Shown one piece after another: positions 1 through 64,000 of a DNA stretch of 64,000 bases. The notes under the pieces were generated by a model. The model was not told the DNA's origin. It saw nothing but the letters and a program-made list of their open reading frames with translations, and did no database searches. Source of the stretch: Pycnococcus provasolii (taxonomy: Eukaryota > Chlorophyta > Pseudoscourfieldiophyceae > Pseudoscourfieldiales > Pycnococcaceae); assembly GCA_938743325.2 (NCBI GenBank), contig OW568894.1:186001-250000 (forward strand), written 5' to 3'. Every line of letters starts with the position of its first letter. The stretch's first letter is position 1. The position numbers and the translations under genes are program-made.

Positions 1-441
1 CAGATAGAAGGCGTATCCCGTCGCAGAGCCGCACGCCGCGAACGCGCCGAGGTGTGCTGTGGCTGCTCTCCGCACGCTCTCCTTCGACGGCAAGCCTCCA
101 CGGCAGTTGCGCCGGCCTTCCGGTAGCGTTTCCCACTTGTGCTTGATTATGCGGTACGTCGACCTCGTTCCGTGTCCCGCCTTCTCCACCTTCAGGAACG
201 TCGAGAGGCCAAGTGTCGCCGCCTTTGCCTTACTCTGCGTGCATAGCACGTGTTTCTCGAGCAGTTCGTTCACCGCCTGTGCGAGTCCGTCTTGTGTCGA
301 CGATCCTCCCACGCCACCGTGCAGTACCGCGTGTTGTTTCAGGAGGACGTATGGCACAGACAGCGACGTGAAGAGCACAGCGAGCGCGAGAAAGCACGGC
401 GGCGACCACCCAGATACACGAAGTTGGCGCACGAACGACAT
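1..441 (-). CDS. 5' part of a type II membrane protein (gene continues off the left edge)
   Basis: An open frame runs on the minus strand from an ATG at 441 to the window edge (147 codons, no stop). It begins MSFVRQLRVSGW, followed by a hydrophobic stretch (about residues 14-35, CFLALAVLFTSLSVPYVLL) that looks like a signal anchor, then a soluble part with basic and aromatic residues. A short basic N-terminus, one membrane segment and a lumenal domain is the layout of Golgi type II enzymes, but I recognise no catalytic motif in the visible part. It starts 221 bp from the divergently transcribed nucleotide-sugar transporter, so the two probably share a promoter. A Golgi role is inference from layout and neighbour only. 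Confidence 0.6.
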   Translation of the reverse strand, partial: MSFVRQLRVSGWSPPCFLALAVLFTSLSVPYVLLKQHAVLHGGVGGSSTQDGLAQAVNELLEKHVLCTQSKAKAATLGLSTFLKVEKAGHGTRSTYRIIKHKWETLPEGRRNCRGGLPSKESVRRAATAHLGAFAACGSATGYAFYL

Positions 442-541
442 CGCAGGTTTCCGCGTTGGACGTGGATGTGGATGTGGATCTGCACAATAAAATGAGCACA
501 AGCGGGCCCTGGAGGGAGGGAGGGGTTCGACGACCGGGTTT

Positions 542-590
542 CCCTAACCCTAACCCTAACCCTAGCCCTAACCCTAACTCTTACAACCCT
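542..590. repeat. Telomere-like CCCTAA tract in a divergent promoter
   Basis: Four to six near-perfect CCCTAA units (two with one base changed) lie between the ATG at 441 on the minus strand and the ATG at 663 on the plus strand. In the longer plus-strand frame the tract would encode an Asn-Pro run, which argues that this frame is untranslated here and that the transporter starts at 663. It resembles the plant promoter telo-box (AAACCCTAA). Confidence 0.75.
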
Positions 591-662
591 AATCCGACTT
601 CCCTCGGCAGTTCGTCACCCACCTCGGAGAACCTCGGCTCTCCTCCTCGGACCTCGAATCGT

Positions 663-1733
663 ATGGCGTCCATGAACATGGCCATGAAGAAGGCAGCGAA
701 CCACAACTACTCCACGGGGTCCCGTCCTTCTTCAAGCGTGTCATATCCATATAGCTTCGGTTTAACATTTGTGTTTGTCATTTTAATTGTGGCGCAAAGC
801 TTGGCCACGGAACGGTCGTTGAAATCTTCCCATCTTGCGTACTCTCCCTGGCACGCTATTTGTTTATCAGAAGTGATGAAACTTACCGTCAATCTGATAT
901 ACGCCTCATTTCTGTTAGTGCGAGCCCGAGGGTCCAATGTGCTGGTTGCCGACAAACATGTGCTTGCACAACTTCTAATCAGATACATTCTACCGGCGCT
1001 CGGATACACCGCGGCCAACGCGCTCGGACTCTTCGCGGTGGATGCCGCAGGGGCGACCGGTGCGCTCGTCGCGGGACAGATGAGGTTGCCAACGACAGCG
1101 GCCATCTGGCAAGTTGTCATGGGAAAACGAATGTCGATGGCACACTGGACGTGCATCGTCGGAACGGTGACGTGCTGCATCTCGTACGAACTTCTCCGGC
1201 GTCTTGCGCCTGGCAGCAAGGCGAACAACCACCTCTGGCGACTCTACGTGCCTACCCTGCTTGGAAGCGTCGCTAGTGCGATTGCAGGAGCATCCAACGA
1301 ACGACTACTGAAACGCTTCAGCAGCGGCAAGCGCGCGCACAGCAGCATACACAACGCTTGCCTGTGCGCAAACGCTGCTCTCGCGGCACTGGCCATGTCG
1401 CACTTTGCGGAGCCTGCGCCGGACGTACGGTGGAATGCACTACTCGAACCGCCAACCGCGCTTGCGGTGGCTCTTCACGCCGCCGTGGGAATTTGCGTGT
1501 CTGTGATCCTGAAGGACCTCTCGCTACCTCACAAGGCGATAGCCGGAACGCTCGCCGCACCCACTTCCGTCGCGTTTGGGTATGTCGTCTTTGGCAAGCC
1601 GTTCCCCGACGCGCCGCGCGCTGCTGCGCTGCTCGGCGTTGCGATATGCTCGTGCACATTCCACGCGCTGCCCATGCCGACGGATGACAGGTCGGCGCCG
1701 CGCAACGCTGAGGACGAGAAGAAGTTGAGATGA
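663..1733 (+). CDS. Nucleotide-sugar transporter, SLC35A / CMP-sialic acid-UDP-galactose transporter type
   Basis: Predicted Golgi antiporter of 356 aa that would bring an activated sugar into the lumen. The hydrophobic profile suggests about ten membrane segments, starting with SFGLTFVFVILIVAQSL. The loop around 'MRLPTTAAIWQVVMGKRMS' matches the SLC35A signature in which a K/R-x-P/S-T-T-A segment precedes a helix ending in V-x-x-x-R-x-S. The start at 663 (MASMNMAMKK) is preferred over an ATG at 492 because the intervening sequence carries a telomere-like tract. TGTAA follows the stop at 1763-1767. Two GT29 sialyltransferase-like genes lie 19-25 kb downstream. Substrate (CMP-sugar or UDP-galactose) cannot be decided from the sequence. 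Confidence 0.85.
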   Translation: MASMNMAMKKAANHNYSTGSRPSSSVSYPYSFGLTFVFVILIVAQSLATERSLKSSHLAYSPWHAICLSEVMKLTVNLIYASFLLVRARGSNVLVADKHVLAQLLIRYILPALGYTAANALGLFAVDAAGATGALVAGQMRLPTTAAIWQVVMGKRMSMAHWTCIVGTVTCCISYELLRRLAPGSKANNHLWRLYVPTLLGSVASAIAGASNERLLKRFSSGKRAHSSIHNACLCANAALAALAMSHFAEPAPDVRWNALLEPPTALAVALHAAVGICVSVILKDLSLPHKAIAGTLAAPTSVAFGYVVFGKPFPDAPRAAALLGVAICSCTFHALPMPTDDRSAPRNAEDEKKLR

Positions 1734-1762
1734 ATGAAATGATTCGTTTGTGCTACATACAT

Positions 1763-1767
1763 TGTAA
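1763..1767 (+). terminator. TGTAA polyadenylation signal
   Basis: TGTAA lies 30 bp after the transporter stop; the same word recurs behind many genes here and is the main green-algal polyadenylation signal. Confidence 0.5.
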
Positions 1768-1935
1768 CTTTGATTCCAGCCGTGTAAACATAAATGCCGA
1801 ATCTGCTACAACATCGCGGCGAGTGTGTTTATGCGTCTCTCGTATCCTGCAGCCGTTGTAGCAAAGGAGATGGAGAAAAGGTAAAGTCAAGAATGACGTT
1901 ACAAAAAAAAGGATTAAATCACACGCAGGAGCAAC

Positions 1936-4401
1936 TCAATTCACCTGCTCGCTGTCGCTGCTGTCATCGTCGCCGTCGTGAGCCATGAGCCCCTCGATAC
2001 CATTCTCCTCCAGCGCAAAGAGGCGCGCGCGTTCCTTCGCGAGGCGCGCGGCTGCTTCGGCGCGGGAACGACGGGTAGCATCATCGTCCTCTTGCAGCAG
2101 AACGACCTGAGGTGACCCTGGAGCCGCAGGGCGACCCGGGGTCGCCTCCGGGTCGTCCTCCTTCTGCTGCTCCTGTTCCTCCTGCTGCAGACCGAGCCTT
2201 TGCTCGAGCTTTCGAATCATCGTCTCAAGGAGGTAGTCGCTCACACGCACCTCAAGAGTTCGTTTCGTTTTATCGTACATATCGCAGCTGCACTTCATGT
2301 ACGGGTGCGTGGGGCACGTGATTGGAGGGACGACATTCCCGCCAACCATTCTATTCGGGCAAGAGCATCTCACCACGGTAAAGAACGGGGAGCATCCGCA
2401 TGCAAGGCACGTCGCGTCGAAATTGGAGTCGTGCGGTCCGGTAGGCGAAGCGACGATGCGCTGTTGGACGACGTTCTGTTTGCGACAATGCTTTCGAAGC
2501 TGCATCTCCTGCATCACCGACTTCTTCAGCTCGTCGCGAAGCATCGTGACTCGCTTGTACTCGCATGTGCCCTCTGCCAAGACGGCGTGTGGTTTCGCCA
2601 CCTCATCCTTGCAGAGTTCCCAAAGCACGCGATCGTGGCTGAAAACAGCCTCACGCTTGCAGTTGGTCTTCTGCCTGTATCGTTCCACCGCCTCGCGTCC
2701 CTTGGGCAGCCACATGTCAAGGGCAAAGTTCACAGCCTCGCCGACGTTGAAGCCATGCGAAAAACCGCCGTGGTACGCGTCGGGGAACGTGACGACAAAT
2801 TCACCAGGACGCTGCACGAGTCGATACACCGGCACATCGTGAGCACGCAGCTTTGCCGGGCTTATCATAGCCGTGAGGTTGTGAAGCAGCTTTCTGTCGC
2901 CCTTGAATCCCTCCGGGATGTCCTGGGCCAGCGCCTCCTCGAAAGCGCGCGCCTTGTGGGAGGGAATTCCGTACCACGTCTTGGGCGCACCGGTGTGGCT
3001 GTAATTGATCGAGAACAGCGCGTGATCCTCGACGTGGAAGCAGAATGTTGCGAACATCATGCCGAGATAAAGCCACGGCGTGTTGAGGCCCTTGAGCTGC
3101 TGCTTGACGTGCTGCAGCACGCTCTGCGGGTGGTTTGGCAATTGCCTCAAATCCCACGCGTGCTTCGGCTGCCCGAAACCCGTTCCCTGCACATCCACGT
3201 CAAGGTCGTTTCCATACTCCACCACCACATGGCCTTGGTTCGTCTCGGTGAACCACCAGTACATGTCCTCCACCGCTCTCACCTCCTCGTCAGTGTACGA
3301 CGTCTGGTCTTGTTCGAGCATCATCTTGCCCTCCTCCACCTTCCGCTGCGCCTCCTCGGCTTTTTTCCTGAGATCCTCCGCGTATGCGCTCATCTGAGCC
3401 GCTTTTTCCTGGAGTTGGTTGTAGGATGTAGATGGCGCGCCATCATTCTCCTGCGCGTATGGCAGACGTGTCAGCTCATAATCATGAAACATGTGCATCA
3501 TGCTTGTATGCTGCTGCTGATCATGCTGTTGCTGCTGCTGTTGGTCTTCCATCAAATTTCCCGCGAATGGTGCGGAGGTTGTCGCGACAGGCTCATCAGC
3601 AAGGCAGGGGGAGGCGTCTTCAGCAGCACAGCGCAGATTTGTGTCGTCCGTCGTCAGGTCGACGACGTCGACGGCGGGGGCTGCACACGTCGTGTTTTCT
3701 ATGACCACCGGTGGCAAAGGCGCTGCTGCTTCTGCCAACGCCGCCGCCGCTTCTGCTACCACTGCTGACGTCGACGCCCCCGCCACCACGCTGCCCGTTG
3801 CTTGTGCAGCACCACCACCTCCCGACGACGCCTTTGGCGTCTTGCTGCACTCTACTTTGACGTCAGCCGCACTGCTCAGGTCGCTGTGTGCACCACGCAG
3901 AAGGTGCCCAAAGCGTTTTCTGAAGTTGCGCTGGAACTTCAGCGCCTGTGCTCGGTACGTCGCGTGCGTGTGCCTGGTTCCCTCACCAAACTTCTCGCCT
4001 TGCGTCAGTTTCTGCAGCGTCTGCCTCTTGGTTCCAAACGGCACCTGCGGGAAGGAGTTGAGGTCGAGCGGCGGTGCGTGTCCGGGCGGCGGCACCACCT
4101 TGACGATACCCGTCCGCGTGCCTACGTTCTGTTCCGCGAGTTTTCGTATGTACTCGAGCGGGTTTGCGAACTCTGCTGGTGTTGGGTAGAAGACGAGCGC
4201 TTCCGGTATTTCCACGCTTATGGTTCGCGTGTGTGTTTGCTCGAGCAGGCTCTTTTTGATAGCCGCTTTGATTTCGTGCGCGTCGTTTCCCCAGCCCGCG
4301 TCAAACTTTTTCGCAGGTCGTCTCTGCCTCTTCGACGCGCGACCACCAGACACGCAGACTTCCGCCGTCTCCGGCTCCTCGAGAGGAGGCGTCACTGTCA
4401 T
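1936..4401 (-). CDS. JmjN-JmjC histone lysine demethylase with C5HC2 zinc finger (KDM5/JARID1-like)
   Basis: An 821-aa nuclear 2-oxoglutarate/Fe(II) dioxygenase, expected to demethylate histone H3 (K4 if truly KDM5 type). JmjN is at about residues 66-107 (EALVFYPTPAEF). JmjC is at about 420-565 with 'FHVEDHALFSINYSH' giving the His and Glu ligands and 'AYHGGFSHGFNVGEAVNFA' giving the third His; 'PKTWYGIP' is typical of the family. A Cys/His-rich C5HC2 region follows (about 664-708). Unlike animal KDM5 there is no ARID or PHD finger, as in plant JMJ14-type proteins. A basic patch near residue 25 suggests nuclear import, and a Gln/His run sits near 285-300. The ATG at 4401 was chosen because the ten codons before it start with TTG. 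TTACA at 1899-1903 gives TGTAA on the coding strand. Confidence 0.93.
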   Translation of the reverse strand: MTVTPPLEEPETAEVCVSGGRASKRQRRPAKKFDAGWGNDAHEIKAAIKKSLLEQTHTRTISVEIPEALVFYPTPAEFANPLEYIRKLAEQNVGTRTGIVKVVPPPGHAPPLDLNSFPQVPFGTKRQTLQKLTQGEKFGEGTRHTHATYRAQALKFQRNFRKRFGHLLRGAHSDLSSAADVKVECSKTPKASSGGGGAAQATGSVVAGASTSAVVAEAAAALAEAAAPLPPVVIENTTCAAPAVDVVDLTTDDTNLRCAAEDASPCLADEPVATTSAPFAGNLMEDQQQQQQHDQQQHTSMMHMFHDYELTRLPYAQENDGAPSTSYNQLQEKAAQMSAYAEDLRKKAEEAQRKVEEGKMMLEQDQTSYTDEEVRAVEDMYWWFTETNQGHVVVEYGNDLDVDVQGTGFGQPKHAWDLRQLPNHPQSVLQHVKQQLKGLNTPWLYLGMMFATFCFHVEDHALFSINYSHTGAPKTWYGIPSHKARAFEEALAQDIPEGFKGDRKLLHNLTAMISPAKLRAHDVPVYRLVQRPGEFVVTFPDAYHGGFSHGFNVGEAVNFALDMWLPKGREAVERYRQKTNCKREAVFSHDRVLWELCKDEVAKPHAVLAEGTCEYKRVTMLRDELKKSVMQEMQLRKHCRKQNVVQQRIVASPTGPHDSNFDATCLACGCSPFFTVVRCSCPNRMVGGNVVPPITCPTHPYMKCSCDMYDKTKRTLEVRVSDYLLETMIRKLEQRLGLQQEEQEQQKEDDPEATPGRPAAPGSPQVVLLQEDDDATRRSRAEAAARLAKERARLFALEENGIEGLMAHDGDDDSSDSEQVN

Positions 4402-4694
4402 CCAAAAATATAAAAGAGAGCAGGATGGCAATTAAAAAAAAAATAAAGGCAGACCCCGAAATTTTAAAAAAAAAACGAGAAAAGCACGACAATATCAACA
4501 AATATCCTATCTGTCAATAGCAAGCTTCAAAAAATTCACGAAAAAAAACCAAAGGACAGCCAGAAGAAGAGCCAAGAAGCGAGCCAAGAGCCACGAGCCA
4601 AGAAGAAAAGCAAATTACGATAAGTACGTGTGAAGTCGAGTTAATTCAAAGACGACATGGCCATGAAGACGACTGGCACGCACTGCTAGGGGCC

Positions 4695-4711
4695 GGGGGG
4701 GGGGGGGGGGG
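4695..4711. repeat. G17 homopolymer
   Basis: Seventeen consecutive G on the plus strand, flanked by further G-rich and C-rich sequence. Confidence 0.9.
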
Positions 4712-5238
4712 CGAACCGGGGTCCCCGGCTGCCCGGGGGAGAGTCCAGAGCAGAGCAGGCCGACTGTGGGGGTTTCCCCCCCCGGGGTGCGTCCCGAAAA
4801 TAACAAAGCAGGCGTCCCCTTAGCTTTCTTCTTCTCTCAAAGGAGGGGGGGCATCATCATCGGACACTCCGGCGAATGCAGCTCTCGAGAGGGTGGTGCT
4901 AATAAACCCCTAATTTCCTTATCGAGTTATCGGTCTTGACTTGGCGGTGTGGGTGAACCCCTAACTCAATGGTCGGCAGTCCTCAGTGGCTCAGTGGTTG
5001 ACCACTTGACCCACATCAACCTCTTTCTTTCTATGTTGATTACTACGTACGCTCGCGTACTATGGTCATCATGGATTCATGGTCGAGAGGGCGGTCGTGT
5101 GAGGTTAACCCCTAACCGGGATACGCCGAACAGCCAAAACCCCCAACATAGTTCGTGCTCATCGGAGCTTCGACCCGAAGATCTGGCGTTACGTTGTAGG
5201 TCTTTGCGAGTTCTTCAATATTGGACGATTTCCAGACC

Positions 5239-5274
5239 GTGTTTGCGCAAACACATTTGTGTTTGCGCAAACAC
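5239..5274. promoter_or_regulatory. Two tandem copies of a perfect 16-bp palindrome
   Basis: GTGTTTGCGCAAACAC is its own reverse complement and occurs twice (5239-5254, 5259-5274) separated by ATTT. The arrangement suggests a binding site for a dimeric DNA-binding protein or an element end. It lies 355 bp beyond the 3' end of the integrase-repeat gene. Confidence 0.6.
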
Positions 5275-5628
5275 GGGTTGGGAAAGATCGTGCAAAGCCC
5301 TTATTTTAACCCGCTATCCAATTGGGGGCCGGATTAGTGTTTAATAAGTTAGATGTAATTTGTAAACGATGAAGTCTACGCCAGACCGCGTTCAATTTGG
5401 AGACGAATTCGATAAGTTATGCTATTCTAAAGTGTGCGTGTTGCCCGCGTGTATACCTTAAGATTTTCCCGACCATTTACCCCGACCATTAAGGTGATAG
5501 TTTTAGTACCTTAAGCACAAAATGGACCTGTCACGGGTCCGTACGATACATCCCATGGTGCTCCCACCTTAGGCATTTGTTCCCCCACACCCTTATTGTT
5601 TGTTTGTTGGTTACTTGATTTCAAATGA

Positions 5629-7746
5629 TTACGCGCGAGCTTTGCGCTTCAAGGTGTTTGCCACCTTACCAACATCATATCCGAGGAAGTCGCCAAACGA
5701 CATCCAGCCCGAGGACTTGTACACCGTATGAGGATTACCCGGAATGTCGTGAGGGCGCGCGCCTGACTTCATCCACGCCTGCCAATCCTCCTTGCTCTTC
5801 AGACCGAGCTTGCGCACGTACGCGCGCGCATCCTCGAACGTGCGAAACGAGCCTGCCACCTTGCCCACTGCAAATCCGAGGAAGTCGCCGTACGATGTCC
5901 AGCCCGAGGACTTGTACGTCCTCTCAGGAGTGCTCGGAATATCGTGAGAACGCGCATCTGACTTGCGCCACGCCTGCCACTCCTTCTTGCTCTTCAGACC
6001 GAGCGTGCATACGAAAGTGCGCGCATCCTCGAAACTGCGAAATGAACCACGCGCACCTTGGCCGTCTGCATATCCGAGGAAGTCGCCATATGACGTCCAA
6101 CCCGATGACTTGTACGTCCTCTCAGGATGGCTTGGAATGTCGTGAGGCCTCGCGCCTGACTTCCTCCACGCCTCCCACTCCTTCACGCTCTTCAGACCGA
6201 GCGTGCATACGAAAGTGCGCGCATCCTCGAAGCTGTGAAATACGCCGCGCGCACCTTGGCCGTCTGCATATCCGAGGAAGTCGCCATATGACGTCCAACC
6301 CGATGACTTGTACATCTGATCAGGATGGCTCGGAATATCGTGCGGCCTCGCACCGGATTTGCTCAACGCCTCCCACTCCGTAACGCTCTTCAGACCGAGC
6401 GTGCGCGCGTACGTGCGCGCATCCTCGAAGCTGCGAAAGTTTGACTCTTTTGGTTTTTCTGCCTGCTTGCGCATCTTGCACCCGAGGAAAGCGCCCCACG
6501 ACGTCCAACCCGATGACTTGTACGCCGTTTCAGGTCTGCCCGGAATGTCGTGCGGGCGCTTGCCTGACGAACTCCACGCACGCCACCCCCTCTCGCCCTT
6601 CAGACCGAGCGTGCGTACGTATGCGCGTGCATCCTCGAAGCTGCGACACGAGCCGCGCGCACCTTGGCCCTCCGCGTATCCGAGGAAGTCGCCGTATGAC
6701 GTCCAACCCGATGACTTGTATGTCACATTAGGAGCGCTCGGAATGTCGGGCGGTCGCGCGCTTGTCTTCCTCAACGCAAACCACTCCCTTGCGCTCTTCA
6801 GACCGAGCGTGCGCACGTAAGTGCGCGCCTCCTCGAATGTGCGAAACGAGCCAGCCACCTTGCCTACTGCAAATCCGAGAAAGTCGCCGTACGACAGCCA
6901 GCCTGATAACGCGTACGTCACATCAGGATTGGCCGGAATGTCGTGCGGCTGCGCGCCTGACGAAATCCACTCCCTCCACGCATCCCGGCTCTTTAGACCG
7001 AGCGTGTGCACGTACGCGCGCGCCTCCTCGAACGAGCGAAACTCGCCAGCCACTTTGCCCACTGCATATCCGAGGAAGTCGCCGTACGACGTCCAACCCG
7101 AGGACGCGTACATGGTCTGAGGAGCGCTCGGAATGTCGTGCGGTCGCGCACCTGACTTCCTCCACACCCACCACTCCGCCGTGCTCTTCAGACCAAGCGT
7201 ACGCACGTAGTCGCGCGCATCCTCGAACGACTTATACTCGAAGTACACACCTATGCGAGACACCGCGTGTGCCGTCTTGTACATCTCACGCAAAACGTCA
7301 CGCATACGCTCGAACGTCGTCGTATATCCACAAACGCCGCGGCGGTGTACCCACAGCTCAAGCAAGTAGTATGCGCGCATACTGCGAGCGTCGCCTAGCC
7401 ACGTACTCGACGCTGCCGCCTTGTCCTTAGTCAAGCACGTGTATGCCGCTCTCACCTGCTCTTGCAAGTACGGCGCGTCTCCCTCAACCAGTCGACGCTG
7501 GTACTCCGCCGGCCACACTTCGACGCTCTCCGGTGGTGCTTGCAGCACCGCCTTCTCGAGTATGCTTGGGTCAAGGTCGACCTCACACAGCACGCTCTTA
7601 AGCTCCGGAATCAGCTCACCCCGTGCGAGCTGCTTATGTTCACCACATCTTCTTGCGTCGTCCAGGTCCATAGGCGCACTCGAGGTATTCGAAGACACGA
7701 TGTTGTCGGGCGCTGCGTTTGTCATCGTTTGGTCTTGTGCACTCAT
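5629..7746 (-). CDS. Protein with eight tandem 'phage-integrase repeat'-like units
   Basis: 705 aa from an ATG at 7746. The first ~165 aa are unrecognised. Eight units of about 65 aa follow, each of the form SFEDARxYVRTLGLKS, then a W-containing segment, then SGARPHDIPxxP, then YKSSGWTSYGDFLGY. The protein ends in a basic tail (LKRKARA), a possible nuclear signal. The repeat resembles the unit found N-terminal to some marine bacterial integrases and in algal and giant-virus-type proteins (Pfam calls it a phage integrase repeat); I assign this from memory. No tyrosine-recombinase catalytic domain is present, so the array is probably DNA-binding rather than recombinase. It is divergent from a helicase gene 1.04 kb away. 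The repeat region spans about 5650-7240. Confidence 0.75.
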   Translation of the reverse strand: MSAQDQTMTNAAPDNIVSSNTSSAPMDLDDARRCGEHKQLARGELIPELKSVLCEVDLDPSILEKAVLQAPPESVEVWPAEYQRRLVEGDAPYLQEQVRAAYTCLTKDKAAASSTWLGDARSMRAYYLLELWVHRRGVCGYTTTFERMRDVLREMYKTAHAVSRIGVYFEYKSFEDARDYVRTLGLKSTAEWWVWRKSGARPHDIPSAPQTMYASSGWTSYGDFLGYAVGKVAGEFRSFEEARAYVHTLGLKSRDAWREWISSGAQPHDIPANPDVTYALSGWLSYGDFLGFAVGKVAGSFRTFEEARTYVRTLGLKSAREWFALRKTSARPPDIPSAPNVTYKSSGWTSYGDFLGYAEGQGARGSCRSFEDARAYVRTLGLKGERGWRAWSSSGKRPHDIPGRPETAYKSSGWTSWGAFLGCKMRKQAEKPKESNFRSFEDARTYARTLGLKSVTEWEALSKSGARPHDIPSHPDQMYKSSGWTSYGDFLGYADGQGARGVFHSFEDARTFVCTLGLKSVKEWEAWRKSGARPHDIPSHPERTYKSSGWTSYGDFLGYADGQGARGSFRSFEDARTFVCTLGLKSKKEWQAWRKSDARSHDIPSTPERTYKSSGWTSYGDFLGFAVGKVAGSFRTFEDARAYVRKLGLKSKEDWQAWMKSGARPHDIPGNPHTVYKSSGWMSFGDFLGYDVGKVANTLKRKARA

Positions 7747-8786
7747 TGGTGTACGCGAATCTCCACCGCCTTAACAGCTTCGAACGATCTGGTCACGGCT
7801 TGATACAAGTCAGCAGCGTGCTAGGCGTCGTGCGAGGCCGGGGAGGAGATAGCTCGGCTGCGCGTTATGACGTGTGACACTACCGTCTGGAGCGGGCGAG
7901 CGGAGCGGCGGGCCTGCAGTGCCTTCGTTGTGCGTCGACGAGCAAGACACGAAACACAAGGCACGTCCGTTAAGGCACACGACGCGTGTGTTTGTGAGCG
8001 AGCGAGTGACGTGTCAGCCCGGCGAGACGGTCTGCTGGCTTAATGTGAGTCTGTGGAACGTTGACGACGAGCTGATGTTCACCACTGGCGCGGAGAATGC
8101 GAGTGCGAGTGCGAATGGCGGGTCGCGTGACTATCGAAAAGGCAAAGCGCGGTGGGATGGGCGAAGGTTTCGCGCAGTGCAGATGTGCAATTGTGCAATT
8201 GTGCAGTGTGCACCGTCCTTATTTGACGATGATTGAGGTGGTCAGACGCGAACGGTTCGAGCGTTGGGCGAGCCTGCTTGCCATGGGAGATGTGCACTTC
8301 CACCCCTGTCCCAACGCGCATAACGCGCAGCCTCTGCTCGGCCTGCTCTCTCTTTCTGCTGAAATGGTCTGAAAGGCTGAAAGAGTGAAAGGTGGTGGTG
8401 GACTGGTGGAGGCCTCCTCTCCATCCTGCTCGGCCTGCTTATGCCTGCTCGGCCAGTCGGCCTGCTCTCCGTGACACGCCACGTGCGCGTCTCCCCTCCT
8501 CGCCCTCATTGAACTGAACCTCCTGCCCTCATTCCCCACTTCACCCGTCCGATCTATTCTCCCATTCTCGCTTTCATTCCTGTCTCGCACGCCGCAAGCG
8601 AACCGGTTAGGCTAGGCACAAACCGCAAAAGCACGCTGCCACCAGTGCCACGGCACACGCGACGCACGCGGTTCACATTCGTTCGACAATTCGAGGGGCC
8701 GGCCTCAGCAACTACATAAAACGTTTCTCCAAACGAAAACAATACTTACGTTGCAACTCCGTTTCTCTCTCTAAAAAGAAACCGTG
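7747..8786. promoter_or_regulatory. Divergent intergenic region between integrase-repeat gene and helicase
   Basis: 1.04 kb separating two start codons in head-to-head orientation. Small open frames occur on both strands but none shows a domain. Near 8340-8465 the word CCTGCTCGGCCTGCT-like recurs several times. No TATA-like or telomere-like motif was noticed. Confidence 0.4.
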
Positions 8787-9765
8787 ATGAACGACGTCGA
8801 AGATCATAACATAGGAACGGACGCGCCCACGCCTGAAATGCGCGAGCACGTGCTCGCGCAGCTCACGGAACGCCATGGCGCACGCTCAGCGGAAGTCCTG
8901 TCAAGGCTCGCGGATGGAGTCGACGGACAGCAAGCGTTCCTCACGAACATATGCCGAGGAGAAACATACCGCTACCAAGAGTCAGCCGTGTTCCATTGCT
9001 TGTACGAATACCTGCACCTACAGCCTGAAGCTGCAGCAGAGAATGTTTGCGCGCTAGTGGCGGACATGTGCACGGGACTAGGTAAGACGCGCCTGTTGCT
9101 TGCGCTAGCCGCTGTGTTTGCGCGACTCGGCGAGGTGGCTGCTGGAGCAGACACCGCGCCGGGTCGAACGCGTCGCGTGCTCTTCATCAGCCCTCGTAGG
9201 AACATCCGAGACCAGTACAAAGACACCTGGTGCAAGTTCGAGGGATTGCTTGGCTTGCATAACGGCGACATCGTGCACCTCGTTGCTGGCACGCCGCGTG
9301 AAGCCCACGAGGTGAACTCCATCACCGATAGTGAGAAGTTCAAGAACGCGAGGATTGTCATCTGCAACTACCACACGCTCTACCAGACCAAGCTCGACCA
9401 AGCGGAAGCGAGTTCCCCCGGGTACGCAATGGGCCAGTGTGGCTTCGACACGTTCGTCATAGACGAGGTTCATCACAGCGCTGCCGAATCGTACCAGAAT
9501 CTCTTCAGGTTTTACAAGCCGTCTCGTGCGTTCGGCGCATCCGGTACCGTGAAACGAACAGATGGCGCGGCCATACACCACAAGGTGGCATACCGACGCA
9601 TTCTCAGGTGGGCGGTGCAGCGTAACTTAGTGAAGCGCTGCACCACGACGGCCGTTCGTTTGAGGCAGCTCATTTATGAAAAAAAGGAGGGCGGTGAGCA
9701 GACGCAGCAAGTGGTTCTCAACGAAGATGAAATTCGCGAGTTGGAGGACGATGATGACGACGAAA

Positions 9766-9814
<49 letters not shown>

Positions 9815-10853
9815 TATTGGCAAAAAGGAGGTGGATGTGCAGAAGAAGCAGATCGAGAAGTCGATGGACTGCATCATACCGGTTGCGAAGATGCTTGTAC
9901 AATCGGTGTTTGACGCGCGGCAGCACACAGGAACGCTGAAAACGGGCCTTGCCATCGCGAGGAATAAGGACCATGCGTGGCGCATTTACAAGTTGATGAC
10001 ACAGATGCGCGATCCAACTGATCATACGAGACACATCCGAGTTAACTTTGTCGTGAGCGATATCGACAACAGTGAGGCGTTTGAACAACTCGAGCGAGGC
10101 GATCTGCACGTGCTTGTGGCGGTAAACATGGTCACCGAGGGGTACGACTGGCCGCCGCTCTGCTCGGTGGCATTCTTCTACGGCCCAGATAGCCCGGTCG
10201 TCGTGGAGCAGATCTTTGGTCGGATTTTGCGAGTGATTCGGTACGGCGAAGAGCGATACGTCATCAGAGAGCGTAATGCGGAAGGTCAGCTCGTTCCCGT
10301 CAATCCGCCGCGCAACGTCATTGGTGCCGCTGCCGCAAACCAGGAAGCCTTGGATGCACACGACCAGATTGGCCGCGTCTTCTTTCTGAAACTGTTCAAG
10401 CTGAGCAAGAAGTTCAGAAAGATCGGCATGAGTACACAGGAGGACGTGATCGTGGCTGCGCAGCTCCCCCCGGCGCGGCGAAACCCGCGCGCTCCCCCCC
10501 GCGACGGCGACGAGCCACCGTCGCAGAGGGTTCGGTACACGCTCGACGTTGCGCAGGTTGGCGATAGGGAGACTACGTGGGCCGATGGCGCGGGCTATGG
10601 CGCCCCTCTTTTTAGCAGGGACCCCAACGAGATTCAATTAAACCTCGAGGCAGTGGAGCACAGCCTACGCAACGACGTCCCACCATGGAGGCGGACGGGT
10701 CTCGCTGCAAATGCAGGTGGAGGTGGAGGTGGTGTCAGCGCGGCTGACATGGCGGCTCAATTTGCGGCTAATAACAGCGTACTTCTTGCGGCAATGGGCG
10801 AGATGTTACAGCAACCGCAGGTGCCGCAGATGGGGGCACCTGCGGCGACTTGA
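8787..10853 (+). CDS. Superfamily 2 DEVH-box helicase/ATPase (ResIII/SSL2-like)
   Basis: 688 aa. Walker A is 'DMCTGLGKTRLLLALA' (about residue 92-107), Walker B/motif II is 'FVIDEVHHSA' (about 222), motif III-like 'AFGASGTVKR', and the C-terminal RecA domain has 'VTEGYDWPPLCSVAFF' with motif VI 'VVEQIFGRILR' (about 475). This is the plan of restriction-type and XPB-like DNA translocases. An acidic insert of about 20 Asp (coded by a GAC microsatellite at 9745-9813) splits the two RecA domains. The C-terminus has a Gly and Gln/Pro-rich tail. ATG at 8787 follows GTG at 8784. Divergent partner: the integrase-repeat protein. A viral or transposon-related origin is possible but not shown. Confidence 0.85.
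9755..9815. repeat. GAC trinucleotide microsatellite in the helicase gene
   Basis: Near-pure (GAC)n encoding a poly-Asp run; the length is likely variable between strains. Confidence 0.85.
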
Positions 10854-12090
10854 CGGACTATGTATTTGCCGCGAGAAAGCGTGCGTCCGAGAAGTCAGGG
10901 AAATGGCACAATTTTTGACGTAATAAACTCAGAAAAATAGGGAAAATGTTGTTTTTGACAAAACCATTCATTTGGTTGGTTGGTTACTTTAGTGAGGGAG
11001 GTCGAGCTGGCGAGCCGGGATCCCTAAACCGGCCAGGGGCAGTACTGAGACGAGACCAAAGTGGGGTCCCTACCGTTGGGGAACTACAAAGGGGAGAAAC
11101 CTGCTCCAACACATGGCTTTTAGGGTTTTAGGAGTGTCCCCCCCATTGTTATCTCCCCTTGGAGAAAGGGTGGATTCAGGACCGGGCTGGGTTCACGTCA
11201 ACATCAGCGCGATTCGCTATCCCTTTATTCCTCACAACCCGGCACCAAGAGAAAGTACATACCGTAGTAGGAAAGGCGTGTGTCGACATGGATGTGTAAT
11301 GGTTGTCGACAGCCAGAATCCAGTAAAAAGGTTCCTTCCTCCAATAGGGGTATGTACAGTAGGCTTCCTACCGCACATTCTTCGTTTAATACAGCTGGCC
11401 ATTAGCCTGAGCCGTAGCTGGCACCCCCTGGCAACCGCTCGCAACCCCCGGCTGCACTCCCCCAACCTCCTTGCAAGACGTCACCGCCAACCTGGATAGC
11501 CCGCACCAACCACCACCGCGCCCTCCCAGGTAAGTAGCGCGTATTGTATCGCTACCATACGATAGTATTGTATGCAGTATGTAGTATCGCGGTAAAGCAC
11601 CGGGTCCTCGGTATTACCCGGTGCCCGCGGTGGTGGCGCACTCTTAAGGTGAGCTTAAGGTCTGCTTACCGTGGTGGCGCACGTACTTCAAAGCACCTCT
11701 GTAGAGTATTTTGGTATTTTTCAATACGCGCGTATTCTACGCAATACAGCTCCATATCGGTTTGTATCGCAGGGTACTATTGTGCTGTATTGAACTGTAT
11801 CGGCGAGTATCGTAACTTCTTCGGAAGGCTTTTCACTTGGAAGGAAGCCCTCGAACTTGTGCCAAGCAGCTCAGACAACTGGCGCGTGCTCAAAAAGTCG
11901 CCAAAGAGCTCTTCATCACCTTCAGCCGTGTGCCGAATCCGGAACTATTGGGCGATATCGGCGCTCTGGCTGCGCCTTTTCCACCTCTCCAGGACACTTC
12001 GAGCTTATTTAGCTTGTGCCGAGTACTTCGAGGCAACTTGCAGGTGTGCAGCAACACGCTAAAAAGAGCTTGAAGAATATACCTTCGTAC
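10854..12090. other. Intergenic region upstream of bZIP, with GTATCG motif cluster
   Basis: No supported gene. The right half (11538-11815) is rich in GTAT words, with GTATCG at 11546, 11584, 11764, 11797 and 11807. A single telomere-like TTTAGGGTTTTAGG lies near 11107. An open frame just before the bZIP ATG (11837-12073) might be an upstream exon or 5' UTR. Confidence 0.45.
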
Positions 12091-12873
12091 ATGACGATGG
12101 CTCACGCGGCTGCAGTGGCGCAGGTTGCACAGGTTGCGGCTGCCTTGCAGAATAGCCAGGAAACGGCCGGGGCAGCTGCACACGCCAGCTGGCTGAACGC
12201 GCGCGTGGACAACGCCGTCACCGCAGCTGCGATGGCAGCGGTGGGTCTGCAAGGCATGGGAGATCTCAGCAGTCTGATCTCAGCCTCGGCCGGCTTGACT
12301 GCAGGAGCTGCTAATCAATCTTCTCCTTCTCCTCCTCCACCTCCTCCTCCTCTAGGAACCGGAACGACCTATGACGGTCTGGGCACTCTGCAGCTCTGCC
12401 AAGCGAAGGCCCACGCGCACCAGACAGCACTGAACCAGGGTAAGCTACCTATGACGGGAACCGCAGTAGATCTGATGAAGGCAGCGGGGATGGAGACGGA
12501 CGGCTCGCACCGTCGACGTGCGGCGGCGAACGGCGTGAGCGACGAAGATCTCGCGATGGCGGACCCGAAACGTGCGCGGCGCATCTTGTCGAACCGGCAG
12601 AGCGCGGCGCGCAGTAAGGAGCGCAAGGCGGTGTACGTGAAGGAGCTCGAGGCTGAGGTGTTGCGTCTTGAGAGCGAGGTGGCAGGTCTCAAGGCGCAGG
12701 GTTCTCAGAACAACAGCGCCGAGCTCGTGAGCGTGAAGGCGGAGCGTGACATTCTGCTGGTTCAGAACGCCGCTTTGGAGGAGAAGGCTGCGGACGCGCG
12801 TCGCGTCGAGCTTGAGTTGCGCCGTCTCGTCGATCGCACGCGGAGGGAGGCGGCGGAGCAAGGCGGAGCGTAG
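12091..12873 (+). CDS. bZIP transcription factor, plant group I (VIP1/RSG)-like
   Basis: 260-aa nuclear DNA-binding protein. The basic region 'DPKRARRILSNRQSAARSKERK' type sequence is at about residues 155-180, with N-x7-K rather than N-x7-R; the Lys is a signature of plant group I (and E) bZIPs. It continues into a leucine zipper with heptad Leu/Val (VKELEAEVLRLESEVAGL) and further coiled coil to the end. The N-terminal half is Ala-rich with a Pro run near 85-92. Start at the first in-frame ATG, 12091; an upstream exon cannot be excluded because the frame is open to 12016. Group I members in plants act in osmosensory, gibberellin and cell-wall responses; the role here is unknown. Confidence 0.88.
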   Translation: MTMAHAAAVAQVAQVAAALQNSQETAGAAAHASWLNARVDNAVTAAAMAAVGLQGMGDLSSLISASAGLTAGAANQSSPSPPPPPPPLGTGTTYDGLGTLQLCQAKAHAHQTALNQGKLPMTGTAVDLMKAAGMETDGSHRRRAAANGVSDEDLAMADPKRARRILSNRQSAARSKERKAVYVKELEAEVLRLESEVAGLKAQGSQNNSAELVSVKAERDILLVQNAALEEKAADARRVELELRRLVDRTRREAAEQGGA

Positions 12874-13160
12874 AGGCCATGGTGTTGCGCAGTGACAGCC
12901 AGGATACGTGGATACGGTCGGGTAAGTGCTTGCCTTCCGTTGTTGCACCGCACCTGGAGGACGAAACGACGGCGCATTACAGTAGTAAGTGTAACCAAAA
13001 AAAAACTTTTGTTGCAAAGACTCAAAAGAACACACTCACACCCTCCGCTCCCGGTGCCTTGCGCGATAGAAACGGACGGACGCAACGTCACAAGCTCAGA
13101 ATCCAGCGCGATGTCGCCGACGAGCGCGTTACGAAGCAATACCACGCGGAGCTCGAGCGC

Positions 13161-14210
13161 CTACGGCACGATGCGGCGCGATGGTCGAAGCAGCATCCGT
13201 GGGCATGGGACCTGCAAGCGACGCAGATGCCTCACGCACGCACGCGAGAAGCGCGGACGTGCCGCCGTCGGTAGGAGCAGCGGCGCGGCAGCGCAGCTGC
13301 CGCGCAAGGCGCAGCGGCGTGCGTCTCTGAAAGCCTCTGCAAATCCGGGAACGGCGCGTGCCGCCACGCCGCAAGGCGCGTGAGCACCAGCAACGAGCGT
13401 GACGCAGCGCCAGAGACTTTCCGCGGCTGGTGCCCCGAGTCCACCCGCGCATGCACGGCGTGCATGACGCCCCGCGCCCGTCGACATCTGCCCACGAGCC
13501 GCGGACGCCGTGTCCGGTGCATGCGAGAGGTGGAAGGCAAGCACCTTGCCATTGTCGTCGGAAAGGTCCCAGTGTTGACCCATCGCGTCGTCGAGCTGCT
13601 CCTTCTCCGACGGCTGCGAATCAGCGGCTGCGGCGGCGGCGGCGGCACTCTTCCTCGCGCTCTTCTTCGCCGCGGTGGCTCGCTCGTCAAGGCTCGATCG
13701 CAGCGCTGCCGTGGCATCTGCGAGCGCAGCGTCGACACATCTCCAGAGCGCGCCTGCCGCCTCGCTATTCTCACGCCGACCTGTCGGTGAAGCACCAACA
13801 CCCACGCTTCCAACGCACCTTGCGAGTGTCTCAAGGGCACCCAGGCGACGGCGCGTGGGTGCAGCCTGAACACCACCCTCCCTTTCACGCGAACGCAGCA
13901 ATGCAACGAGAGGTGGCAGATTCGACTCAACATCACGAGCAGCTGACGACAACGACGCGCCGCCGTGAAGAGTGGCGTGCACACGAACGCACAGCGCGCG
14001 AGCGGCGGTGTCTGCCCAGGCTACGGCGAGTGCGTCACCGCACAGCCTCTCGGCTGGATCCATCGCGTCCGCGTCCAACGTGCAGCGTACGTCGAGCCAT
14101 GCACCCGCGCCTGGTGCGGAGAGCTGATCGACGAGCGATATCGCATGCTCGCTCAGGCCAAGCGTTTCCCACACTCCCGATGCGCGTATACGACGTTTTG
14201 CGAGCCGCAA
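13161..14210 (-). CDS. Ala-rich hypothetical protein, gene limits uncertain
   Basis: A 349-codon open frame on the minus strand without a recognised domain. Its composition (Leu, Ala, Val, Asp, Glu, with segments such as 'LGLSEHAISLVDQL' and 'GQHWDLSDDNGKVLAFHLSHA') looks coding, while overlapping plus-strand frames are Arg/His/Pro-rich and look like shadows. It opens with TTG, not ATG, so the true start lies in an upstream exon or at an internal Met. The last ~100 residues change in character (Cys/Arg-rich), which suggests that the real gene splices or ends before 13161. No function assigned. Confidence 0.4.
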   Translation of the reverse strand: MRLAKRRIRASGVWETLGLSEHAISLVDQLSAPGAGAWLDVRCTLDADAMDPAERLCGDALAVAWADTAARALCVRVHATLHGGASLSSAARDVESNLPPLVALLRSREREGGVQAAPTRRRLGALETLARCVGSVGVGASPTGRRENSEAAGALWRCVDAALADATAALRSSLDERATAAKKSARKSAAAAAAAADSQPSEKEQLDDAMGQHWDLSDDNGKVLAFHLSHAPDTASAARGQMSTGAGRHARRACAGGLGAPAAESLWRCVTLVAGAHAPCGVAARAVPGFAEAFRDARRCALRGSCAAAPLLLPTAARPRFSRACVRHLRRLQVPCPRMLLRPSRRIVP

Positions 14211-14351
14211 GCGAGCGCGCCGTCGGCCTCTGTGACGAGCGGGATTTTTTTTCCGACCCGATTTGGGATTTTGAGATTTTTCCCATTTTCCCCGATCCGG
14301 CGGTTATTATTATGGCGTAATCGTCGTGTCCGAGAAAACAAGACAAATAAA

Positions 14352-14475
14352 TGTGTCCAAGAATAAAAACTACTATTATCGTTCGTGCCTTTGCGCCTGA
14401 CAATACGACAACGGTGTGTGTGTGTTGTTCACTTTTGTGTCCAAGAATAAAAACTACTATTATCGTTCGTGCCTT
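14352..14475. repeat. 40-bp direct repeat, two copies 84 bp apart
   Basis: A sequence beginning TGTGTCCAAGAATAAAAACT occurs at about 14352-14391 and again at 14436-14475, nearly identical. It may be a duplicated 3'-UTR or promoter piece next to the gene at 13161-14210. Confidence 0.8.
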
Positions 14476-15137
14476 GCGCTTGAAACAATGCGCGGAAATA
14501 CAATACGTGAGCGGTGCGTTTATCCACTCACTTTCAGTTCATTTTTTGTTTGTGTGCAATTATTGATTGTGTCAGGATTAGCGCGTCAGCAGGTGTGGCT
14601 GGTATACTAGTGACACCAATTCACAACAGCCGCAGCAACGAAGACACCACCACTACATTCTATGTCGCGCCTGATGGACCATTCAGGAGGCATGATGTTG
14701 TATTATTCAAACCTTACTTAAACCTTGTTACTAACTTGTTACTACGTGCTTAAAAGCAACGTAAACAAGAAAAACCGTAGTGAAAGGACAACCACCGTGA
14801 CACCCGGAAAGGGGACAACCAGGGAAAGTGGGGCAATTGCCCGACGGAGCAGATGGCGGTCTCTTCTCATCGCCAAGTGGTAGATGCCCGTCGAATGCAT
14901 GCCCGCCCCATCAAAATCTCCCAGTCGACCCTGATGATAGTAAATGATGCTGCCCATGTAGTAGGTGGGTGCTTACTATGTAGTTAGTTGCATAATATGA
15001 TAATATTATGAATTTTAGGTTTAAAAATAATGTCGTAACAAAAACAAAACACTTCTCAACTAGAGCTCGCAAGGCAAGTGCTCGCGCACGCAAAGAACAA
15101 GGAACTGATTGAGCAAAATATAATATCATTCATCACG

Positions 15138-15285
15138 CACGAGACTTCACGAGACTTCACGACCGTCACGACCGTCGTCACGACCGTCGACCCAACGAGT
15201 CCTGATTTTTGAACAACGCACGACCATCACGACCGTCGAACGAGTCACGCACGACCGTCGTCACGACCGCCGACCGAACGAGTCC
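15138..15285. repeat. Degenerate tandem repeat based on CACGACCGTC
   Basis: About ten copies of CACGACCGT or close variants, interleaved with two AACGAGTCCTGA words. Confidence 0.65.
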
Positions 15286-15426
15286 TGAACGCACGCGCAC
15301 GTCCGTCCCCACGACCCGAAGGACGAAGGACGAAGGCCGAAGTTCGAAGGTCGAAGGTGTGCTCAAGCCTTGCATGCATCCAACCAAACACGAATAATAG
15401 GCCAGTCAAAGACAAATACTAGGGTT

Positions 15427-15458
15427 TACACAAAGGGTTAGGGTTAGGGTTAGGGTTG
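15427..15458. repeat. Interstitial telomere-like (GGGTTA)n tract
   Basis: Four consecutive GGGTTA/GGGTT units lie about 110 bp upstream of the ATG at 15566. The unit is TTAGGG type, not the TTTAGGG of most land plants. Confidence 0.85.
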
Positions 15459-15565
15459 CTGAGTGCCCCCCCCGGGATCCCCCTCCGGAGCCCTTCCTCC
15501 TCCCTCTTCATCCTCGGAGCACATTCCCATCCGTGGCGCCGCCGCACGCCGTTTTCACTCACGCC

Positions 15566-18136
15566 ATGCTTCGTCGTTTTGACTTCTTCATTCTCATGGT
15601 CGCACTCGGTGCCATAGCTCTGTCGTTATCCGCAGAAGGACCGCTCTCCCTCGAACCCGCATTCTTCCATCCTCACTCCCCGGCTTCGTCATTCCACTCA
15701 GATGTTGATGTCTCAGATGTCGCCCCTTCGGCGCAAACACACGCCGCACCGCTCGCGCAGCTCGCGGACCTGAACGGGGACGGACACCTCGAGCTCGTCG
15801 TCGCCGAAAACGCAGAAGGTGGGGCGGGCTCGCACAGACTTACCGTTCTAGCGACCACGCCGCGAGCGATCACGGCGAACGAGAAAGAACACGGGGGACA
15901 CGATGGAGGACACGCATTCAGAGGCGCGTTCAGAAAAGCGCCGGTCGTGGCTTCTGTGCCGCTCCTGCCGTCGAAAGTACGCGTCACGACGGGAAGACGC
16001 GCCGTCGCACTCGCCGTTGGACACCTAGATCCGCCGCACGACGGCGTGAAGGTGTTCGACGTGCGGAAACAAGTGGTCGCCGTCGTCACCGCCGGTTTCC
16101 AACTTGCCGTGTTTGATCACAACCTGCAGCCGCTATGGGACGTGCCGCTGCGTGAGGAGGTTACGCACCACGCGCACATCGAACAAGCCGCCGTTTTCGT
16201 TACGCCGCACGCCGTACGCGCGGGCGACAGAGGGAGCGTCGTCGTGGGGTTCAGCGCCGCCCTAGGAGGTGACGCGGAAACGGGAACGCTCGGCGACGGG
16301 GACGTCTTCGAGGACGAGCTCGAAGAAGAGCACGGAAGTGAGGTGCACGGAGGAAAGCGACGTGGAGGGCCTGGGCGAGGTGACGCCGACGAAAGCGTCG
16401 GCGACGAAAGCGCGAGCGGCGCAGATGAGTCGAGGCACTTTGACTACCGCGCGTTCGAAGGAAGTACAGGAACGCCGCTCTGGGAGCACACGGGCGAGAG
16501 CTTCCACCTTCACGTTAGCAAGCGGCATACGTTTTACTCGGAGGGTAGAAATGGCATGGAAGACGACACGACGACCGTCGCGACGACAGAGCCGCAGCAC
16601 AACTATCGTCTCGACGCGTCCGCGCTGAGCGGAAGGCACATTGGTGAGAGTGCACCACACTGCCGCGACTATCGGTCGAGCCTACTGCTGCAGCTGCCGC
16701 ACGTGTGGCGCGGGCCGTGGGACACGCACCTTGAGCTTGCGCACTTCAACAGGCATCGCGAGAATACGGCTGCGCGGCACGTCTCAGACGGCGCATCCAC
16801 GGGTGGCGTTAGCGCCAGAGATGCCGCCACGCATCGCGCGCGCGCTGCTTCGGCGCGAGGGTATGGAACCCAAGGTGCTGGCGTGAATCGAGGCTCCAAT
16901 CCCCTCATCGCGAGCATCGGCAAGATTGCCGAGGCGAGTGGCGGTGCGGGAGGCGCGCACCGAGGCCCGTCGTTCGCCTCGATTGAGGCTGTGCGTGTTC
17001 AGAGGACGCACCCTTCCGTGGCTGTGGGCGGTGCGCTGCATGCCAACGGTTTGGATCCACTTGCGCATGGCCGCGCGTCCTCCGTGGACCGCCACCATCC
17101 ACATGGCGCACCACATGCTCTTCCTAACGCTGGCGGACCATCGACAATCGGCACAAAGGCGCACGGCTCAGGTGTGCCCCACGACGCGTCGCATCGGAGC
17201 CGACGGGCGCTGCCGCCGAACGCCCTCGTCGCTCGAACGCGGCACGGTCTCGAGGTTGTGCACCTGTACACTGGACGCCCAGTGTGTTCCGCGCCTATGG
17301 GAGACAGCAGTCTGCACGTTGACCTTGACGGTGACGGCGTTCTTGACACGGTTGAGGCGTACGGCGGCGTGAGCAGTGGCGTGCCTGGCGGTGCGGCCCC
17401 GGTTCCTGCATGGGGTGTCGTGGGAAAGGCGCACGCGACGAGCGCGTCTGGCGGCTGCATGATGTATGTATCATCGGGACCGGCATGGCACCCTGAGCCT
17501 CTCTTCAACGGCACCATATGCCGTGCAGGTGGCGTGCTAGGCGAGATGGGCATGCTGGGTCGCGCGGGACAGCGAGGAGACAGCTTGCATCCACTCGAGG
17601 CTGCGATGCCAGCAGCCATTCCGCGCCCGCACGCCGCGGCGCGTGCAAGGCACACGCACAGCCACCGCCATCGCAGCGACTTGGCTTTCCTGAACAGTCG
17701 TGGCGAGGTGTCTTTGTACACATTCCGAGGGAACTTGAGATTTTCTGTGACTGCGGGAATTCCATGGTACAATACGGACGAGACGGAAGCGCACGAACGC
17801 GTCGTGCCTACTATCGAGGCATTCCCACTGCGACGTGGCGCGATGCGAGGTGAGGGGGCCCTGCTACTTGCTGTTGGCCAGTATCACGGTGTGCTATTGG
17901 ATCATGACGGCAACGAGCACGCGTCATTTGAGCTGCCATCACCTCCGGTGGCGCCTGCTCAGCTCATGGACTGGGACGGCGACGGTCTCACTGACATTGT
18001 CATTCAGTGCACAGACGGCTATTACGGAATCCGCCAGCGACGTCGCATTGGAGGCAGCAATGTCGCCTTTCTATTGGTTGCTCTAGCAGCAGGTATGGCG
18101 TGGTTGTTTACAGGGGAGATGGGTCGGCAAAAGTAA
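15566..18136 (+). CDS. FG-GAP/VCBS-repeat single-pass membrane protein (NERD1-like)
   Basis: 856 aa with a signal peptide (MLRRFDFFILMVALGAIALSLSA), a long lumenal/extracellular part and one C-terminal membrane segment (VAFLLVALAAGMAWLF) before a short basic tail. Calcium-binding FG-GAP loops are visible: 'DLNGDGHLELVV' (~68), 'DLDGDGVLDTV' (~597) and 'DWDGDGLTDIVIQC' (~810). The central part is Gly/His/Arg-rich and low complexity. This architecture matches plant FG-GAP type I proteins such as NERD1, which affects cell-wall/secretory function; orthology is inferred. ATG at 15566 is the first in the frame. It converges on the armadillo gene with only 57 bp between stops; TGTAA is at 18149. Confidence 0.75.
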   Translation: MLRRFDFFILMVALGAIALSLSAEGPLSLEPAFFHPHSPASSFHSDVDVSDVAPSAQTHAAPLAQLADLNGDGHLELVVAENAEGGAGSHRLTVLATTPRAITANEKEHGGHDGGHAFRGAFRKAPVVASVPLLPSKVRVTTGRRAVALAVGHLDPPHDGVKVFDVRKQVVAVVTAGFQLAVFDHNLQPLWDVPLREEVTHHAHIEQAAVFVTPHAVRAGDRGSVVVGFSAALGGDAETGTLGDGDVFEDELEEEHGSEVHGGKRRGGPGRGDADESVGDESASGADESRHFDYRAFEGSTGTPLWEHTGESFHLHVSKRHTFYSEGRNGMEDDTTTVATTEPQHNYRLDASALSGRHIGESAPHCRDYRSSLLLQLPHVWRGPWDTHLELAHFNRHRENTAARHVSDGASTGGVSARDAATHRARAASARGYGTQGAGVNRGSNPLIASIGKIAEASGGAGGAHRGPSFASIEAVRVQRTHPSVAVGGALHANGLDPLAHGRASSVDRHHPHGAPHALPNAGGPSTIGTKAHGSGVPHDASHRSRRALPPNALVARTRHGLEVVHLYTGRPVCSAPMGDSSLHVDLDGDGVLDTVEAYGGVSSGVPGGAAPVPAWGVVGKAHATSASGGCMMYVSSGPAWHPEPLFNGTICRAGGVLGEMGMLGRAGQRGDSLHPLEAAMPAAIPRPHAAARARHTHSHRHRSDLAFLNSRGEVSLYTFRGNLRFSVTAGIPWYNTDETEAHERVVPTIEAFPLRRGAMRGEGALLLAVGQYHGVLLDHDGNEHASFELPSPPVAPAQLMDWDGDGLTDIVIQCTDGYYGIRQRRRIGGSNVAFLLVALAAGMAWLFTGEMGRQK

Positions 18137-18148
18137 AATCAATATCTT

Positions 18149-18153
18149 GTAAA
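18149..18153 (+). terminator. TGTAA polyadenylation signal
   Basis: TGTAA 13 bp after the FG-GAP gene stop, inside a 57-bp convergent gap. Confidence 0.5.
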
Positions 18154-18193
18154 CAACAACAAATATACAAAAGGTCACATTGATACTGCACGC

Positions 18194-19794
18194 TCAGTCC
18201 TCCTCGAAACTTTCACGAGGTTCATGATTGTCACCGTCATCATCGCCGATCATATCTGACTTCGCCGCTGCAATCTTGCCAGCAATGCGTGCGGCAGCCT
18301 TCAGTTTCATCATCTTGACGCGGATGTCAAGCTTTTTGGCGAGCTTTTGCACGCCGCCATTGCGCGAGTTGCCCAGGTATTGTAACGCCTGCTTGCCGCC
18401 CTCCTGCATGAGCTGTTTCTGGTTTTCCGGGCTCAAGCACAGATTCGAAATCGCCTGTATGGCCGCCGACTCCTGCGCTGGATCGCCACTTTTCGCCATT
18501 TCCAGGAGGGAAGGGAACACGCCGCCCATCGCCAGCCTACGTCCATTCTCCTCGTGCAGCGACAGCTCCGTGACTGCGCGACAGGCGGAGCACCGAACTT
18601 CGGAAGAATCGCCGCCTAACATTTCCACGACGACGTCCAGCGCTCCAACTTGGTGCGCAACCTCGCGAAGCATGAAATTGGCACTTAAGTTTGCGATACC
18701 CAGCGCAGCCACGCGCGGGAACTCCGCCTGGTCAGCGCGCAGCGACTGGATCTTTCCCATGTCGACGAAAAGCTGGAATGCGCGCACCTTGACGAGTCGC
18801 ACGCGCAGGTCTTTGTGCATGCCGAGGTTGGCGAGCGCGAGCGCGCCGCACACCTTACGGAACGGAATGATGTCCTTGGCTGTCTTGACGACGAACGCGA
18901 ACCTTGTGCCCTCTGATATCTTTATCGCGGTAAGCTCGACGGTGCACAGCCTCGCGATGAGCAGCAGGCAGCCCTTCTCCACCTCCGTGTTCTCCGTCTT
19001 CTTCGCGACATCGAAGCAGTTCTTCAGCACGTTGTCGGCATCCGTGTTCACGAGCGCGTCTGCGGCGCCACTGTCCATGCACAGCCGCTCGAGCGCTCCG
19101 AACGCCTCTTTTTGTATTCGAACATCCTTGTTCTTCAGCTGCTTTCTGAGGTGCTCGTGGAACTGGCCGTCGACGAGGTGATCCGAGACATTGCCGCACC
19201 TCGCGATGGCGTGCACGAGTCGAAATCCTTCACACGCAACATCCTAACGTGTGTGTGTGTGTGTGCCGTTGGTTGTTTGGTTGTTAGCTGCACGAGAGCA
19301 CATCGCGTACGCCTGTGACAACCAACCCGTCGACCGTACCTTGTTCTTTTGCTTGGTCACTTGAGCGGTGAGCGCCTTCATCAAGTCTGGTTCGACCATG
19401 CGTCTTGTCGCGAGTGGTGACTCGGCAAGCACTTGCAGTGTGCGAAGCACCTCTATTTGCACGGTGGTGTTTCGACTTCTCAGCCACTGACAGATGGCAG
19501 GAAGCACATTCGCCTTAACAAGCGGCGCTACGTGTTTGTGTGTGTTGTATTGTGCACCGTAAGTTTCTCTCGTGTTTTTTTCCCCAGAAGTCGGCAAGGC
19601 GTGTGTATGCGTGCGCACGTACTGTGACTGGATGCATCTGCGATGGCGAGACTTCGAATTTGTCGAACGACGCGTCTTTGTGTTTCGTCTTTTGTGACGC
19701 GTAGCTGCGAGCATATCTTCGGAATGTCCTCTTTGGTAACTTCCACTTCAACACGATAAAACATACGTTTCGCGCTTCCAATCAGGTTTCCCAT
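18194..19794 (-). CDS. Armadillo-repeat protein, three exons
   Basis: Exons 19794-19623, 19527-19340 and 19243-18194 join in frame (172+188+1050 nt) to a 469-aa protein. Donors are GTACGT and GTACGG; acceptors end in GTAG and GTTAG, with a TG-microsatellite in the second intron. The protein begins MGNLIGSAKR, with Gly2 suitable for N-myristoylation. Armadillo-type helices fill most of it, for example 'VLRTLQVLAESPLATRRMV', 'AALGIANLSANFMLREVA' and 'AAIQAISNLCLSPENQKQLM'. The tail is basic then acidic. A myristoylated armadillo scaffold recalls Vac8/ARO-type proteins, but the partner is unknown. The splice reconstruction is mine and rests on frame continuity plus repeat logic. Confidence 0.8.
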
Positions 19795-20444
19795 GACCTA
19801 ACAGCTTAATGCACCAGGCGTGAGCAAGTAGTGACAATAAAATGCGTCGTGAATGGCGTGCCAGCCACGTGAGCACGTGAAGTACCGTCGAAAGAACTAA
19901 ATGAATGGGAACCAATGGCAGGCGGCGCGGCGCTTCGATGAAGAACGCGGCGGAGTCAGCGCAGTGGTCGCGGAGTCAGTGGTGGCGCTATCACCCTAAT
20001 ACGATCCAAAGTTACAAACTTACCGCGTGACGTTGAAGCATGGAGTTGACGCATGGTCAAGAACGTGCGCCGTCGTGAAGAAGTTGGTCAAGCTCGTGAA
20101 GTCACGCATGGTTACGCGTTCTTCCCGAGCTTCGACGCCGAGGATGATCAACAACTTCGTGGTCAGGTGGTGGTCAGGTGTACTGGTGGTGTCTGCTTTC
20201 CTCCTCGTGTGTACATACACGCGCACACAGCACATCGTTCTCTTCAAAGCAACGCCACCGCCACCGCACCGCCACCGCAATCATCGCCCGATCGGGAACA
20301 CCTCATCTTCATCTTCATATCTTCATCTTTATCTTCATCTTCATATCTTCATACGCACTGCTTGTTCCGTTTGTTGTTTTGTTGCTGTGTTGTTGTTTTG
20401 GCAGGTGTTTGTGCAGTGTGCACTTGTTTGTTTGTACTAAGGCA
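19795..20444. other. Upstream region of GT29 gene with possible 5' exon
   Basis: A frame with an ATG at 20108 reads MVTRSSRASTPRMINN, then a strong hydrophobic segment (GVLVVSAFLLVCTYT), and looks like an N-terminal signal anchor. It could be an alternative first exon of the downstream GT29 gene. A CATCTT-repeat (about 20302-20345) follows. Confidence 0.35.
20302..20350. repeat. ATCTTC hexamer microsatellite
   Basis: About seven ATCTTC/ATATCTTC units just upstream of the GT29 start. Confidence 0.7.
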
Positions 20445-21797
20445 ATGCTCCCCATTCTCGCCTTGCAGCGTAACCGAGGCCTGCTCAGCGACCTCACGAA
20501 GCGTGTCCTGCCCGGTGGTGCACCGCCGAAAACGATAACGAGGTGGTTCACGCGACTTACTACCAGACACTTCTACCTGCTCGGATCGCTTCTGCTCATA
20601 AACGTGCTCTGGCTCCTGCCGTCCGCACAAGTCGAAAACCCGGCGCAAGTACTACCGCTCAAGGAGAACAGTGCGCAGAAAGCCGAGTTGTCGAACGTCG
20701 TCAGCGCGGAGCAGAGTGCTTTGGCAGAAGGTGAGAAAACAAGCGCGGAAAAGGACGGCGACGAAGCGGACGACGGCGACGAAACGAGCGACGCAAGAGA
20801 CTCCAACGCCGACTCGGATGCTGACGGCGGTGACGGTGACGGTGACGGCGACGGCGATAACGACGAGGATGCGGAGGAGGAAACGACGACGGCTGCGCCA
20901 AGACCTGCAGCGGTACGCACAACCACGGAGGCGCCGAAGGAGCTGCCTGGTGCTTACAAGCGACTGTGGGCTCAGCTCCGCAAGCAGCCAACCATATTCA
21001 CGCGTCGGCGGCTAAAACAGCGCGGCCAAATAAGCTGCGGGGGCAGTGGGTGCGTGGTGTACAAGACGTGGGATGCCATCTCCTTCGCACATCCCGCGCT
21101 GAACCTCACGCTCCCGCAGGACATGCCGCCGCTTGCGTCCATCGCGTCGATGGTGGAGGGCGGGTGCAAGCGCGGCTCGAAGGACCCGTCGTGCAACCCG
21201 AAGAGCATGCGCGAAATTGGCCGCGATTCCACGTCAGAAGTTTCGCGGCCGCGCTGCGCCGTCGTGGGCAACAGCGGGAAGTTGCGTTGGGAGCAGCACG
21301 GAGCCGCCATCGACGCGACGGACATCGTCATCCGGTTCAACCAGGGTCGAACGAAGGGCTTCGAGCGGCAGGTTGGGCGCAAGAGCACCTTCCGCATCTA
21401 CAACGGGCCGTACGTCGAGCCGAAGCAGGCTGGCGAGGTGACGATCGCGCAGCTGCGCGACCCGGCCATCAAGGCGTGGGTGAAGAGCGTCGAGAAGCAC
21501 AGCGACGTGCTCGCTTACATGTTCGACCCGGAGTTTCTGTGTCTCGCTTGGCAGTGGGCGGGCAAGGAGGGCGACAAGCCGTCGTCCGGCCTCGTCGGCA
21601 TCCTGTTCGCGCTGTCGATGTGCCGCTTCGTCGACGTGTACGGCTTCCAGTACGACGCGTACTTCGACGAGACGATGCGTCCTCACTACTACGACTGGGA
21701 GCGTCCGAAGCCGGGTCGCGAGAATGCGCACCCGTTCAGCCGCGAGATGAGCCTATACTTGCTGCTTCAGGCGACGGGAAAACTGAAGCTGCACTGA
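20445..21797 (+). CDS. GT29 sialyltransferase-like glycosyltransferase
   Basis: 450-aa type II Golgi enzyme. The membrane anchor is at about 42-58 (FYLLGSLLLINVLWLL), followed by an acidic Asp/Glu-rich stem (about 95-155). Sialyl motif L is at ~268-300 (RCAVVGNSGKLRWEQHG, then IDATDIVIRFN), motif S at ~378-400 (PSSGLVGILFALSMC and VYGF), and the VS-like His/Glu at ~429 (HPFSREM). These are the CMP-donor-binding landmarks of GT29. Green plants and algae carry GT29 proteins although canonical sialic acid is doubtful there; Kdo-type CMP sugars are an alternative donor. ATG at 20445 is the first within this frame, which is open to 20178. A second GT29 gene lies 3.8 kb away in the opposite orientation. 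Confidence 0.88.
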   Translation: MLPILALQRNRGLLSDLTKRVLPGGAPPKTITRWFTRLTTRHFYLLGSLLLINVLWLLPSAQVENPAQVLPLKENSAQKAELSNVVSAEQSALAEGEKTSAEKDGDEADDGDETSDARDSNADSDADGGDGDGDGDGDNDEDAEEETTTAAPRPAAVRTTTEAPKELPGAYKRLWAQLRKQPTIFTRRRLKQRGQISCGGSGCVVYKTWDAISFAHPALNLTLPQDMPPLASIASMVEGGCKRGSKDPSCNPKSMREIGRDSTSEVSRPRCAVVGNSGKLRWEQHGAAIDATDIVIRFNQGRTKGFERQVGRKSTFRIYNGPYVEPKQAGEVTIAQLRDPAIKAWVKSVEKHSDVLAYMFDPEFLCLAWQWAGKEGDKPSSGLVGILFALSMCRFVDVYGFQYDAYFDETMRPHYYDWERPKPGRENAHPFSREMSLYLLLQATGKLKLH

Positions 21798-22310
21798 ACT
21801 GACTGACTGAGGCGCTGACGGAATATATACATATACATGTACAAGTTTGTTTCTAAATTAGTAGCCTGGTATGATGATTACCTAGTACTATTTCGTACTT
21901 TTAAAATGTGTTTCCGTCCGTCCGGCCGGCGTGTACATTATTCATATTTATTTTAAATGGTTGTCTATTTTTTTTTGTTGAATGGTTGTCTCCAGAATTT
22001 TCACCCCAGAGGCGGCGCCGGCTGGCACACTGACGGCTGTTCGGGCTGTAGTAGTCGGGTCACTCGCCATGGATATCGTCATGCCGTACGGCGTAATAAC
22101 TAATAATACCCTAGGTCTACGGGACGACGGCTCTTGATTGAGTGCTCGGAGTCAGGGCCCCGCATAGATCGTGTTGAAGGTGCCCATTGTTATGCTGAAG
22201 TGCTCCTTGAGCCTCGCAAGCTGTGGAGAACTTCCTGGAGAGTGAGTTGTCCAGCCAGAGATTTATTTGAGCTAGACTTCTACCTATAACAGGCCTACTG
22301 CTCAAGATAT

Positions 22311-22521
22311 AGCCAAAATACAGTACTTACACGCGTAACGTTGTAACACTTCAAATGTGTTCTGCCAAGAAACAGCTGCCCTTAAGCGTGATGTGATGAG
22401 AACTCAACGGCCTGAGAAGCGAGAAGCGTGACAGAAGGAAAACTATGATTTATGAAGGACAACGAAAAGTGTAACCCTAACCCCTTGTCCAGAAACCCTA
22501 ACAGTGTCCCTACCAGGTCAA
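22311..22521. repeat. Dispersed repeat, copy A
   Basis: About 210 bp, beginning AGCCAAAATAC and ending CCTACCAGGTCAA, closely matches 27430-27631 in the same orientation with small indels. The inner part carries CCCTAACCCC and AAACCCTAAC telomere-like words. No coding potential is visible. Confidence 0.85.
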
Positions 22522-22596
22522 CCGAGAGGACCCTCGAATATAATAAAGGGGCCATGGGACCTCGAGGAATGTGAGACGAACCCCGAAAGGGACAAT

Positions 22597-22721
22597 GTAT
22601 ATACCTCCTACATTCAACAAAAAATTGGGACGGACTTACAGGGCCGTTATACGATGCGTTGGGGGTCCATTCGTTGGTCGCAGTACCGTCCCAATTTTTT
22701 GTTGAATGTAGGAAGTATGTG
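22597..22721. repeat. Hairpin-forming inverted repeat (MITE-like)
   Basis: Arms of about 35 bp (22597-22633 and 22686-22721) contain a perfect 27-bp core starting CCTACATTCAAC; the loop is about 52 bp. It could be a small foldback element or a structured RNA. No clear target-site duplication was found. Confidence 0.75.
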
Positions 22722-23076
22722 TGTTGCTGATTTTATTATTTAGGGATACTTTATTGTGTGGTTACTTTTGTCAGGAGACCGTTGGTTGATCACGTGACCG
22801 ATCACGTGATAAATTCCTATAACGGGACCTCCCCTTATAGAATTGGGCTCGACCTATTCTCCCCCTTGCCCTTAAGGGTTCGGCGGCCCTTGTCAAATAG
22901 CGGACTCGCCTGCCGCCTCGCCCTCGCCTCGCCCTCGCCTCGCCCTCGCCTTGCCCTCGTCATTCTTCGCTCGTCGCTCTCGACAGTAGTAGTACATTCG
23001 AGGAGAGTGCATACGTGTACGCGTGTGTGTGTGTGTTTACCTGTTTTTATATACAGGTTGTTTTTCAGGGACCTTG

Positions 23077-25092
23077 ATGGTTGGCGGTACCGCAGCCCCG
23101 CTTGGCAGTGTGCGCGAAATGCTACACGGGATAAAACTCGACGAGTGCCCGGCGCTTCTACGTACCATGTTGGCGAAGTTTGACAAGAACGGAAACGGAA
23201 TCATTGACCCGGACGAGCTGCCCATTGCGAACGACGACGGCATCTCCATCAAGGCGTTCCCGGAGAACGTGCAGCCTTTCTTGCGTGGGATCGACGAGGA
23301 AGGAAACGGGAAACTCGATATGGGTGAGCTCACGGAGATGGCTACCACATACGTGGAGTTGAAGAAGGCGAACAAGGAGGGCTCCATCGCCATCAAGACG
23401 CTGCCCAAGGAGCTTCAGCCAACGCTCAAGGTGTTCGACGTCGACGGTGACGGCACGGTCGCGCCCATGGAGCTTGCTCGTGGTGCGGAGCTGTACAAAG
23501 GTTCCAAGAAGACAGCCAAGCGACTCATGACCTTCAGCGGTGTTCTCTTGCTCATCCTGTGCGCCCTCGTGGGCGTCATCGTCGGCCTCGTCGCGGTGGT
23601 CGTCGAGAATAGCAAGGAAACGAAGACGGACAGCAAGACTGGCATCACATACGCGAAGGGGTCCAGCAAGCCTTCGGCGACAGCAAAGGTGACGAAGACG
23701 GATTCCATCTACAACGCGGTGAAGAAGTCAGCGTCGGCTCTCCGCGCGATCGACTCGCTGACGCTCGATAAGCCGGACGGCTCCTCCCTGTTCTACACCA
23801 TCACCGGCGCGGAGACACACGGTGGCGCGCCAGGCAAGGCAAACGCCGTCGCGTTTTACTCGGCGCGTGGCGATGTCATCAACGTTACGGCAACGTCGCT
23901 GAATGTGACCAAGGAGGATGGAACGATCGTGATGACTGACACCATCGTGGCTGAGAAGTCTCGCCGCCGGCGCCTTCTCGACAGTGGCAGTGGCAGTGAC
24001 AGTGGCAGTGGGTCATCGATGACGGCGGAGGATTACATCGATGCACTGGAAAAGGAGATTACTGAGGGGAAACAATTCGTCGACGAGCTCAAGGAGGAGA
24101 ATGCCGAGCTCAAGAAGACCCTCGCCAAGGCTCAACAGGAGGTGACTGATGCGAAAAGTGCTCTTGAAAAGAAGGAGGCTGCACAATCTGAGAACAATAA
24201 ATTGGTCGTGGCAAGTACTGATGATTTGCGAGCACGTTTTCGAGTGTGGACTTGGAATCGTGAAATTGCGACTACTCTGTTTGGTGAGATCTCTGAGTGG
24301 GATACGTCCAAGGTGACGAGCATGAGTTCCCTGTTCTCTAATGCCAAAGTCTTCAATGAAGACATCAGCAAGTGGGATACGTCGCAGGTGACGGACATGA
24401 GTGCCATGTTCAGTTCAGCCGGTTCCTTCAATCAAGACATCAGCGGGTGGGATACGTCCAAGGTGACGATCATGAGTCATATGTTCAATCGTGCCATATC
24501 CTTCAATCAAGACATCAGCGGGTGGGATACGTCCAAGGTGACGAACATGGATAATATGTTTGTTGTTGCCACGTCCTTCAATCAAGACATCAGCGGGTGG
24601 GATACGTCCAAGGTGACGAGCATGTATGACATGTTCGATGGTGCCGAGGCCTTCAATCAAGACATCAGCAAGTGGGATACGGGCAAGGTGACAAACATGA
24701 ATGGTATGTTCAGCAGTGCCTCTGCCTTCAACCAAGACATCAGCGGGTGGGATACGTCCAAGGTGACGAACATGAAGGGCATGTTCAGCTTTGCCCAAGC
24801 CTTCAACCAAGACATCAGCAAGTGGAACACGTCCAAGGTGACGGACATGTATGCTATGTTCAGTTCAGCCGGTTCCTTCAATCAAGACATCAGCGGGTGG
24901 GATACGTCCAAGGTGACGATCATGAGTCATATGTTCAATCGTGCCATATCCTTCAATCAAGACATCAGCGGGTGGGATACGTCCAAGGTGACGAGCATGA
25001 GTGGCATGTTCGATGGTGCCGAGGCCTTCAACGCGAACCAAAAAATCACAGCGTCGTGCGAAAACAACAAGTGCACCTTGAAGAAGCCGTAG
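23077..25092 (+). CDS. EF-hand membrane protein with C-terminal DUF285 (BspA-like) repeats
   Basis: 671 aa. Three calcium-binding loops are at about 36-47 ([12 protein letters not shown]), 73-84 ([12 protein letters not shown]) and 121-132 ([12 protein letters not shown]). One membrane segment is at about 152-176 ([20 protein letters not shown]). A domain with beta-like character follows, then a coiled coil (about 325-375), then about ten 25-aa DUF285 units of the form [20 protein letters not shown]. DUF285 repeats are common on bacterial surfaces and in some algae; here they would face the exterior or lumen, with the EF-hands on the other side. The start at 23077 is the first ATG; CAG just before it could be a splice acceptor of an upstream exon. 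TGTAA lies near 25171. Function unknown; a calcium-linked adhesion or sensor role is inference. Confidence 0.85.
24290..25035. repeat. 75-bp coding tandem repeats (DUF285)
   Basis: About ten units. A two-unit block at about 24408-24540 is repeated almost identically at about 24860-24990, which shows recent internal duplication or conversion. Confidence 0.85.
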
Positions 25093-25601
25093 CCGAAGCT
25101 AACGTGGTGCTGGGAGCCTGCCAAGGAATCGCCCGGGGGGTTGGGGGCAGTTTTTAAAATTATTATTTGGGAGTGTAACGAGCACTCACTTTTAAAAAAG
25201 GAAAGTTAGAAATCCCTTGGAAGGTTTTATTAGACGAATTGTCCATATATATCCCCCCAGGCAAGAGGAAGTCCTGACGAATCTTGAGGCGAAACAACTT
25301 TGCGTTTTTCATACTACTGTATGTATACAATACGTATATAAGCTGGAGAGCTGGCTTACGCACGACGCCTCATCTCAGCGGCAAAGAATGCGTGATGCCA
25401 GCCGTTCTAACGTCACATCGATTCGTTCGGCGGGCGACCGCCCGATGAGCACGGACACGAATTCATACCAGCCAGGAAGCAAATATGCAATATGTATGTA
25501 ATGTAATGTAATGTATTATTCGTAAAATATTGATACACGCAATTATTAATTTGAAAAATGAACAACAATGCCAGTGTTCAACATCAGGCAAGCACTGCTT
25601 T
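25093..25601. other. Convergent intergenic region
   Basis: About 0.5 kb, AT-richer, with a (TGTAA)n-like stretch near 25498-25515. No gene seen. Confidence 0.5.
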
Positions 25602-26552
25602 CTACAGCAAGGTGAGCAGTCCGTGGTTCGCCAAGTCGGTTATGCATCGGCGCTCACCCTTCATGTTGTGCAGCAACGTGCGAGAGCGGCGCGTGATAGG
25701 CGATAGATCGGATCCTCCGTATTCGTCGTCCTGCTCCTCACCTCGTTGGCTTGAGCGCTCGCTGGGACTTAAGCTCCGCCGCCGCTCCTCCGCCGCCTCC
25801 TTCCGCGCGCCACCGCCACCGCCACCGCCACCTCCACCTCCTTTTCTCACGTCGACGGCAGGCGGCATGTCCGCGAAACGCCACTGGTCGATTTGCCACG
25901 ACTTGTTGCGCAGCCAGAACTTCTTTCCCTTGTGCGGCCCGTTCTTGGTTTTCGGCCGTTTGTCGAAGTACCACGCCTTGAGCGTCTTGCCCGCCGTGAA
26001 GCCGTACGCGGTGACGCGCTCGCACACGTGCATGAGCATCACCGCGCACACGAACCCGCTCGTCGGCTGTTCTTTGTACACCGCCTCGATGTTCTTCTCG
26101 GCGTACCTCATGAAGCGCGGGTTGATGGGGTGGATTTTCTTCGCCATCATCTTCGGCAGACGATCCGCGCGCGGGTTCTGAATGTGCCACTTGCCGACGA
26201 GCGCCTCCATCGCGTGTTCGCGCATGCCCTGGTACGCCTCGTTCGTGAAGCGCACCGTCGTTCGTGATCCGACGTCCACTTCGTGTCCCTTGGTCGGCGC
26301 GTTGTTTAACCTGAGTATGACGTCGTTCTCGTCAATCTGTTTCCCCAGCCTTTTCTTTTTCAGCGTCGAGCTGCTTGAGACGATGGCGCAGTTTCGAAAT
26401 TTAGCGTTACCGAGTTCTTTTTTCGGTTGGTTCGGCTTCCACTTCACGCCAAAGACGTCCGTATCCGGCAGCGCGCGCATGACATCGTCCGTCACAAAGG
26501 TACCCGGCGGGAACTGCTTTGCGTCGTCGCGTCCGACGGTTGTTTTGTGCAA
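25602..26552 (-). CDS. Second GT29 sialyltransferase-like gene, 5' end incomplete
   Basis: The frame encodes a GT29 catalytic region: an L-type motif 'NCAIVSSSSTLKKKRLG' followed by 'IDENDVILRLNNAPTKG', and an S-type motif 'PTSGFVCAVMLMHVC' followed by 'VTAYGF'. The L motif has SSSS where most enzymes have GNSG. The tail is Gly- and Arg/Ser-rich. No ATG opens the frame: it stays open to about 26665, reading plausible sequence (CTSPRPTPPCLDGAFKGG), so an upstream exon with the start and anchor must lie further right. Together with the gene at 20445 and the transporter at 663 it suggests a CMP-sugar glycosylation pathway. Donor and acceptor unknown. Confidence 0.75.
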   Translation of the reverse strand: MHKTTVGRDDAKQFPPGTFVTDDVMRALPDTDVFGVKWKPNQPKKELGNAKFRNCAIVSSSSTLKKKRLGKQIDENDVILRLNNAPTKGHEVDVGSRTTVRFTNEAYQGMREHAMEALVGKWHIQNPRADRLPKMMAKKIHPINPRFMRYAEKNIEAVYKEQPTSGFVCAVMLMHVCERVTAYGFTAGKTLKAWYFDKRPKTKNGPHKGKKFWLRNKSWQIDQWRFADMPPAVDVRKGGGGGGGGGGGARKEAAEERRRSLSPSERSSQRGEEQDDEYGGSDLSPITRRSRTLLHNMKGERRCITDLANHGLLTLL

Positions 26553-26605
26553 GGTGAGCCAACCTCCTTTGAACGCGCCATCTAGGCACGGCGGCGTAGG
26601 TCGAG

Positions 26606-27048
26606 GTGACGTGCATCCTCGCTCAGGGTCAAAGAGCGCCGGTGAATGCGACGACCCATATCCCAGCGTTTAGCGCAGGATTCGAAGACGGCGTGGCTAC
26701 CCTAGTCACGTACTCTTGCGTCGTCGTGATTGACTTGCGCGCTTTCTCAACGAGCGAAACCCCGGGCGACTCCCAATTGGAAGACGAAGACGACGAAGAC
26801 GAAGAAGAGCTGTACGCGGCGTTGTACGCGTTGCGGTACGGCGACGCCATACATAACACCTTAAGACGAGCATTCGTGCCAAGACAAGTGACCGCGAGTG
26901 AGTGTGCCTATGTCGGCAAGTGCAAGGACGCGCCGGGTGCTCTGTGCAAGGCCAAGTGGCAGTCTAATTACTGCACCGGCGACAAGTTCGGATGCGTGAA
27001 CTGCGACAACGATGCCAAAGGCAGTTGGTGCATGCCCCAGGTGAGAAA
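26606..27048 (+). CDS. Possible Cys-rich exon, antisense overlap with GT29 5' region
   Basis: An open frame without ATG reads a hydrophobic stretch (GVATLVTYSCVVVIDL), an acidic run coded by a GAC/GAA repeat, then a Cys-rich segment with eight Cys in 45 residues (AYVGKCKDAPGALCKAKW, YCTGDKFGCVNC). A GTGAGA donor follows 'WCMPQ' at 27041-27046. It may be one exon of a secreted protein whose other exons I cannot place, or a relic; the downstream sequence is microsatellite. It competes with an upstream extension of the GT29 frame on the other strand. Confidence 0.3.
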
Positions 27049-27149
27049 TGGCCAGATTATAGGCAAAAGTCGGCGTTTTTGGCCAGATTATAGGTGGTAG
27101 GTTTGCTTTGGTCGGTATCCCAGGTGGAGAGGCAACAAGTATTTACAAA

Positions 27150-27415
27150 GTGGTGGTGGTGGTGTCCACTCGTGCTGTTGTTGCTGCTGCTGTGCTTGGT
27201 GGTGGTGGTGCTTCAGGTGGTTGTGGTGGTGCTGCTGCTGCTCCTCCTCCTCCTCCTCCTCCTTCTTGTTGTTGTTGATGGTGCTGGTGCTGGTGCTGTT
27301 GTTGTTGTTGTTGTTGTTGTTGCTGCTCCTCCTCCTTGCTGTGGTGGTGCTGCTGCTGCTGCTGCTACTGCTGTGCTTCAGGTGGTGGTGGTGGTGGTGG
27401 TGGTGGGATGGTGGT
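27150..27415. repeat. Compound trinucleotide microsatellite
   Basis: Runs of GTG, TGC, TCC, GTT and CTG triplets follow one another for about 265 bp. Frames across it give homopolymer runs (for example His, Asn, Glu and Gln in the minus frame) and are not credible genes. Confidence 0.85.
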
Positions 27416-27429
27416 GGCGCGCCCGGCAT

Positions 27430-27631
27430 AGCCAAAATACCTGTGTAGTGTGTACTTACACATGTAACTTCAAATGTGTTCTGCCAAGAAACAGCTGGCC
27501 TTAAGTGTGATGTGATGAGCGGCCTGAGAAGGGAGAAGCGTGACAGCGCTAAAGGTGGGAAGGACAACGAAAGTTGAAGGGTAACCCTAACCCCTTGTCC
27601 AGAAACCCTAACAGTGTCCCTACCAGGTCAA
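27430..27631. repeat. Dispersed repeat, copy B
   Basis: About 200 bp matching 22311-22521 in the same orientation. It is followed at once by three AAGAGGTCAAG units (27626-27655). Confidence 0.85.
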
Positions 27632-27776
27632 GAAGAGGTCAAGAAGAGGTCAAGAAGGGGGAAATTCCCGGCTGACCGGTCCAAAACAACACAACCTTGA
27701 AAGAAAAGGGCAAGCTGCTCTGACTTCTCTCTGGACTCTCCGCGGAGGACAGGACAGTTCGCCCTACCCGGTACGG

Positions 27777-27795
27777 TAACCCTAACCCTAACCCA
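27777..27795. repeat. Telomere-like CCCTAA tract
   Basis: Three CCCTAA units in the repeat island; no gene start is near. Confidence 0.7.
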
Positions 27796-28005
27796 GAGTC
27801 TCTTGAGACCGGTGTTGACTTCACTTGCGTACAGCATTCTTCTCGTGCTACTGTACAGTAAGTATTCTTCTCGTGGAGGCTCGTGGAGGCTCCGGAGTTC
27901 ACAGGCCGACAAGTGGTGGACTGATGGGACCCGTTTGACGAGTCCCTTTAAGAAGTCCCTTTAAGAAGTACAGTAGGGTACCTTTATGGTGGCACCTCCT
28001 TTATT

Positions 28006-28627
28006 AGTAGTTCTATCCCGAGAAAAACTCTGGAATACACACACTTCAGGCCGTTGGTAGACGGCCTTCCACTGCTCAGTTTGCCCTGCGGTTTTTTTTG
28101 CTAGAAAGTACTCGCAAAACTACACATGGGAATAACTCGGTTTATCCACGCGATAAGTGCAAGGTGGTGCAATAAATACGGTGCTTGGTTCACTTTTTTT
28201 GGACATTTTTATTGCTTTTCCTCGTTGGGATTTGGTCGGGGAAGGGAAAAAAATTCGGCGCGAGTTTGCAGGAAGAAATCCCTCGTTTCCCCGGTGATCA
28301 GGGAATTGGGGGAGGGGGCACCAAAAATCAGTCCCCCTGTTATGACCATCAAATACTCGGGGGATTCAGCTGAAATTTTCTGTTTTCCCTTCCCCGACCA
28401 AATCCCAACGAGGAAAAGCAATAAAAATGTCCAAAAAAAGTGAACCAAGCACCGTATTTATTGCACCACCTTGCACTTATCGCGTGGATAAACCGAGTTA
28501 TTCCCATGTGTAGTTTTGCGAGTACTTTCTAGCAAAAAAAACCGCAGGGCAAACTGAGCAGTGGAAGGCCGTCTACCAACGGCCTGAAGTGTGTGTATTC
28601 CAGAGTTTTTCTCGGGATAGAACTACT
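28006..28627. repeat. Perfect 245-bp inverted repeat with 132-bp spacer
   Basis: Left arm 28006-28250 and right arm 28383-28627 are exact reverse complements over every segment I compared, including A/T runs of equal length. Transcription would give a very long hairpin. Each arm encodes the same short hydrophobic peptide (MVHFFWTFLLLFLVGIW) in opposite directions, a by-product of symmetry. It could be a foldback transposon, an inverted duplication, a source of hairpin RNA, or an assembly artefact. No flanking target duplication was found. Confidence 0.9.
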
Positions 28628-28696
28628 TATGCTTTCTGACTCTCTTGATAAATAGAAAATTGCTCGTTTTTTTTGCACTGGTTTCAACGGCCTTGC

Positions 28697-28935
28697 AGGT
28701 CGCAGTTGGGGGCTCGTCCCAACCACGGCCAAGGCGGGGTCGACTTTGGTCGCAGGCGCAAGGCGGACCCGGGGGCTCGGCCTGGTCGCAAGCGCACAAC
28801 GGGCGACTTTTGTCGCAGGCGAAAGGCGGACCCGGGGGCTCCGCCTGGTCGCAGCCGCAAGGCGGGCGACTTTGGTCGCAGGAGAAAGGCGGACCCGGGG
28901 GCTCCGCCTGGTCGCAGGCGCAAGGCGCATGGCGT
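28697..28935. repeat. 63-bp GC-rich tandem array, about 3.5 copies
   Basis: Unit starts at 28748, 28811 and 28874 (each beginning (G/T)GTCGCAGG), with partial units at both ends. One plus-strand frame gives Gly/Ser/Trp/Gln repeats of 21 aa (GRLWSQAQGGPGGSAWSQ) after a hydrophobic lead, but it has no ATG, so translation is unproven. Confidence 0.85.
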
Positions 28936-28945
28936 CATCGTAGGA

Positions 28946-29272
28946 GGTGGTGGCGCGCGTAGCGGCGCAGCCGCAGCATGAGGTGTTCAGCTGGTGAGCT
29001 GGGTGACTGGTGAGGCGTAAGTATACCTCATGTAAGTTAATGTTGTAACAACTTCCTGAACATCAAACCAACATGGTGGGGAAAGACTAAAGAAGGCGAC
29101 CTTAAGGGAGAGTGGGTTGACCTTAAGATTGTATACAACGAGATGTTGTTCACAATGTTACAAGATTAACTTACATGAGTTAACTCACACATTAACTCAC
29201 ACCCACTAGTCACCCAGTAAGCCAGTCTTCAAGCCCAACACCTCATGCTGCGCCGCTACGCGCGCCACCACC
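28946..29272. repeat. Imperfect inverted repeat of about 110-bp arms
   Basis: The left arm (28946 to about 29051) and right arm (about 29156-29272) share reverse-complement blocks: GGTGGTGGCGCGCGTAGCGG, AGCATGAGGTGTT, TGGGTGACT, and CATGTAAGTTAAT, with indels between. It looks like an older foldback element next to the perfect one. Confidence 0.75.
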
Positions 29273-29949
29273 GCCTGGGCACGAGTCTGCTGGGATGGAG
29301 GAGCACAGGGGGAGGGATAGACTTTTTAGTATGGAAAACCGTGCTAGCTTCTATATTTCAACGGTAGTATGTTCTAGGGTTACGCTTAGGGTTCGAGTCT
29401 GGTTGAATATTTTTTCCAAGGTTTTTTTTCAACCAATGAAGGCTCCCAGACAGCCCATAGCCCAGACCTAAGACCCCACTATCGGCGAGCCCCAAGCCTC
29501 GACCTTTGCTCCCGTTGCAAGAAGAGGCCGCTTTGCTCCCTGTTGGGAGGAGCCCCCAGCTACGACCTTTTGCTCCGTTGGGGACCTGGGCAGAAAAAGA
29601 AACACAACTCTCCACTCCCCAAAAGAAAACAACAGACCGGTGGAAGAGCGTCGAGGTCTCCCTTCTCCCTCGTCAGGTGTGGTGTACTGTTGTGTGCTCT
29701 GGGAAGTGTGTAAGGTACGGGTATTGTGTGTTATCTATTGGGAAGAAAACAACAGACCTGTACATAGCGGGTATGTACAGGGGTACACGGCGGGTACTGT
29801 ACTGTACATAGGGGAATAGCTAGGGTGGGTATTCCGCTCCCCCCCCCCTTTCCTTCCCGCAGACTTTGACTTTTAACTCGTCGGATAAAGCCTTGCTCCC
29901 CCTCGGCCAGTCGACTCCCCTCAGTATCCCCTAGCCCTTTCTGACCCAT
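29273..29949. other. 5' region of MORN gene
   Basis: No gene seen. TAGGGTTACGCTTAGGGTT (29374-29392) is a degenerate telomere-like motif about 560 bp upstream of the MORN start. An imperfect pair ATATTTCAAC / GTTGAATAT flanks it. Confidence 0.45.
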
Positions 29950-31329
29950 ATGGCGTCATCAGAGCCGTCGTCTCATACTATGGTGTCGCCGTCTTCAAGG
30001 CCGGCTTCAGAACTTGCAGCAGTGACTCCTCCAGCTTCAGCGGAGGTGGTTCCAGCAGAGACTGAGGTGGTTCCAGCTTCTTCAGAGACGGCCGGTATCT
30101 TGCAGGAGGAGCTTCCTATGTCGTCTCTGGAGTCGTCCGGGTCCGGGGTTGCACCTTCGTCGTCGTCAGCACCTCAGGCTCAAGAGCTTGTGAGAGGTCC
30201 TGTGTTTCTTTCACCTATGTCGAAAGAAACGTACGAGGCGTCCATAGACTTCCTCACAGACGTCCCGCAACCCACGCAAGTGACGTGGACGTACACGGAC
30301 ATATTCACCAACCCGCTCGGACCATCGACGTCGGGAACCACGTACCCTCTGAAGCTCGACTACTTCCTCGGAACCAGAGAAAAAAACGTTCAAGGATACT
30401 ACGTCGGACCGCTCGACGCGCAGATGAAACCGGACGGCTTGGGCGTGTGGGTACACGACACAGTTTCAGAAGCGAAGTACGAAGGCATCTGGAAACACGG
30501 CGTTCGAACTGGATATGCGAAGGTGTTCGACAAACATGGCGGGAAAGTGTCGGAAGGAAGGCACGAACAAGGTCTGCCGAAGGGACTCTGCGCTCTCTAC
30601 ACGAAAGGGTACGACGTACTGATATTCTCAGGCAACATGCACGACTATGACACGTTCAGAGGGTCCGGTAAGCTGTACACGAAAGGCGAACTCGAATTCG
30701 AAGGAGAGGTGCTTCACGGCGTACCGCACGGCAAGTGCAGGCAGTACTTGCTAAGCACGCGCGTCGAGCCTGCGTATTTGTCTGGAATGCACCATCCTGG
30801 GCGGCAGTACGGCAAACTCCACTCCATCAAACTGTCCGGCGAAAAAGAGAGGGGGGCCTTGCTGTACGACGGCGAGTGGAAGGACGGTAAGCGCCACGGC
30901 GAAGGGCGCGAGTATGACACCTTTGGAAGTCTCGTGTACACCGGCGAGTGGCGCGACGGTGTCAGACATGGCAAGGGTGAGTTCTACGCACAGGAGATTG
31001 GCGGCACGGGCACGGGTCGGTACTTGCACTACGTCGGCGAGTTCTCCGGCGGCGCGTTTCACGGCGAGGGCAAGGAGTACGACGAGCAGGGCGACTTGCT
31101 GTACGTGGGCCCGTTCGTCGAAGGCTTGCGGGACGGGTTCGGCGTCGAGTACCACCCGGACGCGCAGCGGCAGGTGAAGTTCGAGGGGCGGTTTAAGGCT
31201 GGTAAGCGGCAGGGACACGGCAAACTGTTCAGCAAGACGTCTACAAGCTCTTCGGAGAACTCTCCGCCTATGCAGAAGGTGCTACTGGAGGGCGTGTGGA
31301 CTTGCGGAAAATTCGAGGCGGTGCATTAG
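29950..31329 (+). CDS. MORN-repeat protein
   Basis: 459 aa from ATG 29950. The first ~90 residues are Ser/Pro/Ala/Val/Glu-rich and probably disordered. From about 150 onward MORN units appear, e.g. 'YEGIWKHGVRTGYAKVF', 'YDGEWKDGKRHGEGREYD', 'YTGEWRDGVRHGKGEFY' and 'YVGPFVEGLRDGFGVEY'. MORN repeats bind membranes or act as scaffolds, as in plant PIP5 kinases and cytoskeletal or flagellar proteins. There is no kinase domain here. TGTAA follows at 31345. Confidence 0.88.
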   Translation: MASSEPSSHTMVSPSSRPASELAAVTPPASAEVVPAETEVVPASSETAGILQEELPMSSLESSGSGVAPSSSSAPQAQELVRGPVFLSPMSKETYEASIDFLTDVPQPTQVTWTYTDIFTNPLGPSTSGTTYPLKLDYFLGTREKNVQGYYVGPLDAQMKPDGLGVWVHDTVSEAKYEGIWKHGVRTGYAKVFDKHGGKVSEGRHEQGLPKGLCALYTKGYDVLIFSGNMHDYDTFRGSGKLYTKGELEFEGEVLHGVPHGKCRQYLLSTRVEPAYLSGMHHPGRQYGKLHSIKLSGEKERGALLYDGEWKDGKRHGEGREYDTFGSLVYTGEWRDGVRHGKGEFYAQEIGGTGTGRYLHYVGEFSGGAFHGEGKEYDEQGDLLYVGPFVEGLRDGFGVEYHPDAQRQVKFEGRFKAGKRQGHGKLFSKTSTSSSENSPPMQKVLLEGVWTCGKFEAVH

Positions 31330-31344
31330 CATTGACGTATTTTT

Positions 31345-31349
31345 TGTAA
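31345..31349 (+). terminator. TGTAA polyadenylation signal
   Basis: TGTAA 16 bp after the MORN gene stop. Confidence 0.5.
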
Positions 31350-31441
31350 GCCTTCTTTCTTGCGTATAAAGTGAATAGAATGAATATCAGATACGGTGGT
31401 ATCAAAATATTGACGTGTCAACCACTTACTGTATGTACTTA

Positions 31442-31696
31442 CTAGTAGATTTTACATGTATGTTCAAAGATGTTTAGGACGATGACGCACCACCAGCGCG
31501 CACCTTCGAACGCCTTGCACACCTGCTTGTGTCCAGCCTTCCAGTCGGACACTTGGCACTCGCGCGAGCAGTGTCTTACCTTGCCGCAACTTTGGCTGTT
31601 GCTTTTGGGTGTGGGGGTTTGGGGGTTTGGGGGTTTGGGGGTTTGGGGGTTTAGGTTTGGGGGTTCATTTAATAAATTAGTTCGGATGGGTCCCAT
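31442..31696 (-). pseudogene. MYND-finger gene fragment (C-terminal half of the finger)
   Basis: An 84-codon frame with ATG at 31696 reads the distal half of a MYND zinc finger (CGKVRHCSRECQVSDWKAGH, then KQVC). The first zinc-binding CxxC pair is missing; in its place is an Asn/Pro/Thr run coded by the CCCCCAAA-type repeat at 31612-31667. Either an upstream exon supplies the first half, or this is a relic cut off by the repeat. The start lies only 51 bp from the ATG of the divergent ALG6 gene. Confidence 0.5.
31612..31667. repeat. (GGGGGTTT)n octamer repeat
   Basis: Six to seven GGGGGTTT units, the last altered to TTTAGGTTTGG. It resembles a degenerate telomere-type repeat and lies 80-135 bp upstream of ALG6. 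Confidence 0.85.
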
Positions 31697-31747
31697 GAAG
31701 AAATCTTATTTTTTTATTTTATTTTTTGATTCCCACAGAAAAAAAGT

Positions 31748-33343
31748 ATGGCGGCTTCTGTGCGTCGTCGATCTGCGCGTCGTGGCGGTGCGTCGTCGTC
31801 GTCGTCCTTAGGATCTGGCAGTGTTCAGGATCTGTCTGGCAGTGTTCTTAAGGATCACGAGAATATTCAGGCGCCACAGTCTCGGGTTAGAAATAAAGGC
31901 TCCTTCTTTCCTTTCTTGGTCATCTTATTGTTTGCTGCCATGATGCGCATATTCATGGCGTCGTTTCCGTACTCGGGACAAGCAACGCCGCCGCGCTTTG
32001 GGGACTTCGAGGCGCAGCGTAACTGGATGGCAATCACACTATCTGTGCCAATCAGACTGTGGTACAAGTTCGACCTCGAATACTGGGGACTCGACTATCC
32101 GCCACTCACGGCATTCCACAGCTATGTTTGCGGACTGTACGTGCGTCTGTTCGAACCAAGTGCAATGGTGTCGCCCATCACGTCGCGAGGAATTGAGACA
32201 GAAGCACTCAAGACGGCTATGCGAACGACGGTTCTATTCAGCGACCTCGCTATCTTCATGCCAGCAGCGTACGCGCTCGCCACCGCGCTGTATCCGTCCG
32301 ACACGAGGAAGCGCCTCACAAGTTTTGCAGCTATGGCGTTGCAGCCTCTTCTCGTTGCGATCGACCACGGCCACTTTCAGTACAACTGCGTGAGTGTGGG
32401 ACTTGCCACCGCCGCAGCTGCCGTGCTCGTGCGAAGACGGCACTTTGGAAACGACGTGCTCTCCGCCATCCTGTACGTCGCTGCCATTTTTCACAAACAC
32501 ATGGCACTCTACTACGCGCCTGCGTTCTTCGCCATAATGCTCGGCGACGCAGTGCGTGATGCGAACGGGAGTGCGAAGCAGTCCATCCTGCGCGTCGCAA
32601 GACTAGGCGTGGTTGTGATTCTTGCAGCTGCCGCATGCCTTGGTCCATTTGTTCTCGACGTGAGCCTCCTGCGAGATGTCATCGACCGACTGCTCCCGTT
32701 CGGACGCGGAGTTTACGAGGACTACGTCTCTAACTTTTGGTGCGCGACAAATCCCGTGCTGCGATGGAAGACGTACGACGCCACAATCATGAGCAAGGTT
32801 TGCGCTGTTGCGACGGTCGTCGCTTGCATACCCGCCGGGGTGCTCAGTGGATGCAAACGTGGCACCGGCTCCGACAGTCGCGCGGTGGTACCATTGACGC
32901 TTGCCGGCACGGCGCTGAGCTTTTTTTTGTTTGCATTTCAAGTGCACGAAAAGGGCGTGTTGTACGCGGCGATGCCCATTGCGGCACTCGCGCCTGATGC
33001 GCCGCTTGCTTCCATTGGCTTCGGCGCCGCGAGCGTTTTAAGCTGCCGCGACTTGCTTGTGCGTGACGGCGTTTTTCCGCCAGCCGTGTTGGCGGTTGTT
33101 GTTTACGCCTGCGCGATTATGTACGGCTGCAAGGGCGTGTGTACGCGTGTACGTCGCGCGGAAGCAGTCGTGATATCGGCGTGCCTTGCCATGGTCGGAG
33201 CGACGTTCACGTTACCTCTCGTGCTCGGCGCCGCCCCTTTGGGTCCGAGGTACCCGTACGTGTACGCGGCTATAGATGCGGCGCTGTACTTTACATTTTA
33301 CGCGTGCGCTTGGCTCTATGCACTAAGATTGCTCATTCAGTAA
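31748..33343 (+). CDS. ALG6: ALG6-type dolichyl-P-Glc:Man9GlcNAc2-PP-dolichol alpha-1,3-glucosyltransferase
   Basis: 531-aa multispanning ER protein that adds the first glucose to the lipid-linked N-glycan precursor. Family landmarks are clear: 'FGDFEAQRNWMAIT' in the first lumenal loop, 'WGLDYPPLTAFHSY', 'AIDHGHFQYNCVSVG', 'LLPFGRGVYEDYVSNFWC' and 'FQVHEKGVLYAAMP'. These fit ALG6 better than ALG8. Length agrees with the family (500-550 aa). The N-terminus (Ser/Arg-rich) is cytosolic. Two TGTAA words follow the stop directly (33344, 33349). Presence of ALG6 implies a glucosylated N-glycan precursor in this organism. Confidence 0.93.
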   Translation: MAASVRRRSARRGGASSSSSLGSGSVQDLSGSVLKDHENIQAPQSRVRNKGSFFPFLVILLFAAMMRIFMASFPYSGQATPPRFGDFEAQRNWMAITLSVPIRLWYKFDLEYWGLDYPPLTAFHSYVCGLYVRLFEPSAMVSPITSRGIETEALKTAMRTTVLFSDLAIFMPAAYALATALYPSDTRKRLTSFAAMALQPLLVAIDHGHFQYNCVSVGLATAAAAVLVRRRHFGNDVLSAILYVAAIFHKHMALYYAPAFFAIMLGDAVRDANGSAKQSILRVARLGVVVILAAAACLGPFVLDVSLLRDVIDRLLPFGRGVYEDYVSNFWCATNPVLRWKTYDATIMSKVCAVATVVACIPAGVLSGCKRGTGSDSRAVVPLTLAGTALSFFLFAFQVHEKGVLYAAMPIAALAPDAPLASIGFGAASVLSCRDLLVRDGVFPPAVLAVVVYACAIMYGCKGVCTRVRRAEAVVISACLAMVGATFTLPLVLGAAPLGPRYPYVYAAIDAALYFTFYACAWLYALRLLIQ

Positions 33344-33353
33344 TGTAATGTAA
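33344..33353 (+). terminator. Doubled TGTAA polyadenylation signal
   Basis: Two back-to-back TGTAA words directly after the ALG6 stop. Confidence 0.55.
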
Positions 33354-34007
33354 TGTAGTAGAGTAGAGTAGAGTATAGTATTTCACCACACTCACGACCC
33401 AACGCCTTTCACCACGTAGAGGTCCACCTGAAGTGGTCCACTTCCCCTGAAGCGATGCTTACCACATGTCCACCCCTTAAGCGTCGTTCGGCTGAGAGGC
33501 TCAGACTAAACCAAGCTCCTGAAGGCTGACGAGCAAGCGCCACCCTGAGCTGTATAGCGATAGAGCTATAGAGGTGATCGAAATCCTCTAACTAAGGTTC
33601 CAAAAAAGTAGGAGAGAGAGAGGTGTCACGCAACACCACCAACACGCCCTCCAAACCACCCGAACCCTAACCCTAACAACCCTAACCCGAGAGCTCCCCC
33701 TAAACCCCTAACTGGAAAGGTATCCCCAGGCATCCGAACTTCCATAGACTATCGGGTGCAGAAATTCCCTCTCGGGCCCAATTGGTTATCTTCTCTTGGA
33801 GTGGCTTTTTCGAGTGGCTTTTTCGAGTGGCTTTTTCGCACTCCCTCCCGCGCAGTTAGTTCCCCGTACGGTTAGGTTAAAGGGGGGGGGCTTTTTGCAG
33901 ATACGTACACACGCTCCCCCCCCCCCCCCCCCCATTCCAAACCCAATCCACATTATTATTATCGAAAAGTTGCTCGCGTTTGTTTCCTTTAGTGGGTCCA
34001 TCAAACC
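33354..34007. promoter_or_regulatory. Upstream region of TCAIM-like gene with telomere-like motifs
   Basis: Contains CCCTAA words at 33664-33689, AAACCCCTAAC at 33702-33712, a thrice-repeated GAGTGGCTTTTTC (33799-33838) and a C18 run (33916-33933). No gene seen. Confidence 0.55.
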
Positions 34008-35966
34008 ATGGTGTCTGCCGATCCCACCGAAGAGAACTCCTCGTCGGACTCCTCTGTTGGTGATTCTGATGCGTCTAAGGATGTCATCCTTGAGTCTCAG
34101 CGTCGTTTACTGAGAAGTGTCGTTCGACGAGTTCACCCCGACCGTTTCGCGCAATCGCCGGAAATATGTGAACAAAATAGTGAGGCACTAAAAGCTTTAA
34201 ACGGATACGTTGACGCCATGTCATCAACAGGGAGCACGTTTGCATTCGGTGACTCAAGTTTTCCACGTGAGTCTCACCTCGTCTTCTGGGTATCTGACGG
34301 ACCGAACGACATGAGAGCAATCAGTGTCGTCCTGCCCGCAGAAGGATCGCTCGTGCCGCTGTACTCCGCGTTTGGGCTGCTCAACGAAGAGCAGTGTGCG
34401 GCAATGAGACGCAAGGAAAAAAGATCTAGGCAAAGAGGACGATCTCTAGCAGAAGACGAACGAGACGCTGACACGGAGGAACACACCCTGCTCGAGTGGC
34501 TGTCGACAACCATACGAGACGCTGTTGCTGCCGCGGAGTCGCACCGAGAACTCCAGGCACGCGTCCAGGAGCTGCAGGACTCCATACGAAAGCAACTTGG
34601 CGTCGAGTCGGCGTCGTGCGCATCGGAAGGCTCGCCCGCCGCGGCGAACCTCGACGAACAGCGCATACGTCTCCTCGCTCTCGAGTGCTTCCTCGACGCC
34701 GCTCTCAACCTAAACGAGCAAAAGAGGGATATGCTCCGAGGCTTGCACGTACGCGTGCACTTGCAGGATCTCACCGCCGCCGCCGCCGCAAACGCCGCGG
34801 CGCAGATGCAGGAGACCCCGCTCACGGCGTCCACGCCAACAACCACGACGACGGACTTACAGAGGCAGGGCGCAATCGTCGGGCGCGACGGCGCCGTGCA
34901 CCTCAGCGCGTACAGCCTCGTCGTTGACGGAAGCAACTACCAGGCGATCGTCTTCTCGCTTGAAAGTCAGATGGCTGGGGCGGATCTGAACCGTGCGCAG
35001 GTGCTTGCCAGGCTCGAGGCGCACTGGCGCCTGAGAGCCGCGGATCTCGCGCCTGAGCTCGCGGAACTGTTGGACATGCGAAGTGTCGTGGGAGAGTTCC
35101 TGTGGGAGACGCCAGGCACAGGCCGCGACGCGCTCGCACCTCTCAGCTTGTCCATTGCTGGAAGCTGGGCCGACGCCGGAGGTGGTCCCGTGCGCCGCTT
35201 CGTGGTGTTTGCGCGACGCCTGCTCGACGGCGGGCCGAACGAGGAGGCGTTCGCAGCGCTTCGCGAGAAGCGGAGGGCGGAACTTGGTCCAGAGGCATCG
35301 GAGAAGAGCGAGTTGACAATGCTGGTGCACGAGGGTGGACGCGGAACGCCGCTCATCCAGCGCCTTCCCGACAGCACGGTGCTTCAGGTGCGTCACGACT
35401 GCCCACCAGGCCGACTTCTTGCTCACCTGTCCGAAACGCGCTACGACGACGACGGCGCGTCTTCGTCCGTCGACGAGGCTGGCGCGCGCGAGGCGGCTGC
35501 GAGCCGTGAGGAGGAGGAGGCTGTCCTTGAGGCTGCTCGAGCGTCACTTGGTGCAGAGTACGTCATTTCCGTGTGCCCTGGCGAGCAGCGTCGAGAGGTG
35601 ATATCTGCGGCACAGCGCCTGTGCGAGGCGGCACCTCAGATTCGCATGGCAGTAAACCTGGCGGGCGCTTCGATTTGTCTCGACGATCGTTACGACGCGT
35701 GGGGCAACGGATTCATCTCCATTCCCTGCGACTTTGACTTGGGCACTGTGGAGGGACACCTGCGCGCTCTTCTGCCCTCTTCGTCAGCGTCTAAGACGGC
35801 GGCTGCCGAGGGTGCTGACAATGGTGTGCCGTCTGCGACACGACCGCAAACTCAGCGCCGTCACTGCTCTGTGCCTAAGCAGCCTCAGCGTCGTCGTCGT
35901 CGCGGTCTTATGACGTCTTCGCCTAGCCGTGGCAGCCGTGTTTCGAGTTTACGAGTCGTTCTGTAA
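34008..35966 (+). CDS. TCAIM-like protein (DUF4460/DUF4461), J-domain-related N-terminus
   Basis: 652 aa. Near the start 'LLRSVVRRVHPDRFAQSP' followed by 'NSEALKALNGYVDAM' is the DUF4460 signature, a DnaJ-related helix pair with an HPD tripeptide. The C-terminal third ('AAPQIRMAVNLAGASICLDD' region) fits DUF4461. Animal members (TCAIM) are mitochondrial; a clear mitochondrial presequence is not evident here. The middle is charged and partly coiled coil. The basic C-terminal tail (RRRRGLMTSSPSRGSRV) may be altered by an unseen intron. Function is unknown; the family has been linked to mitochondrial protein homeostasis. Confidence 0.75.
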   Translation: MVSADPTEENSSSDSSVGDSDASKDVILESQRRLLRSVVRRVHPDRFAQSPEICEQNSEALKALNGYVDAMSSTGSTFAFGDSSFPRESHLVFWVSDGPNDMRAISVVLPAEGSLVPLYSAFGLLNEEQCAAMRRKEKRSRQRGRSLAEDERDADTEEHTLLEWLSTTIRDAVAAAESHRELQARVQELQDSIRKQLGVESASCASEGSPAAANLDEQRIRLLALECFLDAALNLNEQKRDMLRGLHVRVHLQDLTAAAAANAAAQMQETPLTASTPTTTTTDLQRQGAIVGRDGAVHLSAYSLVVDGSNYQAIVFSLESQMAGADLNRAQVLARLEAHWRLRAADLAPELAELLDMRSVVGEFLWETPGTGRDALAPLSLSIAGSWADAGGGPVRRFVVFARRLLDGGPNEEAFAALREKRRAELGPEASEKSELTMLVHEGGRGTPLIQRLPDSTVLQVRHDCPPGRLLAHLSETRYDDDGASSSVDEAGAREAAASREEEEAVLEAARASLGAEYVISVCPGEQRREVISAAQRLCEAAPQIRMAVNLAGASICLDDRYDAWGNGFISIPCDFDLGTVEGHLRALLPSSSASKTAAAEGADNGVPSATRPQTQRRHCSVPKQPQRRRRRGLMTSSPSRGSRVSSLRVVL

Positions 35967-36134
35967 GGTAACCCATGTTTTTTCTTTTTCTTTTTTTCTC
36001 TCCCGTTTTCGTCTGGTCGTACGCGCGCACGGAGAGGAAGGCTTTGCGTTTTTTTTTGGTGTGTGTGTGTTTCACGCTGTGACAGAAATATTGTTATGTT
36101 CGTTACCGTGCGTGCCTTTTGGGCTTATATGGGC

Positions 36135-36530
36135 TTATATGGGCACCGACTCGACGTCGAACGGGCTGTCCTTGGACTTGAAGAGCACGAAGTGCGTGAG
36201 GTCCACCTGCACGTGTGTGTAGAAGCGCACTTCGTGCGTGACGGATGCTGCAAAGTGGCTCCCGACGATGCAGTGGTACACGCCGTCCGTCGCCTTTCCT
36301 GAGGATGGGTACCGCTTGTCGTATTCCTTCTTGCAGTACCTCGCCATATCCCTGTAGTTGCGGTATTTCTCACTCGCTTGTATGAACACCTCGATGGCAT
36401 CCTTTTCGTACGACGAGGGCATGGCGCTGTAGAGCACCTTGATGGAGTGCTCGACATGCTTGTGTGCACCCTCCTCGCCGTGAGCTCCCTCGGCTTCGTT
36501 GTGTGCGCCGTCGTCACCGCCGCGTCCCAT
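36135..36530 (-). CDS. Dynein light chain, LC8 type
   Basis: 131 aa. After an acidic/His/Gly-rich N-terminal extension of ~30 aa comes the LC8 fold: 'IKVLYSAMPSSYEKDAIEVF', 'YCKKEYDKRYPSS', 'YHCIVGSHFAASVTHE' and 'HFVLFKSKDSPFD'. LC8 dimers are hub proteins in cytoplasmic and axonemal dynein. Classical LC8 is 89 aa and has 'TWHCIVGRNFGSYVTHE'; this copy diverges at several positions and has an insert before the HCIVG strand, so it is probably an axonemal LC8-like paralogue. It implies a flagellated stage. Confidence 0.9.
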   Translation of the reverse strand: MGRGGDDGAHNEAEGAHGEEGAHKHVEHSIKVLYSAMPSSYEKDAIEVFIQASEKYRNYRDMARYCKKEYDKRYPSSGKATDGVYHCIVGSHFAASVTHEVRFYTHVQVDLTHFVLFKSKDSPFDVESVPI

Positions 36531-37795
36531 ATTGCTGCAAGCTAAGACAAGTTAAGACAAGTAAAAAGACTACCACTAGTAAGCAAGTTACTAAGACGGA
36601 GGAGCCTTACCAAACTTCAGACTTAACTTCTTAACTTCAAACGTGCTCTGTGTGCGGCCAGGAAAGCTACGAGCACTGAAGCGGAAGCGGAAGCGGAAGA
36701 AGTTGGGGCGCCCGACGTTTTCTCGCGGCTTGCAGGGTCCCGTCCCACCGGCCGGCCGGGGTGGGGGGAGTTGTCGCACCTTAACCAGCCAGCGCCCACG
36801 AATGCGGTGGGCCCCACCCCGATGCCGAGGGGAGGCCGAGGGGAGTTTTGCCCGACTTGCCCCCCCCTCCCTCCCGAAGGAGCCCCCACCCGACGCCCAG
36901 ACATTTGACGCGCCCACCACAGTCCACCCCACCCCACTGGCACACTGCCAAACCAACTTTCTCACTCTCTTCAGACAGTAGTCTTTTGCACTTGCAGTAC
37001 CCTACCCGGTGGACAGGGAGGAGGGAGGTGAGTTAGGGAGGTTACCTTAAGGAGGGAGGTTGGAGTGTTGGAGTGCCTTTGAGAAAGCATCAGGTGGCAG
37101 GTGCCTCCTTCAGCCGTGGCCATCCCAGTCCACCCCTGTCCACCTGTGTCCACCCGCCTTCAGGGCTTCAGGCTTCAGCACCGGACTGTTGTCTGTTGTG
37201 ACTTGTGTCAGTTGTGTGCAGTGATTATTGTGCACCGTGTTCAATAGTGTGTTGTTGGGCGTAATATGTATGGGTGGTTCCTTTGGGCATATGGATGCCT
37301 AGGGAAGTTTAGTACTACATTGTCACTACGATAAAGGGTCGAAACTGCAAGGCGAGGTTGCTGTCACTAACGGTCGGGGCTGCAAGTCGAGGTTGCTGTC
37401 ACATCTCAAAAGAGGTCGCAGGAACAGGTCGGCAAAACACTAACCCTAGCACCTAACCCTAGCCCTAACTGAGAAAAACCCTAACCCAAGCCAGGCTCAA
37501 CGCTGTGTCGCAGGCTCCATGCGATGCGCCCCTCGCGCGATGTCAGCGTCGATGCGCGTCGCGGCGCAGGCCAGTGCAGTCTGCGACGTCCCTACAGCCT
37601 CCCTACGTGCAGTGCGTAGCTCAGCGGCGCTGTGCGCCGCGCGCATGAGCGCATCATCGCGCCACCAAGTATCTTCTACTGTCTGTATTATGTGCTTTCG
37701 TGACTCTTAACCCCGACTTCGATTCCAATTAATTCAATTAGGGGTTCCACAGACGCACCAAGCCCCTGAGGAGGTTTGGTTTTGGTTTGGTTGAA
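36531..37795. other. Gene-poor 1.26-kb region
   Basis: Overlapping open frames on both strands (36591-36981) are Pro/Arg/Gly-rich and look non-coding. Telomere-like words occur at 37441-37492 (TAACCCTAGC, CCTAACCCTAGCCCTAAC, CCCTAACCC). A 63-codon ATG frame at 37519-37710 has Ala/Ser/Arg composition and no domain. Confidence 0.5.
37440..37492. repeat. Degenerate telomere-like CCCTAA cluster
   Basis: Five CCCTAA/CCCTAG words in about 50 bp, about 300 bp upstream of the kinase gene. Confidence 0.7.
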
Positions 37796-39610
37796 ATGCA
37801 CACGCGCCATCCACGTCAGCAGCATAACTACCTGCGCGTCATGCCCTTGCCCTTGGTGTGTGCTGTGAACAGATCTTGGATGCGTGCTCGTCTTGGATCT
37901 GGTCTAGTCTCGTTCGTCTTCGTGGTGTGCTTGTTTCCGTTTTCTTTTGCGTATGGGGAGGGTCCTGTGGAGGGTGCTTACGGTGACCATAACGTCCTAC
38001 CTGCGTCGGCGTCGGCGTCGGCGCTCGTCTCACGTGACATGTCATCAGTGTCATCGTCATTGGCGGACACCGCAGTGCCAGCTTCAGCAGATGGTACTTC
38101 TGGTACGACAGTGGTATGCCCACTCGGAAACGCCGAGGCGTCGTGTTTGGGTAACGACAATAACGCGCTCGTACGCTCGTCAGGGACGCCGTACGTGCTC
38201 GAAACGCTCGTGCGTCCACTCGGGTGGAGAAAACGACTCAAGGCACAGACACAAACGCCGCAGCTTCCACCAGGACACGGAGGAACGGATGATACAGCTG
38301 TGGAACTCGCTGTTGTGCACGAGCTCGTGAGAGCGCTCGCGCCGTCCGACTCCGAATATAAACGCGTCGTCCTTGCCCTGCCTTCGGTCGAGAGACTTGC
38401 GCTGCCGCCGTCAGAAATGTCAGACAACTCTAAAAACCACATCATGGTCAACAAGATTTGGCGCCTGATTAACGAAAAGGCGTTCGCCAAAGGTGCCTTT
38501 GGCGAGGTGTGGCGTGCCACTCGGTTACCTGAAGGTGGTCGCTTCGTCGTCAAGCGACTCGCAGGTGCCGCCTACGAAGACGGCTTGTGGGACTGGGATG
38601 CGCGTCGAGAGGTGGCTTTCGGGAGGTTCGTCCAGGCGCACCAGCGGTTGGCTGAGGACGGCGATGACGGCTTGCAGCACCTTGCTCGCTTCGTTGAGGC
38701 TTTCGAAAGTGAGGCTCTCGCAGGCGTCGGCGGGACCTCGAAGCAGCGCCACAGTGGCAGCGACGACGACACGCGAGACCTGTGGATCGTCTTCCACGAC
38801 GAGGGGGTGAGCCTGCATTCACTCCTTGTCGACGCGCCAACGGCAAGCGACGGGCTGCTTCGACAAAGTAGCTGGTGGCGTTCCCTTCGAAATTCGGGCA
38901 CACAAGGCGCTTCCGTGTTGCGTGATCTGCTTCGTCAGGTTCTGCTGGGCATAGCATTTTTGCATCGGCACGGCATCGCACACCGCGATTTGAAAGCTGA
39001 CAACTTGTTCGTGAATGGCACGCACGTTCGTCTCGGCGACCTCGGATCCGCGGCGATTTTCGGCGAAGCGTACGGCCCAGGTGCGGCTGAGCTGGCGGCT
39101 GCACAGATGTTTGCCGAAGACAAGCTCAGCATGGATGAGTTGACTGCCTTTTACGCTGGTCCGGAGGTGCTACTGCGAGAAGATGGAGACGCCTCAGCGT
39201 CTGCCGATGCTGCGTACGACATGTGGAGCTTTGGGGTGCTCTGCGTGGAGTTGCTTGCGATTGGCACTCCACACATTTTCATGCTCGACGGCAAGGCGGC
39301 TGCTATCGAGGATGCGAAGCTGCAGAGGGAGGGTGGGAGCAGGCTCTCTAGAGAGAAGCGGGAACAACGTCACCTGCGCGCAGCCATGACGTTGTTATGC
39401 ATCGTCGACCATGACGACGACTGCGACGACGACGCCGTGGCTAAGGAGCTCGCGAGGCGTGCGGGTGGACAGGAGGTTAGCGGCGGCTTGGAGGCTGTGC
39501 AGCTGATCCGAGCTTTGCTAAGGTACGAGCCTGCGCGCCGCTTGTCTGCGGAGCAGGCTTTGCAGCACGCGTTTTTCCGTGGAAGTGCCCGTAAGAAGCT
39601 CGTCGTGTAA
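37796..39610 (+). CDS. Protein kinase with N-terminal signal peptide or anchor
   Basis: 604 aa. The N-terminus has a hydrophobic segment (LVSFVFVVCLFPFSFAYG, about 37-54) that would target the protein to the secretory pathway. The kinase domain starts at about 230: Gly-rich loop 'FAKGAFGEVWRA', Lys in 'FVVKRL', Glu in 'REVAFGRF', catalytic loop 'IAHRDLKADNLFVN', DLG in place of DFG ('RLGDLGSAA'), an APE-like 'YAGPEVLL' and 'DMWSFGVLCVELL'. Key Lys, Asp and Asn are present, so activity is likely; DLG is seen in some active kinases. Substrate unknown. TGTAA occurs at the stop and again at 39621. Confidence 0.82.
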   Translation: MHTRHPRQQHNYLRVMPLPLVCAVNRSWMRARLGSGLVSFVFVVCLFPFSFAYGEGPVEGAYGDHNVLPASASASALVSRDMSSVSSSLADTAVPASADGTSGTTVVCPLGNAEASCLGNDNNALVRSSGTPYVLETLVRPLGWRKRLKAQTQTPQLPPGHGGTDDTAVELAVVHELVRALAPSDSEYKRVVLALPSVERLALPPSEMSDNSKNHIMVNKIWRLINEKAFAKGAFGEVWRATRLPEGGRFVVKRLAGAAYEDGLWDWDARREVAFGRFVQAHQRLAEDGDDGLQHLARFVEAFESEALAGVGGTSKQRHSGSDDDTRDLWIVFHDEGVSLHSLLVDAPTASDGLLRQSSWWRSLRNSGTQGASVLRDLLRQVLLGIAFLHRHGIAHRDLKADNLFVNGTHVRLGDLGSAAIFGEAYGPGAAELAAAQMFAEDKLSMDELTAFYAGPEVLLREDGDASASADAAYDMWSFGVLCVELLAIGTPHIFMLDGKAAAIEDAKLQREGGSRLSREKREQRHLRAAMTLLCIVDHDDDCDDDAVAKELARRAGGQEVSGGLEAVQLIRALLRYEPARRLSAEQALQHAFFRGSARKKLVV

Positions 39611-39977
39611 CACAAGTTGTTGTAATTTTTTCATACACGTCGATCTTGGGAGGTAACGTAACAACATAAATGCAGAGGCGTAGGAGGCGGAGGTTGCCAA
39701 ACCCCAACACGCTTCCCATCGGCGGACTGCGCGCGCCGACCACATGGGTGGTACGAATGGTTCATGGTAAGCTTAGGTCGCCGACCACATGGGTGGTACA
39801 TACTGTATTTCTTACACATGGCTCCTACCAGGTTGTTGGTGGAATCCTGTCACAGGTGGTCTTTGCGTTTGCGCGCGCTTCCTTTCAGCCAGTTTCGTCT
39901 TCCCTTGTGCGTGTCAAGTCAAGTCTGTCACCATTTAGCTAGCCTCCTGTACCTATATTTGAGGAAGCCGACTAGTC

Positions 39978-41630
39978 ATGGCCGCGCCCATGGCCGTTGG
40001 TGCGCGTTTTCCAGCAAGATCTGCATCTGCCTCAAGATCTGCGTGTTGTTTCTCTCAACGTGGGGCGTCATCTTGCGGCCGTCCTGTGTTTGGAGGGTTA
40101 CGGTGTGCTCCTGTGTCTTTGGTTTCGGCTCTTCCGCCTGCTGCCTTGTGCGCTGCTCCTCGCTTCGTCCACGGCTTTCTTAGGGGCGGCGGGGTTAGGG
40201 GCTCAGTTACTTCGCATTCAGCGAGAAGAAGAAGATGTGATGGTGCTACGCCGTGCGTCTTGGTGGCGTTCTGGGGGCTTGGGGTCAGGCTTGGCCACGT
40301 GCGTGGTCGCGGCATTGGTGGTGGCCAGGTGTGCGCCCCTTGTGGTGTCCGCGCACGCCGAGCTCGGCACGCACACGCGGCCGCGGCACATGACGGAGGA
40401 AGCGTGATTGGTGACCTGACATACGGCGGCCGAGACACGTACGGCGACACGCACATGGAGGACTGGCGTGCAAACGAGTGGAAGCGATTGCAGGCGATGG
40501 GAGCGGCGCGCGCGGGAAACGGTCTGCTTCTGACGCGTGGCACGTGGGACTTCTCGACGCTAACGCAGAAACAGTACGTGCTCACAGGCGTGCTTGAGTT
40601 CTGGAACACGACGAATCGGTCGGAGTTGTTCGTCACGGAGTGCGACGCCACCGCGCGTGTCCTGGGAAGCGCACCGCTCGGTGGTGCGAGCGCGCGAGTG
40701 GACGTTCTGCCCATGCACGCCGACGACGACGACTACGGCGTGGATGCGATGGAACGCAACGACGGGTACTGGGTCGCCTACATCCTGAAGGCGGGTGGCA
40801 TGACGCGCGTGCGCGTCACGGTCACAGTAGACGCGGGTGCGGAAGACGGCGCGCCGAATCTGCCCGACGTGCTGGAGAGCTGCGCGGTTCGCATTCGGTA
40901 CGTCTCATACGGCCCAAAGGGACGGCGTGAGTGCTCGCAGCACGTCGTGCTACCTCTCCGCGGGGCGACGAATGCAGGCGCCAACTACGACGGCAGCACG
41001 GTGATCCCTGTGAAGACGCACCTGCTATGCCATCTGGACGAGCCCGTCTCGACGCTCGTCGCGTACGCGAAGCCTTTCGTGCGTTCTCCCGAGGATGTCG
41101 TGACGATTGGCGAGAGTCCGCTTGCACTCATGCAAGGTCGGTACCGTCACCCGGATACTGTCGTTCCTGGTTTGGTCGCGCGAGCGAGCTGTCGTCTCTT
41201 CCAGCCGACAAGCAGCCTGGCGACGGCTTGCGGCATGCAAAGCTTGGTGGACGCCGTGGGTGCTCGACGTGTTGCTTTCGCGACGTTGGGTGGAATCGCG
41301 TCGCGGCTTGTGATGGTGCGCGGCGGCTTTTATCGACTTGCGGGACGGCAGGCGCGTTTGGTGGACGACGTGACGGGAACGCTCGCACCTTACGATCAGT
41401 TCATATGCCTTGGACCGACGGACGTCGACGACTTCGTGCGTCTCGCGAGCGAGCAGCTTGGATGCGGCGTGGCTGTTGTGGACGTGAATGATTTAAGTCA
41501 TCAGAAGGGCACGATCCACATCCTCGCATCGAGCCAGGGCGTGAGCTCGCTTGACGTGAACGAGAGGCTTTTGAGCAATCCAGCAGGCAACGGCGCGCAG
41601 CAGACGCCCATTGTCGTGTTGAGAAAGTAA
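39978..41630 (+). CDS. F420-0:gamma-glutamyl ligase-like protein (cyanobacterial/plastid type)
   Basis: 550 aa. The first ~110 residues are Ala/Ser/Arg/Pro-rich and read like a plastid transit peptide plus linker. The conserved body starts near 'WDFSTLTQKQYVLTGVLEF'. The C-terminus 'GCGVAVVDVNDL', 'ILASSQGVSS' and 'SNPAGNGAQQTPIVVLRK' resembles the end of cyanobacterial proteins annotated as coenzyme F420:L-glutamate ligase family. Whether a true F420 reaction occurs is doubtful, as algae are not known to use this cofactor widely. The N-terminal 110 aa overlap another long open frame (39997-40407), so the exact first exon is uncertain. Assignment is from memory of the family's C-terminal motif. 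Confidence 0.6.
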   Translation: MAAPMAVGARFPARSASASRSACCFSQRGASSCGRPVFGGLRCAPVSLVSALPPAALCAAPRFVHGFLRGGGVRGSVTSHSARRRRCDGATPCVLVAFWGLGVRLGHVRGRGIGGGQVCAPCGVRARRARHAHAAAAHDGGSVIGDLTYGGRDTYGDTHMEDWRANEWKRLQAMGAARAGNGLLLTRGTWDFSTLTQKQYVLTGVLEFWNTTNRSELFVTECDATARVLGSAPLGGASARVDVLPMHADDDDYGVDAMERNDGYWVAYILKAGGMTRVRVTVTVDAGAEDGAPNLPDVLESCAVRIRYVSYGPKGRRECSQHVVLPLRGATNAGANYDGSTVIPVKTHLLCHLDEPVSTLVAYAKPFVRSPEDVVTIGESPLALMQGRYRHPDTVVPGLVARASCRLFQPTSSLATACGMQSLVDAVGARRVAFATLGGIASRLVMVRGGFYRLAGRQARLVDDVTGTLAPYDQFICLGPTDVDDFVRLASEQLGCGVAVVDVNDLSHQKGTIHILASSQGVSSLDVNERLLSNPAGNGAQQTPIVVLRK

Positions 41631-42272
41631 TACAGCTGTTCAAAAAAGAATGTCCCGGAACGGTGGGTAATTTCCTTACAGTAGTTGGACCCTCTAACTC
41701 CCTTAATCTTGTAACCATTCTTAAGGTCAACTTCCCCTTGCTTCCACAGAGGTAACTTACTTACGATAGTTTGCTCCGTGACCACTCACTCTTACATACA
41801 TACATCGACAAGTCTTACTACCGTCTAAAGGTACCGGTACTTACGTGGCGCAGTGGCGCTGCCTCAAGTGGCTTTCTCCCCCGGGGGAGTTCTTCGGCTC
41901 TTAGGGCCACCACTAGGGATACGCGACTTGACGTCAACTGCAAGTGCATGTAAGCTTTTTCCAAAATCCAAGGTGATCAATCTCTTTTGCAAAGGTCCAT
42001 GGCACGGACTACAAAACCAACCCCGAACCCCTACGATAACCCCGAATTCAACCAGAAAAGAACCATGAAAAAGGAAACCCCTAACTAGATTGACGGGGAC
42101 TTGATCCGGTATCCCCTTTTCTCTTCCGGAGAGTCTGTACTGAGCCCTGGGCGCCGCCGTCGTGCTCGAAACCACCCTCCTGAACCCTCCATCCTCCTGT
42201 CGCCGACGCCACCAGTGCGTGCGCTCGTGCTTGTTCATTCTTGGCCTTTGTTAGTACCACTTTTCTTTCATC
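41631..42272. promoter_or_regulatory. Upstream region of RPS13 with AAACCCCTAAC
   Basis: No gene seen. AAACCCCTAAC (42075-42085) lies about 190 bp before the ribosomal protein start; in plants telo-box-like words are common in ribosomal protein promoters. Further CCCCGAA words occur at 42022 and 42043. Confidence 0.5.
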
Positions 42273-42894
42273 ATGGGTCGCATGCACAGCAAGGGCAAGG
42301 GCATGTCGTCCAGTGCCCTCCCCTACAAACGCACGCCGCCATCCTGGCTGAAAATCACCCACCAGGAAGTCGTCGACTCCATCTGCCGACTCGCACGTAA
42401 GGGTATGACGCCGTCGCAAATCGGGGTGACGCTTCGTGATCAGCACGGTATCGCGCAGGTGGGATCCGTGACGGGATCGAAAATCGTGCGCATCCTTAAG
42501 GGAAACGGACTCGCGCCGGAACTGCCGGAGGACCTCTTCCAACTCATCAAGAAGGCGGTCTCCATCCGAAAGCACCTCGACCGCAACCGCCGCGACAAGG
42601 ACTCCAAGTTCCGCCTGATTCTCGTCGAGTCGCGCATCCACCGTCTGGCACGCTACTACCGAGGAGTGAAGGTACGTTCTCTCTGACTTCTTCGTGGTGT
42701 TGATGTTGCAAACGTAATGGGCGAAAGAAGGCGGCACTCTGGCATCGTATTTCTAAAACAATAATCAAGGACTAACAGATACTACCAAACACACACAACA
42801 ACGACATAACTCACTTCACCTTTTGCAGAAACTGCCTGGTAACTTTAAGTACGAGTCGTCCACCGCGTCGACGCTGCTCACCCAGGCTAGCTAA
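42273..42894 (+). CDS. RPS13: 40S ribosomal protein S13 (uS15)
   Basis: Two exons, 42273-42671 and 42829-42894, joined at G|GTACGT and TTTTGCAG|A, give a 154-aa protein. It begins [20 protein letters not shown], contains '[15 protein letters not shown]' and ends [15 protein letters not shown], as in eukaryotic cytosolic S13 (about 151 aa). The intron is 157 bp. It binds 18S rRNA in the small subunit. Without the splice the frame would end six codons later in the intron, so the splice is required for the conserved C-terminus. TGTAA is at 42939. Confidence 0.97.
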
Positions 42895-42938
42895 AGTTGG
42901 CGGCGTTTTTTTCCTCACGGCATCGCTCGTTCGTGTGT

Positions 42939-42943
42939 GTAAC
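42939..42943 (+). terminator. TGTAA polyadenylation signal
   Basis: TGTAA 45 bp after the RPS13 stop. Confidence 0.5.
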
Positions 42944-43041
42944 GACTTCACCAAAACTTTTGGTTCACTTCAAGGCGTCGTGCGCGCGCGCTCCAACAAT
43001 CAAACATACAAACATACAAACTGACGACGACGACGACGACG

Positions 43042-43692
43042 ATGTTGACGACGGTGAGTGACGCTCATTCTCGACGTCCTGTCGATCAAGTCAAAAGTCG
43101 TAGTCTTCCCCAACCACCGTTCGTTAGCCTTCATTCTCATCTTCACTCTCCATTTCCTGTCAATATGGCTCCTTTCGTAGGGACGATAACCACCACCACC
43201 ACCACCACCACCCGTGCGCGTGTTATGCTTGCGCCGTCCATCCGTACGACGAGGAATGCGACGTGCCACGCGTCCTTGACATTCGTAGCCATGAAAACTC
43301 ATCAGCCACGCTGTGTCGTACCGCGTCCTCGTCACTCGGGCGCAGGTGCCGTTGCTGTGCCAACTATTCGCCATAGTCGTTTCTTACCGCGCTGCGCTGC
43401 AGCTCAACACACGCCTGCTTTATCGTCGAAAGAGAAAAAGGAAATCAGAAGTCGCGCCAATGCCATGGGTAAGCAGTGCGTGGTATTTCAGCTCGGAAAG
43501 AACGGTGCGACGGAAGCGGCCATGCAAGCGGTCGACGACTGCGTGACTGCGAACGAAATCATACGCGTGAAGATCGTTGGCAGCTGTCCTCTCAGCTTAG
43601 ACGAGGCGACTGAGGCGATGGAAACGTCCATTCCAGGCGCGGTTGTTGTCGGGCATATTGGAAATACGTTGTACCTGTACAAGCCAAAGTAA
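43042..43692 (+). CDS. CRM-domain (YhbY-like) RNA-binding protein, probably plastid
   Basis: 216 aa. The last 75 residues form a CRM/YhbY domain: 'VVFQLGKNGATEAAMQAVDD', 'ANEIIRVKIVGSC', and 'IPGAVVVGHIGNTLYLYKPK'. The Gly-Lys-Asn-Gly loop corresponds to the GxxG motif. The first ~130 residues are Thr/Ser/Arg-rich with few acids, typical of an organelle transit peptide; an internal ATG at 43165 is an alternative start. Bacterial YhbY binds pre-50S ribosomes and plant CRM proteins aid group II intron splicing and ribosome assembly in plastids. Its stop lies 31 bp from that of the convergent THUMPD1 gene. Confidence 0.85.
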   Translation: MLTTVSDAHSRRPVDQVKSRSLPQPPFVSLHSHLHSPFPVNMAPFVGTITTTTTTTTRARVMLAPSIRTTRNATCHASLTFVAMKTHQPRCVVPRPRHSGAGAVAVPTIRHSRFLPRCAAAQHTPALSSKEKKEIRSRANAMGKQCVVFQLGKNGATEAAMQAVDDCVTANEIIRVKIVGSCPLSLDEATEAMETSIPGAVVVGHIGNTLYLYKPK

Positions 43693-43723
43693 AATACTAC
43701 TGTGACACTCACTCCTTTGCAAC

Positions 43724-44728
43724 TCAAGTCTTGGCGCGCTTCGCGTCTGCGCCCTCCTCCTCCGCCTTGTCGTCCGCCTTCCTTTTCTTGGCAGCCTCCT
43801 TCTCAGCCAAGCGTTTTTCGCGTTCGTTCTGGCCCATGCGTTCTTCCGGAGGTTTCGCGAGCTCGCTCATGTTCCACTTTGCGAGTTCGTAGTAGTCGTG
43901 CACGACGGTGATGGCGGCGCTGTTTTTGACGTGCGTGACGATGATGACAATCTGAGGTCGGTCGAGGTTGACGACGTGTCTTTTTGGAACGCTGTCGACG
44001 ACGGCATTAATAACGCCGAGTCTGTCTAGTTTGGTGCATATGCGGTGGTCATAAATCACGGCGTAGCGATACACGGGCAAGTCTTGTGCCGTATCGTTCG
44101 GGTCGCCGAAGTGTCTGGCTATGATGGGTGCCGCACACGCCTTGATGTCGTCGAGTTTGGCGACGCAGACGTCTTCGACGGGCAGGAATCGGTTGAGCCA
44201 TCGGCTTTTGCACCTTCGTGTTTTGTCGACGTCGTCCATGATGGCACGCACGGTATCGTGGACGCGCGTCGGTAGCGGTTTGGCGTCGTTTTCGTTCTTG
44301 GCGTGTTCCGTCGCGACCATGTACAGCGTCCCTCGACTTCCAATGTCCACACGTTTGAACGGCGCGTTCTCGCGTCTGCTTTTCGCGCGCAGGTCTTTGA
44401 GTTCCTCCTCGAGTGCTTTCGACACGTCAACGTCAGCAGATGCGGAGGTTGGCTTATCTTTTTCACCTTCTTTCTTTTTGTCGTCAGAAGCTTCGGCACC
44501 CCCACCCCCAGCTGCTGAGTCACCACCGGTAGGATTCGAGGAGGCAGACGTCCAGAATTCGTCCATCATACGAAACACGTCAGAAACACACTTATTTTCA
44601 CACCGGTCTGCACATGACAGTAGAAATCCACACGACGATCGGGGAAGTTCGTCACCCCCTAACGAGTTGTTGTTGTAGTAACGACCACGGGAACGACCAC
44701 CACCTGAACCACCACCACGAGGAGCCAT
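43724..44728 (-). CDS. THUMP-domain protein, THUMPD1/TAN1 type
   Basis: 334 aa from ATG 44728. The N-terminal half is Gly/Arg-rich then acidic/Lys-rich. From about 150 the THUMP region reads 'KSRWLNRFLPVEDVCVAKLD', then 'DLPVYRYAVIYDHR', 'VNLDRPQIVIIVTHVKNSAA' and 'DYYELAKWNMSEL', matching TAN1/THUMPD1, the tRNA-binding adaptor for N4-acetylcytidine formation with NAT10/Kre33. The tail is Lys/Arg/Glu-rich, nucleolar-type. It is divergent from deoxyhypusine synthase across an AAACCCCGAA array. Confidence 0.85.
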   Translation of the reverse strand: MAPRGGGSGGGRSRGRYYNNNSLGGDELPRSSCGFLLSCADRCENKCVSDVFRMMDEFWTSASSNPTGGDSAAGGGGAEASDDKKKEGEKDKPTSASADVDVSKALEEELKDLRAKSRRENAPFKRVDIGSRGTLYMVATEHAKNENDAKPLPTRVHDTVRAIMDDVDKTRRCKSRWLNRFLPVEDVCVAKLDDIKACAAPIIARHFGDPNDTAQDLPVYRYAVIYDHRICTKLDRLGVINAVVDSVPKRHVVNLDRPQIVIIVTHVKNSAAITVVHDYYELAKWNMSELAKPPEERMGQNEREKRLAEKEAAKKRKADDKAEEEGADAKRAKT

Positions 44729-44897
44729 ACGAGCAAGGAGGGGAGCACACACGATACACGACTGGTCACCACCTGGATGGAGGGAGGGGGGCAGATTCGG
44801 CGAATGGCGAATGGCGAATGGCGGCGGCGCTGTGGTCCCTGGAAGTCTGGAACACCCCCAGGGGGGCCAAGTGCCAACCCCAAAACTCCTCTCAAGG

Positions 44898-45119
44898 AAA
44901 CCCCGAACTCAATGCAATGAAACCCCGAACTCCTCTCCATGACTGAAACCCCGAACTCAATGCAATGAAACCCCGAACTCCTCTCCATGACTGAAACCCC
45001 GAACTCCTCTCAAAGAAACCCCGAACTCCTCTCCATGACTGAAACCCCGAACTCAATGCAATGAAACCCCGAACTCAATGAATGAAACCCCGAACTCAAT
45101 TCAATGAAACCCCGAATGA
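44898..45119. repeat. Array of about ten AAACCCCGAA units in a divergent promoter
   Basis: AAACCCCGAA recurs about ten times, with two alternating spacers (CTCAATGCAATG and CTCCTCTCCATGACTG). The unit equals the AAACCCCTAA motif of other promoters here with T changed to G. It sits between THUMPD1 (start 44728, minus) and deoxyhypusine synthase (start 45254, plus). Confidence 0.9.
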
Positions 45120-45253
45120 TATGGATTCGTGGAATTGGTTTGCCCATATGGCACTCCCATAGAACTATCATAGGCCGCCGCCATACATATATATCTTCAT
45201 TCATCACAGCCTGCCTTTCTTTTTATAAATCTCCTCGTCCATATAATTCAATC

Positions 45254-46456
45254 ATGTCCACAGTGCCTTCATCGAGCAATTCCTTCTTACCTACGGAACT
45301 GCAAACTGCCGTACTTGGTGGTTCGGAATCCATACCTGAATCCACACCTATCATCAAAGGATACGCATTCCCACCACCTCCTTCGTCAGCATCATCATCA
45401 TCGTCGTCATCAGTGGACTACGAGTTATTACTAGACGCCATGTTGACGACGGGGTTTCAAGCCACGCACTTTGCCATGGCGTGCGATGAAGTCACACGTA
45501 TGCTCACGTGGAGACTCTCGCAGGAAGATTTAGAAAATACACCAGAAGGACTGGAAATGAAAGAAGCGCTGAGAGACACGGAATTCGAAGATCCGGCAAC
45601 ACACAACGACGTACGCACGAAAATATTCCTAGGGTGCACGTCCAACCTCATCAGCAGCGGTGTGCGCGAATCAATCAGGTACCTCTGCCAGCACAAACTC
45701 ATCGACGTGCTCGTCACTACCGCCGGAGGAATCGAGGAGGACCTCATCAAGTGCATGGCGCCCACGTACGTCGGAGACTTCAACCTCAAAGGAAAAGAAC
45801 TCAGACCGAAAGGTTTGAACCGCATCGGAAACCTTCTGCTTCCCAACGACAACTACTGCAAATTCGAAGACTGGCTCATGCCTATCCTGGACGCCATGCT
45901 CAAGGAACAGCGAGAAGACGGCGTCGTGTGGACGCCGTCGCGCATGATTCGACGACTAGGAAAGGAAATCAATCACGAAGAATCTATCTACTACTGGTGC
46001 TACAAAAATGACATACCCGTCTACTGCCCGAGCATCACAGACGGATCCATTGGAGACATGCTGTACTTTCACACGTTCAAGTCTGGCGTCGACGACGACG
46101 CCAATCTAGGCGGCCAGACGCACATCGTGCTGGACATCGTGCGCGACATTCGAAGCATGAACAACGAGTCCGTGACGTGCAAGTGCTGGCGTCGCACAGG
46201 GGCTATCATACTCGGGGGCGGATTGCCGAAGCACCACATCTGCAATGCGAACCTCATGCGCAACGGCGCCGACTTCGCCGTCTTCCTCAACACCGCGCAG
46301 GAGTTTGATGGAAGCGACTCTGGTGCGAAGCCAGATGAAGCTGTGAGCTGGGGCAAGATCAAGATGGAAGCTAGGCCTGTGAAGGTTCACGGAGAGGCGA
46401 CATTGCTCTTCCCTCTACTCGTCGCGCGTACCTTCGCCAAAATTGGTAGATGGTGA
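45254..46456 (+). CDS. DHPS: Deoxyhypusine synthase
   Basis: 400-aa cytosolic enzyme that transfers the aminobutyl group of spermidine, NAD-dependently, to a lysine of eIF5A. Family motifs: '[15 protein letters not shown]' , '[14 protein letters not shown]', '[19 protein letters not shown]', '[19 protein letters not shown]', '[18 protein letters not shown]' and '[18 protein letters not shown]', which holds the active-site Lys. The ATG at 45254 gives a normal length; an upstream ATG at 45104 would translate part of the repeat array. TGTAA lies at 46479. Confidence 0.97.
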
Positions 46457-46478
46457 AGTTCAACTCAACAAAATTGAT

Positions 46479-46483
46479 TGTAA
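46479..46483 (+). terminator. TGTAA polyadenylation signal
   Basis: TGTAA 23 bp after the deoxyhypusine synthase stop; TTACA at about 46491 serves the convergent gene on the other strand. Confidence 0.5.
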
Positions 46484-46633
46484 TAATGCTTTACAAGATA
46501 ACTCTCTAATACAAACATCGAATTCATTACGTGTTTTGTGGATAGTGAATGTGAATGGTGTGAATGGACGACTGTTGGACAAAGTAAAGTACATTCAATT
46601 ACTGAATGAGCAATCACAATTGGCGTTTTTTTA

Positions 46634-47848
46634 TCACGCGGCATCAATCGCTGCAAGCTCTGCTGATGCCGCAGCATTCGTCGGATCAAGAGATACGACG
46701 TCGCGCAACTCGCGTGCGGCATCCGAAATGCAACCAAGCATTCGCAACGCGCACGCTCGCCTGAATCTCGCCTTGAGCAGCAGTGGCGTCCTTTCGTTCG
46801 CCATCTCCGGATTTTCGTGGAATGCAACAGCGCCGAGCGCGAACGCCGCCTCACAGTCGTCAAATGCGCCCTTAGCATCGTCGAGGGCAAGGCGCACAGC
46901 CGCTCGATTGCACCTGAGCGCCGCGGTGGTTGGGTGAGGCGCGGGAGGCGCGGCGAGACCTGCGGAGTACAGCGACTCCGCGAGTTCGTACTCCTTGCTG
47001 TTGAATGCATTGTTTCCACGGCGTTTGCACTTCTCCGCCTGTGGCATTTCAGCGAGCATTTTCTTCTTGCGCGCCTCGGTACGCCACAACTTCACACCCG
47101 CCTCTGTGACTTTTTTCCAAACTGCGTTGCAGTCTGTGACCCTTTCGAGGCGCAGCACGTCTCCTCTCTGAACATCCTGCGGCAGTTCGACGAGTGCGCG
47201 AAAGTAGTCGTCTTCGAGCACGAGGCACTTGATCGAAGCGAGCGACTTTCGCGCGGCGTAGAGCAGGCTTTTTGCGTCGACTTGTTCCAGCGACGTGAGC
47301 ACTTCGTCGGACAGGACTGCAAGTCGCACCCGCACGAGAGTCGTGGTTGGCGTCGCGAGCGGTCGCGAGATGGTTGGTCCTTTTTTTCCGAGTGCGTCGA
47401 GTCTGCTTTCGATTTCCGACGCGAGCTGCGGGTTAACTTCCGCGATGCCGTCGGCATATTCCTCGACACTGCGCGGCATATCCCTGACGGTTGCGTTTTC
47501 CCGTCTTTGTTTGCGTATCTCTTCCAGTTGCTGCGGCGTGAGCTGCGTCGCCGCATCTGACGACGAAGAATCCCCCGCCACGGACCATTGGTACGACGAC
47601 GACGACGAGTGAGAGTTATCCTCGTCGTCAATTTCCGTGCGAAACACCGCCGGACCGACGCGCGTGACTCGCACGACGTCGAGCACGACGCCACGGTTTT
47701 GGGCTGATTTGATGAGGAGTGCTATGCGTGCGGCAAGAGAGTTAGATGAGTGCTGGAGCGCCTTAGAGGAAGCGTCGTCGGCACAAGAGGCGGATCCCGT
47801 GTACGACTTGCCCTTTAAGTGCCCGGACGTGTACGTCCAACGAGGCAT
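46634..47848 (-). CDS. TPR protein, possibly membrane-anchored or peptidyl-prolyl isomerase-related
   Basis: 404 aa from ATG 47848. The C-terminal ~140 residues are tetratricopeptide-like: 'CKRRGNNAFNSKEYELAESLYSAGL'-type start, then 'CNRAAVRLALDDAKGAFDDC' and 'FRRACALRMLGCISDAAREL'. The middle (residues ~150-260) has a 'PQDVQRGDVLRLERV' segment but no domain I can name. Upstream of the ATG the same frame is open and reads a strongly hydrophobic IFLVVILIVTSSPILLIG, so a signal anchor from an upstream exon is possible. It is divergent from SRP9 (230 bp). Confidence 0.7.
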   Translation of the reverse strand: MPRWTYTSGHLKGKSYTGSASCADDASSKALQHSSNSLAARIALLIKSAQNRGVVLDVVRVTRVGPAVFRTEIDDEDNSHSSSSSYQWSVAGDSSSSDAATQLTPQQLEEIRKQRRENATVRDMPRSVEEYADGIAEVNPQLASEIESRLDALGKKGPTISRPLATPTTTLVRVRLAVLSDEVLTSLEQVDAKSLLYAARKSLASIKCLVLEDDYFRALVELPQDVQRGDVLRLERVTDCNAVWKKVTEAGVKLWRTEARKKKMLAEMPQAEKCKRRGNNAFNSKEYELAESLYSAGLAAPPAPHPTTAALRCNRAAVRLALDDAKGAFDDCEAAFALGAVAFHENPEMANERTPLLLKARFRRACALRMLGCISDAARELRDVVSLDPTNAAASAELAAIDAA

Positions 47849-47984
47849 ACCTATTAATAGAATAGGCGACGATGTCACGATGAGGATGACGACGAGGAAG
47901 ATTCGAGAAGAATGAAAGATGAGGTTCCCTCTCCAACCCCTATTCAGACGCGCGGTGATTAGGGGTTTGGGGAAATAGAAAGTA

Positions 47985-47998
47985 GGGGTTAGGGGTTT
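47985..47998. promoter_or_regulatory. GGGGTTAGGGGTTT motif in a divergent promoter
   Basis: Reverse complement is AAACCCCTAACCCC, with a second AGGGGTTTGGGG at 47960. It lies between the TPR gene (start 47848) and SRP9 (start 48078). Confidence 0.6.
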
Positions 47999-48077
47999 CT
48001 GAATTCTCGGGGGGAGCGCCGCCAGACCTCCACCTCCGGATCCTCCTCCCCTCTTCCCTCTTCATTCTTGTACCACC

Positions 48078-48410
48078 ATGGGCGGTCCTTCGTACTCATC
48101 CACATTAGACGAGTTCATCTTGAGGGCGGAGGCTGTTTTTAGGTCGTCGCCGTATCTGGCGAGGTACTCACTGAAGTACCGTGCGCGCGAAGGACGCCTT
48201 GTGTTGAAGATGACGGATAATTCTTCCGTCATAATGTACGCCACACACCAGGCGTCCGACTTACGCAAAATTGAACGATTCAATAACCGCATGTTCGCGC
48301 TCATGTCTAGAGGTACGTCGGCAGACACGGACTCCTTCCTCGCGCAACAGGAGGCGGAAGCGCAAGCGGCACACCTCGCAATGCTCGCGGGTAAGCCGGC
48401 GGCGCACTAG
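48078..48410 (+). CDS. SRP9: Signal recognition particle 9 kDa subunit
   Basis: 110 aa. 'STLDEFILRAEAVFRSSPYLARYSLKYR', split here as LDEFILRAEAVF and ARYSLKYR, then 'LVLKMTDNSSVIMYATHQAS' and 'DLRKIERFNNRMFALM' match SRP9, which pairs with SRP14 in the Alu domain that slows elongation. The Ala/Gln-rich tail after residue 85 is variable in the family. Length is normal. Its stop is followed four bases later by the start of a uracil phosphoribosyltransferase remnant in the same frame. Confidence 0.92.
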   Translation: MGGPSYSSTLDEFILRAEAVFRSSPYLARYSLKYRAREGRLVLKMTDNSSVIMYATHQASDLRKIERFNNRMFALMSRGTSADTDSFLAQQEAEAQAAHLAMLAGKPAAH

Positions 48411-48413
48411 CGG

Positions 48414-48721
48414 ATGTGCCTTGACCGCCTACCCAAGCAGTTCACCTCGGACGACCTCGTCGTTATCGCTGACCCGATGGTGGCAACCGGCGGTACCGCC
48501 ATCAACGCCGTCCGCGACGTGCTTGACCGCGGCGCGGATGTCAAGAATGTCAGGCTCGTGTGCGCGGTGTGTGCGCCTCCCGCGCTGACGAAGCTTGGTG
48601 ACGAGTTTCCAGAACTCATCATGTACAGTGCGATCGATGATTGACCCCCGAGCTCAACGATAAGGGGTACATCGTCCCAGGTCTTGGAGACGCGGGCGAC
48701 AGAGTGTATGGTACGGAGTAA
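48414..48721 (+). pseudogene. Uracil phosphoribosyltransferase remnant (C-terminal part)
   Basis: The frame reads the PRPP-binding loop 'VVIADPMVATGGTAINAV' and 'VRLVCAVCAPPALTKLGDEF', as in plant/bacterial UPRTase (salvage of uracil to UMP). The N-terminal half is absent. Around 48635-48655 the frame shifts twice (a short GAT duplication and an extra C in a C run), after which 'GYIVPGLGDAGDRVYGTE' completes the normal C-terminus, with stop at 48719-48721. It is a host gene relic joined head-to-tail to SRP9. Confidence 0.8.
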
Positions 48722-49341
48722 GCTGTGACTGCTCATTCAATTGTCTAATAGATTTTACTTTATTCGTCCAACGGTCGTGCATGCACACAATTCACATAAA
48801 TTGTAGTACACCAGTGCCTCGAGCCGGGTAACTCTTCTTGAAAACTTTACTTAACTGCAGCCGAGTTGAAAAGGACGACGACACCAACCGTGTTCCTTCT
48901 CCTCCTGTTGAGACTTAATTTAGCTTTGAGCGGCGAACCACCACCACCATATCCATTTTTAACAACCGCGGTTACAGCGCCACCATGTGCTCGCGCGGCG
49001 TGCAGTCGCGTGGCAGCGTCTCGTGCTCCTGTGTGAGGTTCTCGGCCCGAAGCTCTCTCCCTATTCGCGTCTCGCCTTTGAGGCTTCGACCGGGTCGATC
49101 TCTCGCACGTCACACAAGGTTATTCTTTAGAACTACGCCAGTCGCCCGTACGCCACGCTAGAATGACGTCGGTGTATAATAGGAACTTTTAGCACACGTG
49201 TTATTCTGTGTACATACATACGACACGTTCTAATTATGCATTTAAGAAGATGCAATATCAACATAAGACATACGCTAGATTCAATTTTTATCGGTACATA
49301 ATTTGCATGTCTACAAAAGAACACCAAAATTTGTTTTAGTG
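48722..49341. other. Gene-free intergenic region
   Basis: About 0.6 kb, AT-richer near 49190-49330. Nothing supportable seen on either strand. Confidence 0.5.
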
Positions 49342-50622
49342 TCACACCGCCATCGCCGCGAGCTTCAGCCTGTACATGAGATTCTGGAGGTCGCGGGCCA
49401 TGGCTTCATTCGCAGCGCCCGTGTAGCTGGCGTTCAACAGGCCCCAGTCCTGGAACTCGCCATGCGGGTGCCCGCTTCCGCCGCTCTTGTCACAGCAGGG
49501 CGGCTTGCACCACTGAGGAGTCTTGCCGTCGCCGTTCGCGCCGCTCGAGTCTAGGCTCCACAACGCGAACCCCACCTCCTCGCGCTTCGCCAGATAGAGC
49601 ATCATGTGCTTCCAGTACGAGGTGTCGCGTGAGTGCTCCTTTTCGACTTGCGAGGCGCCGAATTCGCCGAGTAGGATCGGGTACTTGCCTTCGGTAGCGA
49701 TGACGCCCCAGCGCTTGTCCAGCAGCGCCTCGAACGCCGGGTACGTCAGGTTACTCAGGTTCTTCGGGTTCTCCCACGCGTAGTCGTGGGGACTGTAGAC
49801 GACGCGGTCGAGGCGGACGGCCCCAGAGCCACTGATGATTTCATGCACGGGGAGCGTGACGCTGAAGCCGGTCGCCTCCACGACAAGCAGCATCTCCGGG
49901 TTGACAGCTCGTATCGCGCGCCCGCAGCGCTCGAAGGCGTCGCGCCACGCACCCCAGGGCTCGTCCACGACTCGGCAGGCGTGCGGCGTGCCGTGCGCAG
50001 CCTTCACGCGCGTCTCGCGTGGCTCGTTCCTGAGGTCGGCGCCGAACACGAGGGGCGTGCTGCGGTACCTCGCGGCGAGCTTCACCCACGCTTCGACCCA
50101 GGCCTCTTCCGGCCACCGTTCGTTGTACCAGAGCCCGTTGTCGTCGACGAGGTTGCAGCACCACCCCGAGTCTGACATGTGGTTGTCAAGCAGCACGCCC
50201 ACGCCTGCGTCGGACAACGCGGACACGGCGGCATCGAGCGCGTCCATCGACGTGCGTATCTTGTACCCCTTCTCCGTGGCAGCCTTCACGGTCCTCGCGT
50301 CGAGCGTCGGGTCCGTCAGGACGTTCTGGACCGAGAAGGGCAGCCTGACGCAGTTGAAGCCGAGCCTCGAAACGGTCTCGGCAATCGTCTTCGGGTCCTG
50401 GATGTGAAGTCCGCTGGGTGAGCCGTCGAGCTGCTCAGCGCCGAACCAGTTGACGCACGCCAGGCGGACGTCCACCCCGGAGGCGTCCACGACGCGTGCG
50501 CCATCGACGCCGAGGGGCACCTCCAGAGGCGCGGCAGAGCATGCGGACACGCCGAGAAGCAGCAGGGAGATTAAGTACAAGGGTAACACCACAGTGCGAC
50601 GACGACATAGTGTCGCCATCAT
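49342..50622 (-). CDS. Secreted glycoside hydrolase family 5 (cellulase-like)
   Basis: 426 aa with a signal peptide (VVLPLYLISLLLLGVSACSAA). GH5 landmarks: 'CVNWFGAEQLDG', 'LGFNCVRLPFSVQ', 'VGVLLDNHMSDSGWCCN', acid/base Glu in 'GADLRNEPRET' (about residue 200), 'VVYSPHDYAWENP', and nucleophile Glu in 'PILLGEFGAS' (about 320). 'EVGFALWSLDSSG' supplies the substrate Trp. The fold retains retaining beta-1,4-glucanase machinery, so activity on beta-glucan or mannan is likely. A signal peptide suggests export to the wall or medium. Divergent from the gene at 51220 across telomere-like repeats. Confidence 0.92.
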   Translation of the reverse strand: MMATLCRRRTVVLPLYLISLLLLGVSACSAAPLEVPLGVDGARVVDASGVDVRLACVNWFGAEQLDGSPSGLHIQDPKTIAETVSRLGFNCVRLPFSVQNVLTDPTLDARTVKAATEKGYKIRTSMDALDAAVSALSDAGVGVLLDNHMSDSGWCCNLVDDNGLWYNERWPEEAWVEAWVKLAARYRSTPLVFGADLRNEPRETRVKAAHGTPHACRVVDEPWGAWRDAFERCGRAIRAVNPEMLLVVEATGFSVTLPVHEIISGSGAVRLDRVVYSPHDYAWENPKNLSNLTYPAFEALLDKRWGVIATEGKYPILLGEFGASQVEKEHSRDTSYWKHMMLYLAKREEVGFALWSLDSSGANGDGKTPQWCKPPCCDKSGGSGHPHGEFQDWGLLNASYTGAANEAMARDLQNLMYRLKLAAMAV

Positions 50623-50715
50623 CACATGTTCTGATATTTCTGATATTTTTTTCTCTGATGGAATAGGCGTTGGCCGATATTGCTATTCGGCGAAACAACG
50701 TCCGAGGAAATTTCG

Positions 50716-50816
50716 GGGTAACCCTAACCCTAGCTGTAAACCAAACCCTAACCCGTAGCCCTAATCTTAGCTGTAACCCTAACCCTAACCCGTAACCCTA
50801 TCGTAGCCGTAACCCT
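50716..50816. repeat. Telomere-like CCCTAA-rich tract in divergent promoter
   Basis: About eight CCCTAA words interleaved with GCTGTAA/CGTAACC variants between GH5 (start 50622) and the gene at 51220. It ends 35 bp before an A22 run. Confidence 0.85.
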
Positions 50817-50851
50817 ACCACTCACTCCCCCCCTTGGATGGAACGCCCTTA

Positions 50852-50875
50852 GAAAAAAAAAAAAAAAAAAAAAAA
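50852..50875. repeat. Poly-A run
   Basis: About 22 consecutive A on the plus strand; could be a retroposed tail, but no gene copy precedes it. Confidence 0.85.
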
Positions 50876-51219
50876 CAAGCTGTGGCAAGTTGTGCAACCT
50901 AGGCACAGCTTATTAGCGGTCGTCGCCCGCCTGAACTGAACGGGAACGGACTGTTCCCAAGCAAAAAACAAAGGGGTACCCTAGGCGGGAAGGAACGGAG
51001 GAGGGGGAGGTCGTCCTGTGACGAGTCCCCGGCCGGTGCCCGGAGGTCGGTCTGGCAAGGGGGAAGGCAAGGGGGAGAGGAAGGGGAGGCAGGATTGTGA
51101 TGTGAAAAGCCATTCCCCGACCTAATCGCTCGACCAAAGCAGAGGCCCCGTTCGTTCTCGGGGCCTCTCTGGAGGGGCCGGGGGCGAACTCCCCATTCTC
51201 GGAACCTCGGAACTCGGCC

Positions 51220-53076
51220 ATGGCGACTCGGGGCCCCTCTGGAGGAATGTCTATGTCTATGTCCACTACTCATGATGTATCTTTTGTGAACCGTCACACG
51301 TCGTCCGTCCGCCTCCCGTCATCCTCAGTCACTACGTCTAGCGATTCCATCAATGCGTTCTTAAGTTACCTGGATTTGAAAAGTTCAGGTTTGCTACGTA
51401 ACCACATGCTCAACTCGGGAAAGGATGAACTTGCGTACATCACCACAAGACATATCACCAAGGAGGGGGGCATACACCACGACGGACACAACCACGTGGG
51501 CTCGTTCTTCAAGGATAAACACAAACTCAGCGACAACCCTGTAGTGCTCAGGAGCGCTGAAGACGCGCTCATACACGGCGACGACGCCGCACGCGTCGAA
51601 AACGAAGTGGACGCATCCCTCGAACTGCACAGACTTCTCACGGGATACTGCACGGAACGAACACGTAAAGGCGTGCAGTTCCTGTGCGTGCACGGGTGGC
51701 TGAGACTCGTGCGCGACCTCGAGGTGCTCGACAACAAACTCGCACTCGGGTCAGCCGTCGCCATCTTCGAGGATGCCAACGACCTCGTCACGAGACCAGG
51801 CCGGAACGGAAACAAGACGGAACTTAAGGCGGACGCCAAGGCGTTTCGACGCATGCTCACACACCTCGCGCAGATGAGGTACCCCTCCTCCGCAAATCCG
51901 CTGCAGACACTCATCGCCTGGCACGCGCCGCTCGCACGAGGAGCGCCGCACACGTCGCGGTATCGGCACCCAGAACCTGGGGTGGCTATGTACCCAGTCG
52001 GATACGACGGCGATGTCGTGACGCCCGGCGACGCACCACCGCCACCTCCGCCCGTCGTCGGCGACGAACTCGACGACATAGCAAGCCTCGAAGCGTGCGC
52101 GCTGCTGAAGAAGTACCGTGCGCCGCTGCGGCGCGTATACGCGCACTACTGCACGCTGTCGCTCATCAGCTGCGTGTACTCGACATGGCCGCATGTCAAA
52201 GGCGCCAATCGCGCGATGAGAGAGGGCGAATTCCTACGCCTTCTGTCCGACTTCTACGCCACGCCATTGCTGCTTGAACGGCAGGAGTGCATATCGGCGT
52301 TTCGAGCCGCAAATCGAGACGCGGAGCTCACGGACCGGCCCGCGAAGGCGGTTGGCAGCTTCCCGCAATTCTGCGAAGCGCTGCTTCGCTGTGCGCTGCG
52401 ATGTGCGTCGAGCCTGCCCAAGAGACTCAGCTCGACGAAAACGGCATGCACTGAGGCTGTCGCGTCGATGAGGCTTGGAGATATGAGCGACGACTTGCAT
52501 GCAAGGCGCAAGCTCGAGACATGCTTCGACAGACGCCGACAGAAGATGGGCATGGCAACAGCACAACGCATTGGAACGACGGACGAAGATTTTATTGCGC
52601 GCGCAGAGCTCGCGCTGGAGACGCAACGTAAGAACGAGCAGCTGAAGAGCCTGCAGGAAATGCCGGTGAAGGAGCGCATGCGGCGAACGGAGATGAAGCG
52701 GCAGAAGGAGGCGCGCGAGGCGGCGGCCGCCAGGCCGCCCTTGCCTCAAATCATTGGCATCCATGGCCCCGTTGCACCTCCCATCAGCCTGGACGTCGTG
52801 ATTGGCGGTCCTTCGAAGACGCAGAGCCGTTCGCCGATGGTGACGCTCGGCGACTTCATAGACGGCGACCGTGGTGAGGCGGAGCTGCGCGGTGACAGCC
52901 GCGGCTCTCAGCTGTCCGCGTTCGAGCGCCTGAATAGCACGCGCACGTTTGCGAACGCGGAGGCTGAGATGAAGGGCTGGCACGCGCTCCCTGACCCTGC
53001 CGCGAGTCCGCATCTGCCTGGCTTTGGTCGTCACGGCGAGAAGACCAATGGAGATTTGTTTGGCGAAGAATTGTGA
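51220..53076 (+). CDS. Unknown 618-aa protein
   Basis: Coding is supported by length and amino-acid usage, but I recognise no family. It is helical with segments such as 'FLCVHGWLRLVRDLEVLDNK', 'CVYSTWPHVKGANRAMREGEF' and 'VGSFPQFCEALLRCALRCA', which recall EF-hand-like helical bundles of ciliary proteins without calcium loops. A Pro run lies near 270. The C-terminal third is charged coiled coil ('RKNEQLKSLQEMPVKERMRR') then a disordered tail. No signal peptide or membrane segment. A ciliary role is speculation, resting on the LC8-like gene elsewhere in the window. Confidence 0.7.
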   Translation: MATRGPSGGMSMSMSTTHDVSFVNRHTSSVRLPSSSVTTSSDSINAFLSYLDLKSSGLLRNHMLNSGKDELAYITTRHITKEGGIHHDGHNHVGSFFKDKHKLSDNPVVLRSAEDALIHGDDAARVENEVDASLELHRLLTGYCTERTRKGVQFLCVHGWLRLVRDLEVLDNKLALGSAVAIFEDANDLVTRPGRNGNKTELKADAKAFRRMLTHLAQMRYPSSANPLQTLIAWHAPLARGAPHTSRYRHPEPGVAMYPVGYDGDVVTPGDAPPPPPPVVGDELDDIASLEACALLKKYRAPLRRVYAHYCTLSLISCVYSTWPHVKGANRAMREGEFLRLLSDFYATPLLLERQECISAFRAANRDAELTDRPAKAVGSFPQFCEALLRCALRCASSLPKRLSSTKTACTEAVASMRLGDMSDDLHARRKLETCFDRRRQKMGMATAQRIGTTDEDFIARAELALETQRKNEQLKSLQEMPVKERMRRTEMKRQKEAREAAAARPPLPQIIGIHGPVAPPISLDVVIGGPSKTQSRSPMVTLGDFIDGDRGEAELRGDSRGSQLSAFERLNSTRTFANAEAEMKGWHALPDPAASPHLPGFGRHGEKTNGDLFGEEL

Positions 53077-53166
53077 CGTTGTTTCTTTCTTTCTATGAGC
53101 CTCACCTTTCTCTTTTTGCGTTATGTCGTAAGTGAGGTGAAGTGAGGGGTGGCAACGCGCGCTCAT

Positions 53167-53178
53167 AAACCCCTAACC
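53167..53178. promoter_or_regulatory. AAACCCCTAACC motif
   Basis: Single copy about 85 bp upstream of the DUF268 start. Confidence 0.55.
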
Positions 53179-53262
53179 ATTTTCCTCCTGCGACCTGCGG
53201 ATTACTCTGCGGATTAATTGTTGCGGCGCCATCCCGTCCCCTTCCGATTCTTGTTGCCCAAT

Positions 53263-54714
53263 ATGGCGGCGGCACTTCGCGGCACTTCGCGGCTCTTCAC
53301 GGTCACGGCTTCGTTGGGTAACCCTTGCGGTCTCCTCGGCTCATTGACGGTCATTGGCTGGTTGATGTTTGTGTTGAGCTCATTCGTCTTGGGTGTGCTC
53401 GTGGGCTTTAGTCACAAAACCGGTTCTGGCACCGGTTCGGCCTTGTCGGCTTGCCCACCTTGCCCTCTGCGGTGCGATACGGAGAAGTCAAACGTCCTTG
53501 CGTCCACGTCCTTGCATAGTGAGGCTGTGCAAGAGATGCCAAGGGAACGCCTCGCGGAGTCTGCCTTGACAGAGGAAGATCGCAGCACCTCCACCGAGTC
53601 AAACCAGTGCACGTTCACGTCGCTGCACGAGGACGTGCGCGATGAACTGATGCGGTGCAGATGGCGCGCCTTAAGACCGCCGCCGCTGATCGCAGACGTG
53701 AATCTAGGCGGGCGAGGTGTAGGACCGGACATGCCGCCGAATGTAGCGTGGATATTCGCGACACGGGGGCTTGGTCGGTATAACTACGAAGACATGGCGG
53801 CGCATGCGCCGAGACCGCGCAACCACCACGTCCATCCTTACCAGACGCCTGGCGGCGAGGCAACATCGCACCTCGTGCACTTCGAGCATGGCCGACCGGT
53901 GTGGACGGATCGGCTCGTACGACGCATGCACGCCATGGCGCGGCGCAAAGAAAGCCTCAGCCCGCACGACTACCCGCACGGCGCCGAGGACGTGTTGCTC
54001 GCCGCGCGACACTTCGTACGAACGCCGCCGGCGAAGGCGCTCGTTGTGAGTGCCATCACGCCGTGGCTGGAAGTTGCGTTGCTCGAGTGGGGCGTCGAGG
54101 AAGTCTTCACTGTTGACTACAACCCACCGGTGCTGAGGCAAACGACGAGGACAGCAGCGGACGACGGTGACGGCGACGGCGACGGCGACGGAAGTCTCAT
54201 GAGCAGAATGCGATCGCTGAGCTCGCGCGAGTTGTACAAGCACGTCGGCGCCTTCGAGCTCGTGGTCAGCTTCAGCGGCCTCGAGCACGACGGCTTAGGC
54301 CGCTACGGCGACCCGCTTGATCCTGACGGCGACTATGCTGGTGCCGCAGAGGCGGCCGCGATGCTTGCGCACGGCGGCACGCTGTTACTAAGCGTTCCGA
54401 CGGGCGCCGTCGACGACGTCGAGGGGCAAGGGCACCGCATCTACGGGCCGCACAGGTTCCCACGCCTCGTCAACGCGACGCAGCTGCAGCTCGTTGGTCG
54501 CGCGTGGGATAGTCGCGTGGTGCTTGGTGGGCTTGAGAACGCGGACGAGCCGCCGCAAGTGTACGCGGATGATTCGAAGCGCGGCGAGAACGAGAACGAG
54601 CCTGGGCAGATTCGTCCAACGTGGCAGTATCAGCAAGTGTTCGCGTTGAGACGCGACGACGAACACCACGTCGCAGGCGGGTGGAAAGACGAAAGCTGCG
54701 CCGATCGTGTGTAA
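53263..54714 (+). CDS. DUF268 protein, type II membrane, methyltransferase-like
   Basis: 483 aa from ATG 53263; a membrane segment (VIGWLMFVLSSFVLGVLVGF) lies near residue 35-55. The DUF268 body has 'ALVVSAITPWLEVALLEWGV', 'VFTVDYNPP', 'FELVVSFSGLEHDGLGRYGD', 'LAHGGTLLLSVPTG' and 'RIYGPHRFPRLV', which resemble the SAM-binding and post-I motifs of class I methyltransferases. DUF268 is known from nematodes and some protists and algae; no activity is established. A type II anchor suggests Golgi glycan modification as a guess. The stop overlaps TGTAA (54710). Confidence 0.8.
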   Translation: MAAALRGTSRLFTVTASLGNPCGLLGSLTVIGWLMFVLSSFVLGVLVGFSHKTGSGTGSALSACPPCPLRCDTEKSNVLASTSLHSEAVQEMPRERLAESALTEEDRSTSTESNQCTFTSLHEDVRDELMRCRWRALRPPPLIADVNLGGRGVGPDMPPNVAWIFATRGLGRYNYEDMAAHAPRPRNHHVHPYQTPGGEATSHLVHFEHGRPVWTDRLVRRMHAMARRKESLSPHDYPHGAEDVLLAARHFVRTPPAKALVVSAITPWLEVALLEWGVEEVFTVDYNPPVLRQTTRTAADDGDGDGDGDGSLMSRMRSLSSRELYKHVGAFELVVSFSGLEHDGLGRYGDPLDPDGDYAGAAEAAAMLAHGGTLLLSVPTGAVDDVEGQGHRIYGPHRFPRLVNATQLQLVGRAWDSRVVLGGLENADEPPQVYADDSKRGENENEPGQIRPTWQYQQVFALRRDDEHHVAGGWKDESCADRV

Positions 54715-54779
54715 TATTGTATGAAAATTCAGAATACTTGCTTACAGAGCCCATCGCCGTGAGCACCATCCACGTGGGT

Positions 54780-55562
54780 TTACTGCGGCTCGCGTGTGCG
54801 ACGCATGTCGACGAGCACGAAGCCTGCGATGGCGAAGGCTGAGGCGGCGGCGTATCCGGTGAAGAATCGCGACGGGCCGAGCCACATCGTGCACGCGACG
54901 ACGAAGGCGGACCAAGGGAGCCACGTTCGTGCGGCGTGGTAAACGCTGATGTGTCTTCCGTAGAAGAAGACGTGCGCGGCTAGTCTGACGACGTTCCAGT
55001 CTCTGACCGCCGCGCGTTCGAGTCCCACGCCAGTTTGTCTCTGGAACGCGTTGAGCGCGTGGCACACCATTGCGTGGCAGTTGTTGGTGATGAACGAGTA
55101 GTTCTCCTGGCTGAATACGACGGCCGTCTTTCCAATTTGTTGGTCCCACGCGGTGACGAGTTCGTCCCACGACGCCGCAGGAACGTCGTTCGGCCTTGCG
55201 ACGGCGCAGTAGCGCGCCTGTCTTCCGAACATGAGCGTTCCAACGGCGTTATCGAGCACGGTGAAGTCTCCCGCGAATTCGGACGTCGCTCCGTTCGCGT
55301 ATGCTAAGCCGACGTGTCCGACGAAAGGGAAGACCCACGTGATGAGAGGGATGGGGCACCACACGACGGCTGTTCGTGGCACGAGCATGGCCTTGCGCAT
55401 CGCGTGTTGCTTGCCTTGATTTCCACCTCCTGACAGTGGAGACAGCGGCATCGTATCCGTTGACGCTCCTCCTACGTGTGGTTTGTTGTCACACGACGCA
55501 CACGACGACGGACATGATGAAGGCGTTACCAACAGCGAGTTCGGGTTGGGCACCACCACCAT
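54780..55562 (-). CDS. TMEM222/RTE1 family (DUF778) membrane protein
   Basis: 260 aa. 'AVVWCPIPLITWVFPFVGHVGLA', 'DFAGDFTVLDNAVGTLMFG' (spelled in part), 'YSFITNNCHAMVCHALNAF' and C-terminal hydrophobic segments match DUF778; the 'NNCH' Asn-Cys-His is the family core. In plants RTE1 acts at ER/Golgi with the ethylene receptor ETR1; algal members have unknown roles. The N-terminal ~70 residues are Ser/Pro/Gly-rich. Its stop is 65 bp from that of the convergent DUF268 gene; TTACA at 54742 gives TGTAA on its strand. Confidence 0.88.
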   Translation of the reverse strand: MVVVPNPNSLLVTPSSCPSSCASCDNKPHVGGASTDTMPLSPLSGGGNQGKQHAMRKAMLVPRTAVVWCPIPLITWVFPFVGHVGLAYANGATSEFAGDFTVLDNAVGTLMFGRQARYCAVARPNDVPAASWDELVTAWDQQIGKTAVVFSQENYSFITNNCHAMVCHALNAFQRQTGVGLERAAVRDWNVVRLAAHVFFYGRHISVYHAARTWLPWSAFVVACTMWLGPSRFFTGYAAASAFAIAGFVLVDMRRTREPQ

Positions 55563-57143
55563 GGCTGAATCCTAAATGGCGCAAAATGAGAGAATGAGAG
55601 AATGCAAGAAACAGCCGGCTGAACCCACGAATACCGTGCAGTATGTACACGATCGAAGCAGATCGACGAAGCAGACGTTGAATACTGACCACCTTGTGGA
55701 ACGCGGCATGAAGGCGAATAATGGTGAAAGTTAATAACTATCGGATTTCCGTAAAAAACGTGTGTACATAACCGTGCCCCGGCTGCCTGGGGATCCCGGT
55801 CCGACACATACTGGCGGATCCCGACCAAAACGAATACAGTACCAAGATTGAGTGCCCGGGCATTCATACATAACGGGAGGTTTGTGAGCACAAGTTACAA
55901 CGAAATCTATGGCGGCATGGCGCACATGCGTGCAGCGGCGTGCTCGTATCACCTGTACCACGGCATAGCGGCGCCGAGGGTTGATTGAGCCATTGAGGAG
56001 ACATCGGACGTGCCGGTGGTCACCAGACACACAAAATCCCTGCAAAACAACGATGCCCCCTTTTTGCTACTGTAGTAGACTAGTAGGTGATCAACCTTAA
56101 GGGAGAGAGTACTAGCCGCCGGTTCACGCCGTTCACCCAGAACTCCTCATGCAACACTTCAAACCAAAAGGGGGGCGACGAACGGCTGGTCGCCAAGGCC
56201 CAAGGGCCAAGGCGAAGGAGGTCCTCCGGGAGAACCCTTCATCGCAGGCACCACAAGTACGATGGCGCTCGCGTATTGCATCCCATTCGCGTTCCTGCTC
56301 ATTTATCAGAGTCGCAGCAGCAGCAGCTTCGCGATGTTTTCAACCTGACCGACCTCTTCGAACCGCCAAAAGCTGATGAAACACCTTTCCGATCCGCTCA
56401 CGAGTCACGACATGGATATCGCGTTCGAAGGCCCGCCACCTCCGCCCGTCGTCACTTGTTAGTCGTTATTGACGTTCGTGCTTACTAAGAGTTGTGGAGT
56501 TCCTTACCGCCACATGTGGCTGCTGACGTACCTTCTCCCCACAGCCTCTACTCGCGCATTGCTCATGCGCGCTCGTCACCATTCACTCGCCGTGACTAGC
56601 CGACGCCATTACTTACGCCAACTTCTGTTGGTTAGTGGTCATGCTAACACTGTTACGGACCTTTGGTACCGACTTAAATTGGAGTTTTCTAGTTTCTGTG
56701 GATCTAATTGGTCGTTTCGTTTGGGTCTACTTTTGGGTTTCCCCCATCCAAATGAAACGGCACTGCAAGTCCATGCGCAAGTAGTTCCTAAGCTTACCAC
56801 TGGTCAAGTGCAACAACGGGTCCATGCATGTCTTCCGTCCAACAATCTGACCACCATGTACACCGGCCATGCCAGTCGAAATGAAAGGAAGTCTGTGAAA
56901 ACGTCTGTGAGCCTCGAAGGGTCTCGAAGGGCATCCATCCATCAGCTGCTCAAGTTCGTCTTCGGAGGTGGTTGAGCTGTTGAGTGGTGCCAGTTTGGCA
57001 TTTTGCCCCTTTGCCCTTGGCATTTGTTGTTGACCAGCTTCTTTTTTTTTACTTTTGTTTTTTTACTCTTTGCTGCGTGTACTGCGTGTACTGCGTGTAT
57101 TGGTGTTGTGCGTGTATTCCTCGAGGCTTTTGTATTGGCGACG
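55563..57143. other. 1.6-kb region, possible undetected spliced gene
   Basis: No long ATG frame. Plus-strand pieces look weakly coding: MALAYCIPFAFLLIYQSR at about 56263 (signal-like), 'QLRDVFNLTDLFEPPKADE' at about 56315-56370, and a frame from ATG 56514 to 56975. CTTCTCCCCACAG at 56531-56543 is a good acceptor. I cannot assemble a confident model. Confidence 0.35.
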
Positions 57144-60100
57144 ATGGACGACGCTCACTTGACAGAAGAGCAAAAAGCCATGCTGTGGGAACAGGCGAAG
57201 AAGCAGTCAGCTGTGACAGCGGGCATGAGACCTATGTTCGGATTCGGGACTCGTAGAGAAATCAGCGACGTGGAGACGGCGTCGCAAGGTTCAGACAACA
57301 GCAACAGCGCTGCAGGAAAGATGGGTGGCATGTTCGCACGACTGCGTGGAGGACGGAAAAATGACGACGACAAAAACAACAACAACGCCGCTGCGGCCGC
57401 GACGCCGCAGGAAGAAAGTCGCGGTGGACGGTTCAAAATGCCGTCCATGGGATTCCGCAAGAAGAAGGACGAGTCACAAGAACAAGACGTCGTGCCTGAG
57501 ACGCCGATCGCGAAACAACCAAGCGGCGCAGCGACGGCGGCGGAAACGCCTGGCGCAGGCCTCGGCCTTGACACAGGCCTGCGTGCCTTCCTCACACCTG
57601 GGACCAAACAAGAGCTTCGCGCCGCAGCTGACGCGAACGCGAACGCGAGTGCACTTGTCGATGACGTGTCGGCGCACGCGCAAGCTGCTGCTGAAGCATC
57701 GAGGAAGGCAGATGCCGCCGCCAATCTACTCGCGACGCTGCAGACGCCTGCGCCTATTAAAGCGCCCCAAAATATGTCTGATACCATGCCAGCACCTCCT
57801 CCGCCACCTGATTACTCTGACGCGACGGGCAACACACCTCAGCCTCCAGTAGCCAACGACGCCGCTTCTGCTGAGCTAGCGGTCTTGCACGAGGCGCTCA
57901 GCGCGTCTGAAGAACGTCGCCTAACTCTTCAAACTTCGCTCGATCAGGCAAAACATCAAGTTGATGAGCTGACCAAGCAGATTCACCAAGCCAGCGCGAA
58001 CGCGAGTGCGTTGGAAGCCAAGGCTCAACGTGACTTGACTGAATCCAATCAGCTTCTTGCTCGCGTGAGCGCCTTGGAGTCTGAGAAGGCGGAGCTCGCG
58101 AAGGGCGGCGACGCGGCGGCACAAGCTGCATCGGCGGAGGCGGAGTCGCTTCGCGCTCGCGTGGGCGCCTTGGAGTCTGAGAAGGCGGAGCTCGCGAAGG
58201 GCGGCGACGCGGCGGCACAAGCCGCATCGGCGGAGGCGGAGTCGCTTCGCGCTCGCGTGAGCGCCTTGGAGTCTGAGAAGGCGGAGCTCGCGAAGGGCGG
58301 CGACGCGGCGGCACAAGCTGCATCGGCGGAGGCGGAGTCGCTTCGCGCTCGCGTGGGCGCCTTGGAGTCTGAGAAGGCGGAGCTCGCGAAGGGCGGCGAC
58401 GCGGCGGCACAAGCCGCATCGGCGGAGGCGGAGTCGCTTCGCGCTCGCGTGGGCGCCTTGGAGTCTGAGAAGGCGGAGCTCGCGAAGGGCGGCGACGCGG
58501 CGGCACAAGCTGCATCGGCGGAGGCGGAGTCGCTTCGCGCTCGCGTGGGCGCCTTGGAGTCTGAGAAGGCGGAGCTCGCGAAGGGCGGCGACGCGGCGGC
58601 ACAAGCTGCATCGGCGGAGGCGGAGTCGCTTCGCGCTCGCGTGAGCGCCTTGGAGTCTGAGAAGGCGGAGCTCGCGAAGGGCGGCGACGCGGCGGCACAA
58701 GCTGCATCGGCGGAGGCGGAGTCGCTTCGCGCTCGCGTGAGCGCCTTGGAGTCTGAGAAGGCGGAGCTCGCGAAGGGCGGCGACGCGGCGGCACAAGCTG
58801 CATCGGCGGAGGCGGAGTCGCTTCGCGCTCGCGTGGGCGCCTTGGAGTCTGAGAAGGCGGAGCTCGCGAAGGGCGGCGACGCGGCGGCACAAGCCGCATC
58901 GGCGGAGGCGGAGTCGCTTCGCGCTCGCGTGGGCGCCTTGGAGTCTGAGAAGGCGGAGCTCGCGAAGGGCGGCGACGCGGCGGCACAAGCTGCATCGGCG
59001 GAGGCGGAGTCGCTTCGCGCTCGCGTGGGCGCCTTGGAGTCTGAGAAGGCGGAGCTCGCGAAGGGCGGCGACGCGGCGGCACAAGCTGCATCGGCGGAGG
59101 CGGAGTCGCTTCGCGCTCGCGTGAGCGCCTTGGAGTCTGAGAAGGCGGAGCTCGCAAAAGGTGCGGATGCGGCGGCACAAACTGCATCGGCGGAGGCGGA
59201 GTCGCTTCGTGCGCGTGTGTCTACTTTAGAATCTGAGAAGACGGAGCTCGCGAAGGGCGCCGACGCGTCAGCTCAGGAGATGGAGTCTCTCAGGGCAAGC
59301 ATAACAAGCTTGGAGTCAGAGAAGAAGGCGCTAGGTGTGAACTGTGACAATGCAGTAGAGGAGGCGAAATCCCTGCGTGCGCGCTTGACAACTTTGGAGA
59401 TGGAGAAGGATGAAGTCGCGAAAGGTGGCGATGCTGCTGCGCAGGCAGCGGGCAAAGAACTTTCAGACCTTCGGCAGCTGCTCAAAGAGACCGAATCATC
59501 CGTGGCTAAATTACGTGACTCAGTTGCATCGGCGACTGAACGAGCGGACGCTGCTGTCGCCGCAGCAGAGGTGGCAGATGCGGAGGCGAAGCGGCTAAAT
59601 GTAGAATTGCTCGCCGCGGCTGCGGCAAAAACGAGTAAGGAGAGTGAGATAGACGAGCTACAAAGGGAGCTGGCAGGGAGCCGTGCAGACATAGAGCGGC
59701 TCCGCCAAGGCATGGCTGAGGGTGCAGCTGAGGTGGACGCTGCAAGCAAGGAACTGAATGCGGAGGTTTTACGTCTAGCCAAAAAGCTCAAAACATCAGA
59801 GGATACGCTTGCGTCGACTCGCATGGAGGCTGCTGCTGCTGCTGAAGCAGCTGCGCGAACGACATCGGAATTGGAGGCGGCTCGAGAAACGGCCTTAAAA
59901 AGCGCCGAGAAGGCAAACGCGGAAATTTCAACCATCACTTTGCAACTTCAGGAGACACAAAGTGCGCTCAGCACATCAGAAGAGACCATTCGGCAGCACG
60001 AGATTAACGAGCAAGAGAGAATAGCGGGGGCCAAGGAGCATGCAGCTGAGGCTGAAAAGCTCACGGACGCTCTCACCAAGGCAACGGCTGCGCAGGAACG

Positions 60101-61589
60101 TCTTGCTCGACAGTCTGAAGAGGAGGCTAAGGAGGCTAGGAGTGCACGTGAAGAACTCGAGAATAAGCTTGCAGACGCCCTCGGAACCCAGGAACGTCTC
60201 ACCGCGCAGGTGGAGCAGCTGACAAGTGCACTCTCCGAGGCTCAGGCCAAGGGAGATGCGGCAGCCGCATCGTCATCAGGTGTCGCGCAGGAGCTTGAAA
60301 GCAAGCTTGCCGAGGCGACTGCAGCGCAGGAACGTCTCACCGCGCAGGTGGAGCAGCTGACAAGTGCACTCTCCGAGGCTCAGGCCAAGGGAGATGCGGC
60401 AGCCGCATCGTCATCAGGTGTCGCGCAGGAGCTTGAAAGCAAGCTTGCCGAGGCGACTGCAGCGCAGGAACGTCTCACCGCGCAGGTGGAGCAGCTGACA
60501 AGTGCACTCTCCGAGGCTCAGGCCAAGGGAGACGCGGCAGCCGCATCGTCATCAGGTGTCGCGCAGGAGCTTGAAAGCAAGCTTTCCGAGGCGGCTGCAG
60601 CGCAGGAACGTCTCACCGCGCAGGTGGAGCAGCTGACAAGTGCACTCTCCGAGGCTCAGGCTGAGAATGCGCGACTATCCGAAGCACAAGCTAAGGGAGA
60701 GGATGCAGCAGCAGCTGCGGCGGCGGCGGCACAGGAGAAACTCGTGGCACAACAGAAAGAAGCGTCCAGCCAAATACAGGAGCTTATGAGCAAGATTGCA
60801 GAATCACAGGCTGATAATGCACGGCTCACCACGCAGTTGGAAGGCGGCGAGTCAGCACTTGCTGCGAAAACACAGGAATTGGAACGGGATCTATCGCTTG
60901 CCAAGGCGGAGTCTTCCGAGCGCGTATCGGCACTGGAATCACAGCTTGCCGAGAGCGCCGCTAGCCTCGAAAGCGCCAAGGCGGAGTCTTCCGAGCGCGT
61001 ATCGGCACTGAAATCACAGCTTGCCGAGAGCATCGCTAGCCTCGAAAGCGCCAAGGCGGAGTCTTCCGAGCGCGTATCAGCACTGGAATCACAGCTTGCC
61101 GAGAGCATCGCTAGCCTCGAGGAGGTTCGACGACATCACGAGGTGGAAATGGAAACGGCTCGCGGCGAGTTTGAGGAAGCTTCACAGAAGGCACTTGCCG
61201 CGGCGTCTAGTGAAGCATCATCCAAATCGGATGATCTAGCACGACTGCAGGCAGACCTTGAGTCGTCGCGCGCCGCCGCAGAGGCTGCTGAGCGTCGTGC
61301 AGAGGACTTGTCTACTGAACTAACCAAATCGCAGGCTGATCGTGGGAAGTCGGAGAGTCGTGCCTTGGAGGACCTGCGTACTGAGACGCGAACTCTCGTT
61401 CAAGAACGCAATCGTGCGGAACTGCTTGTCGTTGACCTAAAGCGTGAGAACGAGGTTCTCCAGCAACTACTGAATGTCACGCGTTCGATGCAGGCAAGTA
61501 AGGGCGAGTCAAAGAGTATGTTTGGAAAGCTTCAGGACCGATTAGGTGGAGGAGGAGCAGGAGGAGGAGGAGGCAGTTATAAGGGGTAA
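57144..61589 (+). CDS. Giant coiled-coil protein with three families of tandem repeats
   Basis: 1481 aa from ATG 57144 (an open frame continues upstream to 57003 and reads a hydrophobic lead, probably UTR). The first ~300 residues are disordered, Ala/Asn/Gln-rich. From about 300 to the end it is nearly continuous coiled coil. Repeat family 1: about 12 units of 32 aa (LESEKAELAKGGDAAAQAAS core, 58062-59240), eleven almost identical. Family 2: four units of 46 aa (QERLTAQVEQLTSALSEAQA core, about 60185-60660). Family 3: three units of 26 aa (KAESSERVSALESQLAES, about 60900-61120). It ends 'MFGKLQDRLGGGGAGGGGG'. Likely a structural filament or golgin-like tether; no GRIP domain was seen. Confidence 0.88.
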   Translation: MDDAHLTEEQKAMLWEQAKKQSAVTAGMRPMFGFGTRREISDVETASQGSDNSNSAAGKMGGMFARLRGGRKNDDDKNNNNAAAAATPQEESRGGRFKMPSMGFRKKKDESQEQDVVPETPIAKQPSGAATAAETPGAGLGLDTGLRAFLTPGTKQELRAAADANANASALVDDVSAHAQAAAEASRKADAAANLLATLQTPAPIKAPQNMSDTMPAPPPPPDYSDATGNTPQPPVANDAASAELAVLHEALSASEERRLTLQTSLDQAKHQVDELTKQIHQASANASALEAKAQRDLTESNQLLARVSALESEKAELAKGGDAAAQAASAEAESLRARVGALESEKAELAKGGDAAAQAASAEAESLRARVSALESEKAELAKGGDAAAQAASAEAESLRARVGALESEKAELAKGGDAAAQAASAEAESLRARVGALESEKAELAKGGDAAAQAASAEAESLRARVGALESEKAELAKGGDAAAQAASAEAESLRARVSALESEKAELAKGGDAAAQAASAEAESLRARVSALESEKAELAKGGDAAAQAASAEAESLRARVGALESEKAELAKGGDAAAQAASAEAESLRARVGALESEKAELAKGGDAAAQAASAEAESLRARVGALESEKAELAKGGDAAAQAASAEAESLRARVSALESEKAELAKGADAAAQTASAEAESLRARVSTLESEKTELAKGADASAQEMESLRASITSLESEKKALGVNCDNAVEEAKSLRARLTTLEMEKDEVAKGGDAAAQAAGKELSDLRQLLKETESSVAKLRDSVASATERADAAVAAAEVADAEAKRLNVELLAAAAAKTSKESEIDELQRELAGSRADIERLRQGMAEGAAEVDAASKELNAEVLRLAKKLKTSEDTLASTRMEAAAAAEAAARTTSELEAARETALKSAEKANAEISTITLQLQETQSALSTSEETIRQHEINEQERIAGAKEHAAEAEKLTDALTKATAAQERLARQSEEEAKEARSAREELENKLADALGTQERLTAQVEQLTSALSEAQAKGDAAAASSSGVAQELESKLAEATAAQERLTAQVEQLTSALSEAQAKGDAAAASSSGVAQELESKLAEATAAQERLTAQVEQLTSALSEAQAKGDAAAASSSGVAQELESKLSEAAAAQERLTAQVEQLTSALSEAQAENARLSEAQAKGEDAAAAAAAAAQEKLVAQQKEASSQIQELMSKIAESQADNARLTTQLEGGESALAAKTQELERDLSLAKAESSERVSALESQLAESAASLESAKAESSERVSALKSQLAESIASLESAKAESSERVSALESQLAESIASLEEVRRHHEVEMETARGEFEEASQKALAAASSEASSKSDDLARLQADLESSRAAAEAAERRAEDLSTELTKSQADRGKSESRALEDLRTETRTLVQERNRAELLVVDLKRENEVLQQLLNVTRSMQASKGESKSMFGKLQDRLGGGGAGGGGGSYKG
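58062..59245. repeat. 96-bp coding tandem array, about 12 copies
   Basis: Near-identical 96-bp units (GAGTCTGAGAAGGCGGAGCT start). Codon choice is the same in all copies, differing mainly at GCT/GCC Ala and GTGAGC/GTGGGC, which implies recent expansion or gene conversion. The array also keeps minus-strand frames open by symmetry; those are shadows. Confidence 0.95.
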
Positions 61590-62067
61590 GTGACCTAAAA
61601 ATAAAATGTAGGGTAGATAATTTTTTTTATGTTCGAGCTGTCACGTGACACGTATGGTGTACATCTCACACCGAAAACACCAACACACACACCACGCATA
61701 TCTGTCGAGAAGAGGATTTCAGAAAAAGAATCAACGAGAAGCGCAACTGTATCTATATCCCTATCCATCAGAAGGCTAATCTTGTAATTATTATTTGAAA
61801 ATCGTCTCTCGAGCGCACGTATGATTGCATTCGCACTCATATTTTCTTTTCTTTTTTTCTCTGATTTATCCTCAATTCGTTCTCACTCACTCTCACTCTC
61901 TCTCTCTCACACGCACGCACACGCACACGCACACTCTGTTGTCTCGCACTCTCGCACTCTCGCACTCACTCACCCACACACACACACACACACCCTCTCT
62001 CACGCACACACACCACATACACCGCTCGAACTCTCCTAGCAGTTCCCTCACTACTACCACCACCTCA
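61590..62067. other. Convergent intergenic region with CA/TC microsatellites
   Basis: (TC)n, (CACG)n and (CA)n runs at 61876-62025. No gene. Confidence 0.7.
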
Positions 62068-63048
62068 TCACTTTGGTGGTGCTGCAGGCTGCTTCGATCG
62101 TGGCGGCGTTGCGGGACGCTGCTGTCCAATGGCACTGTAGAGGAAGCGCTGCTTCTTCTCCACCGGCTTGAGAATTTGGAACGAGCACATGAGCGTCTCG
62201 TCGACGTGCATCATTGCACCCGCGTTGTCGAACTCTCCGCAGTAGTTGGGTGCCGAGAATACCGTCACGAGCTTGCGCTTAGCGAAAAACTCGTACCCAT
62301 TCTCCACAACCTGGTGAGCGCGGACGATGAGGTCAAAGTCGAAGCGCTTGAGGAACTCGTCAATCACCTGCTCGCCGAAAGTGTAGCTCACGCCACGGTC
62401 GTTCTCACCCCACCCCTGAACGTCCTGATCTGGGTCAGACCAGAGAAAGTCGCAGATCATGCCCGTGTCCGGCACGTCTGTGGGCCTCGGGATGTTCTGA
62501 ATCTGTTGCAGCGACTTCAACTCGGGTGACAATCCTCCGTGTATGCAGAAGATCTTCTCCTCGATGATGGCGGCGAACGGAAGACAGTTGAAGACGTCCA
62601 TGAACGTCTTCCAGATCTTGATGGAGTAGCGCCGCTTGCACTCGTCGTAGAAGCCGTAGATTCGGCTAATCGACGAGCACTCGTGGTTGCCGCGGAGCAT
62701 GAAGAAGTTCTCGGGGAACTTGATCTTGTAGCAGAGGAGGAGGAGGGTGACCTCGAGCGAGTTCTTTCCGCGGTCGACGTAGTCACCTAGAAACAGGTAG
62801 TTGCTCTCCGGTGGAAAGCCGCCGTACTCAAACAGGCGGAGCAGGTCGCTGTACTGCCCGTGGATGTCACCCACGACGCGGATGGGGCTGCACAGCTCGA
62901 GCAGGCAACTTTGCTCCATGAATAAGCTTCGCGCCTTTGAGCAGATGAGCTTCACCTCCTCCTCGGTGACTGGTTGTTTGTTCTGCTTATTTTGTGTCAG
63001 TCTGTCGATGACGGACTCGACGTCCAAGGTTGAAGAGACTGCAGCCAT
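62068..63048 (-). CDS. Serine/threonine protein phosphatase PP1 catalytic subunit
   Basis: 326 aa. Metal-site motifs GDIHGQ (60-65), [10 protein letters not shown] (88-97) and RGNHE (119-123) are intact, with '[21 protein letters not shown]', '[22 protein letters not shown]' and '[20 protein letters not shown]' typical of PP1 rather than PP2A. Length fits the family. The C-terminal tail ([14 protein letters not shown]) has a TPPR motif as in animal PP1, a cyclin-dependent kinase target. Targeting is by regulatory subunits not seen here. Confidence 0.97.
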
Positions 63049-64000
63049 GGTGAAGATGTGTTGCTATGGAAAAATTTGTACAGAAAAAGAAAAAAAGGGC
63101 AAATGGATTGTCCAAGAAGCGGCAAAGCAGGTTGGCTCTTTTTTCGTAAAGTACTACTTGAGTCTTTTTTCTTTCTGCGCTGTGATTCTGTGCTGTATCC
63201 TTTATGTTTTTTTTTGTGTGTAGACACACAAACCCAACAAACGACACGAGCAGCAGCGAGGCAGCGAGCAGACGTCACTCACTCACTCGTTCCTGTACAG
63301 TGCTTGGCGTGGAGCAGACGGTCTGCACCTCACCCAGCAAATGAATCGAAGTCCGTGAAACACGCAGAGATGCCAAACCTCGAAAGGAAGGAACCTGTTA
63401 TTATCACAGTACTGACTCTCCGTGTGTGTGTGCCGTAAACCTACACACGACAACAAGGAAACCGCACGGCAGTCCTGAGAGCAGCAGCAGACGATGCGTG
63501 CACGACGCGAGAAGATCAGAGAAAGATCTAGAAAGAAGAAGGATCAAGAAAGATTCAAACAGCAGTCTATGACCAGTGACCCAGTGACCAACGGCTTTTC
63601 AAAAGCAAAGCCGGACAGAGAAGCCGCTGTTACACGAGCCGCTTCTGTCGTCGCAGAGCAATGGCGGAGCGGGAGAGAAGGAAGGGGAGCACTGGGGGAG
63701 GGAGGGGAGATGCCCTAAAGAAGGCGATTGGGTGCTGCAGTGGAGAGGGCCTCTGAGAGGTCCCGGGTCCCGCCCCCCGGGGGAAGGAAGCAAAACAAAA
63801 CCAAACCAAACGGTTTGGTTCGAGGCGTTTGGTGTTGGCCTCCCCCCTCCCCTCCCCTCTCTTCGAACCACCAAACCCTCTCAAAACTCCGGCAAACTTT
63901 GGCGCGTTTGCGTTGGGGTGTGGGAGAATTCTAATTGGTAACAGGAAAGTAAACTTGGTGGTGCTTTTGCTTGTGGTGCTTTCCTCCGACTTGGTCACCA
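63049..64000. other. Right-edge region, no gene recognised
   Basis: Short open frames only (up to ~125 codons) with low-complexity composition. A CCAAACGGTTTGG palindrome lies at about 63806-63818. The promoter of PP1 is probably in the first part. Confidence 0.45.

What the first reader, a model, noticed from the sequence alone, without database searches (positions are those of the whole stretch)
542..53178. Telomere-like CCCTAA and AAACCCCTAAC motifs mark gene 5' ends
Seen directly: CCCTAA/TTAGGG tracts at 542-590, 15427-15458, 33664-33689, 37440-37492 and 50716-50816, and AAACCCCTAAC-type words at 33702, 42075, 47985 and 53167, lie 80-600 bp upstream of starts at 663, 15566, 34008, 37796, 51220, 42273, 48078 and 53263. 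Four sit in divergent promoters. Known: plant telo-boxes (AAACCCTAA) recruit TRB proteins and mark ribosomal-protein and housekeeping promoters. Inference: this alga uses telomere-derived words as a widespread core or proximal promoter element, beyond classic telo-boxes.
Basis: partly seen in the sequence, partly recalled or inferred. Interest (0 to 1): 0.75.

Follow-up and report, generated by a model that had tools for sequence, protein, structure and literature searches.

The report
Telomere-like repeats between algal genes
Short copies of the chromosome-end repeat CCCTAA lie between the genes of this probable alga far more often than chance allows, but this one stretch of DNA cannot show whether they switch genes on or are just scattered repeats.

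Summary
All reported words are present. Telomere-type words rank first among intergenic 7- to 11-mers by number of regions: CCCTAACC is in 10 of 30 regions (0.55 expected); AAACCCCTAAC occurs 4 times (0.014 expected). Nine tracts lie between genes, none in genes. The other four lie 566-1305 bp from the nearest modelled start, and two of them are copies of one dispersed repeat.

The promoter claim is not settled. Most intergenic DNA here is upstream of something; convergent gaps are 2.9 of 21.8 kb. Within a region the words are no nearer the start than after random rotation or placement, strand is 6:6, and 75 other short arrays are not distinguishable in placement. Hints for it: whole-intergenic rotation gives P=0.008-0.06 for AAACCC(C), and AACCC(C)TAA lies at -70 to -120 in 7 of 30 genes (corrected P=0.09-0.15).

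Best explanation: short interstitial telomeric repeats scattered through non-coding DNA, with possible co-option, for example at ribosomal protein S13. A telo-box or Tbf1-like element remains open. No other sequence of the organism was reached.

The parts
542..584 (+). (CCCTAA)n tract, score 35.5, divergent gap between a partial minus-strand gene (start 441) and nucleotide-sugar transporter (663)
   Evidence: would be coding if the start is 492
15434..15457 (-). perfect 4-copy (CCCTAA)n on minus strand, 109-132 bp upstream of FG-GAP protein at 15566
   Evidence: G4-type sequence
33658..33712 (+). degenerate tract ending in AAACCCCTAAC (33702), about 300-350 bp upstream of 34008
37436..37469 (+). 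degenerate (CCCTAA/CCCTAG)n, divergent gap of a dynein-light-chain-like gene (36530, minus) and kinase (37796)
42075..42085 (+). AAACCCCTAAC, 198 bp upstream of ribosomal protein S13 (42273)
47988..47998 (-). AAACCCCTAAC; AAACCCCTAAT is 30 bp away at 47958; divergent gap of TPR gene (47848, minus) and SRP9-like gene (48078)
50719..50825 (+). long degenerate tract with internal 18/37-bp period, divergent gap of cellulase (50622, minus) and 51220 gene; nearer to the cellulase start
53167..53177 (+). AAACCCCTAAC, 96 bp upstream of DUF268 gene (53263)
44893..45116 (+). related array, ten AAACCCCGAA units in 22-26 bp repeats, divergent gap of THUMP gene and deoxyhypusine synthase
31607..31665 (-). 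related (AAACCCCC)n array about 80-140 bp upstream of ALG6/8
4904..5115 (+). three AACCCCTAA words in 210 bp, 504-714 bp upstream of the JmjC gene start (4401, minus)

Best explanation
These are short interstitial telomeric repeats. Telomere-type hexamers entered the chromosome at scattered places, most likely by telomerase or template-guided filling of broken ends. They then grew and decayed by slippage, local duplication and copying of a dispersed repeat. They survive between genes and are removed from coding sequence, and because intergenic DNA here is mostly upstream of some gene, they look like promoter marks. Some copies may have been co-opted. Shown here: the excess, its restriction to intergenic DNA, degenerate and duplicated tracts, no demonstrable fixed place or strand. 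Inferred: telomerase origin, neutrality of most copies, and that this organism's telomere is TTAGGG.
For: Nine tracts in 21.8 kb intergenic, 0 in 42.2 kb genic. Four of the nine lie 566-1305 bp from the nearest modelled start. Within-region rotation: 19 of 43 CCCTAA within 200 bp, 19.0 expected, P=0.54. Other short tandem arrays are not distinguishable in placement: 25 of 75 within 200 bp (19.2 expected, P=0.08) against 4 of 7 telomeric arrays (1.8 expected, P=0.08), with little power at n=7. C-rich strand is sense in 6 of 12. Two telomere-bearing sites are copies of one 83%-identical repeat. The 50719-50825 tract has 18- and 37-bp periods besides 6. A published model has telomerase adding single units at broken promoter ends and repair fixing them (PMC3022908, part 1 of 2 of the discussion read).
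Against: About 1 tract per 7 kb seems dense for chance insertions (no other genome was measured). AAACCCCTAAC has one C more than the telomere unit, yet occurs four times, all within about 300 bp of a start (binomial P=0.03 for 350 bp, 0.05 for 3 of 4 within 200 bp). Rotation over all intergenic DNA favours starts for AAACCC (P=0.013-0.018), AAACCCC (0.008-0.06) and AACCC(C)TAA (0.02-0.16). AACCC(C)TAA peaks at -70 to -120 in 7 of 30 genes (pointwise P=0.016, corrected 0.09 or 0.15). Leaving out the poorly annotated 26481-29949 gap with its three sites makes the closeness to starts P=0.01-0.03.
Confidence: 0.58

Rival explanations
1. A proximal promoter element like the plant telo-box or the yeast Tbf1 site: a Myb/SANT-type telomere-binding protein sits on CCCTAA or AAACCCC(T/G)AAC words about 70-350 bp upstream of start codons, clears nucleosomes and recruits regulators, partly at protein-synthesis genes.
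For: AAACCCCTAAC upstream of S13 and SRP9-like genes, AAACCCCGAA array upstream of deoxyhypusine synthase; 8 of 9 sites within 350 bp if the unannotated gap and its three sites are dropped, P=0.011; whole-intergenic rotation P=0.008-0.06 for AAACCC and AAACCCC; -70 to -120 peak in 7 of 30 genes; AAACCCC 2.5 per kb within 200 bp and 0 beyond 800 bp, though 15 of 26 copies are in two arrays.
Against: No preference for the start after rotation or random placement within regions; no strand bias; variable distance; 13 of 30 genes have none of the words CCCTAA or AAACCCC within 400 bp, including the phosphatase, RTE1-like and 1481-aa genes; site II word (TGGGCY) absent within 400 bp of S13 and only at -378 for SRP9; the distance peak is the best of several words and widths tried.
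Confidence: 0.3
2. The window is subtelomeric, or the words travel with mobile elements, so that the density is local.
For: A telomere-bearing dispersed repeat in two copies and a near-perfect 248-bp inverted repeat nearby; no convincing gene model in 26.5-29.9 kb.
Against: Tracts spread over 50 kb among housekeeping genes; no long array at a window end; apart from that repeat, the self-comparison shows only a 30-bp match between the tracts at 544 and 37440 themselves, no shared flanks (E up to 0.001).
Confidence: 0.1
3. Structure rather than sequence matters: G-quadruplex or i-motif forming tracts near starts.
For: 12 G4-type matches, all intergenic, 11 of them 18-344 bp from a start and the other at 647 bp; 4 of 12 are telomeric.
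Against: A single AAACCCCTAAC word lacks the four C-runs needed to fold so alone (general knowledge); no shuffled control was run.
Confidence: 0.05

Closest known systems
Plant telo-box (AAACCCTA) bound by TRB proteins
   Same: telomere-unit words in 5' intergenic DNA; one at a ribosomal protein gene
   Different: most boxes of plant translation-related genes sit within 50 bp of the transcription start and pair with site II/TEF elements (PMC3022908); here distance is broad, AAACCCCTAAC has an extra C, many sites are tandem. Reported as not enriched in Ectocarpus and lacking in Chlamydomonas ribosomal protein genes (PMC3212954, section 10 read; data not shown there); TRB proteins traced to streptophyte algae (PMC10167121, PMC12616469, passages)
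Tbf1 TTAGGG sites of budding yeasts
   Same: clustered TTAGGG words without fixed orientation or spacing, as in S. cerevisiae (PMC2834713, passages)
   Different: Candida albicans needs TTAGGGN6CCCTAA; no such pair within 20 bp in either order here. No binding protein known here
Short interstitial telomeric sequences
   Same: hexamer tracts of about 2-13 units, often degenerate, inside a chromosome and intergenic
   Different: denser in this window than I would expect (recalled, not measured against other genomes)
Microsatellites enriched in 5' regions
   Same: placement not distinguishable from other short tandem arrays of the window, at n=7
   Different: telomere words are the top-ranked 7- to 11-mers of intergenic DNA, ahead of CA repeats

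Membership tests
Plant-type telo-box promoter element | word AAACCCTA in 5' regions | tested here: inconclusive
   tested as AAACCCTAA: 5 in intergenic DNA (0.2 expected), but 2 of 5 are in a dispersed repeat and 3 of 5 lie over 400 bp from a start; the other repeated word is AAACCCCTAAC
Plant-type telo-box promoter element | narrow peak near the transcription start | tested here: inconclusive
   no start-site data; relative to ATG best corrected P=0.09 or 0.15
Plant-type telo-box promoter element | site II (TGGGCY) partner | tested here: not met
   within 400 bp in 4 of 30 genes; none at S13
Plant-type telo-box promoter element | association with ribosomal protein genes | tested here: inconclusive
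   the one such gene recognised has AAACCCCTAAC within 200 bp
Plant-type telo-box promoter element | bound by TRB/Myb protein | not testable with these tools
   no genome held
Tbf1-type TTAGGG element | clustered TTAGGG words at promoters | tested here: inconclusive
   clusters yes; promoter preference unproved
Short interstitial telomeric sequences | tandem telomere units inside a chromosome | tested here: inconclusive
   nine tracts, none at a window end; the organism's telomere unit and the window's place on the chromosome are not known
Short interstitial telomeric sequences | absence from coding sequence, no shown relation to gene starts | tested here: met
   0 of 9 tracts genic, with the 542 tract doubtful; within-region rotation P=0.54

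The most novel reading that the evidence does not exclude
A non-streptophyte alga uses telomere-derived words, CCCTAA tracts and AAACCCC(T/G)AAC, as a general proximal promoter element with a preferred place 70-120 bp before the start codon, including at ribosomal protein and other protein-synthesis genes, through a telomere-binding protein unrelated to plant TRBs: a third independent recruitment of telomere sequence to promoters after plants and yeasts.
Probability: 0.22. Interest if true: 0.65.

Novelty: new member of a known kind. Interest (0 to 1): 0.36.

Why it matters
If the words are promoter elements outside the streptophytes, then telomere-binding proteins were recruited to housekeeping promoters independently in several lineages, and the published view that telo-box control is specific to land plants (PMC3212954) would need revision. 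If they are neutral insertions, a density near one tract per 7 kb would make this organism a good case for studying how interstitial telomere repeats arise and how promoters could acquire them.

Tried and rejected
Related sequence: S13 protein (5 pattern matches, none confirmed), deoxyhypusine synthase (2 pattern matches, none confirmed) and an exact 36-base piece of the dispersed repeat (none) in viral contigs, a collection where a eukaryote's DNA is not expected. Metagenome scans were capped at 0 and not tried; the one genome-contig scan was not used, as that collection is prokaryotic. Rfam and tRNA scans of the window gave nothing.

An order-4 coding model trained on the window overfitted in leave-one-out and was dropped for a codon-usage model. 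An apparent clustering of words at -75 to -170 that I saw by eye was tested with scan correction: for CCCTAA, and for CCCTAA plus AAACCCC, corrected P was 0.23-0.74 by maximum count and 0.11-0.72 by smallest P (the 0.11 is at -330, not -75); for AACCC(C)TAA it was 0.09-0.38 and 0.15-0.67 over three widths. Strand preference was considered and rejected (6 of 12). A Candida-type palindrome was not found. The AACCCTA hit in an Ostreococcus/Chlamydomonas paper (PMC5508029) is a primer (passages). Placing the organism by its S13 protein failed: the PDB list names no organisms, and from recall its top entries mix plants and fungi.

It gave alternative starts for seven genes; one of the seven entries equals the base start, so six changed.
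Full report
What the window is. It is eukaryotic DNA of about 57% GC with mostly uninterrupted genes. Thirty gene models, one partial and one doubtful, were made from open frames, Pfam matches and codon usage: among them a JmjC protein, helicase, bZIP, two GT29 sialyltransferase-like genes, a DUF285 protein, ALG6/8, a dynein-light-chain-like gene (recognised by eye, no search), kinase, ribosomal protein S13 with one GT-AG intron, a CRM-domain protein, THUMP, deoxyhypusine synthase, an SRP9-like gene (by eye), cellulase, RTE1-like and a calcineurin-like phosphatase. That it is an alga is likely (CRM and RTE1-like proteins) but not proved, and its lineage is unknown. No genome is held. The 26481-29949 stretch has no convincing gene model, so distances there are uncertain. 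The models are mine and no transcript data exist.

Noticed in passing
28003-28250 and 28383-28630: Near-perfect 248-bp inverted repeat (99.6%) with a 132-bp spacer in a stretch without convincing genes; possible hairpin locus, foldback element or assembly artefact.
   Followed up: no
22348-22521 and 27467-27631: Two copies (83%) of a non-coding dispersed repeat whose telomere-word end is identical over the last 51 bp.
   Followed up: partly
44893-45116: Ten-copy AAACCCCGAA array in the divergent THUMP/deoxyhypusine synthase gap; TATA-like words 30 and 66 bp before the likely start 45254.
   Followed up: partly
about 48411-48650: Frame resembling only the C-terminal part of a uracil phosphoribosyltransferase directly after the SRP9-like gene (by eye; no search made).
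   Followed up: no
20445-21797 and 25602-26480: Two GT29 sialyltransferase-like genes on opposite strands flanking a DUF285 EF-hand gene.
   Followed up: no
5629-7746: Frame with 198-bp repeats matching Pfam INT_rpt.
   Followed up: no
46549-46618 and 48724-48797: Inverted 78% similar short non-coding stretches flanking the TPR/SRP9 pair, possibly copies of a small mobile element.
   Followed up: no
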